64,000 nt of DNA, from NCBI GenBank assembly GCA_902728285.1, contig CACVBU010000854.1, positions 153,954-217,953 on the forward strand. The letters run 5' to 3'. The DNA is from Clytia hemisphaerica (lineage: Eukaryota; Cnidaria; Hydrozoa; Leptothecata; Clytiidae). The translations under genes and the position numbers were made by a program. Positions 1 through 64,000 of this stretch are shown in pieces (position 1 is the first letter of the stretch; each line of letters opens with the position of its first letter). The notes beneath the pieces are model-generated. The model saw only the letters and a program-made list of their open reading frames with translations, made no database searches and had not been told where the DNA came from.

Positions 1-537
1 GATAATGGGTTTTGAGCATTACTAAAAAGTTATATAAAAGTTTTTCTGCTTTTTTTTATACACAATGTACTTCTTGTTTACAGTGATAGATGTGCAAATG
101 ACCGTCACTGTGGTTAGGTGGCAAACAAAATTTTAGGTTTACAAGTTTATGTACATTTTTCACACCGAAGAAGCTTTGATGAAGTACGAAGATAAATAAT
201 ACAAGGGCTATGGGGCCGTCCACATAGTACGTACACACTAAAATGTTTGAAATGTTGAAAATCTAGTACCCCCTGCGCGCAAGCGTACGCAAATGGCTAT
301 ACCCCCTGGTGTAAGAAGCGTAAAAGTAACAAAAAAACAGCAAAAAAGGCCTATTAAAAACATATTCCTTTGACCCCTCTCCTCCCCCTATACGCAAGCA
401 TACGCTTTTGAGAGACTCATACGTACTATGTGGACGGCCCCTATGCAATATTTTCAAGTAAAATCTTTGAAACCTCTCCAATTTCTGCAAAAATTTGGTA
501 AAATTTGCCCTCACAGTTTTTGCCTTTTCTTTTTCAG

Positions 538-1456
538 GAATGATGCCCTTATTCTTATGGATTGGTAATCCGTTTTGTTTTCCTTGTATACCGTTACGTT
601 TGTTGATCGTCATGCCAGGTGGTCTGGTTGTCATGGTGATGACATTCACTCCACCCATGGGTGTGGCCAAGAATGGGTTGCTGACTTTTGCCCCACCTGG
701 TAAGAATAATATTTAGAGCAGTCCTTAGGAATTGTATTCGAGAATTTATGAAATCTGTTATTCATATGATCTTTTCTGGAACTGATGACGATTGAAACAT
801 TTTTAATACTTTTTGTCATTTTTTGGTTTGAGGTGAGAGAGGAAAGGATAAAAATATCAGACTACAGGTTAACCCCGTAAATCAGAAAGTGTAGAAGAGA
901 AAATTCTCAAACCTTATTGAAGTAAATAAAAGTAGGCAATTGCAACATAGCAAAGTTCAGGGGGGGGTCGGTAGTAAAATCTCAGACATAATGACGTTTA
1001 CTATGGTGGTGGTGTGACGAAAAATCGAGAGAAAAAAATTTACTACCCAGGGTAGTTAAATACTTAAATGGGTGGTATCTATGTGTTGAATGTTGAAAAA
1101 AATTTACTACCTGGGTAGTTAAAACTGGTAAAATTAGCAAATTTTAGCTATTTTTGTAAAATCTGAAAATTTTTATAATTTGAAAAAACTTTCTGTTGGA
1201 AAGTTGTTTGCTGCAAATAAAAATTTCTCGAAATTTTTTGTCAATATAAGAAAAGAAATTACTTTATTATATTTTACATTTTTCTTCTCCCTTTATAGAA
1301 ATGCAAGCACAACTTGGTGAACTAGCTGGTACATTCTTCCAAATCGGGTTGATCATATGGGGTTTGTTTTTTATTGTTGTTTTCTTGATCACGTGTTGTT
1401 ATTGTAAGTTTTGTCGAGAAGAATCGAAAGATGGAAACACCTGTCTGTGTTGTTAA
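538..1456 (+). CDS. C-terminal two exons of a small cysteine-rich membrane protein (5' end outside window)
   Basis: Two exons join in phase: 538-699 (acceptor ..tttttcag, donor g|gtaag) and 1299-1456 (acceptor ..ctttatag, stop TAA at 1454-1456). The split codon gives Glu before MQAQLGELAG. The first exon encodes a hydrophobic stretch with CFPC and a PGGLVVMVM core. The second encodes a strong membrane segment (FFQIGLIIWGLFFIVVFLI) followed by a cysteine-rich tail, CCYCKFC..CLCC, which could be palmitoylated or bind metal. The first exon begins with two bases of a split codon, so at least one further exon lies before position 1. I do not recognise the family. The length, paired hydrophobic segments and Cys-rich tail suggest a small integral membrane protein. 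What is seen: splice signals, open frame, hydrophobicity. Inferred: membrane location. Confidence 0.65.
962..1125. repeat. Short direct repeats in the intron of the membrane-protein gene
   Basis: The motif aaaaaatttactacc..gggtagttaaa occurs twice (about 1034-1062 and 1097-1124), preceded by a G8 run and a related ggtagtaaaatc at 971. Each copy is an imperfect palindrome around tacc/ggta. It is probably part of a small degraded inverted-repeat element. Confidence 0.4.
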
Positions 1457-1560
1457 AGGATATAATAATTTCGAGAAGAGTCAAAAGATGGAAACACTTT
1501 TGCGGTGTTAAAAAGAAATGATATCGAGAAAAAATTGAAATATGGAAACACTGTTGTCAG
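1408..1560 (+). repeat. Threefold degenerate tandem repeat overlapping the stop codon region
   Basis: The phrase tcgagaa-n-gaaa-atggaaacac occurs at about 1412, 1471 and 1521. The first copy encodes the C-terminal tail of the membrane protein (FCREESKDGNTC) and the next two lie just after its stop. This looks like duplication of the terminal coding segment into the 3' UTR, followed by decay. Confidence 0.5.
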
Positions 1561-1811
1561 GGAGATAAAAAATGAGATCAAATCAGGAAACATATTTTGG
1601 GAGATAATGATGTTCGACAAGAATCGAATACGGGGACAATTTGTTGATGCTGTTACGGTTGTAATTATGTTTTCCCCTGGCCATGTCATCAACAAAGCTA
1701 TTTGACTTCTTGATATTTCTGGAGAAACAACTGACATTTCTTTACACACCTGAATTTCATGTAATTTTTAGCTTTTGCATTGGAAGTTGTCGTTGAAAGA
1801 AATCGTACTCA

Positions 1812-2032
1812 TTTTCCGGGGGTAGGACGGTGTGGACGATAAGGGCCGATGTTTTTCCAAAGTCTCTCTAAGGGTTACAAAAATCAGAAAATTTATAAGT
1901 AGTCCCTCTAAAGGTCGGAAAATTCACGATTTCTTGGAACTTTTCTTGATTTCGAAAGAAAATATTGAAAAAAGTCTCTCAAAATCTAAGTACCCTCCAT
2001 CGGGGACTCATTTACAATTTAGACACCTGCTC
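1812..2032. repeat. Family K inverted-repeat element, degraded copy
   Basis: It opens with ccgggggtaggacgg and contains repeated phrases agtc(t/c)ctctaaaggt(c/t)gg..aaa. The same organisation is found at 19434-19861, 52611-52890, 12240-12495 and 56503-56757. Apart from this element and the tandem repeat before it, 1457-3124 shows nothing I can call. Confidence 0.45.
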
Positions 2033-3124
2033 CGCATATAGCAATACACCTATCCAGAGTTTACAGGAAGAATGACGTCAACATGTCTAAAGTCGTTACA
2101 TTGATTTTTCTGTAACAGACACAGAATCTTTCTTTTATGGTAAGCTCTAACCCAGTTCACTTACGCTTTAAGGGTTTACTCTTAGGTGACCTTAATAAAC
2201 GTGAGGAGAATTTTCAAATGTTAATAAAAGGGGCTAACTCGTTTTAATCATCATTAACCTTGCTTTAAGACTGTTTTTTTCTACGGTTTTTTTCGCCTAA
2301 TGTGTCACAGCCTTCCCTCTTCTCTTGTTAAGTGTAGATATATTAATTTTCAAAATAGTGCAGAAATTGTAAGGTTTTGTCAACGTAGTCATCTTTTACT
2401 ACGAATATTTGTGTACAATCCAATTTTTGAGAATTTTGTAAATTTTTTAAGAATTTCTCGCTCGCATACGCACTTTTCCTTTCTATTATATTACGATTAT
2501 TTACTGGTTTCTTTACTACTTGTATTTTTTGGTCAATTTTTTAATCTGACTATTTTGTGTTTTATTTTAGGGGATAACATTTTAGGGAGTATTGAAACGA
2601 CATTTTGTAAATTTTGATACATACTTTATTATTTGACATTGTATTACTGTTAATATAAAACCATGCTACTTTTTTAACCAGGAAAATTTGATTCGCTGTT
2701 AACTTTTTCGAAATTTTGAAAAAATGTTTATCATATCAAAATGTTTAGTTTATCATGGTGACACTTTTTAATTATTCAACACAGTCAATTGATGATAAAG
2801 TTTTCTGGTCTGCAATTTAAGCTACAATTAAGTCATTCACGTCTGATTTTTGCTGAATTAATTTACAGAAAAGGCTGTCATTGATAGATATGATATGATT
2901 TTTTTTCGCAGTTATCCCAATACAAAATCAACGTCATTTTTCTTCGTGGTTGAGATTCTGATAATTTAGTGGCAACTGGTGTTTTCCTCCCAATAACCCT
3001 AAAATTGTTCTTTCAAATAAAATTTAAAATGGAGATTTTTCGTCGTATCAAATGTTTTTATTTTTAGTTAAAATATTAGCAACGATTTAACAATAAATGA
3101 CGAGAATACTCATACACATCAGAA

Positions 3125-6100
3125 ATGCTATTAACAGCCACACTAGCAATGGCAGCTCCAACAGTTTTGAAGGTAAGATAATTATCAGGCACCGAGTACA
3201 CGTTTTTTTATAAGAACATCCAAAAGTTTTAAAGCCTTCGGATAGTCTTAAATTTTTGAGTTTTAAACCTAAAAATGTTCTTAACATGTTCTTATTTTCA
3301 CCATAATGCGAGTAGTTTTGTTCACTTTCCTAAGAAATCAGATGTTTTAGCGTCCACAAAGCCTTAACATTTTCTTAACTTGTTCTTAAGATTTTAGCCA
3401 CCGAAACTTCTTATATATAGTTTGTTCTTATTTAAAGACACGTGTACGTTCAATATTTCTACTACGGTCTGTTATTTAGTACAAAGACCTATATACTTCA
3501 ATTACCAATCTATTCTTGAAGGAATGTTTTTAAAATAGATATTCTTAGAATAGTTAGGGATGAGTGATAAATAAATTATAGAAATTGTTTCTAACCACTG
3601 TTGGCTTGTGGTTAGAGATGTTACCTTATTCATGATTTGCACCATTTACAATGTCTTCTGTCATTACATCACGGACCCAATAGCTGATTGGTTATAAGTG
3701 ATGTAAAATCAGTCAATACGTCACTTTCAACCAATAAGCTGTTGGGTCTGTGAAGGACATTGCATATCATGAATAACGATATTTGATCTTAAACTTGGAC
3801 TTGCCATGGAAACTGGCTAAAAATTGTTGACAGAAAATAATAGAAAATAATAACTAATGTTTTTATTTTTGACTCAATTATACCAGGTTCAGTTACCAAA
3901 TTGCTTGGAGATCGATTTGAGCAGTTTCACAGTTGAATTCTGAGGTAAATTTATTATAGTTTTTATCTTTTTGTTCGGGTAATACATGATATGCAACACT
4001 GCGATGTCTTCTGACATTACATCACGGACCCAATAGCTGATTGGTAAAATCAGTCAACAAGTCACTTTCAACCAATCAGCTGTTGGATCTTTGGAAAACT
4101 TTGCAAATGCACCATCCCGAATAGCGAGTTTATTTACTACACTTTTGAGAGCGCTAAAGTGACTGAAACCTGCAAAATTGACCCGCAAATTCTATGACGG
4201 TCACCCTCAGTCTATCTGGATCTAGGCAAACCAAAACTTTACCGTCTCCTCGCAAAAAATCAAAGATACACGTTTTTTAGACCTACCCCGATGGGGTGGA
4301 GGTCCTATAAATTAACCTGTGTTCGTTCGTCCGTTTGTTCGTTCGTTCGTCTGTTACCAACTTTTCTCAGGATTGAATCATAGTAATCTTTTGATTTTTG
4401 GTACAAAGGTGCAAAATGGTGGTGGCCAAAATGTGACGGAGCCCGATTTTCGAAAAAAAAAAATTTGGGGGCAAATTTGGGCCAAAAAACTTCTAAAAAA
4501 CGGGTTTTTTGAAAAATTGGATCATTAATTATTTCTGATTTTTTGCATGAAAGTAGGATACCATCATAGGTAAAAGATGGCTCAAGCAGATTTTTTCAAA
4601 AAAAAATTGTTGGCTCAAAAAACACATGTTTATCTATAAGAATCACTATTAATAAGCATACATCAATGTTCTTAGCCATATCATTATTTTTTTATATTAG
4701 TTTTTTTAAAGATGAAAATGTCACGATGGAGGGCAATGGTTTGAGTTTTCTAGAAACACTTATTATATTTTTGGCTGAAAAACGAATCTTTATCTATAAA
4801 TCACTATTTATAAGCATAGATCAATGTTCTTAGCCAAACTATTATTTTATTATTATTTTTTCTAAACAAACAAAATGTCACCTAAGAGCGGGATGGTTTG
4901 AGCTTTCTAGAAATACTTATTATTTTTTTGGATGAAAAACGAATCTTTATCTATAAGAATCACTATTTATAAGCATAGATAAATGCTCTTAGCCAAACTA
5001 TTATTTTTGGACCTACCTGGAGGTCCTATAAATTAACCATTGTCCGTCCGTCCGTTCGTCCGTCTGTTACCTGCTTTTCTCGAGATTGGCTCATTAGTTT
5101 TTTTCTCATTTTTGGCACAATGATGCAAAATGGTAATGCACAAAATGTGACGGAGCCCGATTTTCGAAAAAAATTCATTTCCGGCCGAAAATGCCGGAAA
5201 TATGTCGGAAAAACCGGTTTTTTGGTATTTTCTCAAGATTTCATCATTAGTTTTTTCTTATAATTGGTTGTTTTTTCATTCAAAAACATTATTAATAGCA
5301 ATACCCAACATCAAGCATGTTTCAATTTTCAATAAAATTGATTTTTGAAGCCGGAACTATTTAGAAATCGCCGGAACAACTTATTTTTGCCGGAAAGACA
5401 GTATTTCTTGAATTTCTCGAGCTGTACTTTATATTTTTTTATGAAATTTTGCACACTGATGCAAAATGACAGTACCTAAAATGTTACGGAGGCCGATTTT
5501 CAAACAAAAGTTTTTCCGTCCGAAAATGCCGGAAATATGCCGGAAAAACCGGTTTTTTGACATTTTCTCAATTTTCATCTTTATTTTTTTCTGATTATTT
5601 GCAGAAAGATGAGTATTCACAATGCTCAAAACATGGCCGAGTTCGATTTTTGAGAATTTTTTTTTCCGGTTGAAAATGCCGGAGATCCCCGTTTTTGCAG
5701 ATTTTTATTGGATTTTTTCCTTATATTTCTATGTTTTTCACACAAAAACATTATTGATAACAATGCTCACCATCAAGCATGATTCAATTGTCAATAAAAC
5801 TGATTTTTGCGACCAGAACTTTCTATTTATTTTTTCCCTACAACCCTTCCCTCTCTCCCCATCAACAATCAATGATGAATTTATTGTGTTATGCATTTTC
5901 GCTAAACGCTATATTTTTTGACTGATTTTTTTCATTTTTCTCCTCGCATTGCTATCTAACTTTCATTATCAGGTAGGTCCATTCAGCATCTAGCTTGTTG
6001 CTGTTTTGTCTTTGTCCAGTTCCTTTCTTTTTCCTCCCTTCAGAATAAGTTTAGTCACATATTTCTTATGGGGTTGATACCCCACTCACGAAAACAGCCC

Positions 6101-9100
6101 CCCACCCTTTACCACCAACCCCGCCATAATCCAAGAAATCCCTGTAAACCCACCCTTTTGGACTTTTTTGGAAAACCGTTTACCCCACCATCTAGCTAGG
6201 GGGCGGTTGAAACTATGTTAGAAAATTTATTTAAGTTTTCTCAAATAAGGTTTGGTTATGCTTCCTTTATTCCTTTATACCGTTTATGTATGTATGCACT
6301 TGGATCAAAATTTGGTGAGTTTGATTTACTTTTTTTCAGGTGGGATTAGTAAGCTTATTGAATGCAGTGAAGTTATATGACTCTTCTTATCATTCGCTAG
6401 CTGTTCATCTTAGGTCCATCTGTCAGGTAAGATTTATTGCCATTTGATGCACGCTTTTACAATGTGTTCACAAATGCTGGTCAGTTTCGAGAAAAAAGCT
6501 ACTAGCTAAATAATGAAAATCTGAAACAAGGAAATAGACAAGAATTGATCTTTAACTGACATTTACCGATGGACATTAAGATGTTACTTACCTTCGAAAG
6601 AACTCTAAGAACCCTTAAAGCATTCGGACCTTTAAAATTTTTCATTTCAAAAACTTTGCTTGATAATGTTGTTAAAATAGCCCGGCCTTGTTTTTATTTT
6701 ATTTTATTATTATGATGTATACAAGTTCAAGGCACACGAGGGCCTCTGAGAACCGGATCTTGATTACAATTGTTTTGTCTCAAATCTTTTCGGATGTTTT
6801 TTCCAAGCTTCGTTGAGTCTTTGTTATCGCGTTCCCTTTGAGAATTTCATTTTATAGAAATTTGTTTACTAGCAAACGACTATATTACCTAGAGAATTTA
6901 TAGAACATATTACTACGTCATTTTATTACTAATTACTATTTGCGTATTGCCTAGGAAAATTATGAGAGTGTATAAAAACCCACAACATTTGTAGATAGGC
7001 GAATTCATTTTTATTATAACGATGAGAACATCAGTGCAAATTATGATAAAGGACTAGAGTTTGTTAAAGATAAATATGGCTGGAAATAAAGTTGTATAAT
7101 TGTCCTTACAATTTACTGAGGTATCCTTCGAATGAATTCCTTTGCCTTTGCAAAGTTCAACAGTCTTTCTTTGAAGATTTTGACAGTTTTTTCCTCTACA
7201 ACAAGTTTTCTTATGCTTCTTTCAAACGTGTATGTGAACGTAAAGTTATGTCATACCTTCACAGGCTTGATACATTTTATCTCCTATTTCCCATAGGCTG
7301 GAGACTGCTCGAGATTAGCATTAGAATATAAACAAAGTCTTGCTTCAGTTTTTGATCCACACCACAGAGGCTTTAATGGAGGTTAATTTTTAAAGCCGTT
7401 TTGTTGTAACTTCTGAAACAGTAGAACCATTGTTTTAAGACCAGATTAAGACCATAGGTGTGCTTTTAGGTATCATGTCTTCTTAAGCAAGCATAGAGTA
7501 GATTCCAATTAGTAGAAGGTGTTTGTATAGAATCTGAAAAATAAAACTAGTGCCCAGGCCCCAAAAATCAAAGTTTTTGAAAAATGAAAAACCCCCGAAT
7601 ATTCACCCAAGAAGCAAGTGTGCGAAGTTTCAGCCCAAACTGACCATTTTAAGTTTTCAGGCTCAGATTAGCTCAACTGAAGATTAGATTTCACATGATG
7701 GTTCAATATTGCAATCTTTTATTTCAGGATGGAATCTGAGATCGTTATTTGGAGGTGTGATTACCTCAAGATGTCTTTTGGCAAGAAACAGTAAGGTCAT
7801 CATTTATACAGACAAGGTATTACAATTTTGTATTCTTCGGCTTAATAAGACTGGACTCACCCGACCCAAGATTTCGGAGGTGGGTGGGTCGGTCGGAAAT
7901 TTTTTTTATTTTGGTCAATCATGGCTGGCTCCGAAAAATCCTTGAGCTTTTAGACGGCTCAAGAATTGTTTCCACGAAGGGCCACTATGAACAACAAGAG
8001 TAACAAAAAGGAACAGGAAAATTGGATAACCAACATTTCAGCCTAATTATTTTTTGTTGGAACCACAAATTCTCTTTCACTGATAAATTAATATCAAATC
8101 ATTTCTTCATATTTTTGAACTTCTTTTAAAATATCCATTTCATCTAATAATTATATATTTGAGACTTACATCAAAGAAGGATTTATCTATAAATTGTCAA
8201 TTGTCAATAAATGTCATATCAAATAAATCTATAAATTGTCGAGGGTTTTTTTTCTCTATTTCAAGAAGAAATAACGTGTGTCTTTATGCAGTTGATTTAG
8301 TTATAGCTTCTCTCCGCTTCCCTTGCGTTCATCGAATATATGTTAAAGACCAAACAAGTCGAGATATGGTAAACTTGCCGTATGCAGCAGGATTCAAAAT
8401 CAAAACAAATGTCACAAATGTCAAAATAAAAGATCAAAACAAATATGGCTGATTTTGATTGTTTCAATTGTTTTACAAGTGTGTTTTGGACACGTGATTT
8501 TTATTGTTCTCTTTAATGACACGTGGTTCGCGTAATGTTTACATTTTACTACGTTTATGTCCCTTTAAAGACCAAACAAGTCGAGATATGGTAAACTTGC
8601 CAGTAATGAACGACGACGCATCAACATATTTCTCTCAATGCTCAATTTCGCATCTGGTTTAGCCTGAAAATTCTTCATTGTAAAAGCCATTTTGATCATA
8701 ACTCCTCGAAGAGTCATTATTTTTGTGGTAGAGCATCCGGCTACGGTTCGCAAGGTTGTGGGTTCAACCCCCAGCCGGGTCATACCAAAGATTCCCAAAA
8801 TGGTACTTGATGCCTCTCTGCTTGATGCTCAGCAACTAAGAGAAGGATCAAGGGTAAGTGGAGAAATCCAGGGAGAAAGAGTGGCGCCCTCCCCTACCTT
8901 TGGGTAGATAGCTATCGAAAGAGGAGCCTTCGGGTCGCAGACTTACTTTGTGGTCATCTCACTACAACTATAAACCTTTTATAAAAAGCGTAGGGAGACT
9001 AGGTTCGAATTTACCAGGATGGAATGATGTCCTGGAATCGTTGTATTGACAATATTGGCGAGTTTACGTATTTGCACTTTTGAGGACGGTAGAGTGACTG

Positions 9101-12100
9101 AAGCGATTTGGAATAACCCGCATATCTTGTCCTCTAAATCGAATACGGTAAGTCGGTAATGCATCGTCGTCCTCGGCTGGGTTAGGATCTAGTCAAATTA
9201 GAACCTTAACGTCTCTGTCGCTAACAACACACATACATAAAATCGGTAATATCGTAGAGCCGTTGTATTGACAATATTATCAAAACAGAGAATTTGGACG
9301 TCATTTCCAAAGTAAATTCATTACCAGACCCTTCAAAACCCGACCGCGCAACTAAAGGTTGATGGGTGTTATTTTGTAGTCATGGGAACTATCGCAAGAT
9401 AACAAAAGGCTAGAATAAAATAAAGGGAACATCAAAATATCTATTTCATTTCAACCGCTTGGTTAACCTCTTGTCTCCGTTCCCTTAACCTTTCTTCTCG
9501 AAAATATTCACTTGTATTTTTCTCAGGAAAGATTAACATTCGAAGTGCTTTTTGTGTGTATATCAAGAAAACAATAACCACATTGTTGATAATGATTGCG
9601 ATACATTGGAAGAGTTCTCTCAGTTGTGGTGATTGAGCATTAACGATGACAAAACTGACACCAAAAACAACAGTGAGTGTGAAAGTAGCATATACTAACA
9701 CAGTTCCATCATTCATAACACTCGGTAGATTTCGACCTCTAAATGCTTGGATAGAACACATCAGTTGGATAATCATGGATGAAGCAATCACAACATTGAA
9801 ATGAAAAGAATTATCACAAAAATGGAAACTAATCATTGATTTGGAATCCATAGCTTCAGCACTTGTGATTGGTCTCTGGTGAATTGCTATGCCAACCAAT
9901 GTATTGACTGATATCACCAAAACGATAATTATGAATACTTGGACCATTTTCGAACGTTGAACTTCTTCACTTGTAAGACGAACTTTACTCAAAAAAGCTT
10001 GAAGAAGTTTTTGTGATTTGATAAAAACAATACCAATGTTTATTACATAAAGCATGCTGATTGAAGTCAACCTGGAGATGCATTTGTAAAAGTTTGGTGT
10101 TCCAATAAAAGTAGATGGGACAGTTACAAAGAGAAGCAATATTATTGACATGTGTATCAACGAAACTTTGTAGTCAGATACTGAAACCATAGGTGTTTTT
10201 CTCTTGAATATAAACAGGCTTAAAGAAAAACACGTGACCATTATACCAATGATACTTAAAACCACCAAACAAAGAAATTGCGAGTCCAACAAACTATAAT
10301 GTACATTTTGATAAGGGTCTTTGCACATGGTACGTTTCCCATCGTCAACATTGAATCTTCCAGTGCATTTCCGACACCTTCCATTACCGGACAGCGATTT
10401 GATTGTATTTTTCGGACACAGAAGACATCTCCAAGCGAAATTATTTTCACTGATATTACTGTAAACCATGTGATATCCTGCTGGACAAAGAGGTTTCTCA
10501 CAGGTGGTGAAATTTATACTCTTTTTATAAAAATCGTCGTCCAGAGTAATGGGCTTTCCCTCTTCTAAAAGAAAGTGTCTATTTTTTCCTTCAAATATAA
10601 CGTATTGCGTTTTTTCATAGTTTTCATACGTTTTTTGAAGTTCTGAGCGACTTTCCGCGAGTGTATGGTACCAATCATTTAAACCTTGAATATGGATCCA
10701 TTCCATGTTGTCTAGTTGGCGTGCAAATACTTCCGCATTCCTAAGAGTACTAAATTTCAAGTAGGTTGGCAAAGATTGGAATAATCTTCTGAAATCTATA
10801 GTATAGCTAATCTCCATAAGATTTGAAAGTATATTGAAATCAAGCAATAGAAAATTATGAATAGCCAAATATTCTGCATTTTCAATAAATTTTTCACCCA
10901 ATCGCCAAGTTTGAAATAGAATGCTCATCATGTGAGTTATAGGGAAAAATGGTAATTCTTCCTGAAATACAGCATAAACTTTGTTTAGAAAGATGGCTTG
11001 ATCGGAACTTGATCCGAAAAATATAACGAAACGTTCTTGATCAGATTGGAGCATGTCTTTCACGAACGCTGTTTCATTGTTTACCTCCTGCCGAGCATCA
11101 ATTTCGTAAATCTCCAGGCAGATTTTTTGGTTTTGCAAATTTTCAACTGTTTTTCTGTAGTATGAACGATAGGGAAAATCATTTGTTGTTAAAAAGACGA
11201 TGGTCAATTTTTCCCAACCTGCAAGCTCAATATATTGCGATGTTTCTGAAACCAAACTGTTCACTGGGTTAAAAATGGACCCATCCTCCTCGATTCTGTG
11301 GTCTATATCGTACACTGGAGTTTCCTTGAAAACATTTTTCACGAAATTCGTCATTTTAAGTGAAGTGTACATGAAAAATGCGACGATCGATGACTCTGTG
11401 AAGTTTTTCCCTTTTGTTGAATCTTGAATCGTTCATCAAGGACAAGATTTTGAACAATTTCTGTCAACAAGGTGAAGTTACCACAAACATCATACTCCTT
11501 ATATTTCAATTCACCAATTATATAACAATCCCAACAACCTCTAACAACAGCTTGTATGTATGTTTCGTTGATAAGATTTTTATTGAATGCACTCATTATT
11601 CCTGCGTCAATATTAAGTCGAGTTCTGTTAACATTTCCAGTGCAATTGGAGTATATCCCTATTTGGTGAAACGTGTAACATTCCAACTCCTCAAAATGGA
11701 GTAAGATTGCCAGATGGATAAATACATTTCTCCATTTCATTTTTAAGAGACTTTGAGTGACTGAAGTTGACCAGAGTTTACAGAATATGTTGCTATATTT
11801 TCACTAACCAAACCCTTCTTTACAAAAAAAACGAGCCACAGATTGCCTTTTTAATTTGAGAAAAACTTTCTATCAAGCTTTTATCGCTGGTAGGAGGCCA
11901 AAAACAATAAAACCAATCTCCATATAAAAGAATCTTCAATAATTATTTTAATTTCAAACTAAGAAACTATCTTTTTTTCCTTGGTAAAAATAATATCCCC
12001 CATACCTTGTTTAAGAATAATTGTACTGATTCGGAACATTAGACATCCAAAACATTAAAATTAATCAATCTCTTTTCGCAATTAAAATATATAACCTATT

Positions 12101-13410
12101 TTGATATTTTTTAATTAAAATTGATGTTCTAATTTCTTGGCGTAATTCTTAAAGGATTATCTTTTCATATTGTGTTAAAGAAAAACCGGATGTTTCAATA
12201 TCGCACATTTGATAGCATATCCATTATTCCCTTATGCACATGGTAAACCTCCGAAGGCGCCCGGTGAGGGCGGTATTGACCTTGAAGTGTCGTTGGAGTG
12301 TTAAAAGTGGACCCTGTCAGATATGAATATTTGCTAAATTTGGAACCCTGCCAGAACGAAAAATAGAAAATCAGAAAATCTTTCAAAATAGCCCAACTCG
12401 ACCCTGTCAGAAAAACTCCTTAGAAATTAGTAAATTTGGAAATCTTTCATATCTTCAGAGGCTAAAAAAGGGACCCTGATCGACCCCGTACCCTTACTCG
12501 ATTTTGCCTCAGAGGAAACAGTTTGCAGACGATCCAGTTTTTTCGAATTTATTTTTCTTTTCTTTTCGTTTGTTATGAAAGTTTTATGACAGAAAATTTA
12601 AAAGTTCAACAGAATGGTTAATTATTAAATTGTTAGCGGTCGTAGCATGAACATCCGGCTACGGTGCGCAATGTTGTGGATGCAAAAATGGTACTTGATG
12701 CCTCTTTGCTTGATGCTCAATCAAAGAGACGGATCAAGCGAAATTTGATTGATCCAAAGAAAGGAGTTACATGTTTTTTCTTTTATAAGCATAACGTTTA
12801 TAAGCATATGCAGGCCCAGTTTTTGGTACCTAAACAATGGCTCTATTGTTTGAGAACAATAGAATGCTAAGCATAATGCGAGCCTGATGTAGGGGCAGAC
12901 ACTTGCTTATAAAAAAAAAACATGTACGCCCTCCCCTAACTTCAGGTAGAGAGCCAGAGAAAAGGGTCACCTTCGACTGTTTTCGCAAACTCACTTATTT
13001 ATTAAGGTTCTACATGCGTCATTTGTCTGATTGTGCGTATGTGCAAAATCAAGTCACAACAAACCTTTATTTACTTTCATTTCCATTTTTACAGATTGAC
13101 GGTTTGAATCTGAATCATTTCGAAAAGAAAATTATTTCGGTCAGTGGGAAAGACGTTGAATATGCATTGTTTGATCTTACTAAGAAAGGTAGGTCCATGC
13201 AAGCTTTATGATTTTAGCCCGGAATGTTTTTCTCAACTTTCAGCTCTTATGGACGTTCTGATGGTAGCATTTTCTCTAAACCTGATTCCACATTCGTCAA
13301 AGAATTGTAATTCATTGAAAAACAATTTCCCTGTATCCACTTTTGGCCAACGGACGCTATTTGCAGCGAAAAATTTGCTTTTTAAAATCGGTTACTTACA
13401 GTGCAGCTAA
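3125..13410 (+). CDS. Unrecognised 189-aa protein, six-exon model
   Basis: Exons proposed: 3125-3172, 6340-6426, 7297-7381, 7728-7816, 13095-13188 and 13244-13410. All junctions are GT..AG and the phases agree throughout (0,0,1,0,1). The peptide runs MLLTATLAMAAPTVLK, then VGLVSLLNAVKLYDSSYHSL..RSICQ, AGDCSRLALEYKQSLASVFD..HHRGFNGG, WNLRSLFGGVITSRCLLARN..YTDK, IDGLNLNHFEKKIISVSGKD..FDLTKK, and a last exon ending in GYLQCS. The hydrophobic start could be a signal or membrane anchor. The middle exons look like well-conserved globular protein; the first and last are less certain (the last intron is only 55 bp). Intron 4 (5.3 kb) houses two SINEs and an antisense GPCR gene. I cannot name the family. 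Confidence is higher for exons 2-5 than for the termini. Confidence 0.55.
3197..3447. repeat. Family B MITE (TACACGTTTTTT ends), copy 1
   Basis: The left end is tacacgtttttttataagaa and the right end cacgtgta, with interior phrases gttcttaacatgttctta and ttttgagttttaa. The ~250-bp length and interior match copies at 17424-17673 and 49860-50133. Terminal TA dinucleotides fit a TA-targeting (Tc1/mariner-like) element. It lies in intron 1 of the six-exon gene model. Confidence 0.7.
3626..3776. repeat. Family H foldback MITE, copy 1
   Basis: The arms ttattcatga / tcatgaataa enclose a second pair, cggacccaatagctgattgg / ccaataagctgttgggtctg, so nearly the whole 150 bp can fold into one hairpin. 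A second copy sits 210 bp downstream. Confidence 0.65.
3984..4110. repeat. Family H foldback MITE, copy 2
   Basis: It carries the same core (atgtcttctgacattacatc, acccaatagctgattgg, ccaatcagctgttgg) with degraded ends (acatgatatgca / tgcaaatgca). Confidence 0.6.
4120..4262. repeat. Family M dispersed repeat fragment
   Basis: The phrases gcgagttta, cacttttgag, gtgactgaa and gacccgca match 9050-9255. The end gcgagtttatgtatgtgtg also appears at 16738. It is probably an old inverted-repeat element. Confidence 0.45.
4279..4611. repeat. Family A repeat (GGACCTACC ends, CCGGAAA interior), copy 1, truncated
   Basis: It starts with agacctaccccg..ggaggtcctataaattaacc, then a gttcgttcg simple repeat, then the conserved aaaatgtgacggagcccgatttt block. 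It matches the fuller copies at 5009-5980 and 55268-56414 but loses the 3' half. Confidence 0.7.
4612..5008. repeat. Tandem repeat, unit about 158 bp, 2.5 copies
   Basis: Units begin at 4612, 4773 and 4930 with gg(c/a)t(c/g)aaaaaac followed by tttatctataa(gaa)tcacta and agcata(c/g)atcaatgttctt. The last unit is cut short where the next family A copy begins at 5009. The array may be a 3' extension of the first family A copy. Confidence 0.7.
5009..5980. repeat. Family A repeat, near full-length copy 2 with terminal inverted repeats
   Basis: The ends GGACCTACCT (5009-5018) and AGGTAGGTCC (5971-5980) are perfect inverted repeats. The interior has a gtccgtccgttcg tract and blocks of gccggaaatatgccggaaa repeated two to three times. 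Homology with the 55-kb copy continues about 20 bp past the right end (..cagcatctagcttgtt), so the true boundary may be outside the inverted repeat. It shows no coding capacity. Confidence 0.75.
8343..8601. repeat. Family J MITE remnant flanked by a perfect 37-bp direct repeat
   Basis: The 37-bp segment beginning ttaaagaccaaacaagtcga occurs at 8343-8379 and again at 8565-8601. Between them lies sequence matching the family J element at 53333-53532 (gacacgtgattttaattgtt block, right end tttatgtcccttt). The normal left end is missing. Confidence 0.7.
8710..8962 (+). repeat. tRNA-derived SINE, copy 1
   Basis: A pol III A-box (gtggtagagcatc, near 8725) and B-box (gggttcaaccccc, near 8760) lie in a tRNA-like head, followed by a body tggtacttgatgcctctctg and cttgatgctcagca, and a tail gcgccctcccctacc..gggtag. 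The body recalls the conserved central domain of invertebrate Meta/RUDI SINEs (from memory, unchecked). A second copy sits at 12635-13005. It is not a functional tRNA: the acceptor stem does not pair. Confidence 0.75.
9050..9255. repeat. Family M dispersed repeat
   Basis: The left end ggcgagtttacgtatttgc and right end cacacatacataaaatcgg are rough inverted repeats. The interior matches 4120-4262, and the right end in reverse matches 16738-16790 (gtatgtgtgtt..gacggagacg). Confidence 0.45.
9441..11740 (-). CDS. Class C G-protein-coupled receptor, intronless, one frameshift in the ligand-binding domain
   Basis: Read on the minus strand from ATG at 11740: a signal peptide (MKWRNVFIHLAILLHFEELE), then about 550 residues of a Venus-flytrap-like ligand-binding region rich in N-glycosylation sites. 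Next comes a cysteine-rich NCD3G-like segment (CPAGYHM..WRCLLCP..GNGRCRKC), seven membrane segments (first near LDSQFLCLVVLSIIGI, last near CIAIIINNVVIVFLI) and a short basic tail ending at TAA 9441. The TPMVSVSDYKVSLIHMSII stretch occupies the place of the family's TPIVKA..L/Y motif. The frame changes by one base between 11351 and about 11436, near A4/G3/A5 homopolymers; downstream the frame stays open for 643 codons. The gene lies inside intron 4 of the six-exon gene, antisense to it. Class C receptors normally have several exons, so lack of introns suggests a retrocopy or lineage-specific intron loss. It may be a true gene with a base-call error or a recent pseudogene. Confidence 0.85.
12240..12495. 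repeat. Family K-like element with GACCCTGTCAG internal motif
   Basis: The phrase gaccctg(t/c)cag occurs at about 12311, 12347 and 12403, separated by gaaaatcagaaaat-type AT spacers, and ends gaccccgtacccttactcg. The left part has gcgcccggtgagggcgg. Same architecture as the other family K copies, but with its own motif variant. Confidence 0.5.
12635..13005 (+). repeat. tRNA-derived SINE, copy 2, deleted and interrupted
   Basis: The head (catccggctacggtgcgcaa) and body (aatggtacttgatgcctctt, cttgatgctca) match the SINE at 8710. About 35 bp containing the B-box are deleted, and a small element is inserted at 12768-12926. The tail cgccctcccctaacttcagg resumes at about 12926. Confidence 0.7.
12768..12926. 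mobile_element. MITE inserted in SINE copy 2
   Basis: The ends tacatgttttttcttttata and tataaaaaaaaaacatgta are inverted repeats about 20 bp long. The element separates the SINE body from its tail, so it is younger than the SINE. Confidence 0.6.
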
Positions 13411-13574
13411 AATTTGGTGAAAAAAAAGAAATATGAATATATGAATCATACCCTTACAGTGCATTTTTTCTCAATTTTTCAATCCTTGCTCTTTTTTAGG
13501 TTTACTTAGATTTTAAACCTTACATTGCATTTTTAAAAAAAAGTCCACCCTTTCAATGTAATTCTGCTATCTTG

Positions 13575-13790
13575 AAATTTGAGGGTAGTCGAAATTTGAG
13601 GGCACGTCAAAATTTGAGGGCACGTCAAAACTTTTGGCACGTAAGCACGTAGGCACGTCGGGTACGTCAAATTTCGGAGGGCACGTAAGCACGTTATGCA
13701 CGCGAGCACGAAGGCACGTCAGACACGTAGGGCACGGAGGCACGTCAAAAAAATGAGGGCACGTGGGCACGTAGGGCACGTCATTTAGCA
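13575..13790. repeat. Irregular minisatellite of GGCACGTNNGCACGT units
   Basis: About a dozen occurrences of (g)gcacgt with neighbouring aagcacgt, plus three copies of aaatttgagg(g). Translated on the minus strand it gives a low-complexity DVPTCP repeat, which I treat as non-coding. It abuts a family A copy. Confidence 0.7.
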
Positions 13791-14350
13791 GACTCGTGGA
13801 GGTCCTATGAATTAACCGTTGTCTGTTCGTCTGTCCGTTCGTTCGTTCGTCCGTTCGTCTGTTACCAGCTTTTCTCGAGATTGGCTCATTAGTTTTTCTG
13901 GTTTTTGGCACAAAGATGCAAAATGGCAATGGCCAAAATGTGACGGAGCCCGATTTTCGAAAATGCCGGAAAAACTGGTTTTTTGGCATTTTCTCGAGAT
14001 TTTACCATTAGTTTTTTCTGATTTTTTGCTCAAAAATGCGTATTAACAATGTTCACAACATGGCCGAGTCTGATTTTGAGAAAAAAAATTTTCCGGCTGA
14101 AATATGCCGGAAATCGCCGTTTTTCTGGGTTTTCATTGGACTTATAATTGGTTGTTTTTTCATTCAAAAACATTATTAATAGCAATGCCCTCCATCAAGC
14201 ATGTTTCTATAAAATTGACTTTTGAAACCGGAATTATTTAAAAATCGCCGGAACAACCTATTTTCGCCGGAAAGACAGTATTTATTGAATTTCTCGAGCT
14301 GTACTCTATACTTTTTATGAAATTTTGCACACTGATGCAAAATGACAATC
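13790..14350. repeat. Family A repeat, copy 3 (internally deleted)
   Basis: It has ggaggtcctatgaattaacc, the gttcgttcgtccg tract, gacggagcccgattttcgaa, ccggaaatcgccg and cggaaagacagta..ctgatgcaaaatgac. The right half present in the 5-kb and 55-kb copies is missing. 14350-14785 holds nothing I can identify. Confidence 0.65.
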
Positions 14351-14785
14351 TATAGTTAAATTTGAGTCTCTATAACTTGATATAAGAAATGTAAAATTTG
14401 AAAAATCGAGCTTTGAAGGCATGATTTCTTAACTGGAATAGGATCAGAAAAAAGCTTTGACATTATGCCCTTTCAATTTTAAAAGAATTTGTAGAGAATT
14501 TCTTTTTCACAGACTGTTTGATAATTTTCACAAGATACTTCATAATCCTTGGAAACTGTTGTATATTGTCTTAGTATAAGCAAAGAATTTCGTTTTAATG
14601 GCCTTTTTCATCCTACTTATTCGGTCTTCTAATGTCAATTAGCAGTTATATACTTCTATTTCATCACCAGTCAAACTCCACAAACTTGATAGACCTTGGG
14701 TTTCTTGTCACTTCCAGATTGAAAACTATATGAAGATATTCTAATTTGTTGAAATGGCGGTAGACCCACCACAGATTTCTGTAAC

Positions 14786-14996
14786 GCCCGAAGGGCTAGA
14801 TGTCGTAATTTCAGCCATCGCAAGCAAAAAAAGTAAATATCGCAAGAAATATAGTTGCTATTGTTTTCGAAAAGCTGCAAATCTTCTGATAGGTCAATCG
14901 CTGAAATTCTATTGTAATGTCACGTGGCCTAGGTAGGATTTCCTACCTAACCACGGCACACTTTTCAGCCAAAGCACGACATGTAGCCCTTCGGGC
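14786..14996. mobile_element. Family C MITE (GCCCGAAGGGCTA ends), copy 1
   Basis: The ends gcccgaagggcta and tagcccttcgggc are perfect inverted repeats. The interior contains taggtaggatttcctaccta, which also occurs in the half copy at 57305. The GAAGGG/CCCTTC ends are shared with larger elements at 34185 and 49589. Confidence 0.7.
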
Positions 14997-15689
14997 TTTA
15001 TAGATATATGTTAGTTCGAATTGCAAAAAGATTTGAATTATAGAGGTTCGAGTTACAGAGAGATGAATGCATAGTGTCCTCCCCCCACTGCTTGACCATG
15101 AAACCCAATCCAATTCCCACGAGTTAGACCAAGTATGAGTATTTCTAACTCAAACTATAGGCAATACAGGAGGACTTCGCCCTCTTACATAGCCCATGTC
15201 TGATATATACGAAATTGGCACTTAAAGGGTTAAAGGAAGAGTGGGGGGGAGGCAGGGTGGGGAAAAATGAGTGGGGAATGGAAAATTTTCATTCTAGGCA
15301 TGGGGGGGAAGAGACCCTGAAGGACACTATGTGAATGTATGTGAACAAACACTTGAATTTATCTTTCAATTTTCTCCTTCAACCAGATTTGATGATGATT
15401 TAAAAAAAGAAGAGACGGGAAGTAGACAGATGAATGACTCGAATTATCGTATATTCGCAACAAACTATAATCACAGGTGTGTTGTTTTTCATTACTACGC
15501 AGCTCGTCCATAATCTATTACGTCTGTTTAATTTCCTCATTAACTCTTCACAGAGAAAACTGCTCACACCTGCTTTCAAATTGATGTTAATTGCCAATTC
15601 ATGTCTTATACAAACTTACTGCTCTCCTTAATGAGTTTTTTGGAAATTATTCAATTCCATGTTTTTCTGTAAAACGAAAAACTCCCTAT

Positions 15690-15712
15690 TACACGTTTTT
15701 TTATAAGAACAT
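15690..15712 (+). repeat. Family B MITE end fragment
   Basis: The 23-bp string begins tacacgtttttttataag and matches the left terminus of the family B copies; no right end is recognisable nearby. The 14997-16001 stretch otherwise shows only AT-rich sequence and G-rich patches. Confidence 0.45.
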
Positions 15713-16001
15713 CCAAAATCTGTTTCGTGAGAATAAAGCTTTGGTATCTTTAGTACGATCCTATCGTCTACACCTTATCACTAAAAAGGGAATAATTCAA
15801 GAGGCGGGATAAATTTGAAAACGGAGGGCGAGCTAGCCAACAACGCGATTTTACCCTTTGGTATTCTTTTGCGTTTTTGATGTTTTGCTCTTTAATTCAA
15901 AATGGCGTCAGAAACTATCAGAATTCACCTTTGCATATTTACGCCCAATTGAGAAACCCGGTTGGGGTACTAAGTTTACCAGATGACGGTTCGGCGCTGA
16001 C

Positions 16002-16424
16002 CATAGCGTCAGCCCCCTGCTAGTTAGGGAGGATTACACCCTACAAAAAGCCAAAAAAGGATGGGGGCTAAAGATGTTTCAAATATTAAGGGGAACTTAT
16101 GTACTTGGGGGGAGCTTAAATCTCATCATTCAGCCTGGGCGCTGAATACTTCATCTTAATGGTTGGCAATTACTCAAATTAAAGCTCACGAAGCTTAGAA
16201 ATTTTTACATTCGGCGCAATGTATTTATATTAAATTGACAAAATGTTTTATCTTAACCTTCAAACTGCAATACAATTTACATTGAATAACCCTTTTGTTG
16301 TGGAACAAATGGTCTAGGGTCGAAAGCCCCGGGGGCTACCAAAAACGTCATGAATCTTTGGGGGGACTTAAAACTCAGGGGGACCTAATTTTTGCCTGGG
16401 ACCTAAACCCAGACTGACGCTATG
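16002..16424. mobile_element. TIR element with repeated GGGGGACTTAA motif (family O)
   Basis: The ends catagcgtcag (16002-16012) and ctgacgctatg (16414-16424) are perfect inverted repeats. Inside, ggggaactta, ggggggagcttaaa, ggggggacttaaa, gggggacctaa and gggacctaaaccc are scattered about every 30-250 bp. No ORF is present. Confidence 0.6.
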
Positions 16425-16520
16425 CTGTCCAATTCTTGAGAATCGAAAATCATCAGGCTTTTCCAGGAAGAAATAAGTAGGAGAGTGACGAATCACTCAC
16501 GTGACAAAGACAAAAATTTT

Positions 16521-16566
16521 TACGAAATCGCGCACGTGAACCAGTTTTAGCGTGCGCGATTTCGTA
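16521..16566. repeat. Perfect 16-bp inverted repeat (hairpin)
   Basis: tacgaaatcgcgcacg and cgtgcgcgatttcgta are exact reverse complements separated by a 14-base loop. Related cgcgcacgt/gatcgcgcacgt phrases lie at about 16670. It is probably the core of a foldback element. Confidence 0.7.
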
Positions 16567-16817
16567 CAAAACGCCCTTAGATATTTTTCTATAGAATCAA
16601 AGTATAATTGACGCGTGCAATTTTTCGCTCACCATACGAGATTGACGAGCGTTTTACTAAGCGTGAGCGTGATCGCGCACGTCTTATTGAAAAGCATGAA
16701 TCATTTGGTCAAATATTGAGGCGAAAAAGTCATATATAGCGAGTTTATGTATGTGTGTTTTTTTGTGACGGAGACGGTTAGCTTCTGATTTGTGTAGATC
16801 ATGTCCAACTGAGGAAG

Positions 16818-17304
16818 CATAGATTATAGGTGTTTATCATACTTCTGCAATATGGCGGTTTGTGTATCACACATATGTAACGGCTGTACTTAAGTACTTT
16901 GTGGGTAAAAATGCGAGTTATTTCAAATCGTCGGATAGTGACTGATCACTATCCGAAGTCTTCAAAAGTCCAAATATGTAATTCACTTATGATTCAGACA
17001 AGGGCGTTGCTTAGCACTCTCGTTGCTTTATTCTTCTTCTTTAGCATAAAAACTCTTTAATCTTCAGTAAGCTGAATACAGAAACCAAGTTGTTGATAAC
17101 AAAATCCGCAATGGGCAAAGGTAATCTAAAAGATTACAACGCCCTCCAAACAACATCACGCACACTCCGCCGTCCTCAAAGGTCCAAATATGTAATTTAC
17201 TTATGATTCAGACAAGGGCGTGGATAAAAGACTCCAGCCGTTAGATGTGTGATATACAAACCGCCATATTGCAGGGGGGGGGTGATAATCTCCTATAATC
17301 TATT
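16818..17304. mobile_element. Foldback element with ~68-bp inverted arms
   Basis: The left arm from atagattatagg (16818) through gcaatatggcggtttgt to taacggctg is mirrored by the right arm ending at cctataatctat (17304), with small indels. Within it, tccaaatatgtaatt(c/t)acttatgattcag occurs as a direct repeat near 16970 and 17183. No coding capacity. Confidence 0.65.
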
Positions 17305-17423
17305 CGAACTGCAAATCATATTCCTTCTTCTCTTGGTCACATTATCCTTTGTATAGTAACGAATTCGTTGTCATAGAAAATGGACAGGGGTTAGTATAAT
17401 ACCCCTTTCAGACAACACAAAAA

Positions 17424-17673
17424 TACACGTTTTTTTTATTAGAACATCCAAAAATTTTGAAGTCTTATGATGCTCTTAACTTTTTGAGTTTTAATCCTAA
17501 AAATGTTCTTAACATGTTCTTAACATATTCTTATTTTCACCATTTTGTGAGTATTTGTGTTCATTTTCTTTAGAAATTGGCCATTTTAGAGTCTGCAAAG
17601 CCTTAAAATGTTGTTAAGTTGTTCTTAACATTTTGCCCATCGAAGCCTCATGTTCTTATATAAAAAAAGTGTA
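17424..17673. mobile_element. Family B MITE, copy 2
   Basis: tacacgttttttttattaga at the left and tataaaaaaagtgta at the right, with gttcttaacatgttcttaac inside, 250 bp, flanked by TA. A reversed partial copy follows at 17940-18037 (ends ataaaaaacgtgta). Confidence 0.75.
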
Positions 17674-19433
17674 GCGTGTCGTCATTTTTTCCGCTTAGAA
17701 TTTAGTATTGTGCGTCTATCGATGGGACCTTATATATTATTGTGCATCCTTGTTAAGAAAATACCGACTTCCTTCTCGGAATTTTTCAACGTCTGATATT
17801 TATTACACAAATGTACGTCCTTTCCCAAGGAACACTATTAAGGTCAACAGGATGTTCCACTTGAGGGCAACAGACGAACAATATTGCTCCTTTTTTTAGA
17901 GAATCAATGAACAAAAACACTCACATTATACTGAAAATAACAACACGTTAAGAACTTAAGAACATCATTAGGCTTAAAATTCAAAAAGCTAACGAATTCT
18001 TCAAAAATTTGGATTCTCTTATATAAAAAACGTGTACCAATTATCCACATTCCTTTAACAATATTGCGTTTTCAACGACCCCCTACGCACCCCTGTCTAT
18101 GTTAATTGAAAAGCAACTGCTTGTGATTAGAAAGTTTGACAACAAACGTATGCCGAAAGCAATATACTGTGTCACTAATTAATTAAAGTTGTTCAAAATA
18201 GTATATGAAACACACTCTAAAGATTCAGTGGTATATTGAACTACCTAGAGGACTTTAAAAATACCTTTTAGGGTCCTCCCTCTTCCCTGGTATTCGGAGG
18301 GAGATAATTTCAGCGAAATTTAGAGAAGTGTATTCCTTCCTTTCCCAAGGTACTTGTGTTTGTTGGGGAGCTTAGATGCTGTGGCAGTGCCTGTGCATCC
18401 TCTTCTTTTAGCCAGATGAAAATTATTTTTTTCTCCACTTTCATCAAGCTAGGATGTCTCAGAATATCTTTCTGTCTTTTGTCTGAAATACCCTGTATTT
18501 GGGGTTAGCTCGGAAAATCAACAAAATTGCAGAATTTGATTGAAATTTTTCACAATTGTTCTGGAAATCTGGGATTGGGTTCCTTTTTATTTTATTTCTT
18601 TTTCAATTTTTGTGATATACTTACCTTATTGAGCCTTGCCTTGCCACTTTGAAATAATTTTCATTCTTCTACATTCATCTAATGACTGTATATTGGTTTC
18701 AGGCTTGAAATATTGATATTGTAATATCGATTTTTCCTTAAGAACGGGTCAAGTCCGAAATATATCGGGAAAAAATTAAAATTGATAGCCAACCTATTTC
18801 ATCGTTAATTTTGGAATTTCATCTTATGAAACCATTCTTCTAAATAATTGCCATTTCTGGCACAATGGCCCATTACCAAAAATTTGGAACATCTGAAGAT
18901 GTGATGATAGTATCTTAGTTTCGTTACCTAATGATCAATAAATGATAGCATAACATATTATTTATAAGAACAATTTAATAAGAAAATGAGGCTGGAATTT
19001 AGCCTTTAAATGAACAAAACTAAGAATAATTTAATGCTCGGAATCAGAAATAACTAATAAATTTCGAATTTTAAGTACCTTTAAGAACTTCTTTTTTAAG
19101 TTAACTCCTAAAGCATTTAAAAGAACAACTCTAAAGAACAAGTGAAAAATTCTATGAAAAACTAGGACAAGTGAAGTTGAGCTAAAGTATAATTCTTATA
19201 AAAAACATATGTGTCTGTGGGATACAGTCATTGATTTATTGTTAATTCCATGATTGATGAGACTCTGGGGTGATCGTAATATTAAGATAAGATTGGTCCC
19301 ATACCCACACATCCCTTACATTCTTTTAAATGGTTTTATAAGAATAATATGCAGTGTATTCTTTTTTAAAGAACCCTCTCCAAAAAGTAAGAACAATTTA
19401 AAAACAAAGTTGAGGCTGGAATAGCTGTATTCC

Positions 19434-19861
19434 CAGGGGGGGGTAGACAAATGGAGGGTATGAGTATGAGCCGCCCTTAAGGCATGGGCGGTTTTAGACC
19501 ATCTTGAACTTATCAGAGGAAGAGATTTGTAATTGAAATTTCATTGTTTTTTAACGAGCGTTGCACTCCTTTGCATTATTCCGACGTACTTGCTCTCCGC
19601 CATGGTGCTTAAGGGTACCTTTTTTGGACTTTCAAAGTCCCTCTAAAGGTTGGAATAATCAGAAAATCAAATTTTAGTCCTACTAATAAGGGTCACGAAA
19701 AAAGGAACATTTCAACTTTTTTGCCCCTAAAACATCGAAATTAGGTCAAATTATTCCCAATAAGAGTCGTAAAATTCAGTCCCTCCTTTTTAAGCCTGCT
19801 AATGGTCGAAAGTAGGACGGCACTTACTCGTCAACTCGCAACCCTAGTACCCACCCCCGGG
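19434..19861. mobile_element. Family K TIR element, fuller copy
   Basis: The left end cccagggggggg and right end ctagtacccacccccggg mirror the G-rich/C-rich ends of the 52.6-kb copy in reverse orientation (gagccgcccttaagg matches its cttaagggcggc). Internal motif variants agtccctctaaaggttgg and agtcctactaataagggtc recur. 17680-19430 otherwise holds only AT-rich sequence with further ttataagaac MITE scraps. Confidence 0.6.
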
Positions 19862-20048
19862 CTGAATTTCAAGAGATACAACCTCTATAACTTCGAGTGT
19901 CCTATCTCGACTATTACAGTTTTCACAATAAAATTCCAGCTTTAGAGGTTTCAGAGCAATAACCTGGCTAAAAACACATATTATTCCTTTAGATTAAATG
20001 ATGCATGATAAAGGAGATTGAGCTCGAGTTTATCAAGCTTAATAGTAG

Positions 20049-20416
20049 AGGCCCCCCAGCCGACCCTCAATTCACGCAATCACGCAATTTTTTCCCGAAA
20101 TTCACGCATTCACGCAAATTTTCCTCGAGTTTTACGCAATAACCCGATTTTTCAGGAAATCGGAAAATTTTCGGGAAAAATCGGGCAAACATTGGAAAAT
20201 CGGGAAAACTGCACATGATCGGTGGAAAAAAGGGAAAATTCACGTATTCACGCACAAAATAGCCCAGATTCACGCATTCACGCAATCGAGAAATGAATTT
20301 TCATGTTCACGCAAGTTTTTTCAATTCACGCATTCACGCATTTTTTTCCCAATTTTCACGCATTCACGCAACCGAAAATGCCCATTCACGTACTCACGCA
20401 AACCGCTGGGGGCCCC
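20049..20416. mobile_element. hAT-like MITE filled with TTCACGCA repeats (family F)
   Basis: The ends aggccccccagc and gctgggggcccc are inverted repeats, flanked by the direct repeat ATAGTAG (20042-20048 and 20417-20423). About fifteen (a/t)ttcacgca or tcacgcaa units are scattered inside around a central gaaaatcggg-rich block. A 7-8-bp duplication fits hAT-type insertion. Confidence 0.75.
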
Positions 20417-20916
20417 ATAGTAGGTTGTCCGCATCCCTGAAAAAGTGTTCTGTTCATGACAATAAAACATAACCTAAGAGGAGTTCTGGCAGAGTAGGTT
20501 TATAAGAAAAAATCCTTTCATCAATCGACATTATTCTTACATGAAAATTTTCCCATAATTTCATAAACCGCAGAAAGAGCTATAAACATGACATCTGTAT
20601 GTTGACATCATAACAAAACATATTGCTTCTCATCTATTTTTTTGGTCGTTGACATTCTAAAAACAGGACATAAAATGACACTGTTACGTAAGGGCTCCCC
20701 CCTGAAAATAAAAGGTTTCACTTTCGGTCCAATCAAATGTCAGTATAATTAAAGAGCTGTGTGTTGATTGGTTATGATAAACAATGGAAATGAGATTTAA
20801 TTTGTTGTTGAATAATAATCCAATTGTTAACAACGATGAAATATATAGCTAATCATACCGGCTATTGGCAACGTTGAGAAAAACTTCATCTTATTGTGTC
20901 TTTCATTGAAACCAAC

Positions 20917-20927
20917 TATATAAAAGG
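20917..20927 (+). promoter_or_regulatory. TATA box, candidate core promoter
   Basis: TATATAAAAGG matches the consensus closely, with a plausible start site 25-35 bp downstream (..caaatatacaatcaaccc). The nearest gene on this strand is the NIDO gene at 25473, separated by a 4.1-kb transposon; without the transposon the promoter would lie about 400 bp from its ATG. The assignment is inference. Confidence 0.4.
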
Positions 20928-21152
20928 CTCGTGGTTTTATTTTTCAAATATACAATCAACCCAAAAGAACATAAGGGTGTATTACAAAACGTGGTGCATT
21001 TTCACAAATTTTATTTCTTCTTAATTTCCACAAAATTTTTTTTTCTCCTGCTTTGATTACCTTTTGGAAAACTATTTTCCACTACAATAATCCAAATAGC
21101 TGAAAAAATTTGGAAAATTTTCAATTCTTATGGTGTGCTCTGGAAAGTTTTT

Positions 21153-21860
21153 ATGTCGGACGGACATTTGGTAAATCATAGATGGGTTCTGATGGAAACT
21201 TCAAATACCTGTAACTGCATTAGATCATAAGTTAACATCACTAACAGTTTCGAATTGTTCAATGGTTACTTCTGTCGCAATCAAGATTTCGCCGAAAATG
21301 CTGCTTCTTATTACAATGTCCGTCCGACATAATAAAAGACACCTACAATATTTTTTATAGAACGAAAAAAACATTGTGCATGTCTTACCACTACTCTGAG
21401 CTATCAACTAATAGGGCTTAAAATACGTCTTCAAACATCAATTTTTCTAAAGGAAACTCAAATCAATGCTATTTTCGATTAAATTTATAATGTCTGTCCG
21501 ACATAAATATCAAAATGCCATGTATGTTAGTCCTCTGACGGTCAATAGCTCGATTCAGGTATCACTTAAGCTCTTTTATTCATATCGAGTATTAACCCTT
21601 AACCCTTTTTACTTCATTTCGTCCTTAGTAAAGATTTTATCAGCTTTTCCTCTGTGTAAAAGTGTCTGTCCGACACTGAAAAAAAGAATAATTACACACT
21701 GAAATTTACTTCTGGTGCTGCAAATATTACTTTTGATATTAGTATGTCGCACTTTTGTAAATCCTAATGTTAAAAAATATGTATAAGTGTAGGCCCGCGT
21801 AACTCTTTAAACTAATCCTGCCCTTAAATTCAACAAAAAGTTTCTGTGTCCGTCCGACAT
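21153..21860. repeat. Left subterminal array: five 14-bp sites
   Basis: Sites at 21153, 21317, 21491, 21663 and 21847, with spacings of 164, 174, 172 and 184 bp. The first is in the ATGTCGG orientation and the others in the TGTCCG/TGTCTG orientation. The sites at 21491 and 21663 carry single substitutions (TGTCTG). They are probably transposase-binding sites. Confidence 0.85.
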
Positions 21861-22132
21861 AAAAACCTCTTTTGTATGTATGCTACTTATCAAATCAGAT
21901 ACAATGCAAATAAACTTTTCGAATATTATTTTCAAAACACACGTCACAAACTTGCGAAATTATTCTATTGCACGTGTAAAAACTCTTCCTTAAACGCGAG
22001 TGATGATATACTTTTTCGAACGTTTTTAAGTTTCGAACGTTCGAATAGTCTAAAATTGTCGTGATTTATTCGCAAGAATGATAGCATACATGATCATTTG
22101 AAGACAAACTGCAACGGAAATCGGTCACAAAA

Positions 22133-24489
22133 ATGGGGCGTCCAAGAAAAGCTAATCCGACAACAAATGCTGAACGATGTAAGAAATACAGAGAAAAAGA
22201 TCTAGAAGCTTCCAGAGCGAACGATACATTGAGGAAAAGATTGGCAAGGCTGAGAGCAAAACAAGATCTTGAAAACGTAAGGCGACGCTTAAAAAAGAAG
22301 CTGCAGCCAAAAGGGAGAGAAGACTACAAAAAAAATTATTACTTGAACAAAACGGTAAATTTTTTCTTTATTCTCAAATTCTTTGTTTTATCTTTTTTAA
22401 GTAAATAACTGAATGCAATAAGAGTCTCCCCCTTGGATACCAGGCTAGCAAAAACCAATTCGAAATCAAAATTGAAAATGAAGATTCCTCAGGAAGCAAG
22501 AATCTTTTTTCCATCTCGGATACAAAATAAACTTAACTATCTTGTACATTTAGAACAATCAAGTGCCAGCAACGTCAACGACACAACCGACACGACTCAA
22601 CCACCGCCACCGCCATCTTCACCGCCGCCATCCACCAACAATAATACAGTAGACCCTGAAACTCCAGCCAACCAGCCATCGACCTCATCTTCTTCCATTA
22701 ATTCGGCATTTAAGCACCGTAGCACAAAATATCGTTCTTTATCACAAGCTGAAAAGAGCCTGCCGCATAGCCCACGAAAAAGAAACGAGATTGTACAGCT
22801 GATGGCCTCAAAGCATTTGAAAATCAAGTTTAACAAAAAAGGAGGTCGCATGAAACAAACATTGCTGAAGGCTGAAGAGGAGTGGCTATTAACCTTCTTG
22901 GACCGTCCGGACATCTCCCGCCAAACGCCAGGCCGAAAGGACAATGTTTACATTGGGAAGGTTAATGGTAAAAGGGAGTATGCGCAAAAAAGATACCTTC
23001 AGTGGACAATAAGGGAGCTACTTGACATCGTGAATGGGAATAGCGAAGTTGAAGGAAGCCCGACGTTTCAGGAAGATTTCCAAAGGGATTTGACATTTAG
23101 ACAGCTGTACGATTTCCTGAAAAAGCGCAAACAGTACAAGTTTTCGAATCAAACTCCTCACGAATCCTGTACGTGTGAAATTTGTGAAAACATTCGCCTC
23201 CTCGTAACGGCTGTTAATAGGAAAATGAAAAACATCGACGCAAGATTACCATCAACCGTAAACGACCTGATAGCTGAATTTACATGCCAAAACGCCGGTG
23301 AAAATTGCATGAAAAGTCTTTGTGAAGACTGTCCAACAGTCAAAATCAACGAAGAAGATTTCTTGGATCAAGACTCCGCATCGGCAAAATCAACCAATGA
23401 CGACAACTCAGACAGTGAGACGGAGGAAGATGATGATATCACGTTTTATCAGTGGGTGAACGTAGATGGAAAAGCTGCCAAAACACAGAAGTCCGTCACT
23501 TTTGACAAAATCAGAGAAGTCATGGTCTCCAGAATTGAAGAACTGAAGCTTCATATTCACATCCGAAATGAACAATACATTGTTTATAGCAAACTAAAGG
23601 AGAATATGCCTGGGAATGCAATTCTCGTGCATGTGTGGATTATGCTGAGAGTTACGAAAACAAACAACAAGACGAGTGCCAATCGGCTTATTTTGGACAC
23701 ACTACTTTCAGCATTTTCACAGCCATCTTGTACATAAGGCGAAACAATGAGTTGATCCACGAAAATGTTGTTGTTATTTCAGAAGCAAATGATCATTCCA
23801 GAATTGCTGCCCATAGCTGTATTGTCAAAGTTGTCGATGTCGTGATAGCGAAACACCCTCATTTTAATCATTACGATTCAATCGACCTCCATATATGGAG
23901 TGACGGGTGCAGCAGCCAATTCCGCTCAAAATTTGTCTTTGCACTCACCTCACTGTTTCCCAAGCGTTTTAACGTAACCAGATATTATAACGAAAGGCAC
24001 CATGGCAAAGGACCAATGGATGGCCTTGGCGGATGCATCAAGAACCTCGTCTACCGAGCAGTGATGACTGGAAAAGAAATCATCAAAACCCCAGAAGAAT
24101 TCGCAAACTGCGCTCAAAAGCTGTCAAAAAATGTCAACTGCGTGTACATGCCAATCGAAGAGGTTATGGCAGAACCTGAAAACATCGAAAGAGCACCGTA
24201 CACGGCGGACATGCAAATTCTCAAAGTGCATATGGCGAAATTGCAGATTACATGGGCTGAGTTCCATTGTATGAAGCTTTATCGGATCGCGTCAGACAAG
24301 GAACCCTTTTATGTTCAATGGTATGAACGAGAGGATGGTACCACTCCTTGTGGCCATTTCGATACCGTTGATCAAGAGGAGATCGAAACCACGTGCGCCA
24401 AATGCATCATGGGGGAAAATGGTGACGGCTGGTTGAGATGCCCAAGTTGTAACCAGTGGTACCACGAAGGATGCTTTCTGTCCTCTTAA
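22133..24489 (+). pseudogene. DDE-like transposase with N-terminal basic domain and C-terminal PHD-type zinc finger, frameshifted
   Basis: Exon 1 (22133-22354) starts MGRPRKANPTTNAERCKKYR, a basic AT-hook-like/helical segment. A 138-bp intron (gt at 22355, tcag at 22489-22492) joins in phase to EARIFFPSRIQNKL. A proline/serine-rich spacer follows, then a Cys-rich section (HESCTCEIC..C). The frame is lost at 23636-23637, where GTGTG appears to have gained two bases. Reading resumes as VDYAESYENKQQDE, whose Asp is the likely first catalytic residue, followed by HIWSDGCSSQF and HGKGPMDGLGG, which I take as the other acidic motifs. The tail CAKC..WLRCPSCNQWYHEGCF is a PHD-type finger. HGKG-x2-DG-x-GG proteins are a known uncharacterised transposase-like family in invertebrates and fish (from memory). 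This copy cannot make the full protein without frameshifting. Confidence 0.8.
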
Positions 24490-24559
24490 ATACCTTATTT
24501 GACATTCATTTAGAGTTCTTTCTGTATTTCTATGTTTATGAAAATAGCTTTTAGTTTTT

Positions 24560-25277
24560 ATGTCGGACAGACATTTTGTAATTCGTTTCATATAGAATTT
24601 GGGTAGTTCATAATATAAAAAAACACAAGCAAATAGTTTCAATTCATGTCTCAAAGTTCCGGTGTGTTTTGTTTAGCCTGCAAAAATATTTAGTGAGAAT
24701 AACACCAACTTCTCTGATACTGATAGTTTTTATGTCGGACGGACATTATTCTTTGATTTGAATTTAAAAAAGGTCTGTTCACTTTCACAATTTGGAATTT
24801 TGAAGACAGTTTTCGAATATTAGGAAGATTGGTTAAAAACTCTAAAGGCAATAATTTAAGAACATCGATTTTGTTTGTCGCAAAATGTCCGTCCGACATG
24901 TCCGTCCGACATAAAAAAATGACTTGCCTGTCCAATCCAATAACTTTGATTAATCCATGGCGATAATAACCTAATTTCTTCCATCTTCTAAACAATATAC
25001 GAATCTTGATAAATCCCAAAAATTGAGTCGGTGCATCTATTTTTGAGATAGCAATGCAAGATTTCATCAAAAAGTAGAAAATCAGTGTTTCTATCGTGTC
25101 CGTCCGACATGAAAAACATTTTTGCAAAAAAAAAATATTCATGTGCTGATATTTCTGTTTTCTTTTTACTTTCATAAAATATAGCACAATGCAAAACTTT
25201 GGCCTTAGTTACAGGTCCTAGGTCCTTTGAGTTCACTTTTAATAGGTTGGCAAAGTATCGATTTGTCCGTCCGACAT
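24560..25277. repeat. Right subterminal array: six 14-bp sites
   Basis: Sites at 24560, 24732, 24886, 24899, 25097 and 25264; the pair at 24886/24899 overlaps by one base as a tandem doublet. Spacings are 172, 154, 13, 198 and 167 bp. The two inner sites face one way and the outer four the other. Confidence 0.85.
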
Positions 25278-25472
25278 AAAAACTAGTTTCGTAACAGACC
25301 CATAACAAGACTTGAAAAAATACCAAGGCTGGACCCTGGTAGAATTCAACTTTAACCTTTAAACTTCAATATCTGGAGAGGAGTCATTCAGCACAATTTT
25401 CAGCAGCTCAAAACACTGAAGAAAGTAGAAGATATAAAGTAAATCACAGTTCTATTGAAAGATTTGGCAAAA

Positions 25473-28381
25473 ATGCATCTTTTACCAATTTTAACATTCA
25501 CAATCATATGTACACTCAACCAGTTATCAACAGCTGTCAAACACAACGTTGGCAATCCTGACTTCTTACCCTTTTTCCCGTTTTTCCCGTACGGGAAAGG
25601 GTTCGATTACGTGCTTACAGATCCACCAAATTATGTGTTCGCCGAGGGAGATGAAGATTATGGAATATTTGATCATTACCTGAGTAAAGAGCTCCCGATT
25701 TTTCAAAATCCAAACACGCGGTGGATATTTGTAAGTTGATTCTTAGTTTTAAAATTTTGATTTTTTAAATTCACCTTTCGATAATATTGAAAGCCACTGT
25801 CAACGAGAAACTTTCATAAACGACGCTTTACCATTCGATACGTTCCCTTATTCGATGAAAATCTAATTTTGAGACAACAACTGTAAATTAAGTTGGCTCT
25901 CTGAATTAATTGACCTTCAATCGACAAAAAATATTTTCTTCAAAATAGAGAAATTTAGAGAGCATTTTATTTGTCTTGAGAGGGCAAATATTTAGTTCGA
26001 ATTATAGAAAGACTCGAATCCAAGAGGTTCGAATTAGAGAGAGTTGACTGTATGAAAAAAATAGAACATTGGACTGCAATGCTTAATAACATAAACAGAT
26101 ACCCTTATCTCGTCAAGTGACCTAGCAAGAGGTTTTTTAGGCTGTACTTCACCTATCTGTTCTCTGATATGTTTTGGTATAGGAGCTGTGTATTGTATAA
26201 AAAAAAACAAAAATACGGGTGTAACTCTCGGACGGGAACTTTTTACACGATACGCATCCCTTTTATCAAAATCAAACCTGGATAACACACAGCCTAGAGT
26301 TTTTAGCATATAAGGAAATTCTTAGGGAGCTCAAATATATCTAGATATGGTTAATGAAGATCATGCTACAGTTAGTGCCTTTATCCTAGACCCAGCTGAC
26401 ATATAACGTTTTTTCAACGTTTATCTAATATTCACAACGTCCAAATAATGTTAGATTAACGTTGAAAGAACGCTGTGTGCCAAGTGGGGAGGGTAGATGA
26501 CTGAAAACCAAATAACTGTTTACATTGGGAAGGGTAAAACCTAGTAACGTTTAAGTGGTTCTTAGTCCACTATTTTCACTTCATCAAAATCCTTCACATA
26601 AAAAACGTTTGTTGCTTCCTGCTTAAAATTTACGCGTTGGTTGTCAAATTATATCAAAATGGTTTGTCGTACGGCTGTTATTAAAATCCGGAAAAAGGAA
26701 AAACAATCTTATGCGACCGCAATTTTGTTAATGAGTTTTCTAACCATATTGGGAGATGAATAATAACAACGTTAAGTTCCTGGTTTTGTTTTTCTACGTT
26801 TGTCGACAATTTGTCGTAATTTGACCTTCTCGTCGACGTCGACGTCGACACCCGGAAAACTGACCCTTTTATGTACCGAAATATCCTAATAATGATTTAT
26901 AACTTTATATGGTATACGTTTCTCGATTTATCTTTTTTAAACTTTTACTGTGAAACAGGAACTTGAAACTTTTTCTAATTAAGATTTTGTACTTTGTCTG
27001 ATTTTAATATAACACAAATTTTGTTTTGGGATTTTTTACCATAAAAAATTCTAACTTCACTAGCTTTAGCAACGACCTATAATTAAACTCGTATTCATTT
27101 TTCCATAAATAATCCAACTGATGATTGCATGATTGATGCATGATTAAAACAAGCGGTTTTGGTCAAAGAAAAATTACTGTTTCTTAAAATGAATTAATTA
27201 TTTAATTATTCCACAGGTTGGAGTCAACGGTTATGTTTCATTCACCGAGCCTTGGTACAGCAACGGTGCAGATAAATTCCCTCAGGCTGGTCCTGGAATT
27301 AGTCTTTTCCAAACAGACCTTGTTTTCACGGATGCAAAAGATTCACATCTCTCTTTTAAAGAGTACGATGAAGAAGATAAAGACATTATGGAGCATGCGC
27401 GAAATGAATTGGAGGTGTACGCCAATCTAAAAGATTTCGATCCTAACCACGTGATTGTTGTCACGTGGCATAAAGCATCAAAGAAAGACAACAAAGGAAA
27501 TGTACGTCCATTTTAACCAGATTTTCTCTAACTAAAAAGTAGACCTTTGATCTCCCTTGTGGATTTCCCAATAATATGTACACGAGTGTATCCCATGCAT
27601 AACATAGTGTAATACTATGAATTTTGAAATTTCTGATTGGTCCACAATCAAGAATAAAAGACAAATCCTTTTTTGATTGATGCACAGACAGCCCCATTCT
27701 TGATTTCCAAAAGAAAAAAACTGTCTAACTATAAACCCTTATATCTGAAATTTTGAAGTTAGCCTTTAGGCCCTCAGCTTTACCCTGTTACCCTGTTACC
27801 TTGCCTCTACTGTTTTGACGTAGTTCGTGTTTGAATGCAACTGTTAAAGAGATCGTGAGAAAAGAAACCGTTTCCAATGTTTCCAGTGTGTCCATACTAT
27901 CGTAAAACATATTGGACAAATTGAGTACTTGGAATTCTAACCGATTTCTCTTTCCTTTGTTCTTTTAGGTCACTTTCCAACTAGTACTTGCTTCAGATGG
28001 TTTCAACACCTATGCCATTTTGAATTACGAAGATATTACGATTAGCCTTCAGCGAAAAGATTTCTGTCCTGTAACCGTAAGTCAATTTTTTTAATGCACC
28101 CTAGGTATGGTTACCCGCCCTTTTTTTATCACAGTTTTTAGAAATTTGGTACCCTGTGATAGGACTATTCGACGTAATTCAATTTTTAACACGATATTGT
28201 TCGCTCTAAAATATGATGACTCGCATCGAGTCCCCCCCCCGCTTATTAATTTATTGGAAAATGTTTTTAAAAGTTCCCTTTTTTGTCCCAATTCTGCTGT
28301 ATTAGCCTCCTTTTAAAAAATTTTCCACCCAGGACATTTTTATTCCAATCCCCCCGCTTATTAAGTTTTGAGATTTTTTCC

Positions 28382-28422
<41 letters not shown>

Positions 28423-30743
28423 CTTATTCCAATCTCCCCGGCTATTGTGTACCCGAGGGTGCTCCATGAGGATATCATATTCAAACATTTCGTTCAGGCA
28501 GCATCGAAGAACTGCTTTCAGGGTTTTATATATAGCTCCTCAGTGGATCATAATAGTGAATAATTTCAATTTCTTCTTTTAATAACACAGATTGGTTGGC
28601 AAGAAGACCTCCAACGTTATGTCGAACATGAAAACATGCAACTCACCCCAGCCTTCCCGTATCGACCAATCAGAATGTCTAAGAAATCAAACATCGGTTT
28701 CCCTGGAAAATGGATTTATAAACTCTTTGGAACTAGTAAGTCACTATGATAGGTTTTCAGCAAATTATAATATTTTCCATACTTGTATAGGGTTTTTCTT
28801 ATAAGCTTTTTTCAGTCCCTTGTTTCTGTATAGACCGATTCTTGTGACAACATTTTCACCCACGATCAGCCATTTTTCTAAGAAATGTTTCTACCAATAT
28901 ACAGGATGATTTCCCTAACTGGATTTAGCCCAATCGGTCTATACAGTTGTCTGTGACTCTCACTAATTCGAGCCTGATAATCTGACTGACGGAGAGACTC
29001 GGAAAATAGAAAAAAAAACCCTGTGTCACAGACCCGCTGGGAACCCAGCCCCACTGGAAAATGTTTCCGTTCCGGTTGGGAATTACCCTGGAATTTCAGC
29101 CCCACTGGGAAATTGACTTTCATTCCATCCCCATTTGAAATTCAATGTATATAAATTGCACTACAGAACCATCCCCACTGGATTTTTTTACCTTGGAACA
29201 ATAGAATATCTATCCCCTGTATAATTTCGATAGAAATTTTAATCCCCACTGAGGAAAAAAGTTCCATCGGGATGTGAGAAAGCAGGAAAGAGAAGAAGCT
29301 TGAGTATGAGATTAGAGATGAATTAGCAAAAAACTCTAAATAAAAGATTGCTAGATAGATTCCTTTTTTAAAGGATGTAACTCAGAACTATCAATTCAGA
29401 AAAATGTTTAAACAAGAAATTTTATCATTTCTTCTTTGTAGAAATTGCAGAAGAAAACAAACCATCGCCAGTGCCAACCCGACCAGCAGATCTCAAACAT
29501 CTTCCCGCCCAATGCCCTGGAAACGACTTCTGCCAAAACACTAAAAACGTATTAAATGTATGGCCCGGTCATTCCGCCTTCTATGTAGTATGTCCACCCG
29601 GTGGCGCACCCGTATGTATGCCATGTGCGGAAGGGACCGCCTTTAGTCCGGAATGCAGGACGTGCGTTCATACAAGTCAACTTGGACAGCCAAAGGATAA
29701 ACGTAAGTCAAGTTTTATAAATCTTTATCTTAATCTGCTCTTTAAGAGCAAAAGAAGTTGTTTTTCTGGATGATATTATTTTAAACACAGGGGGTGTTCG
29801 CAGACCAATTGGGACCCCTTCCCACTGGAAAAATTGGCTAAAATATCGTCCCCAGTGGGAAGTAATCAAATAATCAAATCCTCACTGCCAAACACTGTGC
29901 TATTTTCATACCCACTGAATGTTTTGGCTCTAAAACAATGAAATTCAAAACCCCAGCCATATAAAACATTGGAATATCACAATGCCCATACCCATACCCC
30001 CACTGGCTTAAAGATCCTACCGGGTCTGTGAGAAGAAGATGTGAAGGAGATGTTGTATCTTTTGTGCCATCATATCTCATTAGCCTAAAGCCCAAATGCC
30101 TCAAACTGTCTTCTTGAAAACCACCTAAACTCACAATATTAATTGTTCACATTTTTCTTAATCTTTTCTACAGTTTGTCCACAACCATCAAAGAAGATGG
30201 AAGATCGAGTCAAACAAACTGCAAGGTGCAACCATGCTGATGGTAAGACACTATTCTTATTTTCATAGAGGCTCTCTTACGTCCTGCAAATAGTTTTTCT
30301 TCAGTCTCGAATACTTGAGGCAGGGAAATTTCTGTTTTCAAAGGAAAATCTCTTCATTTTCGAATAAAAGTCTCTGGATTTTCAAAGGAAAATCTCTGTA
30401 TTTTACATCATACATACATACATCAAAAGTTCAAAAAGCTTTTTTTCCAAAGACTTGACTTATTATCCATTAAATTTCAACTAACTTTTTTGTCACTTTA
30501 GCACTACGTCACTGTACCATGCGTGAGAACCAATTACATGACGGTAAGAAGAAAACACCATACACCACAAGCTACCGAAACCATAATGACGTCAATGGAG
30601 CGTCATATTATCTTTGTGCCGGCGCTGTCGGTAGTTTCTGTATGCCTTGCCCCGCAGGAACCGTTTTTCAACAGTATGAGCATGATAAGAATAACGGCGC
30701 ATGCGTACATAAAAGTCCAAAGACGCATGCTGAATGGGTTTAG
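25473..30743 (+). CDS. Secreted NIDO-domain protein with two peritrophin-like Cys modules, seven exons, 455 aa
   Basis: Exons 25473-25730, 27217-27501, 27969-28076, 28591-28735, 29442-29702, 30174-30242 and 30502-30743; all introns GT..AG and all phases agree, totalling 456 codons with TAG at 30741. Residues 1-20 are a signal peptide (MHLLPILTFTIICTLNQLST). Residues about 55-265 form a NIDO domain as found in nidogen, mucin-4 and related matrix proteins: VGVNGYVSFTEPW, DPNHVIVVTWHKA, VTFQLVLASDGFNTYAILNY and a terminal NIGFPGKWIYKLFG. Two short modules follow, CPGNDFC..FYVVCPPGG..CMPCAEGTAF..C and C..YYLCAGAVGSFCMPCPAGTVF..C, whose YY/FYxxC and CPxGTxF patterns recall chitin-binding type-2 (CBM14) domains. 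Likely an extracellular matrix or mucus/cuticle protein. The ATG follows gcaaaa; its upstream in-frame codons are not Met. Introns 3, 4 and 5 carry inverted-repeat elements. Confidence 0.9.
26391..26488. mobile_element. Small foldback MITE in NIDO intron 1
   Basis: cccagctgacatataacgtt..tcaacgtttatctaa pairs with ttagattaacgttgaaagaa..gtgtgccaagtggg, so nearly the whole 98 bp forms one hairpin around aacgtt motifs. Related caacgttgaaacg phrases occur at 36650. Confidence 0.55.
28096..28462. mobile_element. TIR element in NIDO intron 3 with CCCCCGCTTATT motif and a 38-C run
   Basis: The left end gcaccctaggtatggttacc and right end gtacccgagggtgc are imperfect inverted repeats. cccccgcttatt occurs three times plus a ccccggctatt variant, and one motif copy has expanded to 38 consecutive C at 28384-28421. 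Poly-G/poly-P readings of this stretch are artefacts. Confidence 0.6.
29022..29280. mobile_element. Family D MITE in NIDO intron 4
   Basis: The ends tgtgtcacagacccgctggg and ccatcgggatgtgaga are inverted repeats. Inside, ccccactgg or a close variant recurs about every 30-50 bp. Other copies at 29793, 40137 and 41699, fragments at 31652 and 37462. Confidence 0.7.
29793..30033. mobile_element. Family D MITE in NIDO intron 5
   Basis: gtgttcgcagaccaattggg at the left and cctaccgggtctgtgaga at the right, with cccactgg repeated internally. Adjacent introns of one gene thus carry separate insertions of the same family. Confidence 0.7.
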
Positions 30744-31525
30744 ATTGACCATGTGAAGATTGGAATTTTGTATGGTAAAAACACGAAAAACGAAAACAGT
30801 TAATCAATGACACCGCCTCACTACATCTTATTTGATTTTGTTGACCAATGACGTCACGGTTTGATGATAGCACAGGGCCGGTGAATCAATTTTGAAAGTG
30901 GAGGGGCCAAATAGTAAGTGTCTAAGGAGGCGCCACCATGGTTGGTTGGTTTTTTTTTCTTAGCAAAAAACCATTACAATTAGCAGCACGTTCCAGAGAA
31001 CCTTTTTGTAAGGGAAAATGTCTGTTTTCAAAAGAAATTACTTGTATTTTTTAAGAAAAATTTATTCATTTCCGAAAATAATTTTAATCTGTATGTTTGT
31101 ATTTTTAAAGGAAAGTTTTTGCACCTTTCAGAAGGCGTTGTTTGTCGATACTGATAAGGGAGTGGAGCTTCGTCCTTATCGTTTATTCAAATTTTAAGTT
31201 ATGAATTTATAAAATCTCAAATTAAATTGACGACATTAAATATCCTACATGTAATTATTTTATTGATTTAGTATTTTATATCCTCAAAAACAGTATTTAT
31301 TCTTGTATTTTTTCTTTTTGATTTTTTGAAAGAAAAAAACAAACAACAAATCTACCAAGTTTATTGTCAAGGGAAATGTAGCTTTTCTCAAAGGAAAGTC
31401 TTTGTATTTTTTAAGGAAAATTTCTGTATTTTGGAGGAAAATCTCTTCAATGGAAAGCCCTTCAAAAACGAATACCTATATTTCCAAAGGAAAACCTCTG
31501 TATTTTCAAAGGAAAAAATCGTACA
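30325..31525. repeat. Interspersed minisatellite, CTGTATTTTCAAAGGAAAAT units
   Basis: Clusters at 30325-30405, 31015-31125 and 31370-31520 contain variants of tttcaaaggaaaatctctgt. The first lies in NIDO intron 6, the others downstream of the gene. The unit recalls the tttccttggaaaataca element of the 43-kb satellite. Apart from these, 30744-31650 holds nothing recognisable. Confidence 0.6.
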
Positions 31526-31651
31526 ATTCAATATCTATCAATGTAATATACATTTAAAAAACCTTTAAACCTGAAAATTGGTTTTTAACTCCTATATTAA
31601 TATACTGCTTGTAAATAAAAAGATAACATGCCATTAAACCCATCAAACACC

Positions 31652-31725
31652 CGTGTCTCACAGCCCCGGTGGAACTTTAGCCACGGCGGGGATAAAAATT
31701 TCTATCCAAAACCCAATGGGATAGA
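31652..31725. repeat. Family D MITE end fragment
   Basis: cgtgtctcacagccccggtg begins as other family D ends do and is followed by a degraded ggcggggat..; no partner end is seen. Confidence 0.45.
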
Positions 31726-31758
31726 AATTCTTCGATTCCTTGATTGTTGTAAGCTTAA

Positions 31759-32025
31759 AGGGCTACACACTACACAATATATTGTCAGACAATATTTTGA
31801 TAATATATTGATGAATGCTAGCAATATATTGAAAAGGTGTCTGCAATATATTGTCAGCTTGATTTACAATAGTCCAACAATAAAGGGGGATTGTTTAAAG
31901 AAAAAAATTCCTTTTTATAATAGAGCACATGTTGCATATTCCGTACATTACGATCTATAAACTTTATTGCCGAATAATCAAGACTAATTTTGCTCACCAA
32001 TATATTGTGTAGTCTAAGTAGTCCT
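31759..32025. mobile_element. TTAA-flanked MITE with CAATATATTG motif
   Basis: The left end agggctacacactacacaat and right end attgtgtagtctaagtagtc are imperfect inverted repeats flanked by TTAA (31755-31758 and 32026-32029). caatatattg or a close variant occurs five times. The TTAA flank fits a piggyBac- or Kolobok-type origin, though TTA/TAA cannot be excluded. Confidence 0.65.
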
Positions 32026-32130
32026 TAAAAGCTTTGAAATATTAAAAAGAATTATAGAAACTTTGGCCCTGGTATCCGTCAACCTCAAACAAATACCCTA
32101 GTCTTATGTACCATGATGATAATCGTTAGC

Positions 32131-33435
32131 TTATTTAGTTTCCAGGCCCTCTAGAAACTGTTTCACAATCATATTATTATTGTCGTCTTGTAATAAGTTC
32201 GTTTTTGGAGTATACTGCTGACTTCGTGTTGTAGAGGAACCCGTCTTTGCATTCAAGCCACGGTAAAACGTATCCAATCTATTAATCCAATACTGGCGTA
32301 ACTTATTAATGCTAATCGAATGTTTGTTTGTAATCTGGTCTATAATCACCAGTGATAGATTCTCCAAAGGATCTATAGGTGAATGGTCTCTGAAATGGTT
32401 ATATAAAAGTTTACCATCCATCAAGTCTTTCTTTGACTTCTCAAAATCGGTCAAATGTTCTTGAAATCTGGTCCTCATTTTATACTTTGACTTTCCGACG
32501 TACTGTAACCCGCATTTTTTACATGTGACCAAATATATAACATTTTCTGATTTGCAACTTAACGATAACCCATTTCTTATAAAATGAACTTCGTTTTTTG
32601 GTGTTTCAGATGTAAGTAGACCCTTATTGAATGAAGTTGTCACTGTAAGGTACTGTTTACACATTAAACAATCACAATCGTCTAACTTTTTACATTTACC
32701 AGGAGCAAAATACTGTAAATTCCATATTTGCATCCTCTCGTAAGACTCAATACGAATTTTCTTTAAAAATACATATAAAACAGTATTTGGGTGCAGATCC
32801 TCATTACTCCATTCTGTTACGAGCGAAGGATGACTCGGAACTTCAACCTTCCGCCCGTTTAGTTTTGTACTCAGGGTAACAAGCCCTTCATCGTCTATAT
32901 CAGCTTGTTTTCCTACCACGCTCATTACTCCACAACATGGCGTAGTTAAGGCGCCTCTGACAGTATCTGAAGGTCCAAGTGCGAAAACACTCCCTAAATC
33001 AGTTCTCGAAATTTGTTTCTCTCTTTTCTCTGTAATCGATTGAAGTTGAATAACAAAGCCACTATCGTAGGCTACAGCTTTCAGCTTAACATAAACTTTC
33101 GGTGATTCTAGGCTATTTGCTGCAGTGTCATTAGCCTTTGGAAGCGGTAATGAAAACCCGGGTAGGCATCTAATCCGGAAACCCTGTAGAATAATAATAC
33201 AACGGAATTTTATTCGGTACCGGCTATTTGTCAGGTGTATGTATTGACAAATTTCTTCTTTGAGGTCACTCAAATGACATCGGACGTAGCAACAACATTC
33301 CGCAGGATTCTCAATAAAAGTATACGGAACATCGTCCAGTTCCGGTTTGCGGGCAAAGAAATCGGTGATATCCTTGGATGTTGGTAAGTGAAATTCTTCA
33401 TTGTTCATTATTTCCAAGTAATCAAATTTCGGCAT
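32131..33435 (-). CDS. Intact intronless protein with C-terminal GIY-YIG nuclease domain, no reverse transcriptase
   Basis: The minus-strand frame is open from 33516 to the stop at 32131; the first Met is at 33435 (MPKFDYLEIMNNEEF), giving 434 aa, though an upstream exon joining at about 33516 is possible. The first ~260 residues are unrecognised (YTFIENPAECCCYVRCHLSD, a PCCG motif). About residue 270 a Cys cluster CKKLDDCDCLMC precedes a GIY-YIG-like domain: ENVIYLVTCKKCGLQYVGKS, then MRTRFQEHL, LLYNHFRDH and a YWINRLDTF segment. The Cys-rich linker plus GIY-YIG layout is that of Penelope-like element C-termini, but no RT motif is present nearby and the frame is undamaged over 1.3 kb. It could be a domesticated Penelope nuclease, a gene of another mobile element, or a stand-alone GIY-YIG protein. 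Codon use and integrity suggest selection. Confidence 0.7.
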   Translation of the reverse strand: MPKFDYLEIMNNEEFHLPTSKDITDFFARKPELDDVPYTFIENPAECCCYVRCHLSDLKEEICQYIHLTNSRYRIKFRCIIILQGFRIRCLPGFSLPLPKANDTAANSLESPKVYVKLKAVAYDSGFVIQLQSITEKREKQISRTDLGSVFALGPSDTVRGALTTPCCGVMSVVGKQADIDDEGLVTLSTKLNGRKVEVPSHPSLVTEWSNEDLHPNTVLYVFLKKIRIESYERMQIWNLQYFAPGKCKKLDDCDCLMCKQYLTVTTSFNKGLLTSETPKNEVHFIRNGLSLSCKSENVIYLVTCKKCGLQYVGKSKYKMRTRFQEHLTDFEKSKKDLMDGKLLYNHFRDHSPIDPLENLSLVIIDQITNKHSISINKLRQYWINRLDTFYRGLNAKTGSSTTRSQQYTPKTNLLQDDNNNMIVKQFLEGLETK

Positions 33436-33519
33436 CTCTCCGTCTTTGGTGTTTCCCACGTGGTCAGATAACGTTATCAATATCTCTATGAATTTCCCAA
33501 GTTCAGTACAATGGAACTA

Positions 33520-34174
33520 CTGTACTTGTCAATTCATAGTTCCATTAAATTCCTTTAAAAAGTCAAAATTTCCTGTTGGAATTGATGCTTTCTTTGCTGA
33601 ATTGGGAGAACCAAAAGTTGGACTAGTTGAATAGTGTTTGTAATCTTCTCGTTTGCTAATGAACGTTTTCTAATTAGCACTGATACAGCGTTCTCTTGAT
33701 GATGTAGAGGTTTATAGATATGCTATTTTCTAACTTTGTCTAGATTTATCTTGTAATTCGTGTGTGCATCAATTTGAAGATCGTTAGTTTATTTGACTCT
33801 ATGGTTTCCAATTTTTCCAATTTTTGTCTCTGCGCGTTCTGGAATAAGTTTACGATCAATTAATAGATGTGTTCTCGTTTAATGCTTTTTCTTAGATTGT
33901 TTTTGATTTTTGTGTTTGTGAAGATTGTTGTTTATTTGTTATTCTTCAGTTTGTTTTAAAAGCAGTATACCACACTTTTTGATTATGTAGTGTTTACCCT
34001 GGAACAAAGAAGAAGAAACGTCAATCAATGAGTGGTTTTAGAGCAAAATATTTGAACATGCTTGGTACTCAGTGTTAGATACGAGATTTTTTTATCGAAC
34101 TCTAAAATGAAGAACTGGAATGGATGTACATTATTTGTGAAAGCACAGAATTTTCAAAGCTTTAAGTACTGTCT
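33520..34174. other. No recognisable feature
   Basis: AT-rich sequence upstream of the GIY-YIG gene. A 9-bp hairpin (atggaacta/tagttccat) lies near 33511-33545. No other gene, element or convincing promoter is seen. Confidence 0.4.
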
Positions 34175-34184
34175 TGAGGCAGAC

Positions 34185-34428
34185 CATTGAGCTTCAAGCC
34201 CGAAGGGTACCGCTCGTAGTTTTTACACAAACGCCGGATTGAAACTAAAATCTATCGCTAGATTTCAAAAAACGTAGTCCTCCAAAACAAAGGAACCGCT
34301 AGATACAATCTGTCGTCATGATTACGGCGCGGTCTATGCGTGTTTTGGATGGGAAAAAAGTAGCTTCAATTTCTCTTGCCTGAGAAGGGTTAAAGTTTCG
34401 CCTCTAGCCCTTCGGGCTTGAAACTCAA
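34185..34428. mobile_element. Family C MITE, full copy with 10-bp target duplication
   Basis: ttgagcttcaagcccgaagg at the left and cccttcgggcttgaaactca at the right are inverted repeats. The direct repeat TGAGGCAGAC flanks it (34175-34184 and 34429-34438). A 9-10-bp duplication suggests Mutator-like insertion. A relative with the same interior (tctatcgctagatttca, gggaaaaaagtagcttc) is at 49589-49832. Confidence 0.75.
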
Positions 34429-34439
34429 TGAGGCAGACA

Positions 34440-36200
34440 CATCTCTTAGGCTAAAATTGCAACCATTTTGAGAAACAGGCTAGTTTAACTTTTCGTGGAT
34501 ATCCATATGAATATTTCGATTCTAGTCTTCACTTTAGAGTTTGATGATCATCCAATATTTACATTAATAGAGAGCAGGCTTCTTCTCTTCTAGACAATGT
34601 TATCGTTCGTCAAGATTAGCGCGCGGGAAAGGTGCGGGAGGTTAAAGCTGTTATGGCTGTAGAGGAAAAATGCCGCGGAAGTGATGAATTATTATATTAT
34701 ATTATTAAGACAACAGCTACCCCGAAAAAACTCCCGTCTTCACGTTTTTTCCTCTTAGTTGAAACTCGTCTTAGACTATAGTCTACTTCTCTTCTATTTC
34801 TTCTATTTAAACCTGGGGGTACTATCCCCTAGAATGTTCCGCTGAGATCCGAAAAATGGACTCTACGAGGCACTAAACTTGAGAATAAATATTACCCTGA
34901 ATGGAACTAAAATTTTCTCAAAATGTCCAAAAAGGTATTTATCGAAGGACTGATTTTTCTATTTGGTGTTTTTTGCGATTCTACTTGGAACTCTGGAGGT
35001 GAAAAAAGTATCCTGACCAGCGGCACATCTCCTTACCTCTTTGCGCAAGTAAAAAAAACTTGAAAGGAGTTTTCAAATACTCTCAAAATTCTAAATTAAA
35101 ATAATTTTGTGTGTGTTGAGTCCCTTAGTTTGTTTTTTTATGATTCTGATAACGTTCACGAAAGGCAAGATCAGTAGAATTAAAAAGTGATGCAAGTGGC
35201 TTTTTTATAAGATTAAATTAAGAACAATTGAATAACAATGCTAAACCTGGAATTTACTTAATTTCATGCAATTTAGGGGTTAAAGTAGTAAAACTTGGGT
35301 ATAAAACATATAATACAATCAGGGACAAAATACTTGGCACAAAAGGGAAATTCACCGGGGTGTTTTGAAACCACAATCGATTTGTAAGTGCTCTAAAGTA
35401 GGTTCGAAGGGTAGAGTTTCAATTCTGAGTTTTAACGCTAGACTTAAGACATAGGACCTTAGGATGTGAGGATCCAAAAGTTCAAAAATGGTATTCAATC
35501 TGTTATTCTAAATGCGGCGCGAATCTTACTAGAGCTTTATTTTTTCTTACTTTGGGAAGATCGAAGATTCCACTCTAGCCCTTCGGGCTTCAAAATCTCC
35601 ATCAATGTTTATCTGATTTTCAAATGATGAAATATCAATTTCTTCAAAGAAGTTTCCATTTAAAAGCCGAGAAAGCCTGGCAGTTAAAAATCTCATCCGG
35701 TTAAATAATAAACATCTCAAAAGGGATTAAACAGCTTTCGATGCACCATATTGCCTATAACGAGTTTCATTTTATACCCTTACTAGTAACAAACAAATAT
35801 TACACAGGATTCGTACCAGATTTCTTTGGATAGATCAATGATCTTTATGATAAGAAAATCTTAAGTCTTTTGCAATAAATATTTATGAAATCAAAAAAAT
35901 AGAAATTCAATCCTAGATCCTCCTCCAAATTTTCTTAAACATAAGGTACAAGGCTGTTAAAATGATATCAAAGTCATAAGAGGTCAGAATTATCCTTCTC
36001 GTTGACTTGAATTTAGGGAATGCTTTTGTTCTCAGTATAGATAATAAATGATCCTCTAATCTTGAAATATGATAAGAGATTTTAAGAGATTATCACCTTG
36101 TCTATATAATACCAAAATTTAGCTGTGAGATGAAAAGATCCAGAAGGTAATTTTACTCAAAGTACTAACTGTGCAAGTCTGTCCTTCCGAACAATATTGA
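34440..36200. other. No gene; weak family C remnant
   Basis: A family C right end (ctagcccttcgggcttcaaa) at 35574 and a degenerate left end (ttcgaagggtagag) at 35402 suggest an old copy. The rest is AT-rich intergenic sequence with no supported coding region. Confidence 0.4.
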
Positions 36201-36205
36201 TTAGT

Positions 36206-36360
36206 CAGGACCCACGCAACCGGAGGTTGTCAACTCCTGGCGCCCCCCCCCCTTCCTCCCCACTTTTTCGCAAAGCAAAAATCTTTGGTTGCGCCTCCTT
36301 AGATTCTATATTCATTACCCCCCCCCCCCCTTCACTTCCAATTTCATGGCGTGGGCCCTG
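36206..36360. mobile_element. 155-bp MITE with CAGG..CCTG ends and 5-bp duplication
   Basis: caggacccacgc and gcgtgggccctg are inverted repeats; TTAGT flanks both sides (36201-36205 and 36361-36365). Two poly-C tracts lie inside. Confidence 0.75.
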
Positions 36361-37237
36361 TTAGTTTCTGATATTTCAAGTAACTTAAACGTCATACAAT
36401 GGTATCCCAATTTCGTACCAAGAGCCATTTGCACCACTTTTTGATTTCGCTGATGAACGTTGGTACAATCGTGAGCGCTATCAATCAGAATCGTAAAGGA
36501 AGCGAACTAAGGCAATGAGTTCGAGTTTTAGCAGTACCCGACATAAATTCTACAATTGATTTTCAAATCGCTTCATAATCTGAACGACTCTCCCCCCTCG
36601 AAAGAATCTTACAATGCTTTTTCGACGCTCATCTAATGTCCGTGCAACGTTGAAACGGCTTCATTTGTCAGCCGGCTCTGGCAAACTATCACGTCCCTTT
36701 CTGACCTCTTGGTGTTAAAATTACGGAGAAACCATTGCAAAATTCGTCTTAAAATGTTCGAAAAGTTTGGATAGGAAATCTATATATCTATGTTTTCTCT
36801 AATCCATCAAAAGTTGGTTTTTCCGAACCTATTTTCTATGTTCAAAGAAGTTATATTTCTTTCAAGCTATGATCGTAAAATTCAAATTATACAAAGTTTT
36901 CTTTTTAGAAAGCTCTAAAAATTTCCTCTATAGAAAGTTCTCCCCGCTGTTTTCCATAGAGAAAATAATTTACAATTTTTTTAAGCAAAGAACTCGTCTT
37001 TCGAATTCATGCTGATGAAGTTATCTGACGAGAGGGTGCTCACTCTGTTTATAAAGTCAGCTGATTGAAATAATTTGCCTCCCGCCCAACTTCAGCTCTG
37101 GCATAAAACGCCCAAACAACGCCCATCCAAACGATGTCTTGAACGTCTATATAACGTTAAACTAAAGTTAATTGTCCCGCATCTAGACATTTGGCAACCA
37201 AATTCACAAAAATTATTATCTCATGGTACCGTTAACT

Positions 37238-37435
<198 letters not shown>

Positions 37436-37461
37436 TCATTGAGTTTTGGTCCGTTATTTAT

Positions 37462-37502
37462 ACCCCCACTGGCTGAAAAAATCCTACCGGGTCTGTGAGA
37501 AG
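37462..37502. repeat. Family D MITE end fragment
   Basis: acccccactggctgaaaaaa followed by cctaccgggtctgtgagaa is almost identical to the right end at 29995-30033. 37503-38258 holds nothing recognised. Confidence 0.55.
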
Positions 37503-38258
37503 GAGGTGTATAATTCAAAGAAATTTCTGAGGAGTTAACTATGCTACCAAACGAAAAGATCTCAATCACCAATTCCACCTTTCTCCTCTTTTTCGCTATT
37601 TCCTATCTTTGTCCTTTCTGATTTATGGACTTAGTTTTCTCTGATTTTGACAATCACGGACTAGAAAGAACGAAAAAAATTGAAGTAGCAGAATTGCTGA
37701 TTGAAACTAGTTTTTCTCTACCAAACCTTCCCACCAAACTATTCTTTACCCTATTTTACAAAGCTATTCTGAAAGTCTTCTTTTAAAAATTTATCCGCAA
37801 AGAATCTAGGCTTCTACTCATCCTCTAGCGAAAAAAGTTTCTTATAGGAGATATATCTATAGAGGTTTGCGAATCAAACTACAAAGAATCACATCTTTTT
37901 ATCCTCTGTGTTGTATGATGAGCTTCCCGGAGATCGTAACCTTCTTTCTTATCTTTCTTATCCTTCAATACACTGTTTGGAACATTCATGCCGTGAAGTT
38001 ATGAAATAAAATTTTAACTCAATTATCAATGTTTATAGTAATGATCTAATTTTGTAGCTCTCTGCTATACTTTCTTTTCCATACAGGGTAGTCAGTTTGA
38101 TTTTTTTTCAACGTTTTATTTGTTTAAATCTTTGGAAAGCTGACGCAATATAACAACTCGTTTGCAGAAACTTGGCTGAGTTCCTGATTGCAAGCGTTCG
38201 AACCTTAGAAGCCAAAAATCGATCAAAGATTTTTTTCTTTCATCAATTGGTCTTTACT

Positions 38259-38398
38259 AATACAATAATGACCGGTTTGCTAAGGCTACACTGAGAAATA
38301 TTGCCCGAGGTCAAGTAACGACCGAGCTTGCGAGGTTTTTGCGTTAACCAAGGGCAATATTTTCAGTACAGCCCGAAAAAACCGGTCATTATTGTATT
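38259..38398. mobile_element. Foldback element with perfect 20-bp arms
   Basis: aatacaataatgaccggttt (38259-38278) and aaaccggtcattattgtatt (38379-38398) are exact reverse complements. A second nested pair (ctgagaaatattgccc / gggcaatattttcag) extends the hairpin. aaccggttaacaat at about 38635 suggests a longer outer element. Confidence 0.7.
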
Positions 38399-38754
38399 TG
38401 TTAACCGTTTCCTTTAGCTTCGATTGATTTTTAGCGCTTTATCCAGGAAAAATAGCGAAATAAAGTGGAAAAAACAAGCGAAAAGAGATAAAAGATTCTG
38501 ACGTCAGAAATAAAAAAATGAGAGAAATTGAATTTTCCTAACGACGGGTAACTCTGTACAGTGTAGGCCCGTCGTCATGCGAAAAGAACCAATTGCATTG
38601 CGCAAAAAGCCGTGTAACCCGCTTCGAAAAAGTAACCGGTTAACAATAAGCAAAAACTGAAACAGCTGATTAAATCATATTCGATACAGTTTGAGAGTTC
38701 CAGAGTTTTCAGCATAAGTCGCTGGTCACATTCTCACACAAATTATTTTATACC

Positions 38755-39002
38755 ATTGGGCTCTTCCAGAAAAATTCATTCATGGGGGTGGAGGATATAT
38801 TATTTTTTCAATGATCTACCACTGGACATTTCGATTTTTTCACCCCCTGGACACACGTTTTACCCCTGGACACTAAAGATTTACCCCCTGGACATAGCAA
38901 ATTCACCCCATGGGCATGGCAGTGTTTCAGGATTTCTTCAATACCCCTGGACAATATATCTTCCACCCCCTATGAACGGTTTTTTCTGGAATTGAACCCA
39001 TT
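38755..39002. mobile_element. Family E MITE with CCCCTGGACA motif, copy 1
   Basis: attgggctcttccagaaaaa at the left and ttttttctggaattgaaccc at the right are inverted repeats. Inside, cccctggaca or a close variant occurs six times. Copies with the same ends but other internal motifs are at about 50906 and 58847. Confidence 0.7.
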
Positions 39003-40136
39003 GCTGGGTCACACTTCTCTACTCACAACAAAATATTGTCAACCTGCCACATAGACACCACAAGAACTGGAATCTTTACAATATCCATTCATCAATAGTA
39101 AAAAAAATTCTCTATAATAGCCAATAAATCTTCTATTGATACTTTAACGATCCCTAAATTAGCTCTTTAAAGAGATTGTTTTGATCTTAAAAGCTCATTT
39201 CAGCTAATTTTAGCATCTTAAATTTTAATTGTCTTAAATACTGTTACATTATATTTTTTGTAAGAATGTATTTTTTCTCAGTAGTATTCTAATTATATCG
39301 ATTACTGAAATCAAATTGCTTCCACCTACACGATATCGAAACAAAGTTCATATGTTATTTGAATGTTGAAACAATGTTCTGTTTTGGTCCAGAGACATGA
39401 GGCCCAGAAATAAGATTACCCATATGAACAGGATTTATAATCCAATGCTCTTGTCTTGAGTATGAAAAGGGCTGTTGTGATGACGATTTATTTTTGAGTG
39501 TGCTTAGACCTTAGACCAGGCAGAATTATGGTACCATTTTCTTTGAAATTTCTTCCATGATTCTAGTTGAAAAATCTAATCAAAACTGATGAAAACACTT
39601 TTTGTGAATAATTTTGACCACACCTACTTTTACAAAAAATATCTGTTTTTCTCACAGTAGGGTTCCAAAGTAGATTTTTGTTAGCTAAGTATTTTTTGGA
39701 AGACTTGTTTCTGGAAAAAAACCTTTATCTTGCGGTCACATATAACCTATTTGAGAAGTATGATGGATCAAATAGTTTGGATGTAGTTTGGATTTCCCAA
39801 GACAGTTGTGTTTTTTTCACTGAAAATTTTTTCAAATGGTTTTCAAACGATTTCTACTAAAGGAGCACGGGAGGAGCACACATATCGATTTTTCCCACAA
39901 TAGCGTCAAAATTACGTCCAAGACGAAAATCGATGTTTTGATTGACTTTCTGAGTGTCACTGCCTATGACCCCCCCCCCAACCCTTCGACGTTTAGTCGT
40001 GGGAAACATCGATATGTGAGTGGCCCTTAAAAAAATACATACGCGGTAAAAGTTAAAGTTTTACCCCCCTCTACTGTAACCACAAATCTACTTCAATACT
40101 ATTCAAATACTTGCCTCTGCTAGGAACACCCCCTTC

Positions 40137-40340
40137 TGCTCACAGACCCACTGGGAACCCTTTCCACTGGAAAAATTGGCTAAAATATCGTCCCCGGTGG
40201 AAAATTATTCTCCAATTTTTGTCCCCGCTGAAAATAATCAAATATACCAATCCTCACTGCAAAATATAATGCTGTTTTTCCCTTCCCCACTGAATTTTCT
40301 GATTGGAAAACAAAAGAAATGAAATCCGATTGGGTCTCCT
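40137..40340. mobile_element. Family D MITE, copy 3
   Basis: tgctcacagacccactggg at the left; the interior with ccactggaaaaattggctaa matches 29793 closely; the right end aaatccgattgggtct is degraded. 39003-40136 holds no recognised feature apart from poly-C runs. Confidence 0.6.
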
Positions 40341-41141
40341 ATTGGCTTCCCTACAAATATCTGCTTCAAAAGTTTGCATCGTTACAAAAAGTTAATATAT
40401 TATTTGACAGAGAAACACTTGAGAAACTTTGATCCTACTTGATTGAATTGGTGGGTGTCTGACACAAAAATAATTATTCCAATTTTACGTTTCTTATGAA
40501 AAAAATGCAGTTTAAAAATCTTCAATTAAAAGTTGTATAATTTTCCGGTTCCAAAATTTCCGGTCATTCAGTTTTGTTCCGGTCATACATCTCCATAAAA
40601 TTGTCAGCTTTGATAAGGTTGATTGATGAAGTAGAGACGTTTTTAAGAGGAAGAAACAATAAAAAAGATTCTTGCAAAACGCAAACTGTGAAAAATCTCC
40701 AAATAATAAAGTCAGACCCACCTACGCTATTGATGATTCTGATGGACGTCTTGCCGGGGGATCTAGACGATTCCTCCAGTTTTACGGCACTGGCCTCTTT
40801 ACGTCGAAAGATGGTTCAACGGCCCTGGCTCGCTAGGGAAGATTTTGAGTTAAAAACAATATGATTTAAAATCCCCATACATCAAAACAGTCTTTTTTCT
40901 ATCCCAATTGGTATTCGGCTCCTCTAACTTCCCCCCATCTCCCCCGACTGGTATAAATATTTTTACTAAGTGTAAGTCACTGACACAGATGTGTAAAAAG
41001 CTCATTGGTCCCGACTTTTGGCGAGAACTAATTTTAGCGAGCAGTAAAAATCTTGGAGATTTTAAATATTAGCGAGAACTTATTATTTTAGCGAATAGAA
41101 AAATCGGATAGTCTGCATCACAGACCTCTTCGAAACTGCAG

Positions 41142-41343
41142 ATAGTATATTGAACACGAATCCGTTAGTGGATGCCAGTAGCCTTGACTTTATTTCAAAC
41201 CACTATAACTATGCTTTTACAAGAAGTATTCTTACTAAATTACTAACACGATTGCATAAGAACTCGTTAGATCCGTCTTTACCTCAAACCACCAAAACTA
41301 CGCTATTACAAACCAAAATCAACAATATAGTCAAAACAAGAAG
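41142..41343 (+). CDS. Possible isolated coding exon
   Basis: A 67-codon open stretch lies between a possible acceptor (gaaactgcag) and donor (aag|gtaaaa), or it may end at the TAA overlapping the donor. It reads SILNTNPLVDASSLDFISNH and continues with SILTKLLTRLHKNSLDPSLP. Composition looks coding, but no partner exons are identified and no family is recognised. It could be an old pseudo-exon. Confidence 0.3.
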
Positions 41344-41698
41344 GTAAAAGTCTCATTGATTGTAACACAGTAAGAACTATATAATGTCTGGTATTAAGAT
41401 AAATTTTTACAGGACAAAAAAAATTGATAAATCTGAGTGTTGTGTTGATATCTTCGAAAATTGATACTTTATGTCTGCTGCTAGTTTTTTACTAAGTAAG
41501 AACGAACGAAATGTTAATGATAGTAAAATGTCCTCTCAGCTGATTTAAAAGTTCTCAAGCCTTTTTAAAGGGGATTAGAACATTGTTTTGACGAGAATAT
41601 TAAGTGGTTCTGTTACAGATTAAGATGTTTTTTCTAGTGTTTTTTTGTAAGAATAATCGAGTTTGCAGCAGCTCTGTTCACTTTGCCTGTCAACACCC

Positions 41699-41945
41699 CT
41701 GTGTCTCAGACCCGGTGCGACTCCCGCCTCAATTTAGGATTTGGCCAAAATTACAATATCAGATATACTGGAAAATTGACTTTGATTTCATCCCCATCTG
41801 AAATACAACGAAAAATAATTACTCTAAAACCATCTAACTGCATTTTCTGAGCCAGAAACAATAGATTTTCTACATCCATACCTTTATACACCCTTCATAG
41901 ACATCAGAGTCAACTTGGTGAAAATTCCCACCGGTGTACTGAGAA
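41699..41945. mobile_element. Family D MITE, copy 4
   Basis: gtgtctcagacccggtgcga at the left and ccaccggtgtactgagaaag at the right; internal phrase ttgactttgatttcatcccc matches the copy at 29022 (gactttcattccatcccc). Confidence 0.6.
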
Positions 41946-42074
41946 AGTGTTCTCTATTGAAATTTTCCTTTGGAGCAAGGGGACTAAGTCTAGTTAGTTT
42001 CACTGACATGGTTACCCCCGGTTTCCACATGGTAGTAAAAAGTAGTGCATCGCTTTAAGTCTTATAGACCATGT

Positions 42075-42335
42075 TCAGACGTTACGGTTTCGTATCGCTC
42101 TGGTATGATATTTGTTACGGATGGAAATGGTCATGCTGATTTCGGGAACGTGTCGGAGCACCGGAACGGAGCACCGGAACGGAGAAGTTTCGTTCCCATG
42201 AAAATAGTGGAGCGAGACCGTTTCGATCTGTTTTACTTTGTAACGGCTTTTATTTTTGACGTTTCGAATTTTGACGTTCACGCAGCTTTTCGAAGCCGTT
42301 TCATTTCGGAGCGAAATGGAAAAGTAACGTCTTGC
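42075..42335. repeat. Possible TIR element (CAGACGTTAC ends)
   Basis: cagacgttacgg and aagtaacgtcttg are short inverted repeats around GC-richer sequence with the tandem ggagcaccggaac (twice). Overlapping ORFs on both strands look like by-products. 42360-43100 shows nothing else. Confidence 0.35.
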
Positions 42336-43119
42336 GTACCTACTTATTCCAATTTACTATAAAACCAAACAACATATCCATCCAAAACATTCAAACGTTA
42401 AGATTTAATAAATCAGTCTGGTTTTGAGATTTAAAAAAATTTGGATTTCTTTTGCAAAAAAGAACTGATGAATATATTTATGAAGAAATTCTTTGGATAA
42501 ATTTTATATTGTGTATAGAAAGGTTTATGGCTTTTCAATTCGTATTTCTTATTTTATTATAGCCAAAAATCTTTCTTAAGAAATGGTCGAAACTCTCATC
42601 GTTTCACAGTTGCGATATATAACGTATAATTTGGTCTAACTACCGTATCTCAGTATCTTGTAATACCAGAAATTAATGAACTTAACAGTCTCCAAAAGTT
42701 TGTAAAATCAAAATCCAAAGACACACAACTCTTACAAAAATATATTCTTATCTGGAGAAAGATAGAACTTAAATACTATATTTCCCTTCATTCAGCTAGT
42801 TTCTAAAACTTTTATGAAATGTTTGTAAATTATGTATAATTCATCAAACTCAATGGGAGGGCACTGTTCAACATTTCTCAAGCCTATTAATATTTGAACT
42901 GTCTTTTTGAGACAAGATATATTTTTTGTTCAGAATATGAATAAATGTTTGCAAATATTCTAAAATGGTGGGCTCCCTGTTTCTGTTTTGGGCTGACTGA
43001 CCTTTTGCATTCCTTGTGTCTCTATAACAACAACACTTATTATTACTAAGGTTTCTAGGGTGTGCCCTGAAAGGTTTTTGTTAAATTCACATGAAATATT
43101 TCCTTAAAAAATGCGCTTT

Positions 43120-44880
43120 GCCCAGTGAAAGATACAAGAACAGCTTCCTTGGGAAATACATGAAACTGATTCTGTCAACGATACAAGACCATTTTCCTTG
43201 AAAAATACATGAAACTGTTTCAATCAAAGATACAAGACCATTTTCCTTGAAAAATACACGAAACTGTTTCTGTCATAGATACAAGACCATTTTCCTTGGA
43301 AAATACATGAAACTGTTTCTGTGAAAGACACAAGACCATTTTCCTTGGAAAATACATGAAATTGTTTCTGTGAAAGATACTAGAACAGCTTCCTTAGAAA
43401 AAACATGAAACTGTTTCAGTCAAAGATACAAGACCATTTTCCTTGAAAAATGCATGAAGTTGTTTCTGTTAAAGACACAAGAACAGCTTCCTTTAGAAAA
43501 TACATGAAACGGTTTCCATCGGTCATCAAAGATACAAGAACAGTCTCCTCAGAAAATACATGAAATTGTTTTTGTCAAAGATACAAGAACATCTTCCTTT
43601 GAAAATACATGAAATTGTTTTTTTGTAAAATACTGACATTGTTTTCATCAAAGATACATGACCATTTACCTTGAAAGAAACATGAAATTGTTTTTTCTCA
43701 AAGATGCAAGAACGGCCTCCTTATAAAATACATAAAACTGTTTCTGTTAAAGACACAAGAACAGCTTCCTTGGAAAATACATGAAATTGTTTTTGTCAGA
43801 GATACAAGACCATTTTCCATAGAAAATACATGAAACTGTTTCTGTTAAAGATACATGGCCATTTTCCTAGAAAAATATTAAATGTTTCATTTAAAAGTTA
43901 CAAGAACATTTTCCTTCGAAAATACATAAAACTGTTTCAGTCAAAGATACAAGACAATTTTCTTTGAGAAATACATGAAACTGTTTCCATAAAAAATACA
44001 TGACCATTTTCCTTGAAAAATACATGAAACTGTTTCCATAAAAAATACATGAACATTTTCCTTGAAAAATACATGAAACTGTTTCTGTCAAAGATGCAAG
44101 AACATTTCCTTGAAAATACATTAAACTATGGAGGTATAAAGAAACAGGAGAAGTATGCTATTGTAACCATGCTCGCCCTACGATTAAAAAAATTACGAGG
44201 TATGCATGCTCATAATCTCATATATCGTGCATTTTCAATGAGCTCTTTTGTTGATAGGTGAAATCTTATTGGCTAACTTAAGTCTCGGAAATAAGATGAG
44301 ACGAGATTCATTGTTTCTGACATTGGTGTAAGAAAATATTTGGACTAAAAAAGGGCCTGTAAACTTTGCAATCTTTCATCAAATGAGAAGATTTTTCGAT
44401 CAACATTTTCTTCAAGGTGAACCCTATTGCTTAATACTTTCCTCCAAAATTCTCCAGCGACTTTTTGTCTACAAATTGGGTCTGAAATTGTGTGTGCTTA
44501 TAAAGAACTTTTTATTTTCTGGCTAGAGAAAATATCTTTTCAAAACAAACGCAAACTTATTTCGTGGAGCTAGATTTTATTTTATTCTCGTATATTAGAA
44601 GGCTAGAAATCTTCGATGCTGATAGTAAGAATGTTCAGAACAGACTTGAGTTCTACTAAAAAGTCGTATTTCGTCGGGCGAGCCTATAATTTCTTTTGAT
44701 TTATTACATAAAAGAAATCAAAAGACTTTAACGACCAATTACCGACAAATTCATCTCCTGTCTTTCTTTATACCTCTATGATTAAACTGTTTCTGTCAAA
44801 GATACATGACTATTTTCCTTGGAAAATACATGAAATTGTTTCTGTCAAAGATGCAAGAACATTTCCTTGAAAATACATGA
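43120..44880. repeat. Satellite-like tandem array, unit about 49 bp, more than 20 copies
   Basis: Units of the form aaatacatgaaactgtttct / gtcaaagatacaagaccatt / ttccttg repeat from about 43120 to 44127 and resume at 44781-44880. Units differ by scattered substitutions and a few indels. The array is split by a 653-bp insertion. Open frames here are by-products of the period. Confidence 0.9.
44128..44780. mobile_element. 653-bp hAT-like non-autonomous element inside the satellite array
   Basis: Ends atggaggtataaagaaa and tttctttatacctctatg are inverted repeats. ATTAAACT flanks it exactly on both sides (44120-44127 and 44781-44788). An 11-bp hairpin (tcttttgattt / aaatcaaaaga) lies near 44692-44728. 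No transposase is encoded. Confidence 0.85.
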
Positions 44881-45041
44881 TTTATAAATCTGTTTCATAA
44901 ATCGTTTTGATAATTTCTTTTTGGCGACGTCTTCAGTGATATGGTTCTATCCAAGGGAGACATTTACTTTAGGCGTAAAAACTTTCGCAAGGTAGAAAAA
45001 TCAGAATAAAAACATACTGGTTTAAAATATTTCGCTCTCTC

Positions 45042-46424
45042 TTAGAGCATCTTTTTTTTTTCTTTTTTTTTTTGTTTTGTTGTTACCGGAGCCAGTCCCG
45101 GCACGGGTCTTTTGTGTTACAAAAGTTAATTGTCTTTAAATAAATAAATAAAAATGAAAATATTTTGTAAATATCACACCTCACAACCTCACTCACGGAA
45201 AGACCACAAGACTTCGTTCAGCTTTTGATCTTTCAGTGCTACTTGGTCTGGGGTAAATGTGCGACTCGCACGTTCACCTCTCAGACAAGCAACAACTGAT
45301 CGGATCAAGATGAAGGAAATCTTGCGTCGAATCCCGGCGATCACGACACTCTTCATGCAATTTTGCTTCTCTGAGATTTTCTCAGAAAGTCTATTTAAAA
45401 TATCGAACATTCAGGGAGTTCCGCCAGTAGCACCAAAAATCATGGTGTGTGAAGTCCCTCTCTCAATTTCCTGGATTCGTTGGTTATAAGCTCTTTTCTT
45501 CTGCTTCTCAAAGCTTGCTAATGTAGTTGAAACGGATTTTTCACGATAACTCGGAGCTAGAAGGTTTGAAACCTTAACATCAAAGAATGCTCTCTAAAAC
45601 CGTGTCCAAAAACCGTTACCACTAACATCGGCCCTTGCCTCATTACCACAAATAGCTGATTTCTTAAAATCAGCACTATCAGTTCTTGTGAGTTCGAATA
45701 ATGCGGGTTCAATTTTCACATCATGTGCAACTTCTTTCAACATCATCGCTAACGCATCACGGATGTTGTTGTGACAATGAATGACGTAACCACCGAGGTG
45801 ACAAGAAAGTGCATGTTCGATGGAGAAGGATGCTTGACATGCACATTTGACCGGTAGTCTCCTCATCTGCCAACCGTACCGCATGAAAATCGCATCAAAG
45901 AATTTTTGCTTGTTCAATATGAAATTCTCTTCCCTCAAAGGAAGAGTCGTCAGCCACGATGAAGCACCCGGACATTGAGCAATTTCCAGTGTTTTGCGCT
46001 CAATGGATGGTAAAGAAGGCTCAATTTCCCAAAGGGTTTTCTCATATTCCTTTAGTCGTTGGTTTTTTCTTGATTTGATTATCGAAATCGAGCTTGTATA
46101 ATCAACGGGCTCTTCACATTGTTTTACGACACGATCTCGTAATTCGGCCGTCGCACTTAGGCTCGTTTCGTGTTGGAATTTCGCTTCTTCTATCACATTT
46201 ATGATACCAAGTCCCCCGAATTTCGTCGGCAAAGCCATCAAGCAACGTTCAGTATCATTGCATTGTCTTCCATCGCAGAAGGCGGGAATCAAGTGGAATC
46301 TGATGACGTTTTCGAGTGGTATCAGGTATTCGTCGAGGTCTTTGACCGTACGGAATATGTAGTTGAATTTTTGGCGATATCCAACTACGAATGACACATA
46401 CGCAGCTTGTGGTTAGAGCATCTT
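45042..46424. mobile_element. 5'-truncated LINE inserted in the Penelope-like copy, with 12-bp target duplication
   Basis: TTAGAGCATCTT at 45042-45053 and 46413-46424 brackets an insertion of 45054-46412. The plus strand begins with T-rich sequence (45054-45083), i.e. an A-rich tail on the minus strand, as expected for target-primed reverse transcription. The 5' end is truncated at 46412. Confidence 0.85.
45189..46397 (-). pseudogene. LINE polyprotein C-terminus: RT tail and restriction-like endonuclease region, with stops
   Basis: One minus-strand frame runs from 46397 to 45189 with two in-frame stops, TAG at about 45594 (after GNGFWTRF) and TGA near 45411. The N-terminal part has PTKFGGLGIINV and SSWLTTLPLREENF, the thumb/C-terminal region of a reverse transcriptase. 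CACQASFSIEHALSCHLGGY followed by HNNIRD fits the CCHC motif of restriction-like endonuclease LINEs. ARADVSGNGFW..AFFDVKV could be the PD-(D/E)xK core, and SVVACLRGERAS lies near the end. The clade (R2/NeSL-like or related) is inferred. Dead copy. Confidence 0.75.
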
Positions 46425-46564
46425 CAGTTTTTTTGAATAACAAAGACGTTTAACAATTATATTTAACGACGCTAGAACGGCATTACAATGACTTCTTCAG
46501 TTTTTGACGTGGAACATCTGGTACACTTCTTTCGCGTATCCGTGGCAGTCTTTGTTGAGACCTG

Positions 46565-47152
46565 ATGGAGCCAGAGTTTGGAGTCTGCACATCCATTTAT
46601 CTTCGGCTCGTTCTCTTTCTGCGGAGGATGAAAAGTCACTTTCTAGGAAAAACAATCGCCAACAAAATCGTGCGAAATGATATCTTGGAAAGACCACCAC
46701 GTCAAAACACCACGAAACCGTGTGGTAAATGCAAGCTATGCCCGAACATTGTCACCCAGTCGGAAATCACTCACAATGGTATCACTAAACGTGTAACCAA
46801 TGGTGGTAGCTGCAAAACGAAGAACGTTGTGTATGCAGCCAGATGCAAGATCCATGACTAGTTGTACGTTGGTCACACAGGAGAAGCCTTGTTAACGCGT
46901 TTTTCAAAGCACCGCTACGACATTGGAAAGAGACCGAAAAATTCAGAGTTGGCAGAACATTTCCATCGCGACCACTCCTTTGCTGACCTTGAGGTGATGA
47001 TCCTAGAAAGTGACTTTTCATCCTCCGCAGAAAGAGAACGAGCCGAAGATAAATGGATGTACAGACTCCAAACTCTGGCTCCATCAGGTCTCAACAAAGA
47101 CTGCCACGGATACGCGAAAGAAGTGTACCAGATGTTCCACGTCAAAAACTGA
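46565..47152 (+). pseudogene. Penelope-like C-terminal fragment: Cys linker and GIY-YIG endonuclease, one amber stop
   Basis: From about 46680 the frame reads PPRQNTTKPCGKCKLCPNI, a Cys linker, then KNVVYAARCKIHD, TAG at 46859-46861, and LYVGHTGEALLTRFSKHRYD, SELAEHFHRDH, and a terminal ERERAEDKWMYRLQTLAPSG. GIY (VVY..LYVG), Arg/His and Glu positions fit the Penelope-like GIY-YIG domain. The sequence before about 46648 is the inverted copy, not part of this protein. The reverse transcriptase is absent. Confidence 0.8.
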
Positions 47153-48351
47153 AGAAGTCATTGTAATGCCGTTCTAGCGTCGTTAAATATAATTGTTAAA
47201 CGTCTTTGTTATTCAAAAAAACTGAAGATGCTCTAAGAGAGAGCGAAATATTTTAAACCTGTATGTTTTTATTTTGAGTTTTACTTCGTCCGCAATGCTG
47301 AATTGAATTGATTAAGGAGGTAGAAAAATCGCGAAATTCACAACATTTACTTTCGCGAATTTGAGGAAAAAAATTTTTTCGCGAGTATAAACTTTCGCGA
47401 ATCGTAGGATAAAAAAGAGAATTTTCGAATAAAAATTGCCTTAAAAGTGAAAAATATTCTCTAAATCCGCTAAAGACGGTTTGCTCTTCCTTCGACTTTA
47501 AAAAGGCATTAAAGGATAATAATATGCCGAAAATTTGATATTTATTATGAGTTCGAGGTTTTATAGATTTCTAACTTTTTTGAGAATTTTTCGCGAGCAT
47601 AAATTTTCGCGAATTGCCCTGTTTACAATTTTCAAAGACATTTGCTTTCGCGAAAAAGGCCGAAATTCGCGAAAATCGCGTAAGTTTCTGCTCGCGAAAG
47701 TTTGTACGCCTAAAGTATACCCTAATATACCAAAATATACGCATTTTTTCTGTAAAGAATCCCTGAAATATTTTTGATAATGATCAGCGTAATAAAAGTC
47801 ATTTATTGACTCGCGCAGTTTTTTGTTTTTTTTGAAATTTCAATTTTTTAAACTGGTCTTAATAAGTTTGTACTTCTATGCTAATGATTGTGTAGCGCCG
47901 TGGGTAAGAGCACTGAATGAAGAAATAATTCAGCAAAAAGAATTTGTCTAGGTTCAAATCCACTGTTAAACTTACGGATGATGATTCAGATAAGATTATA
48001 CCGATCATACACAGTTCATCAAAATTGAGTTTAGGTATTCCCAATGCGACTGTATATCAATTTGAGCATGTTAATGCGCATGCGTAATCTAAAACCGCAA
48101 GTGGTTAATATATGGAAATATATAAGCAAAACGAAATGCGGAGGGTTGGTCGGTCGGGGTGGAGGTGTCCTATAGTAACTCAATAATACATCCAAGTCAC
48201 TTAAAGAATTGAATTTCCTTAGTCTATTTCCATTAAAAAAGAAAGATTTTTGTTGAAGTTTCTTCTATTTTTATTGAAATTCTATATTTTAAGAGTGTCA
48301 TGAAAAAGAGTGTCCGGGACATAGCGCATCGCTGCCTAAGGGGTGATTTAG

Positions 48352-48894
48352 GAGAGGTACGCGACCATACCTCGTCCCAGACCCCTAAGGTGGGTTTCGA
48401 GCAAAGCACCTTATGATACACCGGTCGTCAGCGGTACTGATTGTGCACGCGCAATCGAGCAAACTATGCTGAGAGCTCTGGGTATCGTAAGTACGCGAGC
48501 TACGAGCGAACAAGTTCTCAACACGAAACAGGATACCATAACATCCCCAGGAACCGGCTGCCGCATGTTAAACCATGAATTCAACCATGGTTAGGCGCTT
48601 GCAGACTGGTATGGACTGCCGCACGAAAACCTCTACTTTCCTGGGAATGGGCCTTGTCACGTGTCATGGACACAAGTCAATTGCGACAACCAGACTAATA
48701 TTCCATCATCTAACCATATTTCTTTGCTTTATTATTATTTGTGGTTTATGGCACGCATGCGCTGTGAAGGCCGTGATTATACTACAGATACTTTGGAGAA
48801 TTTACATAAATATCGAGATTCAGATCCGAGAAAATTTTATGTTTCCTCTACCATCATGCTATTTAACTTTTTTTCTAAAGAGGTTTTCAAGTGA
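48352..48894 (+). pseudogene. Decayed coding region of unknown family, GC-richer than surroundings
   Basis: One frame is open from 48352 to TGA at 48892 apart from a single TAG at 48592. It reads DTPVVSGTDCARAIEQTMLR and, after the stop, ALADWYGLPHENLYFPGNGP, with a later RMRCEGRDYTTDTLENLHKY. The text looks like real protein and base composition changes sharply at about 48300. A second frame upstream (SVRDIAHRCLRGDLGEV, from about 48309) may be part of it via a frameshift near 48410. No family recognised; an integrated foreign fragment or an old retrocopy are both possible. Confidence 0.4.
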
Positions 48895-49588
48895 ATCGAA
48901 AATTTAAAACAATGATTCCCAATAAACGATCCAAATACGAAACTGGGAAAAATCCAGGGAAAAATATGCCGATTCAATGTGGCAATAGAGGTGGGAGAAT
49001 TAACCGGGCGTCGAGCGGTCAAATTGAAGATTTTTGGTGTGTACCGTTAAAACTTTCAAAATTTCAAAAATAAAATCAGTCTAATAGTGTTATTCCAATT
49101 ATAGCCGAAATTCCAGAACAATTTCTAGTCGGAGTAAATATTTTACCAAAATCTAGAAAAAATTCTTCCATGAAATCTTTTTCTAATGTCCAATGATGTT
49201 AAGAGTGCATAAACAACGCCATGTGTCAGGTAAGTTCTTGCAGATAATATTTGAGGGCTATAGGCTACATAATATTTTGGAGGCATCAATCAAAACGTAG
49301 AACTCACAATAAAAGTTAAATTTTCGACAAAAAATTGACGTTTCTTTTTCAAAAATAATCATACAACAAAACACCACAAATAATATATCCAAATTTACAG
49401 TAATAAATACAATATTTACTACCCATAACGAAGTAAATTTTAAAATTTGTAGTCGATTATAATATTCAATAACACTATATAGGGATACCAATTTTTTTAG
49501 CTCCGATTTACCCCCACAGTTTGATAGGTTGACTGGGATCCCGTTAACGATATCAATGATCACTTACATTTCCCACAATTCTCATGCC

Positions 49589-49832
49589 TTGAGTTTAAAA
49601 CCTGAAGGGCTAGAGTAAAATCTTCCAGGCAAGAAAAAGTGAAGCCACTTTTTTCCCATCCAGAACGCGTCTAGAACGTTTTTGAGGACTACATTTCTTG
49701 AAATCTAGCGATAGATTTTATTTTAGTTCCAACATTTCTGTAAAAACCACGCGCGGGCGTTCTGAATGGGAAATAAGTCGCTTCATTTCCCACCCAGGAG
49801 TCTCGAGGGTAGCCTTTCGGGCTTGGAAGCCA
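49589..49832. mobile_element. Family C MITE, copy 3
   Basis: ttgagtttaaaacctgaagg at the left and cctttcgggcttggaagcca at the right; interior gaaatctagcgatagatttt and cagaacgcgtctag match the 34185 copy read in reverse. 48895-49588 has nothing recognised. Confidence 0.65.
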
Positions 49833-49859
49833 ATGTTCTTTACCTCTAATCTCTAAACA

Positions 49860-50133
49860 TACACGTTTTTTTTATATAAGAACAAACTGTATAAGAACAT
49901 AAGGCTTCGATACCAAAATGTTAAGAACAAACTTAAGAACATAAAATGTTAAGAACAAAGTTAAGAACATTTTAAGGCTTTAAAACACCGGATTTCTTGG
50001 AATAATAGATAACAATATTCACAAAATGAAAAAACAAGAATATGTTAAGGACATTTTTAGGCTTAATACTTAAAAAGTTAAGAAGATCTGAAGGCTTCAA
50101 AAATTTTGGTTGTACTCATTGAAAAAACGTGTA
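49860..50133. mobile_element. Family B MITE, copy 3 (reverse orientation)
   Basis: tacacgttttttttatataa and ttgaaaaaacgtgta ends with repeated gttaagaaca phrases; reverse orientation relative to the copy at 17424. 50134-50905 shows no supportable gene. Confidence 0.7.
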
Positions 50134-50905
50134 ATGGATCCCGGAATTTCCCACTATTGCGATAAAGGAATGACCTATGCCCTCGTTTAGCTGTATACCC
50201 TGTGGACCACTTTTAGGAGCGTGACAACATCAGTCTTTGCTCGCTTACCCGAACCGCACTGATGAGTTCTGGGGAAATGCGATCTATGTGCCTGCGGGAA
50301 GTTACTTTTTGGTCCTCAGTTTTTCGCCTGTATAAAAAACCTTTATATGCTATTATGCCCAAACGACCCTAGAGAAAAATGCACCAAGAGGACTTTAAAA
50401 TATTTAGCGATACTAAATTTGACCGGGTTAATTTTTGAACAAAATGATTTTTCGAGTTTCTGTAGGTACCGGATGAAAATCATGAATAGTTATTATCAAA
50501 CTAATTTTTCTAAAATGGTTTTTACCGGGAGACAGGGCCGTGAGAATAATTTTGATCTCGCACTTGATTAGAATTGAAAATCCCAGTAAAAATGACAGAA
50601 ATGAGTTTTTTAACTCCAAGAATATTTCAACACCAATTTATTTCGAATCTCGGACGTTTTCCGCATGGTGTATTAGATCGTCAAGATCGGTATTGCTTCA
50701 TTCGATCCAAGTGGAAGACCGTCGATCGGATTCATCATTGAACTGGTAAGTGGTGAAATACGGTGGTGATATCGGCATGTAACATTCATACAACCGCAAT
50801 TTCTTGTTGCAACGCGATCGTTGAATGAACAATTACAAATCCAGCATTATCCTTGAAAAAAGAAAGAATTAGTATTAAAGAGTTTTCAAATTATAAAAAA
50901 AAATT

Positions 50906-51154
50906 TGAATATGGGGGGAGGGGGTGAAAAAATAACATTTTATGGAAATTTACCCCCCCCCCTGGACTTTGTGACTTTTGACCCCCGGAAAAGCATCAGT
51001 TGACCCCCTGAACATTCAAAATTACCCTCAAACAGAGCAAAGTTACCCAAAAATAGAGCAAGTTTACCCCCGGACATTTTGTAGGTTTTTTACTACCCCC
51101 GGAAACTATATCCTCCCCCCCCCAGGTACGGACATTTTCTGGAAGAGCCCAATA
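50906..51154. mobile_element. Family E MITE, copy 2, with ACCCCCGGA motif
   Basis: The right end attttctggaagagcccaat matches family E. The interior repeats (t/g)accccc(t/g)ga and cccccggaca; the left end is G-rich and degraded. Confidence 0.55.
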
Positions 51155-51291
51155 CAGTTATTTTGTTTGTATTTTAGAATTGGTCTACTTTGCGCCCAGA
51201 GAAACTCGAGCATTGGAAAGCTTGCTCCATTTTACTGACCACCTCTCTCCCACACGTAGCCCTGGAATCCCCCTGCCTTGTTTCCTTGAGT

Positions 51292-51425
51292 ATTCATGAT
51301 ATTCATGACCCCGGCTTTTGCCAGTGGTGGTAAATTTCATACAACTTTTGACTAGTTTAAATTTGCCACTACTGGCAAAAACCGGGGTCTTTCCGTAGAA
51401 AACATAACGTCATGAGTATCATGAA
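51292..51425. mobile_element. Foldback MITE
   Basis: gaccccggcttttgccagtg pairs with actggcaaaaaccggggtc, and outer gagtattcatgat pairs with atcatgaatt. Almost all of the 134 bp is one hairpin. 51430-52600 shows no supported feature. Confidence 0.65.
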
Positions 51426-52610
51426 TTGCTTTTAACTTTGAAAAATTTCTACCTACTAAAGCTTTTGTGGTTTTTATTCGACTACCTACCACTCAAATTC
51501 CTCAGCAAAGTAGCCTTGATAATCGAAAATGGGTAAAGGATCGCAAAGTTGGGAAACTTACAAATATAGAAACAGGAAAATACTTTTTCAGAATTGCCAA
51601 GCCCCCTTTTCAAAACGACCTCCTGTCTTGCCATCTCCATTTTTAGGTTTTTCCGGTCCATAGAAACCGAATAGAATCAAGCTATTTATGGTATTAACCT
51701 TCTTATAGAATTCATTTTTGACCACCTAAATCGGTCAACTCAAATAAGCCAATATTCTTAGGAAATTAACATTTCAGTGTAACCCGACCTTTACTTCCTA
51801 TCCGAGATCAATCAACCGAAAATGTCGTTAAAACCTCATTTACACCAAACCGGAAACTCAAATTAGCCGAACAAGAAGTTTTAAAAATAACGAACATCAA
51901 TAAATGACGTCACTTTGTTAGAATACAAAACAAAGCAGTGATACCAAATAAGGTAAAAAGGAAAACCATAGTTTTAGAGGACATAATTTCTTTCCTTTTA
52001 ATTGATTATTTTTTCTCTGAAACAGTTTAAATAGTTGACGCGGATAATTTTTTAATAATAAGTTTACTTTGGAACAGTGTTTGATTTTGAGTCAATTTTT
52101 TTGAAAAAGTTTGACTTTGGTCTAAAATTCTTTGGGACTTGGTTTTGATTAGCTGATTTACACTACATAAAAAGTAAGTTACAAATCTATTCCATCCAGT
52201 ACGGTCGATCAAGTTTACTCTATACACCTTTTTAACCGTATTCGCGCGGTCAGGCGCGGGCCACTTTATTATTTAATTTACCACCCTAAACTCAATCCAA
52301 TCCTTTTTTTACCATTTCTGCTATTGTCTTTAAGTGCGAAAAAAAGACCTTCGGCAATCAATTTTGAAATTTCCGTAAAGATCGGGATATCTTTACAGAT
52401 AAGGGCACTTTAATGCAGAAAGGGTGCTAGGGTAGGGCGCATCCCCCAAATTGATTTAGTGGTAGCGTGTATAAATGTATGTTTAGTGGCAAAGAAAATG
52501 CTTTAAATTGATCTGAGGAGATGCGAGCAGCCTGGTACTAGGGTGACGTGGACGGCAAGGTTAGGTCTTTGAAGCTCGAAGATCTTTCCAAGGATGCCAA
52601 AACTCCCATT

Positions 52611-52890
52611 TAGACCCGGGGGGGGGTACTAGGGTTGCAAGCTGACGGAGGGGGGTGCCGCCCGACTTTCGACCCTCGGACTCCTACCGGGACTAAAAAG
52701 GAGAAAACAAAGGAAAATTTTGGGAATTTTACGACCCTTACCGGGGCAAATTTTCCTCTTTTTCCTACCCTTAGTGGGACTGAAATTTGATTTTCTGGTT
52801 TTTCTGACCCTTAGCGGGACTTTGGAAATCCAAAAAAGGTACTCTTAAGGGCGGCACATACCGTACCCTCCGTTTGCCTAAATAAACCCC
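52611..52890. mobile_element. Family K TIR element with GACCCTTAGCGGGACT motif
   Basis: cccgggggggggtactaggg at the left and gggcggcacataccgtaccc..aaaccccccc at the right. Internal motif variants: gactcctaccgggacta, gacccttaccgggg, cccttagtgggactg, gacccttagcgggactt. 52890-53328 holds nothing else recognised. Confidence 0.65.
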
Positions 52891-53332
52891 CCCTCCCCGT
52901 TAAGTTAAGATAACGTCAATTTTCTGACGGAAACACCCCAAGAAATACGGAATCTGAAATCTGTGTGTTGCTATAAAAAGACAAACATAAGATTGAAATT
53001 ACTTTTTCGGACAAGAAATATCCATATATAGAGAAAGATCTGTTGTAATTTTATATAAAACACCTTTAAAGCTTCCCATGTTAAATACTTCTGGCAGGAA
53101 GCATTTTATAAATTTCATAATTAGATTTCTAGAACGCTTTATTTTGAATAGAAAGGAAATCTTTCTGAATTCGAGATCTCTTTCGAATACTGTCCTGACG
53201 TAGTAATAAACACAAGAAAGCCTGAGCGGCGTAAAGGCCCAGCAGTGTTGGCACTGTCGCCATACAACAGGAGCGAATTTTTTCAATGTATAGACTCGAG
53301 TCGGGCGAGTAATAAAGATTTGATTACTTTAA

Positions 53333-53532
53333 AGGGACATAAAAGTAGTGACGAAATTTTTGTAAACAAACCGTATGTAGCGGGATACAAAATCAAAACC
53401 AATGTCACATGTCAAAATAAAAAATGATTATTTCAATTTTTTTGCACGTTTGTTTAGGACACGTGATTTTAATTGTTCTCTTTAATGACACGTGGTTTGC
53501 GCAATGTTTACATTTTACTACATTTATGTCCC
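53333..53532. mobile_element. Family J MITE, full copy, TTAA-flanked
   Basis: agggacataaaagtagt and actacatttatgtccc are inverted repeats flanked by TTAA (53329-53332 and 53533-53536). Interior shared with 8380-8564. Confidence 0.7.
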
Positions 53533-54105
53533 TTAATGAAAGAAAGATTTGATCATATAAGTTGGAGGAATCAATTATATGTGTTTTTTTCTTACGCATG
53601 CGCACAATAGAAAGTCAGGTAGTTCGATTTTAGCCTGGAATCGTTGATTGATAATTGCACGCAAATTTTTTCGACCAGTTGTGTTTTAAAGGTCCATTGC
53701 GCTGCGCTCTGGGCCAAAAAAATAGAGTTTTGGTTTGACTCGATGGAAAAGCAAGCTTAAATAAGAAATATTTTACATCTGTGATATATTCCAGAAATAT
53801 CTTACTGGAAACAATAATATCCTCTCCTAGTAGACTCTGACTAATTCGAACTTCTATTATTCGAATTTTTCTATACTTTGAGTTTCCATTATAGGGAAAC
53901 CCTCGTAAAATATTTTCTATAATTCTAATGTCTCTGGAATTCGACAAATTAACTTCCCGTTCCAGTTCGAATTAGCGACAGACAACTGTCAATCAAATTC
54001 GACAGATTGTGACAAAAAACCGCTAAAATCATACAATAAAATTGAAGAGATCAAACAAATCTCATTCTTTCTTCTGCTTTACTTTACAGAATTCGCGAAA
54101 CCGCC

Positions 54106-54336
54106 ATGGGTGACTATTGGGAACCAAGAGATGCTATCGCACGCGAAAAGAAAATTTCGGTAGGAGTGGCGCCCCAACAACAAAACAAAACATTTCATTA
54201 TGTCGATGAAACGGATGATGCAGGAAAACCGCCCAGTAAAGCTGAAACACAACAACATTTGAAATGGCAAAAAAGTCAAGAAAAAGGACAAGGCGGCGAT
54301 CGAGATCGCAAAGTATATTGCTGTTCTGTTATGTAA
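54106..54336 (+). CDS. 76-aa protein with C-terminal CaaX box
   Basis: The ATG sits in a strong context (gccATGg), 16 bp after a good splice acceptor (ctttactttacag at 54077-54089), so a 5' UTR intron is likely. The protein begins MGDYWEPRDAIAREKKISVG, is hydrophilic (EKK, QQQ, DETDD), and ends KVYCCSVM. CSVM is a CaaX box; Met at the last position favours farnesylation, and the preceding Cys could be palmitoylated. It probably sits on the cytosolic face of a membrane. No family recognised. The single coding exon is short, but start, end and composition are coherent. 54337-55260 has no further feature I can support. Confidence 0.65.
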   Translation: MGDYWEPRDAIAREKKISVGVAPQQQNKTFHYVDETDDAGKPPSKAETQQHLKWQKSQEKGQGGDRDRKVYCCSVM

Positions 54337-55267
54337 AAAATATTACTGGACCTTGTGCAAACTTCACTTCAGCCTTGAACATAAAAAAAGTGAAGAGAAT
54401 TGGTCATCACATTATAATTGAGACAAAAAATACCTTGGTGTTCTGGACTGGACCCCTCGCCGTAAATTTTAAGTACAACCATAGTTGCCATACAGATGAC
54501 TCTATCCAATTTAATTTTCAAGGGACCAAAAGTTTTCTCCGAGTGAGGGAAGGTTTCCGATTACGGAGTTTATTTTAGATCCAGCTGAGGGACCTATACT
54601 TTAGTCAGGATTACAGAAAAATTTGAGAAATAGAGGTTCCATTTGGAGCAAGTTGACTTAATTACCACTCTATCCAAGCCTTTATTTTTGTTAAGATAAG
54701 ATAGAAACATCTCATGAGAAATACTTTTTAACAAAAGATCATTCAAAGCTAGTTCCGGATACAAATTTCATGTTATACGGAAATGAAAAAGTTCCCGTTT
54801 AGTTTATGTGATAACGTAATTACAGTTTTATGACCGGACAAAATTTTCAAACAATCTCTTACCATTTATGGAGAGATTTTTTCTGAAATTTAATTTATAG
54901 TTCCGGCTCACGTAGCTTTCGAATGGGAGAGCTCGAGCCAAAAGTATTTTGAAAAATTAGGTTTTAATTGATTTTTTTCGCCTGGCGAAACATTACTGAA
55001 ACAAAAATGTCCCCGGGAGTATTATTGCGTGAGTACTTAGATTTTAGTGCGGTATTCTGAAAATTTTTGTTTAACCTCATACTGTATTGTAAATAGTATT
55101 TAAAAGAATTTATACCCAATCTGTCATTGTACATAGTAATTTATCATTTTTAAACCGTAAAACATCGAATTTGAAATTTGTAGTATTTTTCTCGCTTCTT
55201 TTCTCATTATAATTCAACTTCTTGGTAGTTGAGGAAGTTCCCCTGTACCTTGGCTATCCTTTTTTTT

Positions 55268-56414
55268 GGACCTACCTCGGAGGTCCTATAAATTAACCGA
55301 TGTCCGTTCGTCCGTCCGTCCGTTCGTCCGTTCGTCTGTCCGTCTGTTACCAGCTTTTCTCAGGATTGGCTCATTAGTTTTTTCTGATTTTTGGCACAAT
55401 GATGCAAAATGGCAATGCCCAAAATGTGACGGAGCCCGATTTTCGAATAAAAATTTTTTCCGGCCGAAAATGCCGGAAATATGCCGGAAAAACTTGTTTT
55501 TTGTCATTTTCTCGAGATTTTATCATTAGTTTTTTCTGATTTTTTGCTCAAAGATGCGTATTAACAATGCTCAAAACATGGCCGAGTCCGATTTTGAGAG
55601 AAAAAATTTTTTTTGGCCGCGAAATGCCGGAAATATGCCGGAAATCGCCGTTTTTCTGGATTTTCATTGGACTTTTTCCTTATAATTGGTTGTTTTTTCA
55701 TTCAAAAAAACATTAATAAGCAATGCCCACCATCAAGCATCAAGCATGTTTCAATTTTCAATAAAATTGATTTTTGAAGCCGGAACTATTTAAAAATCGC
55801 CGGAACAACCTATTTTCGCCGGAAAGACAGTATTTCTTGAATTTCTCGAGCTGTACTTTATATTTTTTATGAAATTTTGCACACTGATGCAAAATGACAA
55901 TACCTAAAATGTGACGGAGCCCGATCTTCGAAAAACATTTTTTCCGGCCGAAAATGTCGGAAATATGCCGGAAAAACCGGTTTTTGGTATTTTCTGGAAA
56001 TTGTATCATTAGTTTTTTCAGATTTTTTGCAGAAAGATGCGTATTCGCAATGCTCAAAACATGGCCGAGTTCGATTTTTGAGAAAAAAAATTTTCCGGTT
56101 GAAAATGCCGGAAATCGCCGTTTTTGCAGATTTTCATTGGATTTTTTCTTATATTTCTATGTTTTTCACACAGAGACATTATTGATAACAATCCTTACCA
56201 TCAAGCATGATTCAATTATCAATAAAACTGATTTTTGCGACCAGAACTTTTTATTTATTTTTTCCCTACAACCCTTTCCTCTCCCCCCATCAACAATCAA
56301 TGATGAATTTATTGCGTTATGCATTTTCACTAAACGCTATATTTTCTGACTGATTTTTTTCATTTTTCTCCTCGCATTGCTATCTAACTTTCATCATCAG
56401 GTACCGGTAGGTCC
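55268..56414. mobile_element. Family A repeat, near full-length copy 4
   Basis: ggacctacct at the left and ggtaggtcc at the right; gtccgttcgtccg tract, gacggagcccgat(t/c)ttcgaa twice and gccggaaatatgccggaaa three times. Closely matches 5009-5980, including the tail cagcatctagcttgtt just beyond. Confidence 0.75.
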
Positions 56415-56502
56415 ATTCAGCATCTAGCTTGTTATTGTCTGTTCTACCTTGTCTGAAATAACACGATTGTTTCAAAATTAAAAGAAGTTGAGAATTTTCT
56501 TG

Positions 56503-56757
56503 AAACCTTTCTAGTAGTAAATTTTCTTCCTCTTTTGACAAAAGTCTTACCCTTTGAGAGACTTTTTTACAATTAGTTCTCTCAAAATCAAAAAAAAAAT
56601 CCTAAAAATCGTGAATTCTCCGACCCTTAGAGAGACTTATTTAAAACTTGCTGATTTTTCCGACCCTTAGAGAGACTTTGAAAGATGAAAAGCCCGACCT
56701 TTAGAGCACGCACATACCAAGGACCCATTTTTGCCTAAGTAGCCCCCCCCCCCAGGT
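56503..56757. mobile_element. Family K element with GACCCTTAGAGAGACTT motif
   Basis: ccgacccttagagagactt occurs twice almost identically (about 56618 and 56660) with weaker copies before and after. The right end gcacataccaaggacccatt..ccccccccccc matches the 52.6-kb copy. Confidence 0.6.
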
Positions 56758-57118
56758 TTTTTCTAAATCACTATCTTTTCAATCTTGTTCCTAGATCAAA
56801 ATGTTGGTCTATTACCATAACAACCAAATGATCAAAATAAATAAAAGCGTAATTTCCAATTTTGTGGCTCACAGTTTTCAGCCACAATCTGAAAATATTA
56901 TCATTTTCTTATGTCTAGTTCCGCGAAAAATTACGATGCGAAGTGCACTTTTTTAATGACTTTATTGCAACATTAATGAGATCATTAGACTCTCAGTCGC
57001 CTAATTAGTAATTAATTAAATACCAACTAGCGCCATACAATTAAAAATTATTTCTTCCATACCATAATTACAACACTGGCATCTCATTGATTGAAATGAA
57101 TCAAAAATCAACACTTAA

Positions 57119-57247
57119 GGCCGGTCTCCACTGCGATCGTTACGTCATATCGCACCAATGGAGTTGCTTCATTTTTCTTTTGACCAATAGCGTGGAAGCT
57201 TTGCTCGAAGAAGAGCGATCGCAGAGCGCGCAAGTGGAGACCGGCCT
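57119..57247. mobile_element. 129-bp MITE with GGCCGGTCTCCACT ends
   Basis: ggccggtctccactgcg and cgcaagtggagaccggcct are inverted repeats, flanked by TTAA (57115-57118 and 57248-57251), equally readable as a TTA duplication of PIF/Harbinger type. Confidence 0.7.
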
Positions 57248-57304
57248 TTAAGGACAACCATCCTCATGGTTCTCTTGTTACGAGTTTCGATCAATGATTT
57301 ATCA

Positions 57305-57440
57305 TAGCCCGAAGGGCTAGATCCTCGGCCTTTATCGAAAAGTGAAGCAAGTTTTGGTAGGATATCCTACCAAAGAAATCACATGACAACAAGCAATTTC
57401 ACTGGTTTGAGAGATGCAAAATAGCGTTTGCCGCCTACTT
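57305..57440. repeat. Family C MITE, half copy
   Basis: agcccgaagggctag followed by ggtaggatatcctacc and atcacatgacaa matches 14786-14996 in reverse; no second end found. Confidence 0.55.
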
Positions 57441-57633
57441 TTTTTATCTCGCGCTCCGAAAACAATTAAAATGCTAGCTCCTATCGGCACGAAATTTAAA
57501 AAGTCAAATTTTGTTCCTCTTTTTTCAAAATTTTAATTCTTTTTTTCTTGACAGGCTTCAGAACAGTAATTTCTTAATAACTTTTGAACTGAAATCAGAG
57601 TCTCAGATTGTTCTTAAAAGATGTTGAACCAAA

Positions 57634-58604
57634 TACACTCTTTTTTATAAAAATCAGTAAATTTTTGAAGAGGCTCGGCTGTTCTTGTTCTTTTTTGGCA
57701 CTCTGGGAGTCAAATTGTTCTAATCCTGTTCTTATGTAAGGGTTTGAATTGAAGCATTCTAGACTTTATACCAAGTTTTTCTACTTTAGCCCCTTAACTT
57801 CTTGAAATTTACCAGTTCCAGTAGTCCAGGAAAAAATGGCCAAAAACCCACCTTGAAAGGAACTTTGTGAACCATGGTTTTTTAGCTTCCTATGTACCTA
57901 TAGATCACGGTTTGGGATGGTTTTCAGGCTGAATAGGTGATAAAACCCTAAAATTTGACCTAAAACGGTTGGAAGTTCTTTGAAAAGTGCAATTTTTCGC
58001 TGACTCAGCACTTTTTGTGAGATTTGTAAGATCTATAAATGGAATTATCTCGAGATCTACAATTTGTAACCCAACAAACCATACCATTTTCTTGAAGTAC
58101 TCTTTCAGGGCTATCCAGCGAAAGTGTCAGAAATGCCTAAAAATTTGAAGGAAAAATGCTGACGTCAGCAGAAAAAGGGCTAAAACGGCCATTTTGACGA
58201 CTTTGGCGGGCCCTAGCTCCGCAACGGATGTTCAAAACCAAGCATTTGACCCCATTTTCTTGCTCAGCACTTCGAGCTCTATCAGATTAGCACAAAAGTT
58301 TGTTCATTTGAGCACTTTGAAAAATCGACTAGTAAAGGGGGGACCCTTGATTGAGCAAAAGACCCCGTTTTAGGTCAAATTTTAGGGTTTTATCACCTAT
58401 TCAGCCTGAAAACCATCCCAAACCGTGATCTATAGGTACATAGGAAGCTAAAAAACCATGGTTCACAAAGTTCCGTTCAAGGTGGGTTTTTGGCCATTTT
58501 TTCCTGGACTACAGGCTCAGTATTGTTTTTTTAATTCTTCTTAAATTGTTCTTATTTATTGGCGATTTTAGGCCTCATTGTTCCTATAAAAGAATAAGAG
58601 TGTA
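57634..58604. mobile_element. Family B-like MITE interrupted by a foldback element
   Basis: tacactcttttttataaaaa at the left and cctataaaagaataagagtg..ta at the right are imperfect inverted repeats of the family B type. The foldback at 57821-58512 lies inside it. Confidence 0.55.
57821..58512. mobile_element. 692-bp foldback element with 148-bp arms, one mismatch
   Basis: 57821-57968 and 58365-58512 are reverse complements over 148 bp, differing at one base (ccttgaaagg versus ccttgaacgg). The loop is about 396 bp, with no coding sequence. Near-identity implies recent arrival or arm-to-arm correction. I see no obvious target duplication. Confidence 0.9.
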
Positions 58605-58846
58605 GAGCCTCGTATTCTTATAGAGAACGTGTACACAGAACAGCTTTGGTTCCGTAAATGTAGACTTCTTTCCTCCAATATCAAAATATTCTCACGATTT
58701 TTCACATCACGTTTTAAGCATAACTCATCAACGTCAGGCTGAATTAATCACGATGTTTCTTTCGATATATGATTTTACTGATAAAAAGAAAATTTTGAAT
58801 GGAAGCCAAATACACCCTTTTTTACAAGAAAACTTTTTAGTGTAAT

Positions 58847-59175
58847 AATGGGCTTTTCCAGAAAAAATTTTACCCCTACTGTTGAGGATATCAATTATTC
58901 AGAAGTACCCTGGAAATCCTACTTTATTAGTAAAGACCATATGAATATCCACTCTTAAAAATATGCTCAACCCCCTGGATATCCTCTCTTATAAAGATGC
59001 TTACCCCTGGATATCGTATTTTTTACTTGAAAAGACACTTTACCCCCTGGATATCCGCTCCCTTGTAGATATTTAACCCCCTGGATATACACTTTTGAAC
59101 GAAAATTGTTAAACCACTGGATATCCGATATCCTCAACAGGGAGGGGGCACGGACTATTTCTGGAAAGGCCCAAT
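58847..59175. mobile_element. Family E MITE with CCCCCTGGATATCC motif, copy 3
   Basis: aatgggcttttccagaaaaa and actatttctggaaaggccca ends; inside, ccctggatatcc or a close variant occurs six times, where copy 1 has CCCCTGGACA. A gatatcctcaac..gttgaggatatc pair lies just inside the ends. 59176-60128 shows no other feature. Confidence 0.75.
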
Positions 59176-60128
59176 ACTTCAGGTGTCTGTAGGCTTCTCA
59201 CTTCTGGAAAAAACTAAGAACAAATCAAGAACAACCAGATTTAGATAAATAAATAAGCAAATGCATACTAGACATTTAAATTTGGACAGAGAAAAGAATA
59301 GAACATAAACCATATAAAACAAGCAAAAAATTATTGAAAAAAAAATTTATATTATCCCGTAACAATTATGGTATTATCATGTATTACATGATTTATGAAC
59401 GATTCCAGCCTAGTTCAAAACCCCCTTTTTAAGCCCTTGAACATTTTGAGAACATTTATCCGGCCAGATCCGGCAAGAAAATTACGGAAAATATGACAGT
59501 AAAAACTGATTTATTGATGCAAAAAGTTAGCTTGACAAATGTTTTATTTTTCGTGCTTAAAGTCATTTTCCATAAAAGTAAATTGTCAATTGTCAAGTAA
59601 TTAGTAATCTTAATAGCTTTTACGTCAAAATTTACGAAAATTACGGTGATTTTAGAAAATGATATGATGTGAAAATTGTACCGTCCTCTCGTATTCAAAA
59701 ATCTATAATGAGCAGCAAATGTTGATTACTCAATTCGGAGCTCGAGTTCAGTGTTTAATTTATAAAACTGTGACCATAATTCAAAACAGTTATTGCTACT
59801 AATATGGTTATTGAATGCTCAAATCTGAGTCAAAACGTCATCAAAGACTACTTAAAAAAGGATATTTCCCAATTGGAGCTTTTCCCATGCAGTACGTAGA
59901 GCCAACTTAAAAAGGAAAAAAACGTTTCGAAATAGAAAGGAAAATAGACGTGCAGATCGTATCTCGTTTTATGCAACTGTGAAATTGTCATACTATACAC
60001 GTCATTGGAAGATTTTTTTTGGCCAATATGCATAATTAAGATGAATCAATTATAACATAATTAGTCGTTGGTACCATTTTGAATTTAAGTTACAAAATTG
60101 ACCAGCGGTTTTAGAGCATGGACAACAG

Positions 60129-60137
60129 TATATAAGG
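60129..60137 (+). promoter_or_regulatory. TATA box of the two-exon gene
   Basis: tatataagg lies about 30 bp before a plausible start (ttcatt near 60157) and 230 bp before the ATG at 60360. Confidence 0.5.
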
Positions 60138-60359
60138 AGTCTTAAGCGATTAAACCGCAGAAACCTTCATTATCACATTTAATATAGGACTGGAGAGAGT
60201 TAGTCACTAAGAGACGAGGTGATAAAGGAAAGGACATAGAAAAACATTAGTATTATTCGCTTTCGAAAAGATATAGTTGCAAGACCTGCAGTACATTGGA
60301 AGGAAGTTGGGATAAAATTTTTGAGAAGTTGCAAGAATAAAATTCTAAAAATCTCAGAA

Positions 60360-60960
60360 ATGTTGGTGAGTAGACATAATAATTCACTTCTTAGAAAAGG
60401 CACTCTTAATGTGGAACTTGTTTAATAGGATTTTTATCAATTTCTCTGGTTTGGGCCAGTGAATTTTTCTTCGTGATTACCTATGTGTGAAATTTCCTAT
60501 GCCTGACATTCCCTTTGTAACTATTTCTAAGTTATTGGTAGCCTATGTAAGAATTGTAACCATCGCTAGCACCGGATCTGATAAAACTTTCTTTCATGGA
60601 TTTTGATAGGCTTATGACCAAACAAAAATGCAAATAGTTCTAAAACAATACTTTATACTCTTTCGAATCTCGATAATTAAAGGGGTTCTTAACCAATCAT
60701 TTTATTGTTTTTCTCAACACCAGAAACACGTGATAAACGCTGTCTTCAAAGAAGAGGAATGGTTACCACAAGACCAAATCGCACACGAGAAACATTACAT
60801 GGGAACATTACGTAAGGGTCGTAAACAAGAGATGATGAAACAAATGGATCATAATGGAAACGAGGCCGTATGCGAACAAGAGGCTGTAGATGGCGGGAAC
60901 AAGATGACAACTTTGAAAAGGGTTTTTCGCAAAAAGAAAACGCAGAAGAAAGACATGTGA
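60360..60960 (+). CDS. 80-aa basic protein, two exons
   Basis: Exon 1 ends ATG TTG at 60360-60365 before gtgagt; exon 2 is 60724-60960 (acceptor ctcaacaccag). Phases agree and give MLKHVINAVFKEEEWLPQDQ, then a charged middle (HEKHYMGTLRKGRKQEMMKQ) and a lysine-rich tail ending KKKTQKKDM. No signal peptide or known domain; the basic tail could be a nuclear signal. The second half of exon 2 (about 60850-60930) recurs downstream in decayed form. Confidence 0.5.
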
Positions 60961-61265
60961 GAAATTGAATCAACCAGCTGCAGAATTTGAGTTAATGCTA
61001 TTGGTATCGAGGCTGCACAGGAACGAGGTTGTATGTGAAAAAGAAGTTGTGGATGGTAAGAACAAGAAGACAATTTTGGAAATTGCATTCCCTTAGAATG
61101 AAAGCAGAAAATCTAAACCATATATGTCTAAACCAACGAAAAGGATAATTTTTGAACTGTTGCCGTTGGGAATTTACAGGAACGATGCAGTGTAGATACC
61201 AGGCCTCTTGCAAAAAGAAGATTATTTCTTGCGGGAAAAAAGACCAGAGCAACATGGCGAAGTCA
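60845..61265. repeat. Tandem duplication of the terminal coding segment, unit about 160 bp
   Basis: ggaaacgaggccgtatgcga..gatggcgggaacaagatgac at about 60855 is matched by ggaacgaggttgtatgtgaa..gatggtaagaacaagaagac at about 61018, and weakly by ggaacgatgcagtgtagata at 61180. Only the first copy keeps an open frame. 61270-62300 holds nothing recognised. Confidence 0.55.
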
Positions 61266-62319
61266 GAAATCAATTATGAACATTTTGAACTATCGTGAAA
61301 AGGAAGTTTTGATTGATTTCCTGTTATGTTATGCCGAAAGAACAAACTAAAACTTCATAGGTACACTCTTACTTTTGGAAACCTTAAAATAAATTCAATT
61401 AACGTTGCGTTTCTATTGGACCACCCGGTAATATCAAGCGTGAATGCAATCGATGGTTGATATGAATAAAGAAAAAAAATAACAGAAAGAAAAACACGGG
61501 GGTGGTCGTGGTCGAAACCTTATCAACAAGATAACATGTGGCTTTGAGAAAGTTTGGTTCAAAATATTGGCTTCTAGTCTACATTATTAAGTGCAAGGTT
61601 AAAATTTTTAATTAAAATTTTGGCGCCCGTGTCTCTGTAATTACTGCATTGATTCCAGAAATTAAGTAGCATGGTTGCAAGTACATTATAAGCCAACACA
61701 AAGGTTGTAAAATTTGTAATTAAATTTTCGTTTCACTTCCGTCTGCCTGCAAACAATTAATAGCTACACGTTAATTAATGTCACGAGGCCAATGTTAATT
61801 ACTTTCAATTGAAACAAAAAAATTGAAACGAAACATAAAGAATAAAACATTAAAGTAGGTTTTAATCAATACTTCAGCCAGTGCAACTATATGCTGGTAG
61901 TAAACCCCTGAAACAAATCTTAAGCAATGCTGAGAGACTCCTTTAGCCCCAAGTGCCCAAACTTCAGTGATTGGTGAGCCCCAGAGAGCCAAATCCAACC
62001 ATTCAAGCTTGGGTAGGGGTTTGTGCAATAAAAAAACAAAAAATACTTTGAAAGCACGGTTTATTACTAACTATTTCAAGGCTGATTGTGAGAGAGAATG
62101 TGATGTGGTTGGGGGGACTTGTAGCTCTTTGAGCTACCTTTGCCCAGTGAGGTTTGTGAGTGTGTGATTTTTGTTTATTTTTTATGTTTCTGTATCCAGC
62201 CCACTTGAACGATCTAACATAAGAGCCTTTTTTATTTTTTTGTTGACGGAGAGGATAGGAGGAGAGGAGAGGGATTAGTAGGTGTGGTTAACGTTAACGT
62301 TTAGCGATGATGAATCGTG

Positions 62320-62520
62320 TAGGATAGTAATAATAATAATGAATAATAAAATAATAATAAAATAATGAATAATGGATAGTGTATAACGAGTAATGAAAAA
62401 TGAAAAAGGAAAAATGAAAAAATGAAAAAATGAAAGAAAGAAGAGAAGAGAAAAGAAGGATGGAAAATGAAAAAATGAAATATGAAAAATGAAAAATGAA
62501 AAATGAGAAAATAAAAAAGA
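62320..62520. repeat. Compound microsatellite (AATAAT)n and (GAAAAAT)n
   Basis: aataataataatgaataata.. shifts to aaaatgaaaaatgaaaaatg.. immediately next to the 3' end of the minus-strand LINE. It may derive from the LINE tail. Confidence 0.75.
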
Positions 62521-62523
62521 TAA

Positions 62524-64000
62524 TTAGATTGTTGCTAATATTTCATATAGTGTTTTTTTATCTGGGTTTTGTCTATTTATATAATTAAAGTTATTTAGAG
62601 GGTGATGTTCTGTTAGGCGCGCCTTTTCAAACCAGTTTTTTGCTAGTTGTTTGAATCTATCTTCTAGTGATGTTATGTTTGCTTCTTTGTACATATTGGT
62701 TATTCTGGTCCATCTAGGTTTGTCTAGAATTATACGTAGAACTTGGTTTTGAATTTTTTCCAATCTGTACAATTGAGCGTTTGAGAGAGATAGGAGACAA
62801 ATATGTGAATACTCAAGTCTTGATCTTAATAGACTTTTATAGAGCATAAGGAGTTTATTTTTTTTCATGTTATATTGGTTTTTAAGGGTTCTGATGAAGT
62901 TTAAGAATTGATAAGATTTATTGATCTTGTCTGTGGTGTGACTGATCAGATTGAGTTGTTTGTTGATCTTTAGACCGAGAAATTTGATTTCTGTGTCTTT
63001 TTTTAGCCTAACATTTCTTATCCAGATTGTAATTTACTGTTGCCAAATTTATGTGTTTGGTTTTTTCAAGATTAACCACCAGACCCCATTTTTCAACCAC
63101 TCGAACAGAACTTCCATATATTCATCCAGTGAGGATTCGTTGACTCGTTTATATCTTTCCCAAGCTGCAAGGTCGTCAGCGAATTGGGACATTTTTATTT
63201 TTTTCTTTGTGGGTTTTGGGATGTCGGAGACAAATAGGGAGAAGAGAATAGGAGAAAGACAGGATCCTTGGGGGACTCCTGCCTTTAGATCAAAGATACA
63301 TGACTCGAAGTCACAGTGTTTAATATATGCTTTCCTTTCTTTCAGATATGAGTGTAAGATAAAAGAAGGTATTGTGGAAGATCGAGTTTATATAATTTGA
63401 AGAGAAGAAGACTATGATTTACTTTATCAAAGGCCTTTTCGAAATCTACAAAAACTGCGTGCATACGTTCTCCTTTTATTTTAGATTCTTGGAAGTCGTT
63501 TATCAGTTGGAATAGGTTGTCTATAGTACTTCTTTTTGATCTAAATCCTGATTGCTCTTTGTTGAGTTTTTTGTTTTCCTCTGCCCAAAGGTAGATTCTG
63601 TCAGCTAAGATTCTCTCAAACATTTTGCCTATTGTTGGTAGTAGGCTGATTGGTCTGTGCTCTGATATTTTGTTTGTATTAGCTTTTTTTGGAATCATAG
63701 AGATTTTTGCTAGTTTTAGACAGGAAGGAAAGTAAGAGTTGTTTAACCAATCATTATAAAGAGAGGTAAGTGGTTGTATAAGAGAGGTTGATATAGTTGA
63801 AAGAAGTTTGTTCTGAATAGCGAAATGTCCTGGGGCTTTGTGAGGTTTTAGAGTTGTTAGAATTTTTTTGACTTCTTCTTCTGTTATTGGATTTTCTATT
63901 GTATGTTTTGTCAATCTAGGAATTAGATGACTAGTTTCTCTTCTATGAAATTTTGTGTTGTTAAACCAATGGTCAGCGACGTATTTATGCCTTCTATCTT
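62524..64000 (-). pseudogene. Non-LTR retrotransposon reverse transcriptase (Jockey/CR1-like group), frameshifted, runs off the window
   Basis: On the minus strand 63914-63342 reads LKPHKAPGHFAIQNKLL (usual KAPG motif), HRPISLLPTIGKMFERIL, EQSGFRSKRSTIDNL and AVFVDFEKAFDKVNH (motif A). The frame then shifts near 63350 and continues with AGVPQGSCLSPILFSLFVSD and the catalytic FADD at 63172-63183. Further shifts precede 62868-62524 (LLMLYKSLLRSRLEYSHICL ..RLEKIQNQVLRII), the typical thumb/C-terminal region. The 5' part lies beyond 64000. Dead copy; clade assignment is from motif style only. Confidence 0.85.

Follow-up and report, generated by a model that had tools for sequence, protein, structure and literature searches.

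CACTA elements (En/Spm, soybean Tgm) combine conserved terminal inverted repeats (TIRs) with a subterminal repeat private to each subfamily and a 3-bp target-site duplication (TSD), and coevolution of these sites with a TNPA-like protein has been proposed (PMC2613891). In Ac/Ds (hAT), AAACGG repeats are reported to bind transposase cooperatively, and short Ds elements keep few of them (PMC3260210). The families of Galileo (P superfamily) have the terminal ~40 bp in common, and a mapped THAP site was not found in subfamilies K and N (PMC3688188). Coral CMITEs are ~100 bp long, with a TTAA TSD and an interior more conserved than the TIRs (PMC2872659).

Here we describe motif-filled inverted-repeat elements in a window of 64,000 nucleotides from Clytia hemisphaerica (contig CACVBU010000854.1), chiefly the MITE family E. 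The first-pass annotation of this window knew of no described class with such behaviour and overlooked subterminal binding-site arrays, which show much of it. Family E resembles CACTA in its conserved TIRs, its private repeated motif per subfamily and its 3-bp TSD. It differs in that the array fills the whole 170-330-bp non-coding interior, whereas CACTA repeats flank a coding element, and also in that its units lie in one orientation and that the motif has switched in place between homologous spacers. Multiple short repeats are also found in Ac/Ds, but with one hexamer for the family, a different TIR and a TSD other than the 3 bp of E. As in Galileo, sites are repeated and the termini are kept while the sites differ between subfamilies; Galileo, in contrast, has three mapped sites in a ~1.2-kb TIR, a coding element and different ends (PMC3688188). 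Like coral CMITEs, E elements are animal MITEs with a remarkable interior, but the pattern is the opposite one, with TIRs conserved and interiors varied.

Results

Using a scan for at least four non-overlapping, near-identical 10-mers within 300 bp, we found 20 merged loci in the window and none in either of two dinucleotide-preserving shuffles. Such motif clusters are more frequent than chance. The variation described between copies proved to be variation between subfamilies. Ordinary tandem arrays, at 43.1-44.1 kb, are also among these loci. A cluster of ten irregularly spaced GGCACGT motifs lies at 13601..13781 (+), where a 10-bp seed scan revealed no TIR. The repeated motif reported for an element at 28.1 kb is present at 28237..28446 (+), with three copies of CCCCGCTTATT and one of CCCCGGCTATT, and is described here as a motif cluster. 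The proposal that unrelated families follow the same plan was borne out, with one group having a 3-bp TSD (E) and another an 8-bp TSD (K).

Family E is defined by the TIR GGGCYYTTCCAG, which has 2731 exact matches in the genome. The 3-bp flanks were equal in 93/110 extracted elements, and 89 of these 93 TSDs were AAT/ATT. Most elements are 168-368 bp long, one of 567 bp (L061) contains a nested insert, and they are called non-coding from their size. With TIRs, a constant 3-bp TSD, short length and high copy number, E has the characters of MITEs. PIF/Harbinger TSDs are 3 bp long and of the TWA type; the AAT/ATT duplication therefore does not fit this (Tourist-like) group, nor does it fit the TTAA of coral CMITEs. 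The ends are GGGC...GCCC, not CACTA. ATon has an AT dinucleotide target, unlike E (PMC3422177).

We distinguished at least four subfamilies, E1-E4, each with one common interior inherited by its copies and a motif private to it, and E is accordingly a MITE family by genealogy. The two window copies noted at 38755 and 58847 do have common outer ends and different interior motifs. The E1 element, identified by its TIR pair and genome copies, occupies 38758..38999 (+) between ATT flanks at 38755-38757 and 39000-39002. Its motif is ACCCC(C)TGGACA, with units at 38819..38953 (+) starting at 38819, 38844, 38863, 38885 and 38944 with at most one mismatch; CCCCTGGACA is exact at 38844, 38863, 38885 and 38944, further units having one mismatch. 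The E2 element (L009, 323 bp; motif ACCCCCTGGATATCC), likewise identified by its TIRs and genome copies, spans 58850..59172 (+) between AAT duplications at 58847-58849 and 59173-59175. Its units, at 58908..59124 (+), start at 58908, 58973, 59005, 59045, 59079 and 59115, and CCCCCTGGATATCC is exact at 58971 and 59043, again with further one-mismatch units. By-eye comparison with the E3 consensus also revealed a degenerate E3-like element at 50912..51120 (+, ends approximate) with units near ACCCCCGGA and E3-type spacers.

Copies of E1 and E2 obtained by query are best matches, and E2 therefore appears as a recent burst. A second sample was collected by TIR only and follows the order of the contigs, covering the initial portion of 100 places among the 2731 matches; its 79 loci, less 12 unpaired TIRs, 5 duplicates and one false pair (L101), left 61 elements. 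Copy counts are slightly inflated, since L004/L008 have common flanks, L009/L010 could represent a single locus assembled twice, and L051/L052 and L072/L073 are near duplicates. By-eye inspection of the 420 bases next to each of the 12 unpaired TIRs of this sample, on the inner side, revealed no autonomous partner of E; 11 of them open with a recognisable E interior, the other (L080) being degenerate.

E1 and E3 are the one subfamily pair for which a lockstep change between homologous spacers was measured. In the 55 E1/E3 elements of 200-330 bp from the 61 (also used for the unit-distance, spacer-tree and CpG analyses), units are positionally homologous and spacers are homologous and in the same order. 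The two consensus sequences differ by T/C at one motif position in 7/7 units, compared with 2/70 ordinary motif sites and 32/91 spacer sites; in the TIR-only subset the values were 7/7, 3/70 and 34/91. T to C occurred at 3/40 spacer positions (Fisher P 1.9e-6 against 7/7). A tree of motif-masked spacers placed all 38 E1 copies past one branch (support 100/100, length 0.22). With copies assigned by motif-masked sequence and only units with intact neighbouring letters scored, E1 had 177 T, no C and one other, and E3 had 60 C and 10 T; the aligned columns contained one C in 243 E1 units and 19 T in 109 E3 units. Mixed arrays made up 6/34 scored E elements. Genome-wide, 694 mixed E pairs against 1963 expected indicated strong same-type linkage, with pair counts of variable gap that can straddle a unit of opposite type; 17 of the first 100 pairs read by eye were mixed. 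Spacers of E2 and E4 have no clear homology to one another or to E1, and the motifs of these subfamilies may therefore have come to differ without switching in place.

Substitution is slower in motif units than in spacers in E1 (0.047 vs 0.146), E3 (0.105 vs 0.157) and E4 (0.066 vs 0.139; eight copies), with one E3 copy (L044) counted in E1. The exception is the young E2 burst, whose motif decays no more slowly than its spacers (0.040 vs 0.032).

In family C, the second family with a switch, two copies differ by A/T in nearly all of their units. The window copy, at 20050..20416 (-), has the TIR GGCCCCC..AGC and 13 GCGTGAN units on the minus strand, comprising 11 GCGTGAA, one GCGTGAT and one GCGTGAG; the second copy has GCGTGAT in 12/12 units. 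The switch rests on these two copies and on genome counts, which showed strong same-type linkage (8 of the first 100 pairs mixed by eye), again from variable-gap pairs that can straddle a unit of the other type. Seven flanking bases were shared at two copies in a by-eye TSD check.

Family K had been described as carrying a different motif in each of four copies, and the pattern was looser than that. Exact matches numbered one for GACCCTTAGCGGGACT (52806), two for GACCCTTAGAGAGACTT (56622, 56662), one for AGTCCCTCTAAAGGTTGG (19636) and two for GACCCTGTCAG (12310, 12400). The distinction between the 52.6-kb element (52615..52899, +; units near GACCCTTACCGGGACT, ends approximate, no 8-bp TSD at the copy) and the 56.5-kb element (56533..56757, +; units GACCCTTAGAGAGACTT, span from genome matches, left end approximate) held, each retrieving its own set of similar genome copies. 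Alignment by eye shows the 19.6-kb copy (19608..19861, -; ends approximate) as a diverged member of the 52.6-kb type. A search for the K unit pattern at 12.3 kb found no unit, and that array was therefore not placed in K. An 8-bp TSD was present in 6/12 K loci and in 0/132 controls; hAT elements have 8-bp TSDs.

The first-pass annotation had proposed homogenisation inside each copy, which predicts motif distances much smaller within than between copies. Such a difference was absent from both subfamilies compared: unit distance was 0.088 within and 0.088 between copies in E1 (38 copies), and 0.210 and 0.224 in E3 (17 copies), so that uniformity within a copy is, for E, a subfamily pattern. Substitutions common to the units of one copy were not in excess (E1 P=0.10, E3 P=0.42, E2 P=0.94). 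As far as sampled, interiors are common genome-wide, which had been named as the mark of ordinary MITE subfamilies; the 40 matches scored for each of E1, E2 and the two K types, the best of 929 to 2433 candidates per query, cover most of the element. Copy-internal homogenisation in E1, E2 and E3 is therefore not supported, and what stands of the idea lies at the subfamily level, in the lockstep E1/E3 difference and in duplication or deletion of units.

E arrays gain and lose units at motifs by local duplication or deletion. One element (L068) has a duplicated unit plus spacer. Among 46 interior deletions, which are not independent since sister copies have several in common, and with L023, L024, L025, L038, L061 and L117 left out, 13 had microhomology of at least 6 bp (random placement mean 2.4, maximum 7, 300 placements) and 28 had both ends in different units (mean 19.6, maximum 29).

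Discussion

When a motif is uniform within a subfamily and every unit changes together from one subfamily to another, the pattern resembles the trace left by a shift in the preference of a binding protein more than that of copying within single elements. The 7/7 switch, together with the 2/70 other motif and 32/91 spacer differences, favours re-tuning of binding sites. We therefore give about even odds (a probability of roughly 0.5) that the arrays are putative protein-binding sites needed for mobilisation and re-tuned as a set, in elements that are ordinary MITEs by genealogy. The units would be candidate sites for the DNA-binding domain of a transposase or accessory protein acting in trans, and the array may be required for mobilisation, by analogy with the subterminal repeats of CACTA and Ac. 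The protein would bind the motif, the E1/E3 switch would have come after a change in its specificity, and the outer TIR, kept across subfamilies, could be the cleavage signal.

Other explanations account for parts of these data. Homogenisation or repeated local copying inside each inserted copy received apparent support from a first E1 run (20 shared substitutions vs 4.6, P 0.0002), an excess that arose because L044, an E3 copy, was counted as E1 and some units were poorly aligned. With L044 placed in E3 and those units screened out, the result was 4 vs 1.9 and, with the other tests and the unit distances above, makes this account very improbable. Mutation bias, in which an E3-type array would have acquired the E1 state through CpG decay (CCGGACA to CTGGACA), is suggested by the position itself, a CpG in E3, by C to T being the change seen in E3 copies, and by a CpG transition rate about twice the non-CpG rate or higher among E copies (E1 0.129/0.065, E3 0.170/0.075, E2 0.087/0.034). 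Decay in E3, however, also yields CpA, with G to A in 22/110, including unit 5 (consensus CAGACA), whereas E1 units are TpG in 7/7, an outcome with a roughly estimated chance of ~3e-4. CpG o/e in the window is 0.91, and the two copies of family C differ by A/T. T at the switch position also in E2 and E4 suggests T as the older state. As a full account of the switch, CpG decay is weakened by the CpA products and the 7/7 TpG, and we regard it as improbable.

A neutral founder effect would mean that a master element built up its array by duplicating units locally in tandem, that each subfamily represents a bottleneck, and that the motif is without function. Interiors common to each subfamily, the duplication in L068, the excess of microhomology at deletions, the likeness of E2 spacers 2 and 3 (z 4.7) and the spacer-like decay of the E2 motif are all in its favour. 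It leaves unexplained the scarcity of motif changes relative to spacer changes and a switch in every homologous unit with spacer order kept, and deletions ending in different units are little over random; on balance we consider it rather unlikely. The array might instead serve a host factor, a chromatin or replication protein, or a repressor evaded by switching. Conservation and lockstep change fit any multi-site binding protein, and a plan common to unrelated transposon groups with 3-bp and 8-bp TSDs could point to the host. Within a single TIR family, however, each subfamily has its own motif, and the motifs are not common to the host's elements; evasion of a repressor would predict loss of sites over conversion of all of them. 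Such a role seems unlikely to us.

Re-tuning of binding sites may extend beyond family E. We put forward, as a tentative generalization, that several unrelated MITE families have bodies consisting largely of a multi-copy putative recognition motif, and that their arrays are re-tuned in lockstep (T/C at all seven E sites, A/T at nearly all C sites) while spacers and TIRs keep the ancestry, leaving a readable record of specificity switches. Among the titles and abstracts retrieved from an open-access library, none described animal MITEs whose motif arrays switch in lockstep, although such a case may have been published. What is unusual in these MITEs is the interior, an array of one short motif, together with the in-place lockstep switch. 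Coevolution of transposon sites and proteins has been proposed by comparing elements that are fairly distant from one another (PMC2613891). In E1 and E3 the difference can be followed at each site in its original position, and the homologous spacers provide an internal standard. Should the binding protein be found, a change of specificity at many sites without loss of function would become testable on thousands of copies.

Results

Motif arrays in the window and family E

We searched a genome of 417 Mb (951 contigs), in which the window is G000:C585:153954-217953. The interior motifs reported in the first-pass annotation were found in the sequence. We scanned for any 10-mer present four or more times within 300 bp, allowing one mismatch and merging neighbouring loci; this gave 20 motif-cluster loci versus 0 and 0 in two dinucleotide-preserving shuffles. 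Clusters also occurred beyond the reported places, among others at 13.6, 20.1, 29.0, 41.0 and 47.3 kb, and a few of the 20 were plain tandem arrays. At 43128-44127 lies a tandem array of ~49-bp units with 78-82% matches. One motif, TTAAGAACAT or its complement, is irregularly spaced in three clusters (3003-3380, 17470-17650 and 49891-50078), possibly a further family of the same plan.

Pfam matches in the window were 7tm_3 and NIDO, with CBM_14 below the cut-off, as suits an animal genome. The ORF at 32131-33516 matched GIY-YIG just below the cut-off (E 4e-4), and a perfect 236-bp inverted repeat at 46413-47236 surrounds ORFs that by eye are GIY-YIG/Penelope-like. At 21148-25285, TTTTTATGTCGGACGGACAT repeats lie in both orientations around three ORFs (22094-24489) that had no Pfam match; at the end of their last part a PHD-like Cys/His pattern is visible by eye, and the stretch is a possible autonomous DNA transposon.

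Family E consists of MITE subfamilies with a common outer terminal inverted repeat (TIR). In the window, E1 (38758-38999) carries an ATT triplet on each flank and E2 (58850-59172) an AAT triplet; a 151-bp inverted repeat, 99% complementary, lies just upstream of E2 (57818-58515). The exact outer TIR occurred 1388 times forward and 1343 times reverse in the genome (control 0). An E1 query returned 993 first-look candidates, and among the best 40 scored the 39 non-self copies had 79-87% identity over most of the element; for E2, the corresponding values were 929 candidates and, among the best 40 scored, 39 non-self copies at 87-99%. Extraction of 128 loci yielded 110 distinct paired elements, 93 of which had equal 3-bp flanks (AAT 46, ATT 43, TTT 2, AAA 1, CTT 1); the CTT-flanked element, L023, probably has a wrong end. 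When elements were assigned by reference consensus with motif units largely masked (locus L101 omitted), we obtained 39 E1, 39 E2, 22 E3 and 9 E4 copies, and the part collected by TIR alone (61 elements) held 22 E3, 20 E1, 10 E2 and 9 E4. The motifs are ACCCC(C)TGGACA in E1, ACCCC(C)CGGACA in E3, ACCCCCTGGATATCC in E2 and ACCCCCNTGGAATTCC in E4, and locus L117, with TGGATTTCC, may be a fifth type. No autonomous partner was recognised by eye in the first 420 bases inside 12 unpaired TIRs of the TIR-only sample.

A lockstep difference between E1 and E3

Both E1 and E3 carry seven units, which occupy homologous positions and are separated by spacers that can be aligned. Comparing consensus sequences of 38 E1 and 17 E3 copies, we found differences at 32/91 spacer sites, 12/90 end sites and 2/70 ordinary motif sites. 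The site preceding GGACA (AGACA in E3 unit 5), however, read T in the E1 consensus and C in that of E3 in 7/7 units, versus 3/40 T to C changes in spacers (Fisher P 1.9e-6). The TIR-only subset gave 7/7 at this switch position, 3/70 at other motif sites and 34/91 in spacers. A motif-masked spacer tree set off all 38 of 38 E1 copies by one branch (support 100/100, length 0.22), and the sole T-majority element across it was L044, a degenerate E3 copy. Scored units were T 177, C 0 and other 1 in E1, and C 60 and T 10 in E3. The C majority in the seven switch columns spans 0.62 to 0.94 within E3, so E3 copies are not uniform. Of the TIR-only elements, 34 had three or more scorable units; 19 of these were all-T, 9 all-C and 6 mixed. 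Genome-wide, neighbouring unit pairs numbered 1528 TT and 1712 CC in a total of 3934 (reversed-pattern controls 12, 3 and 16), and mixed pairs 694 versus 1963 expected under independence. What these counts show is linkage through descent; a coordinated change is argued from the consensus comparison rather than from them.

Families C and K

In family C, the window copy (20050-20416, minus strand, TIR GGCCCCC..AGC) contains GCGTGAA 11 times and GCGTGAT and GCGTGAG once each, whereas a copy nested in E locus L061 has GCGTGAT 12 and GCGTGAA 0; their spacers are partly similar by eye. Genome-wide pairs were AA 8493 (control 697), TT 6140 (control 54) and 16369 in total (control 777), with about 1736 mixed A/T pairs versus about 8015 expected (hand arithmetic). 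By eye, each of these two C copies has flanks with 7 bases in common.

Queries with the K types at 52.6 and 56.5 kb returned 2433 and 2232 candidates, and among the best 40 scored for each, the 39 non-self copies matched at 80-88% and 85-97%, respectively. An exact 8-bp TSD was present at 6/12 K loci versus 0/132 mismatched pairings; E and K are therefore unlike in TSD length and ends and have only the plan in common. Near-identical copies of K56.5 (97%) and E2 (99%) lie together at G000:C467:7608-9519, matching window 56530-59175, with a gap between them of ~1.6 kb versus 2.3 kb in the window; this may be another haplotype of the stretch or a duplicate of it.

Discussion

The first-pass annotation had proposed that motifs are homogenised within each copy. 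The arrays are real, but this copy-level reading was not supported. Mean unit distances within copies and between copies of the same subfamily were 0.088 and 0.088 in E1 and 0.210 and 0.224 in E3 (E1 versus E3, 0.241), and the motifs of one copy are therefore hardly closer than those of sister copies. For comparison, end distances (45+45 bp) were 0.106 within E1, 0.155 within E3 and 0.211 between them, and spacer distances 0.190, 0.266 and 0.426. A permutation test detected no excess of substitutions common to the units of one copy (E1 P 0.10 and E3 P 0.42 on cleaned data; E2 P 0.94 in an earlier run); an E1 excess in that earlier run (P 0.0002) was an artefact of L044 and poorly aligned units.

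Arrays do turn over. Microhomology of at least 6 bp accompanied 13/46 interior deletions (mean 2.4, maximum 7 in 300 random placements), several deletions being common to sister copies by inheritance; 28/46 had both ends in different units, no more than random placement reached (mean 19.6, maximum 29). L068 has a duplicated unit plus spacer, and spacers were similar for E2 2 and 3 (z 4.7), E2 2 and 6 (z 2.9) and E3 4 and 5 (z 2.6), with no pair above z 2.5 in E1 or E4. Since turnover carries spacers along and the E1 and E3 spacers are still in order, it does not explain the switch. Mutation bias is an unlikely alternative, in which E1 would have arisen by CpG decay of an E3-type array. T is obtainable in this way. 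Window CpG o/e is 0.91, but the rate of CpG transitions among E copies is roughly double the non-CpG rate or higher (E1 0.129 versus 0.065, E3 0.170 versus 0.075, E2 0.087 versus 0.034). However, such decay also yields CpA, and TpG in 7/7 E1 units would have a probability of ~3e-4 by a rough hand estimate. Furthermore, the difference in family C is A/T, and T also precedes GGA in E2 and E4, which suggests that T is the older state.

Our analysis best supports the account that the motif array is a putative multi-site binding array needed for mobilisation. Motifs evolved more slowly than spacers in E1 (0.047 versus 0.146), E3 (0.105 versus 0.157) and E4 (0.066 versus 0.139), but not in E2 (0.040 versus 0.032), whose copies are a recent burst sampled by similarity. 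The slow-motif pattern would be expected if motifs are constrained while lineages transpose and copies decay neutrally once inserted. CACTA elements have conserved TIRs, whereas their subterminal motifs vary, as do the proteins presumed to bind these motifs (PMC2613891). Cooperative binding of repeated AAACGG by Ac transposase is reported (PMC3260210), and in Galileo the THAP site was not found in subfamilies K and N despite ~40 common terminal bp (PMC3688188). We liken E to these systems by inference and class it as a member of none. The whole-array lockstep difference between E subfamilies varies a known arrangement in a notable way and is worth a direct test.
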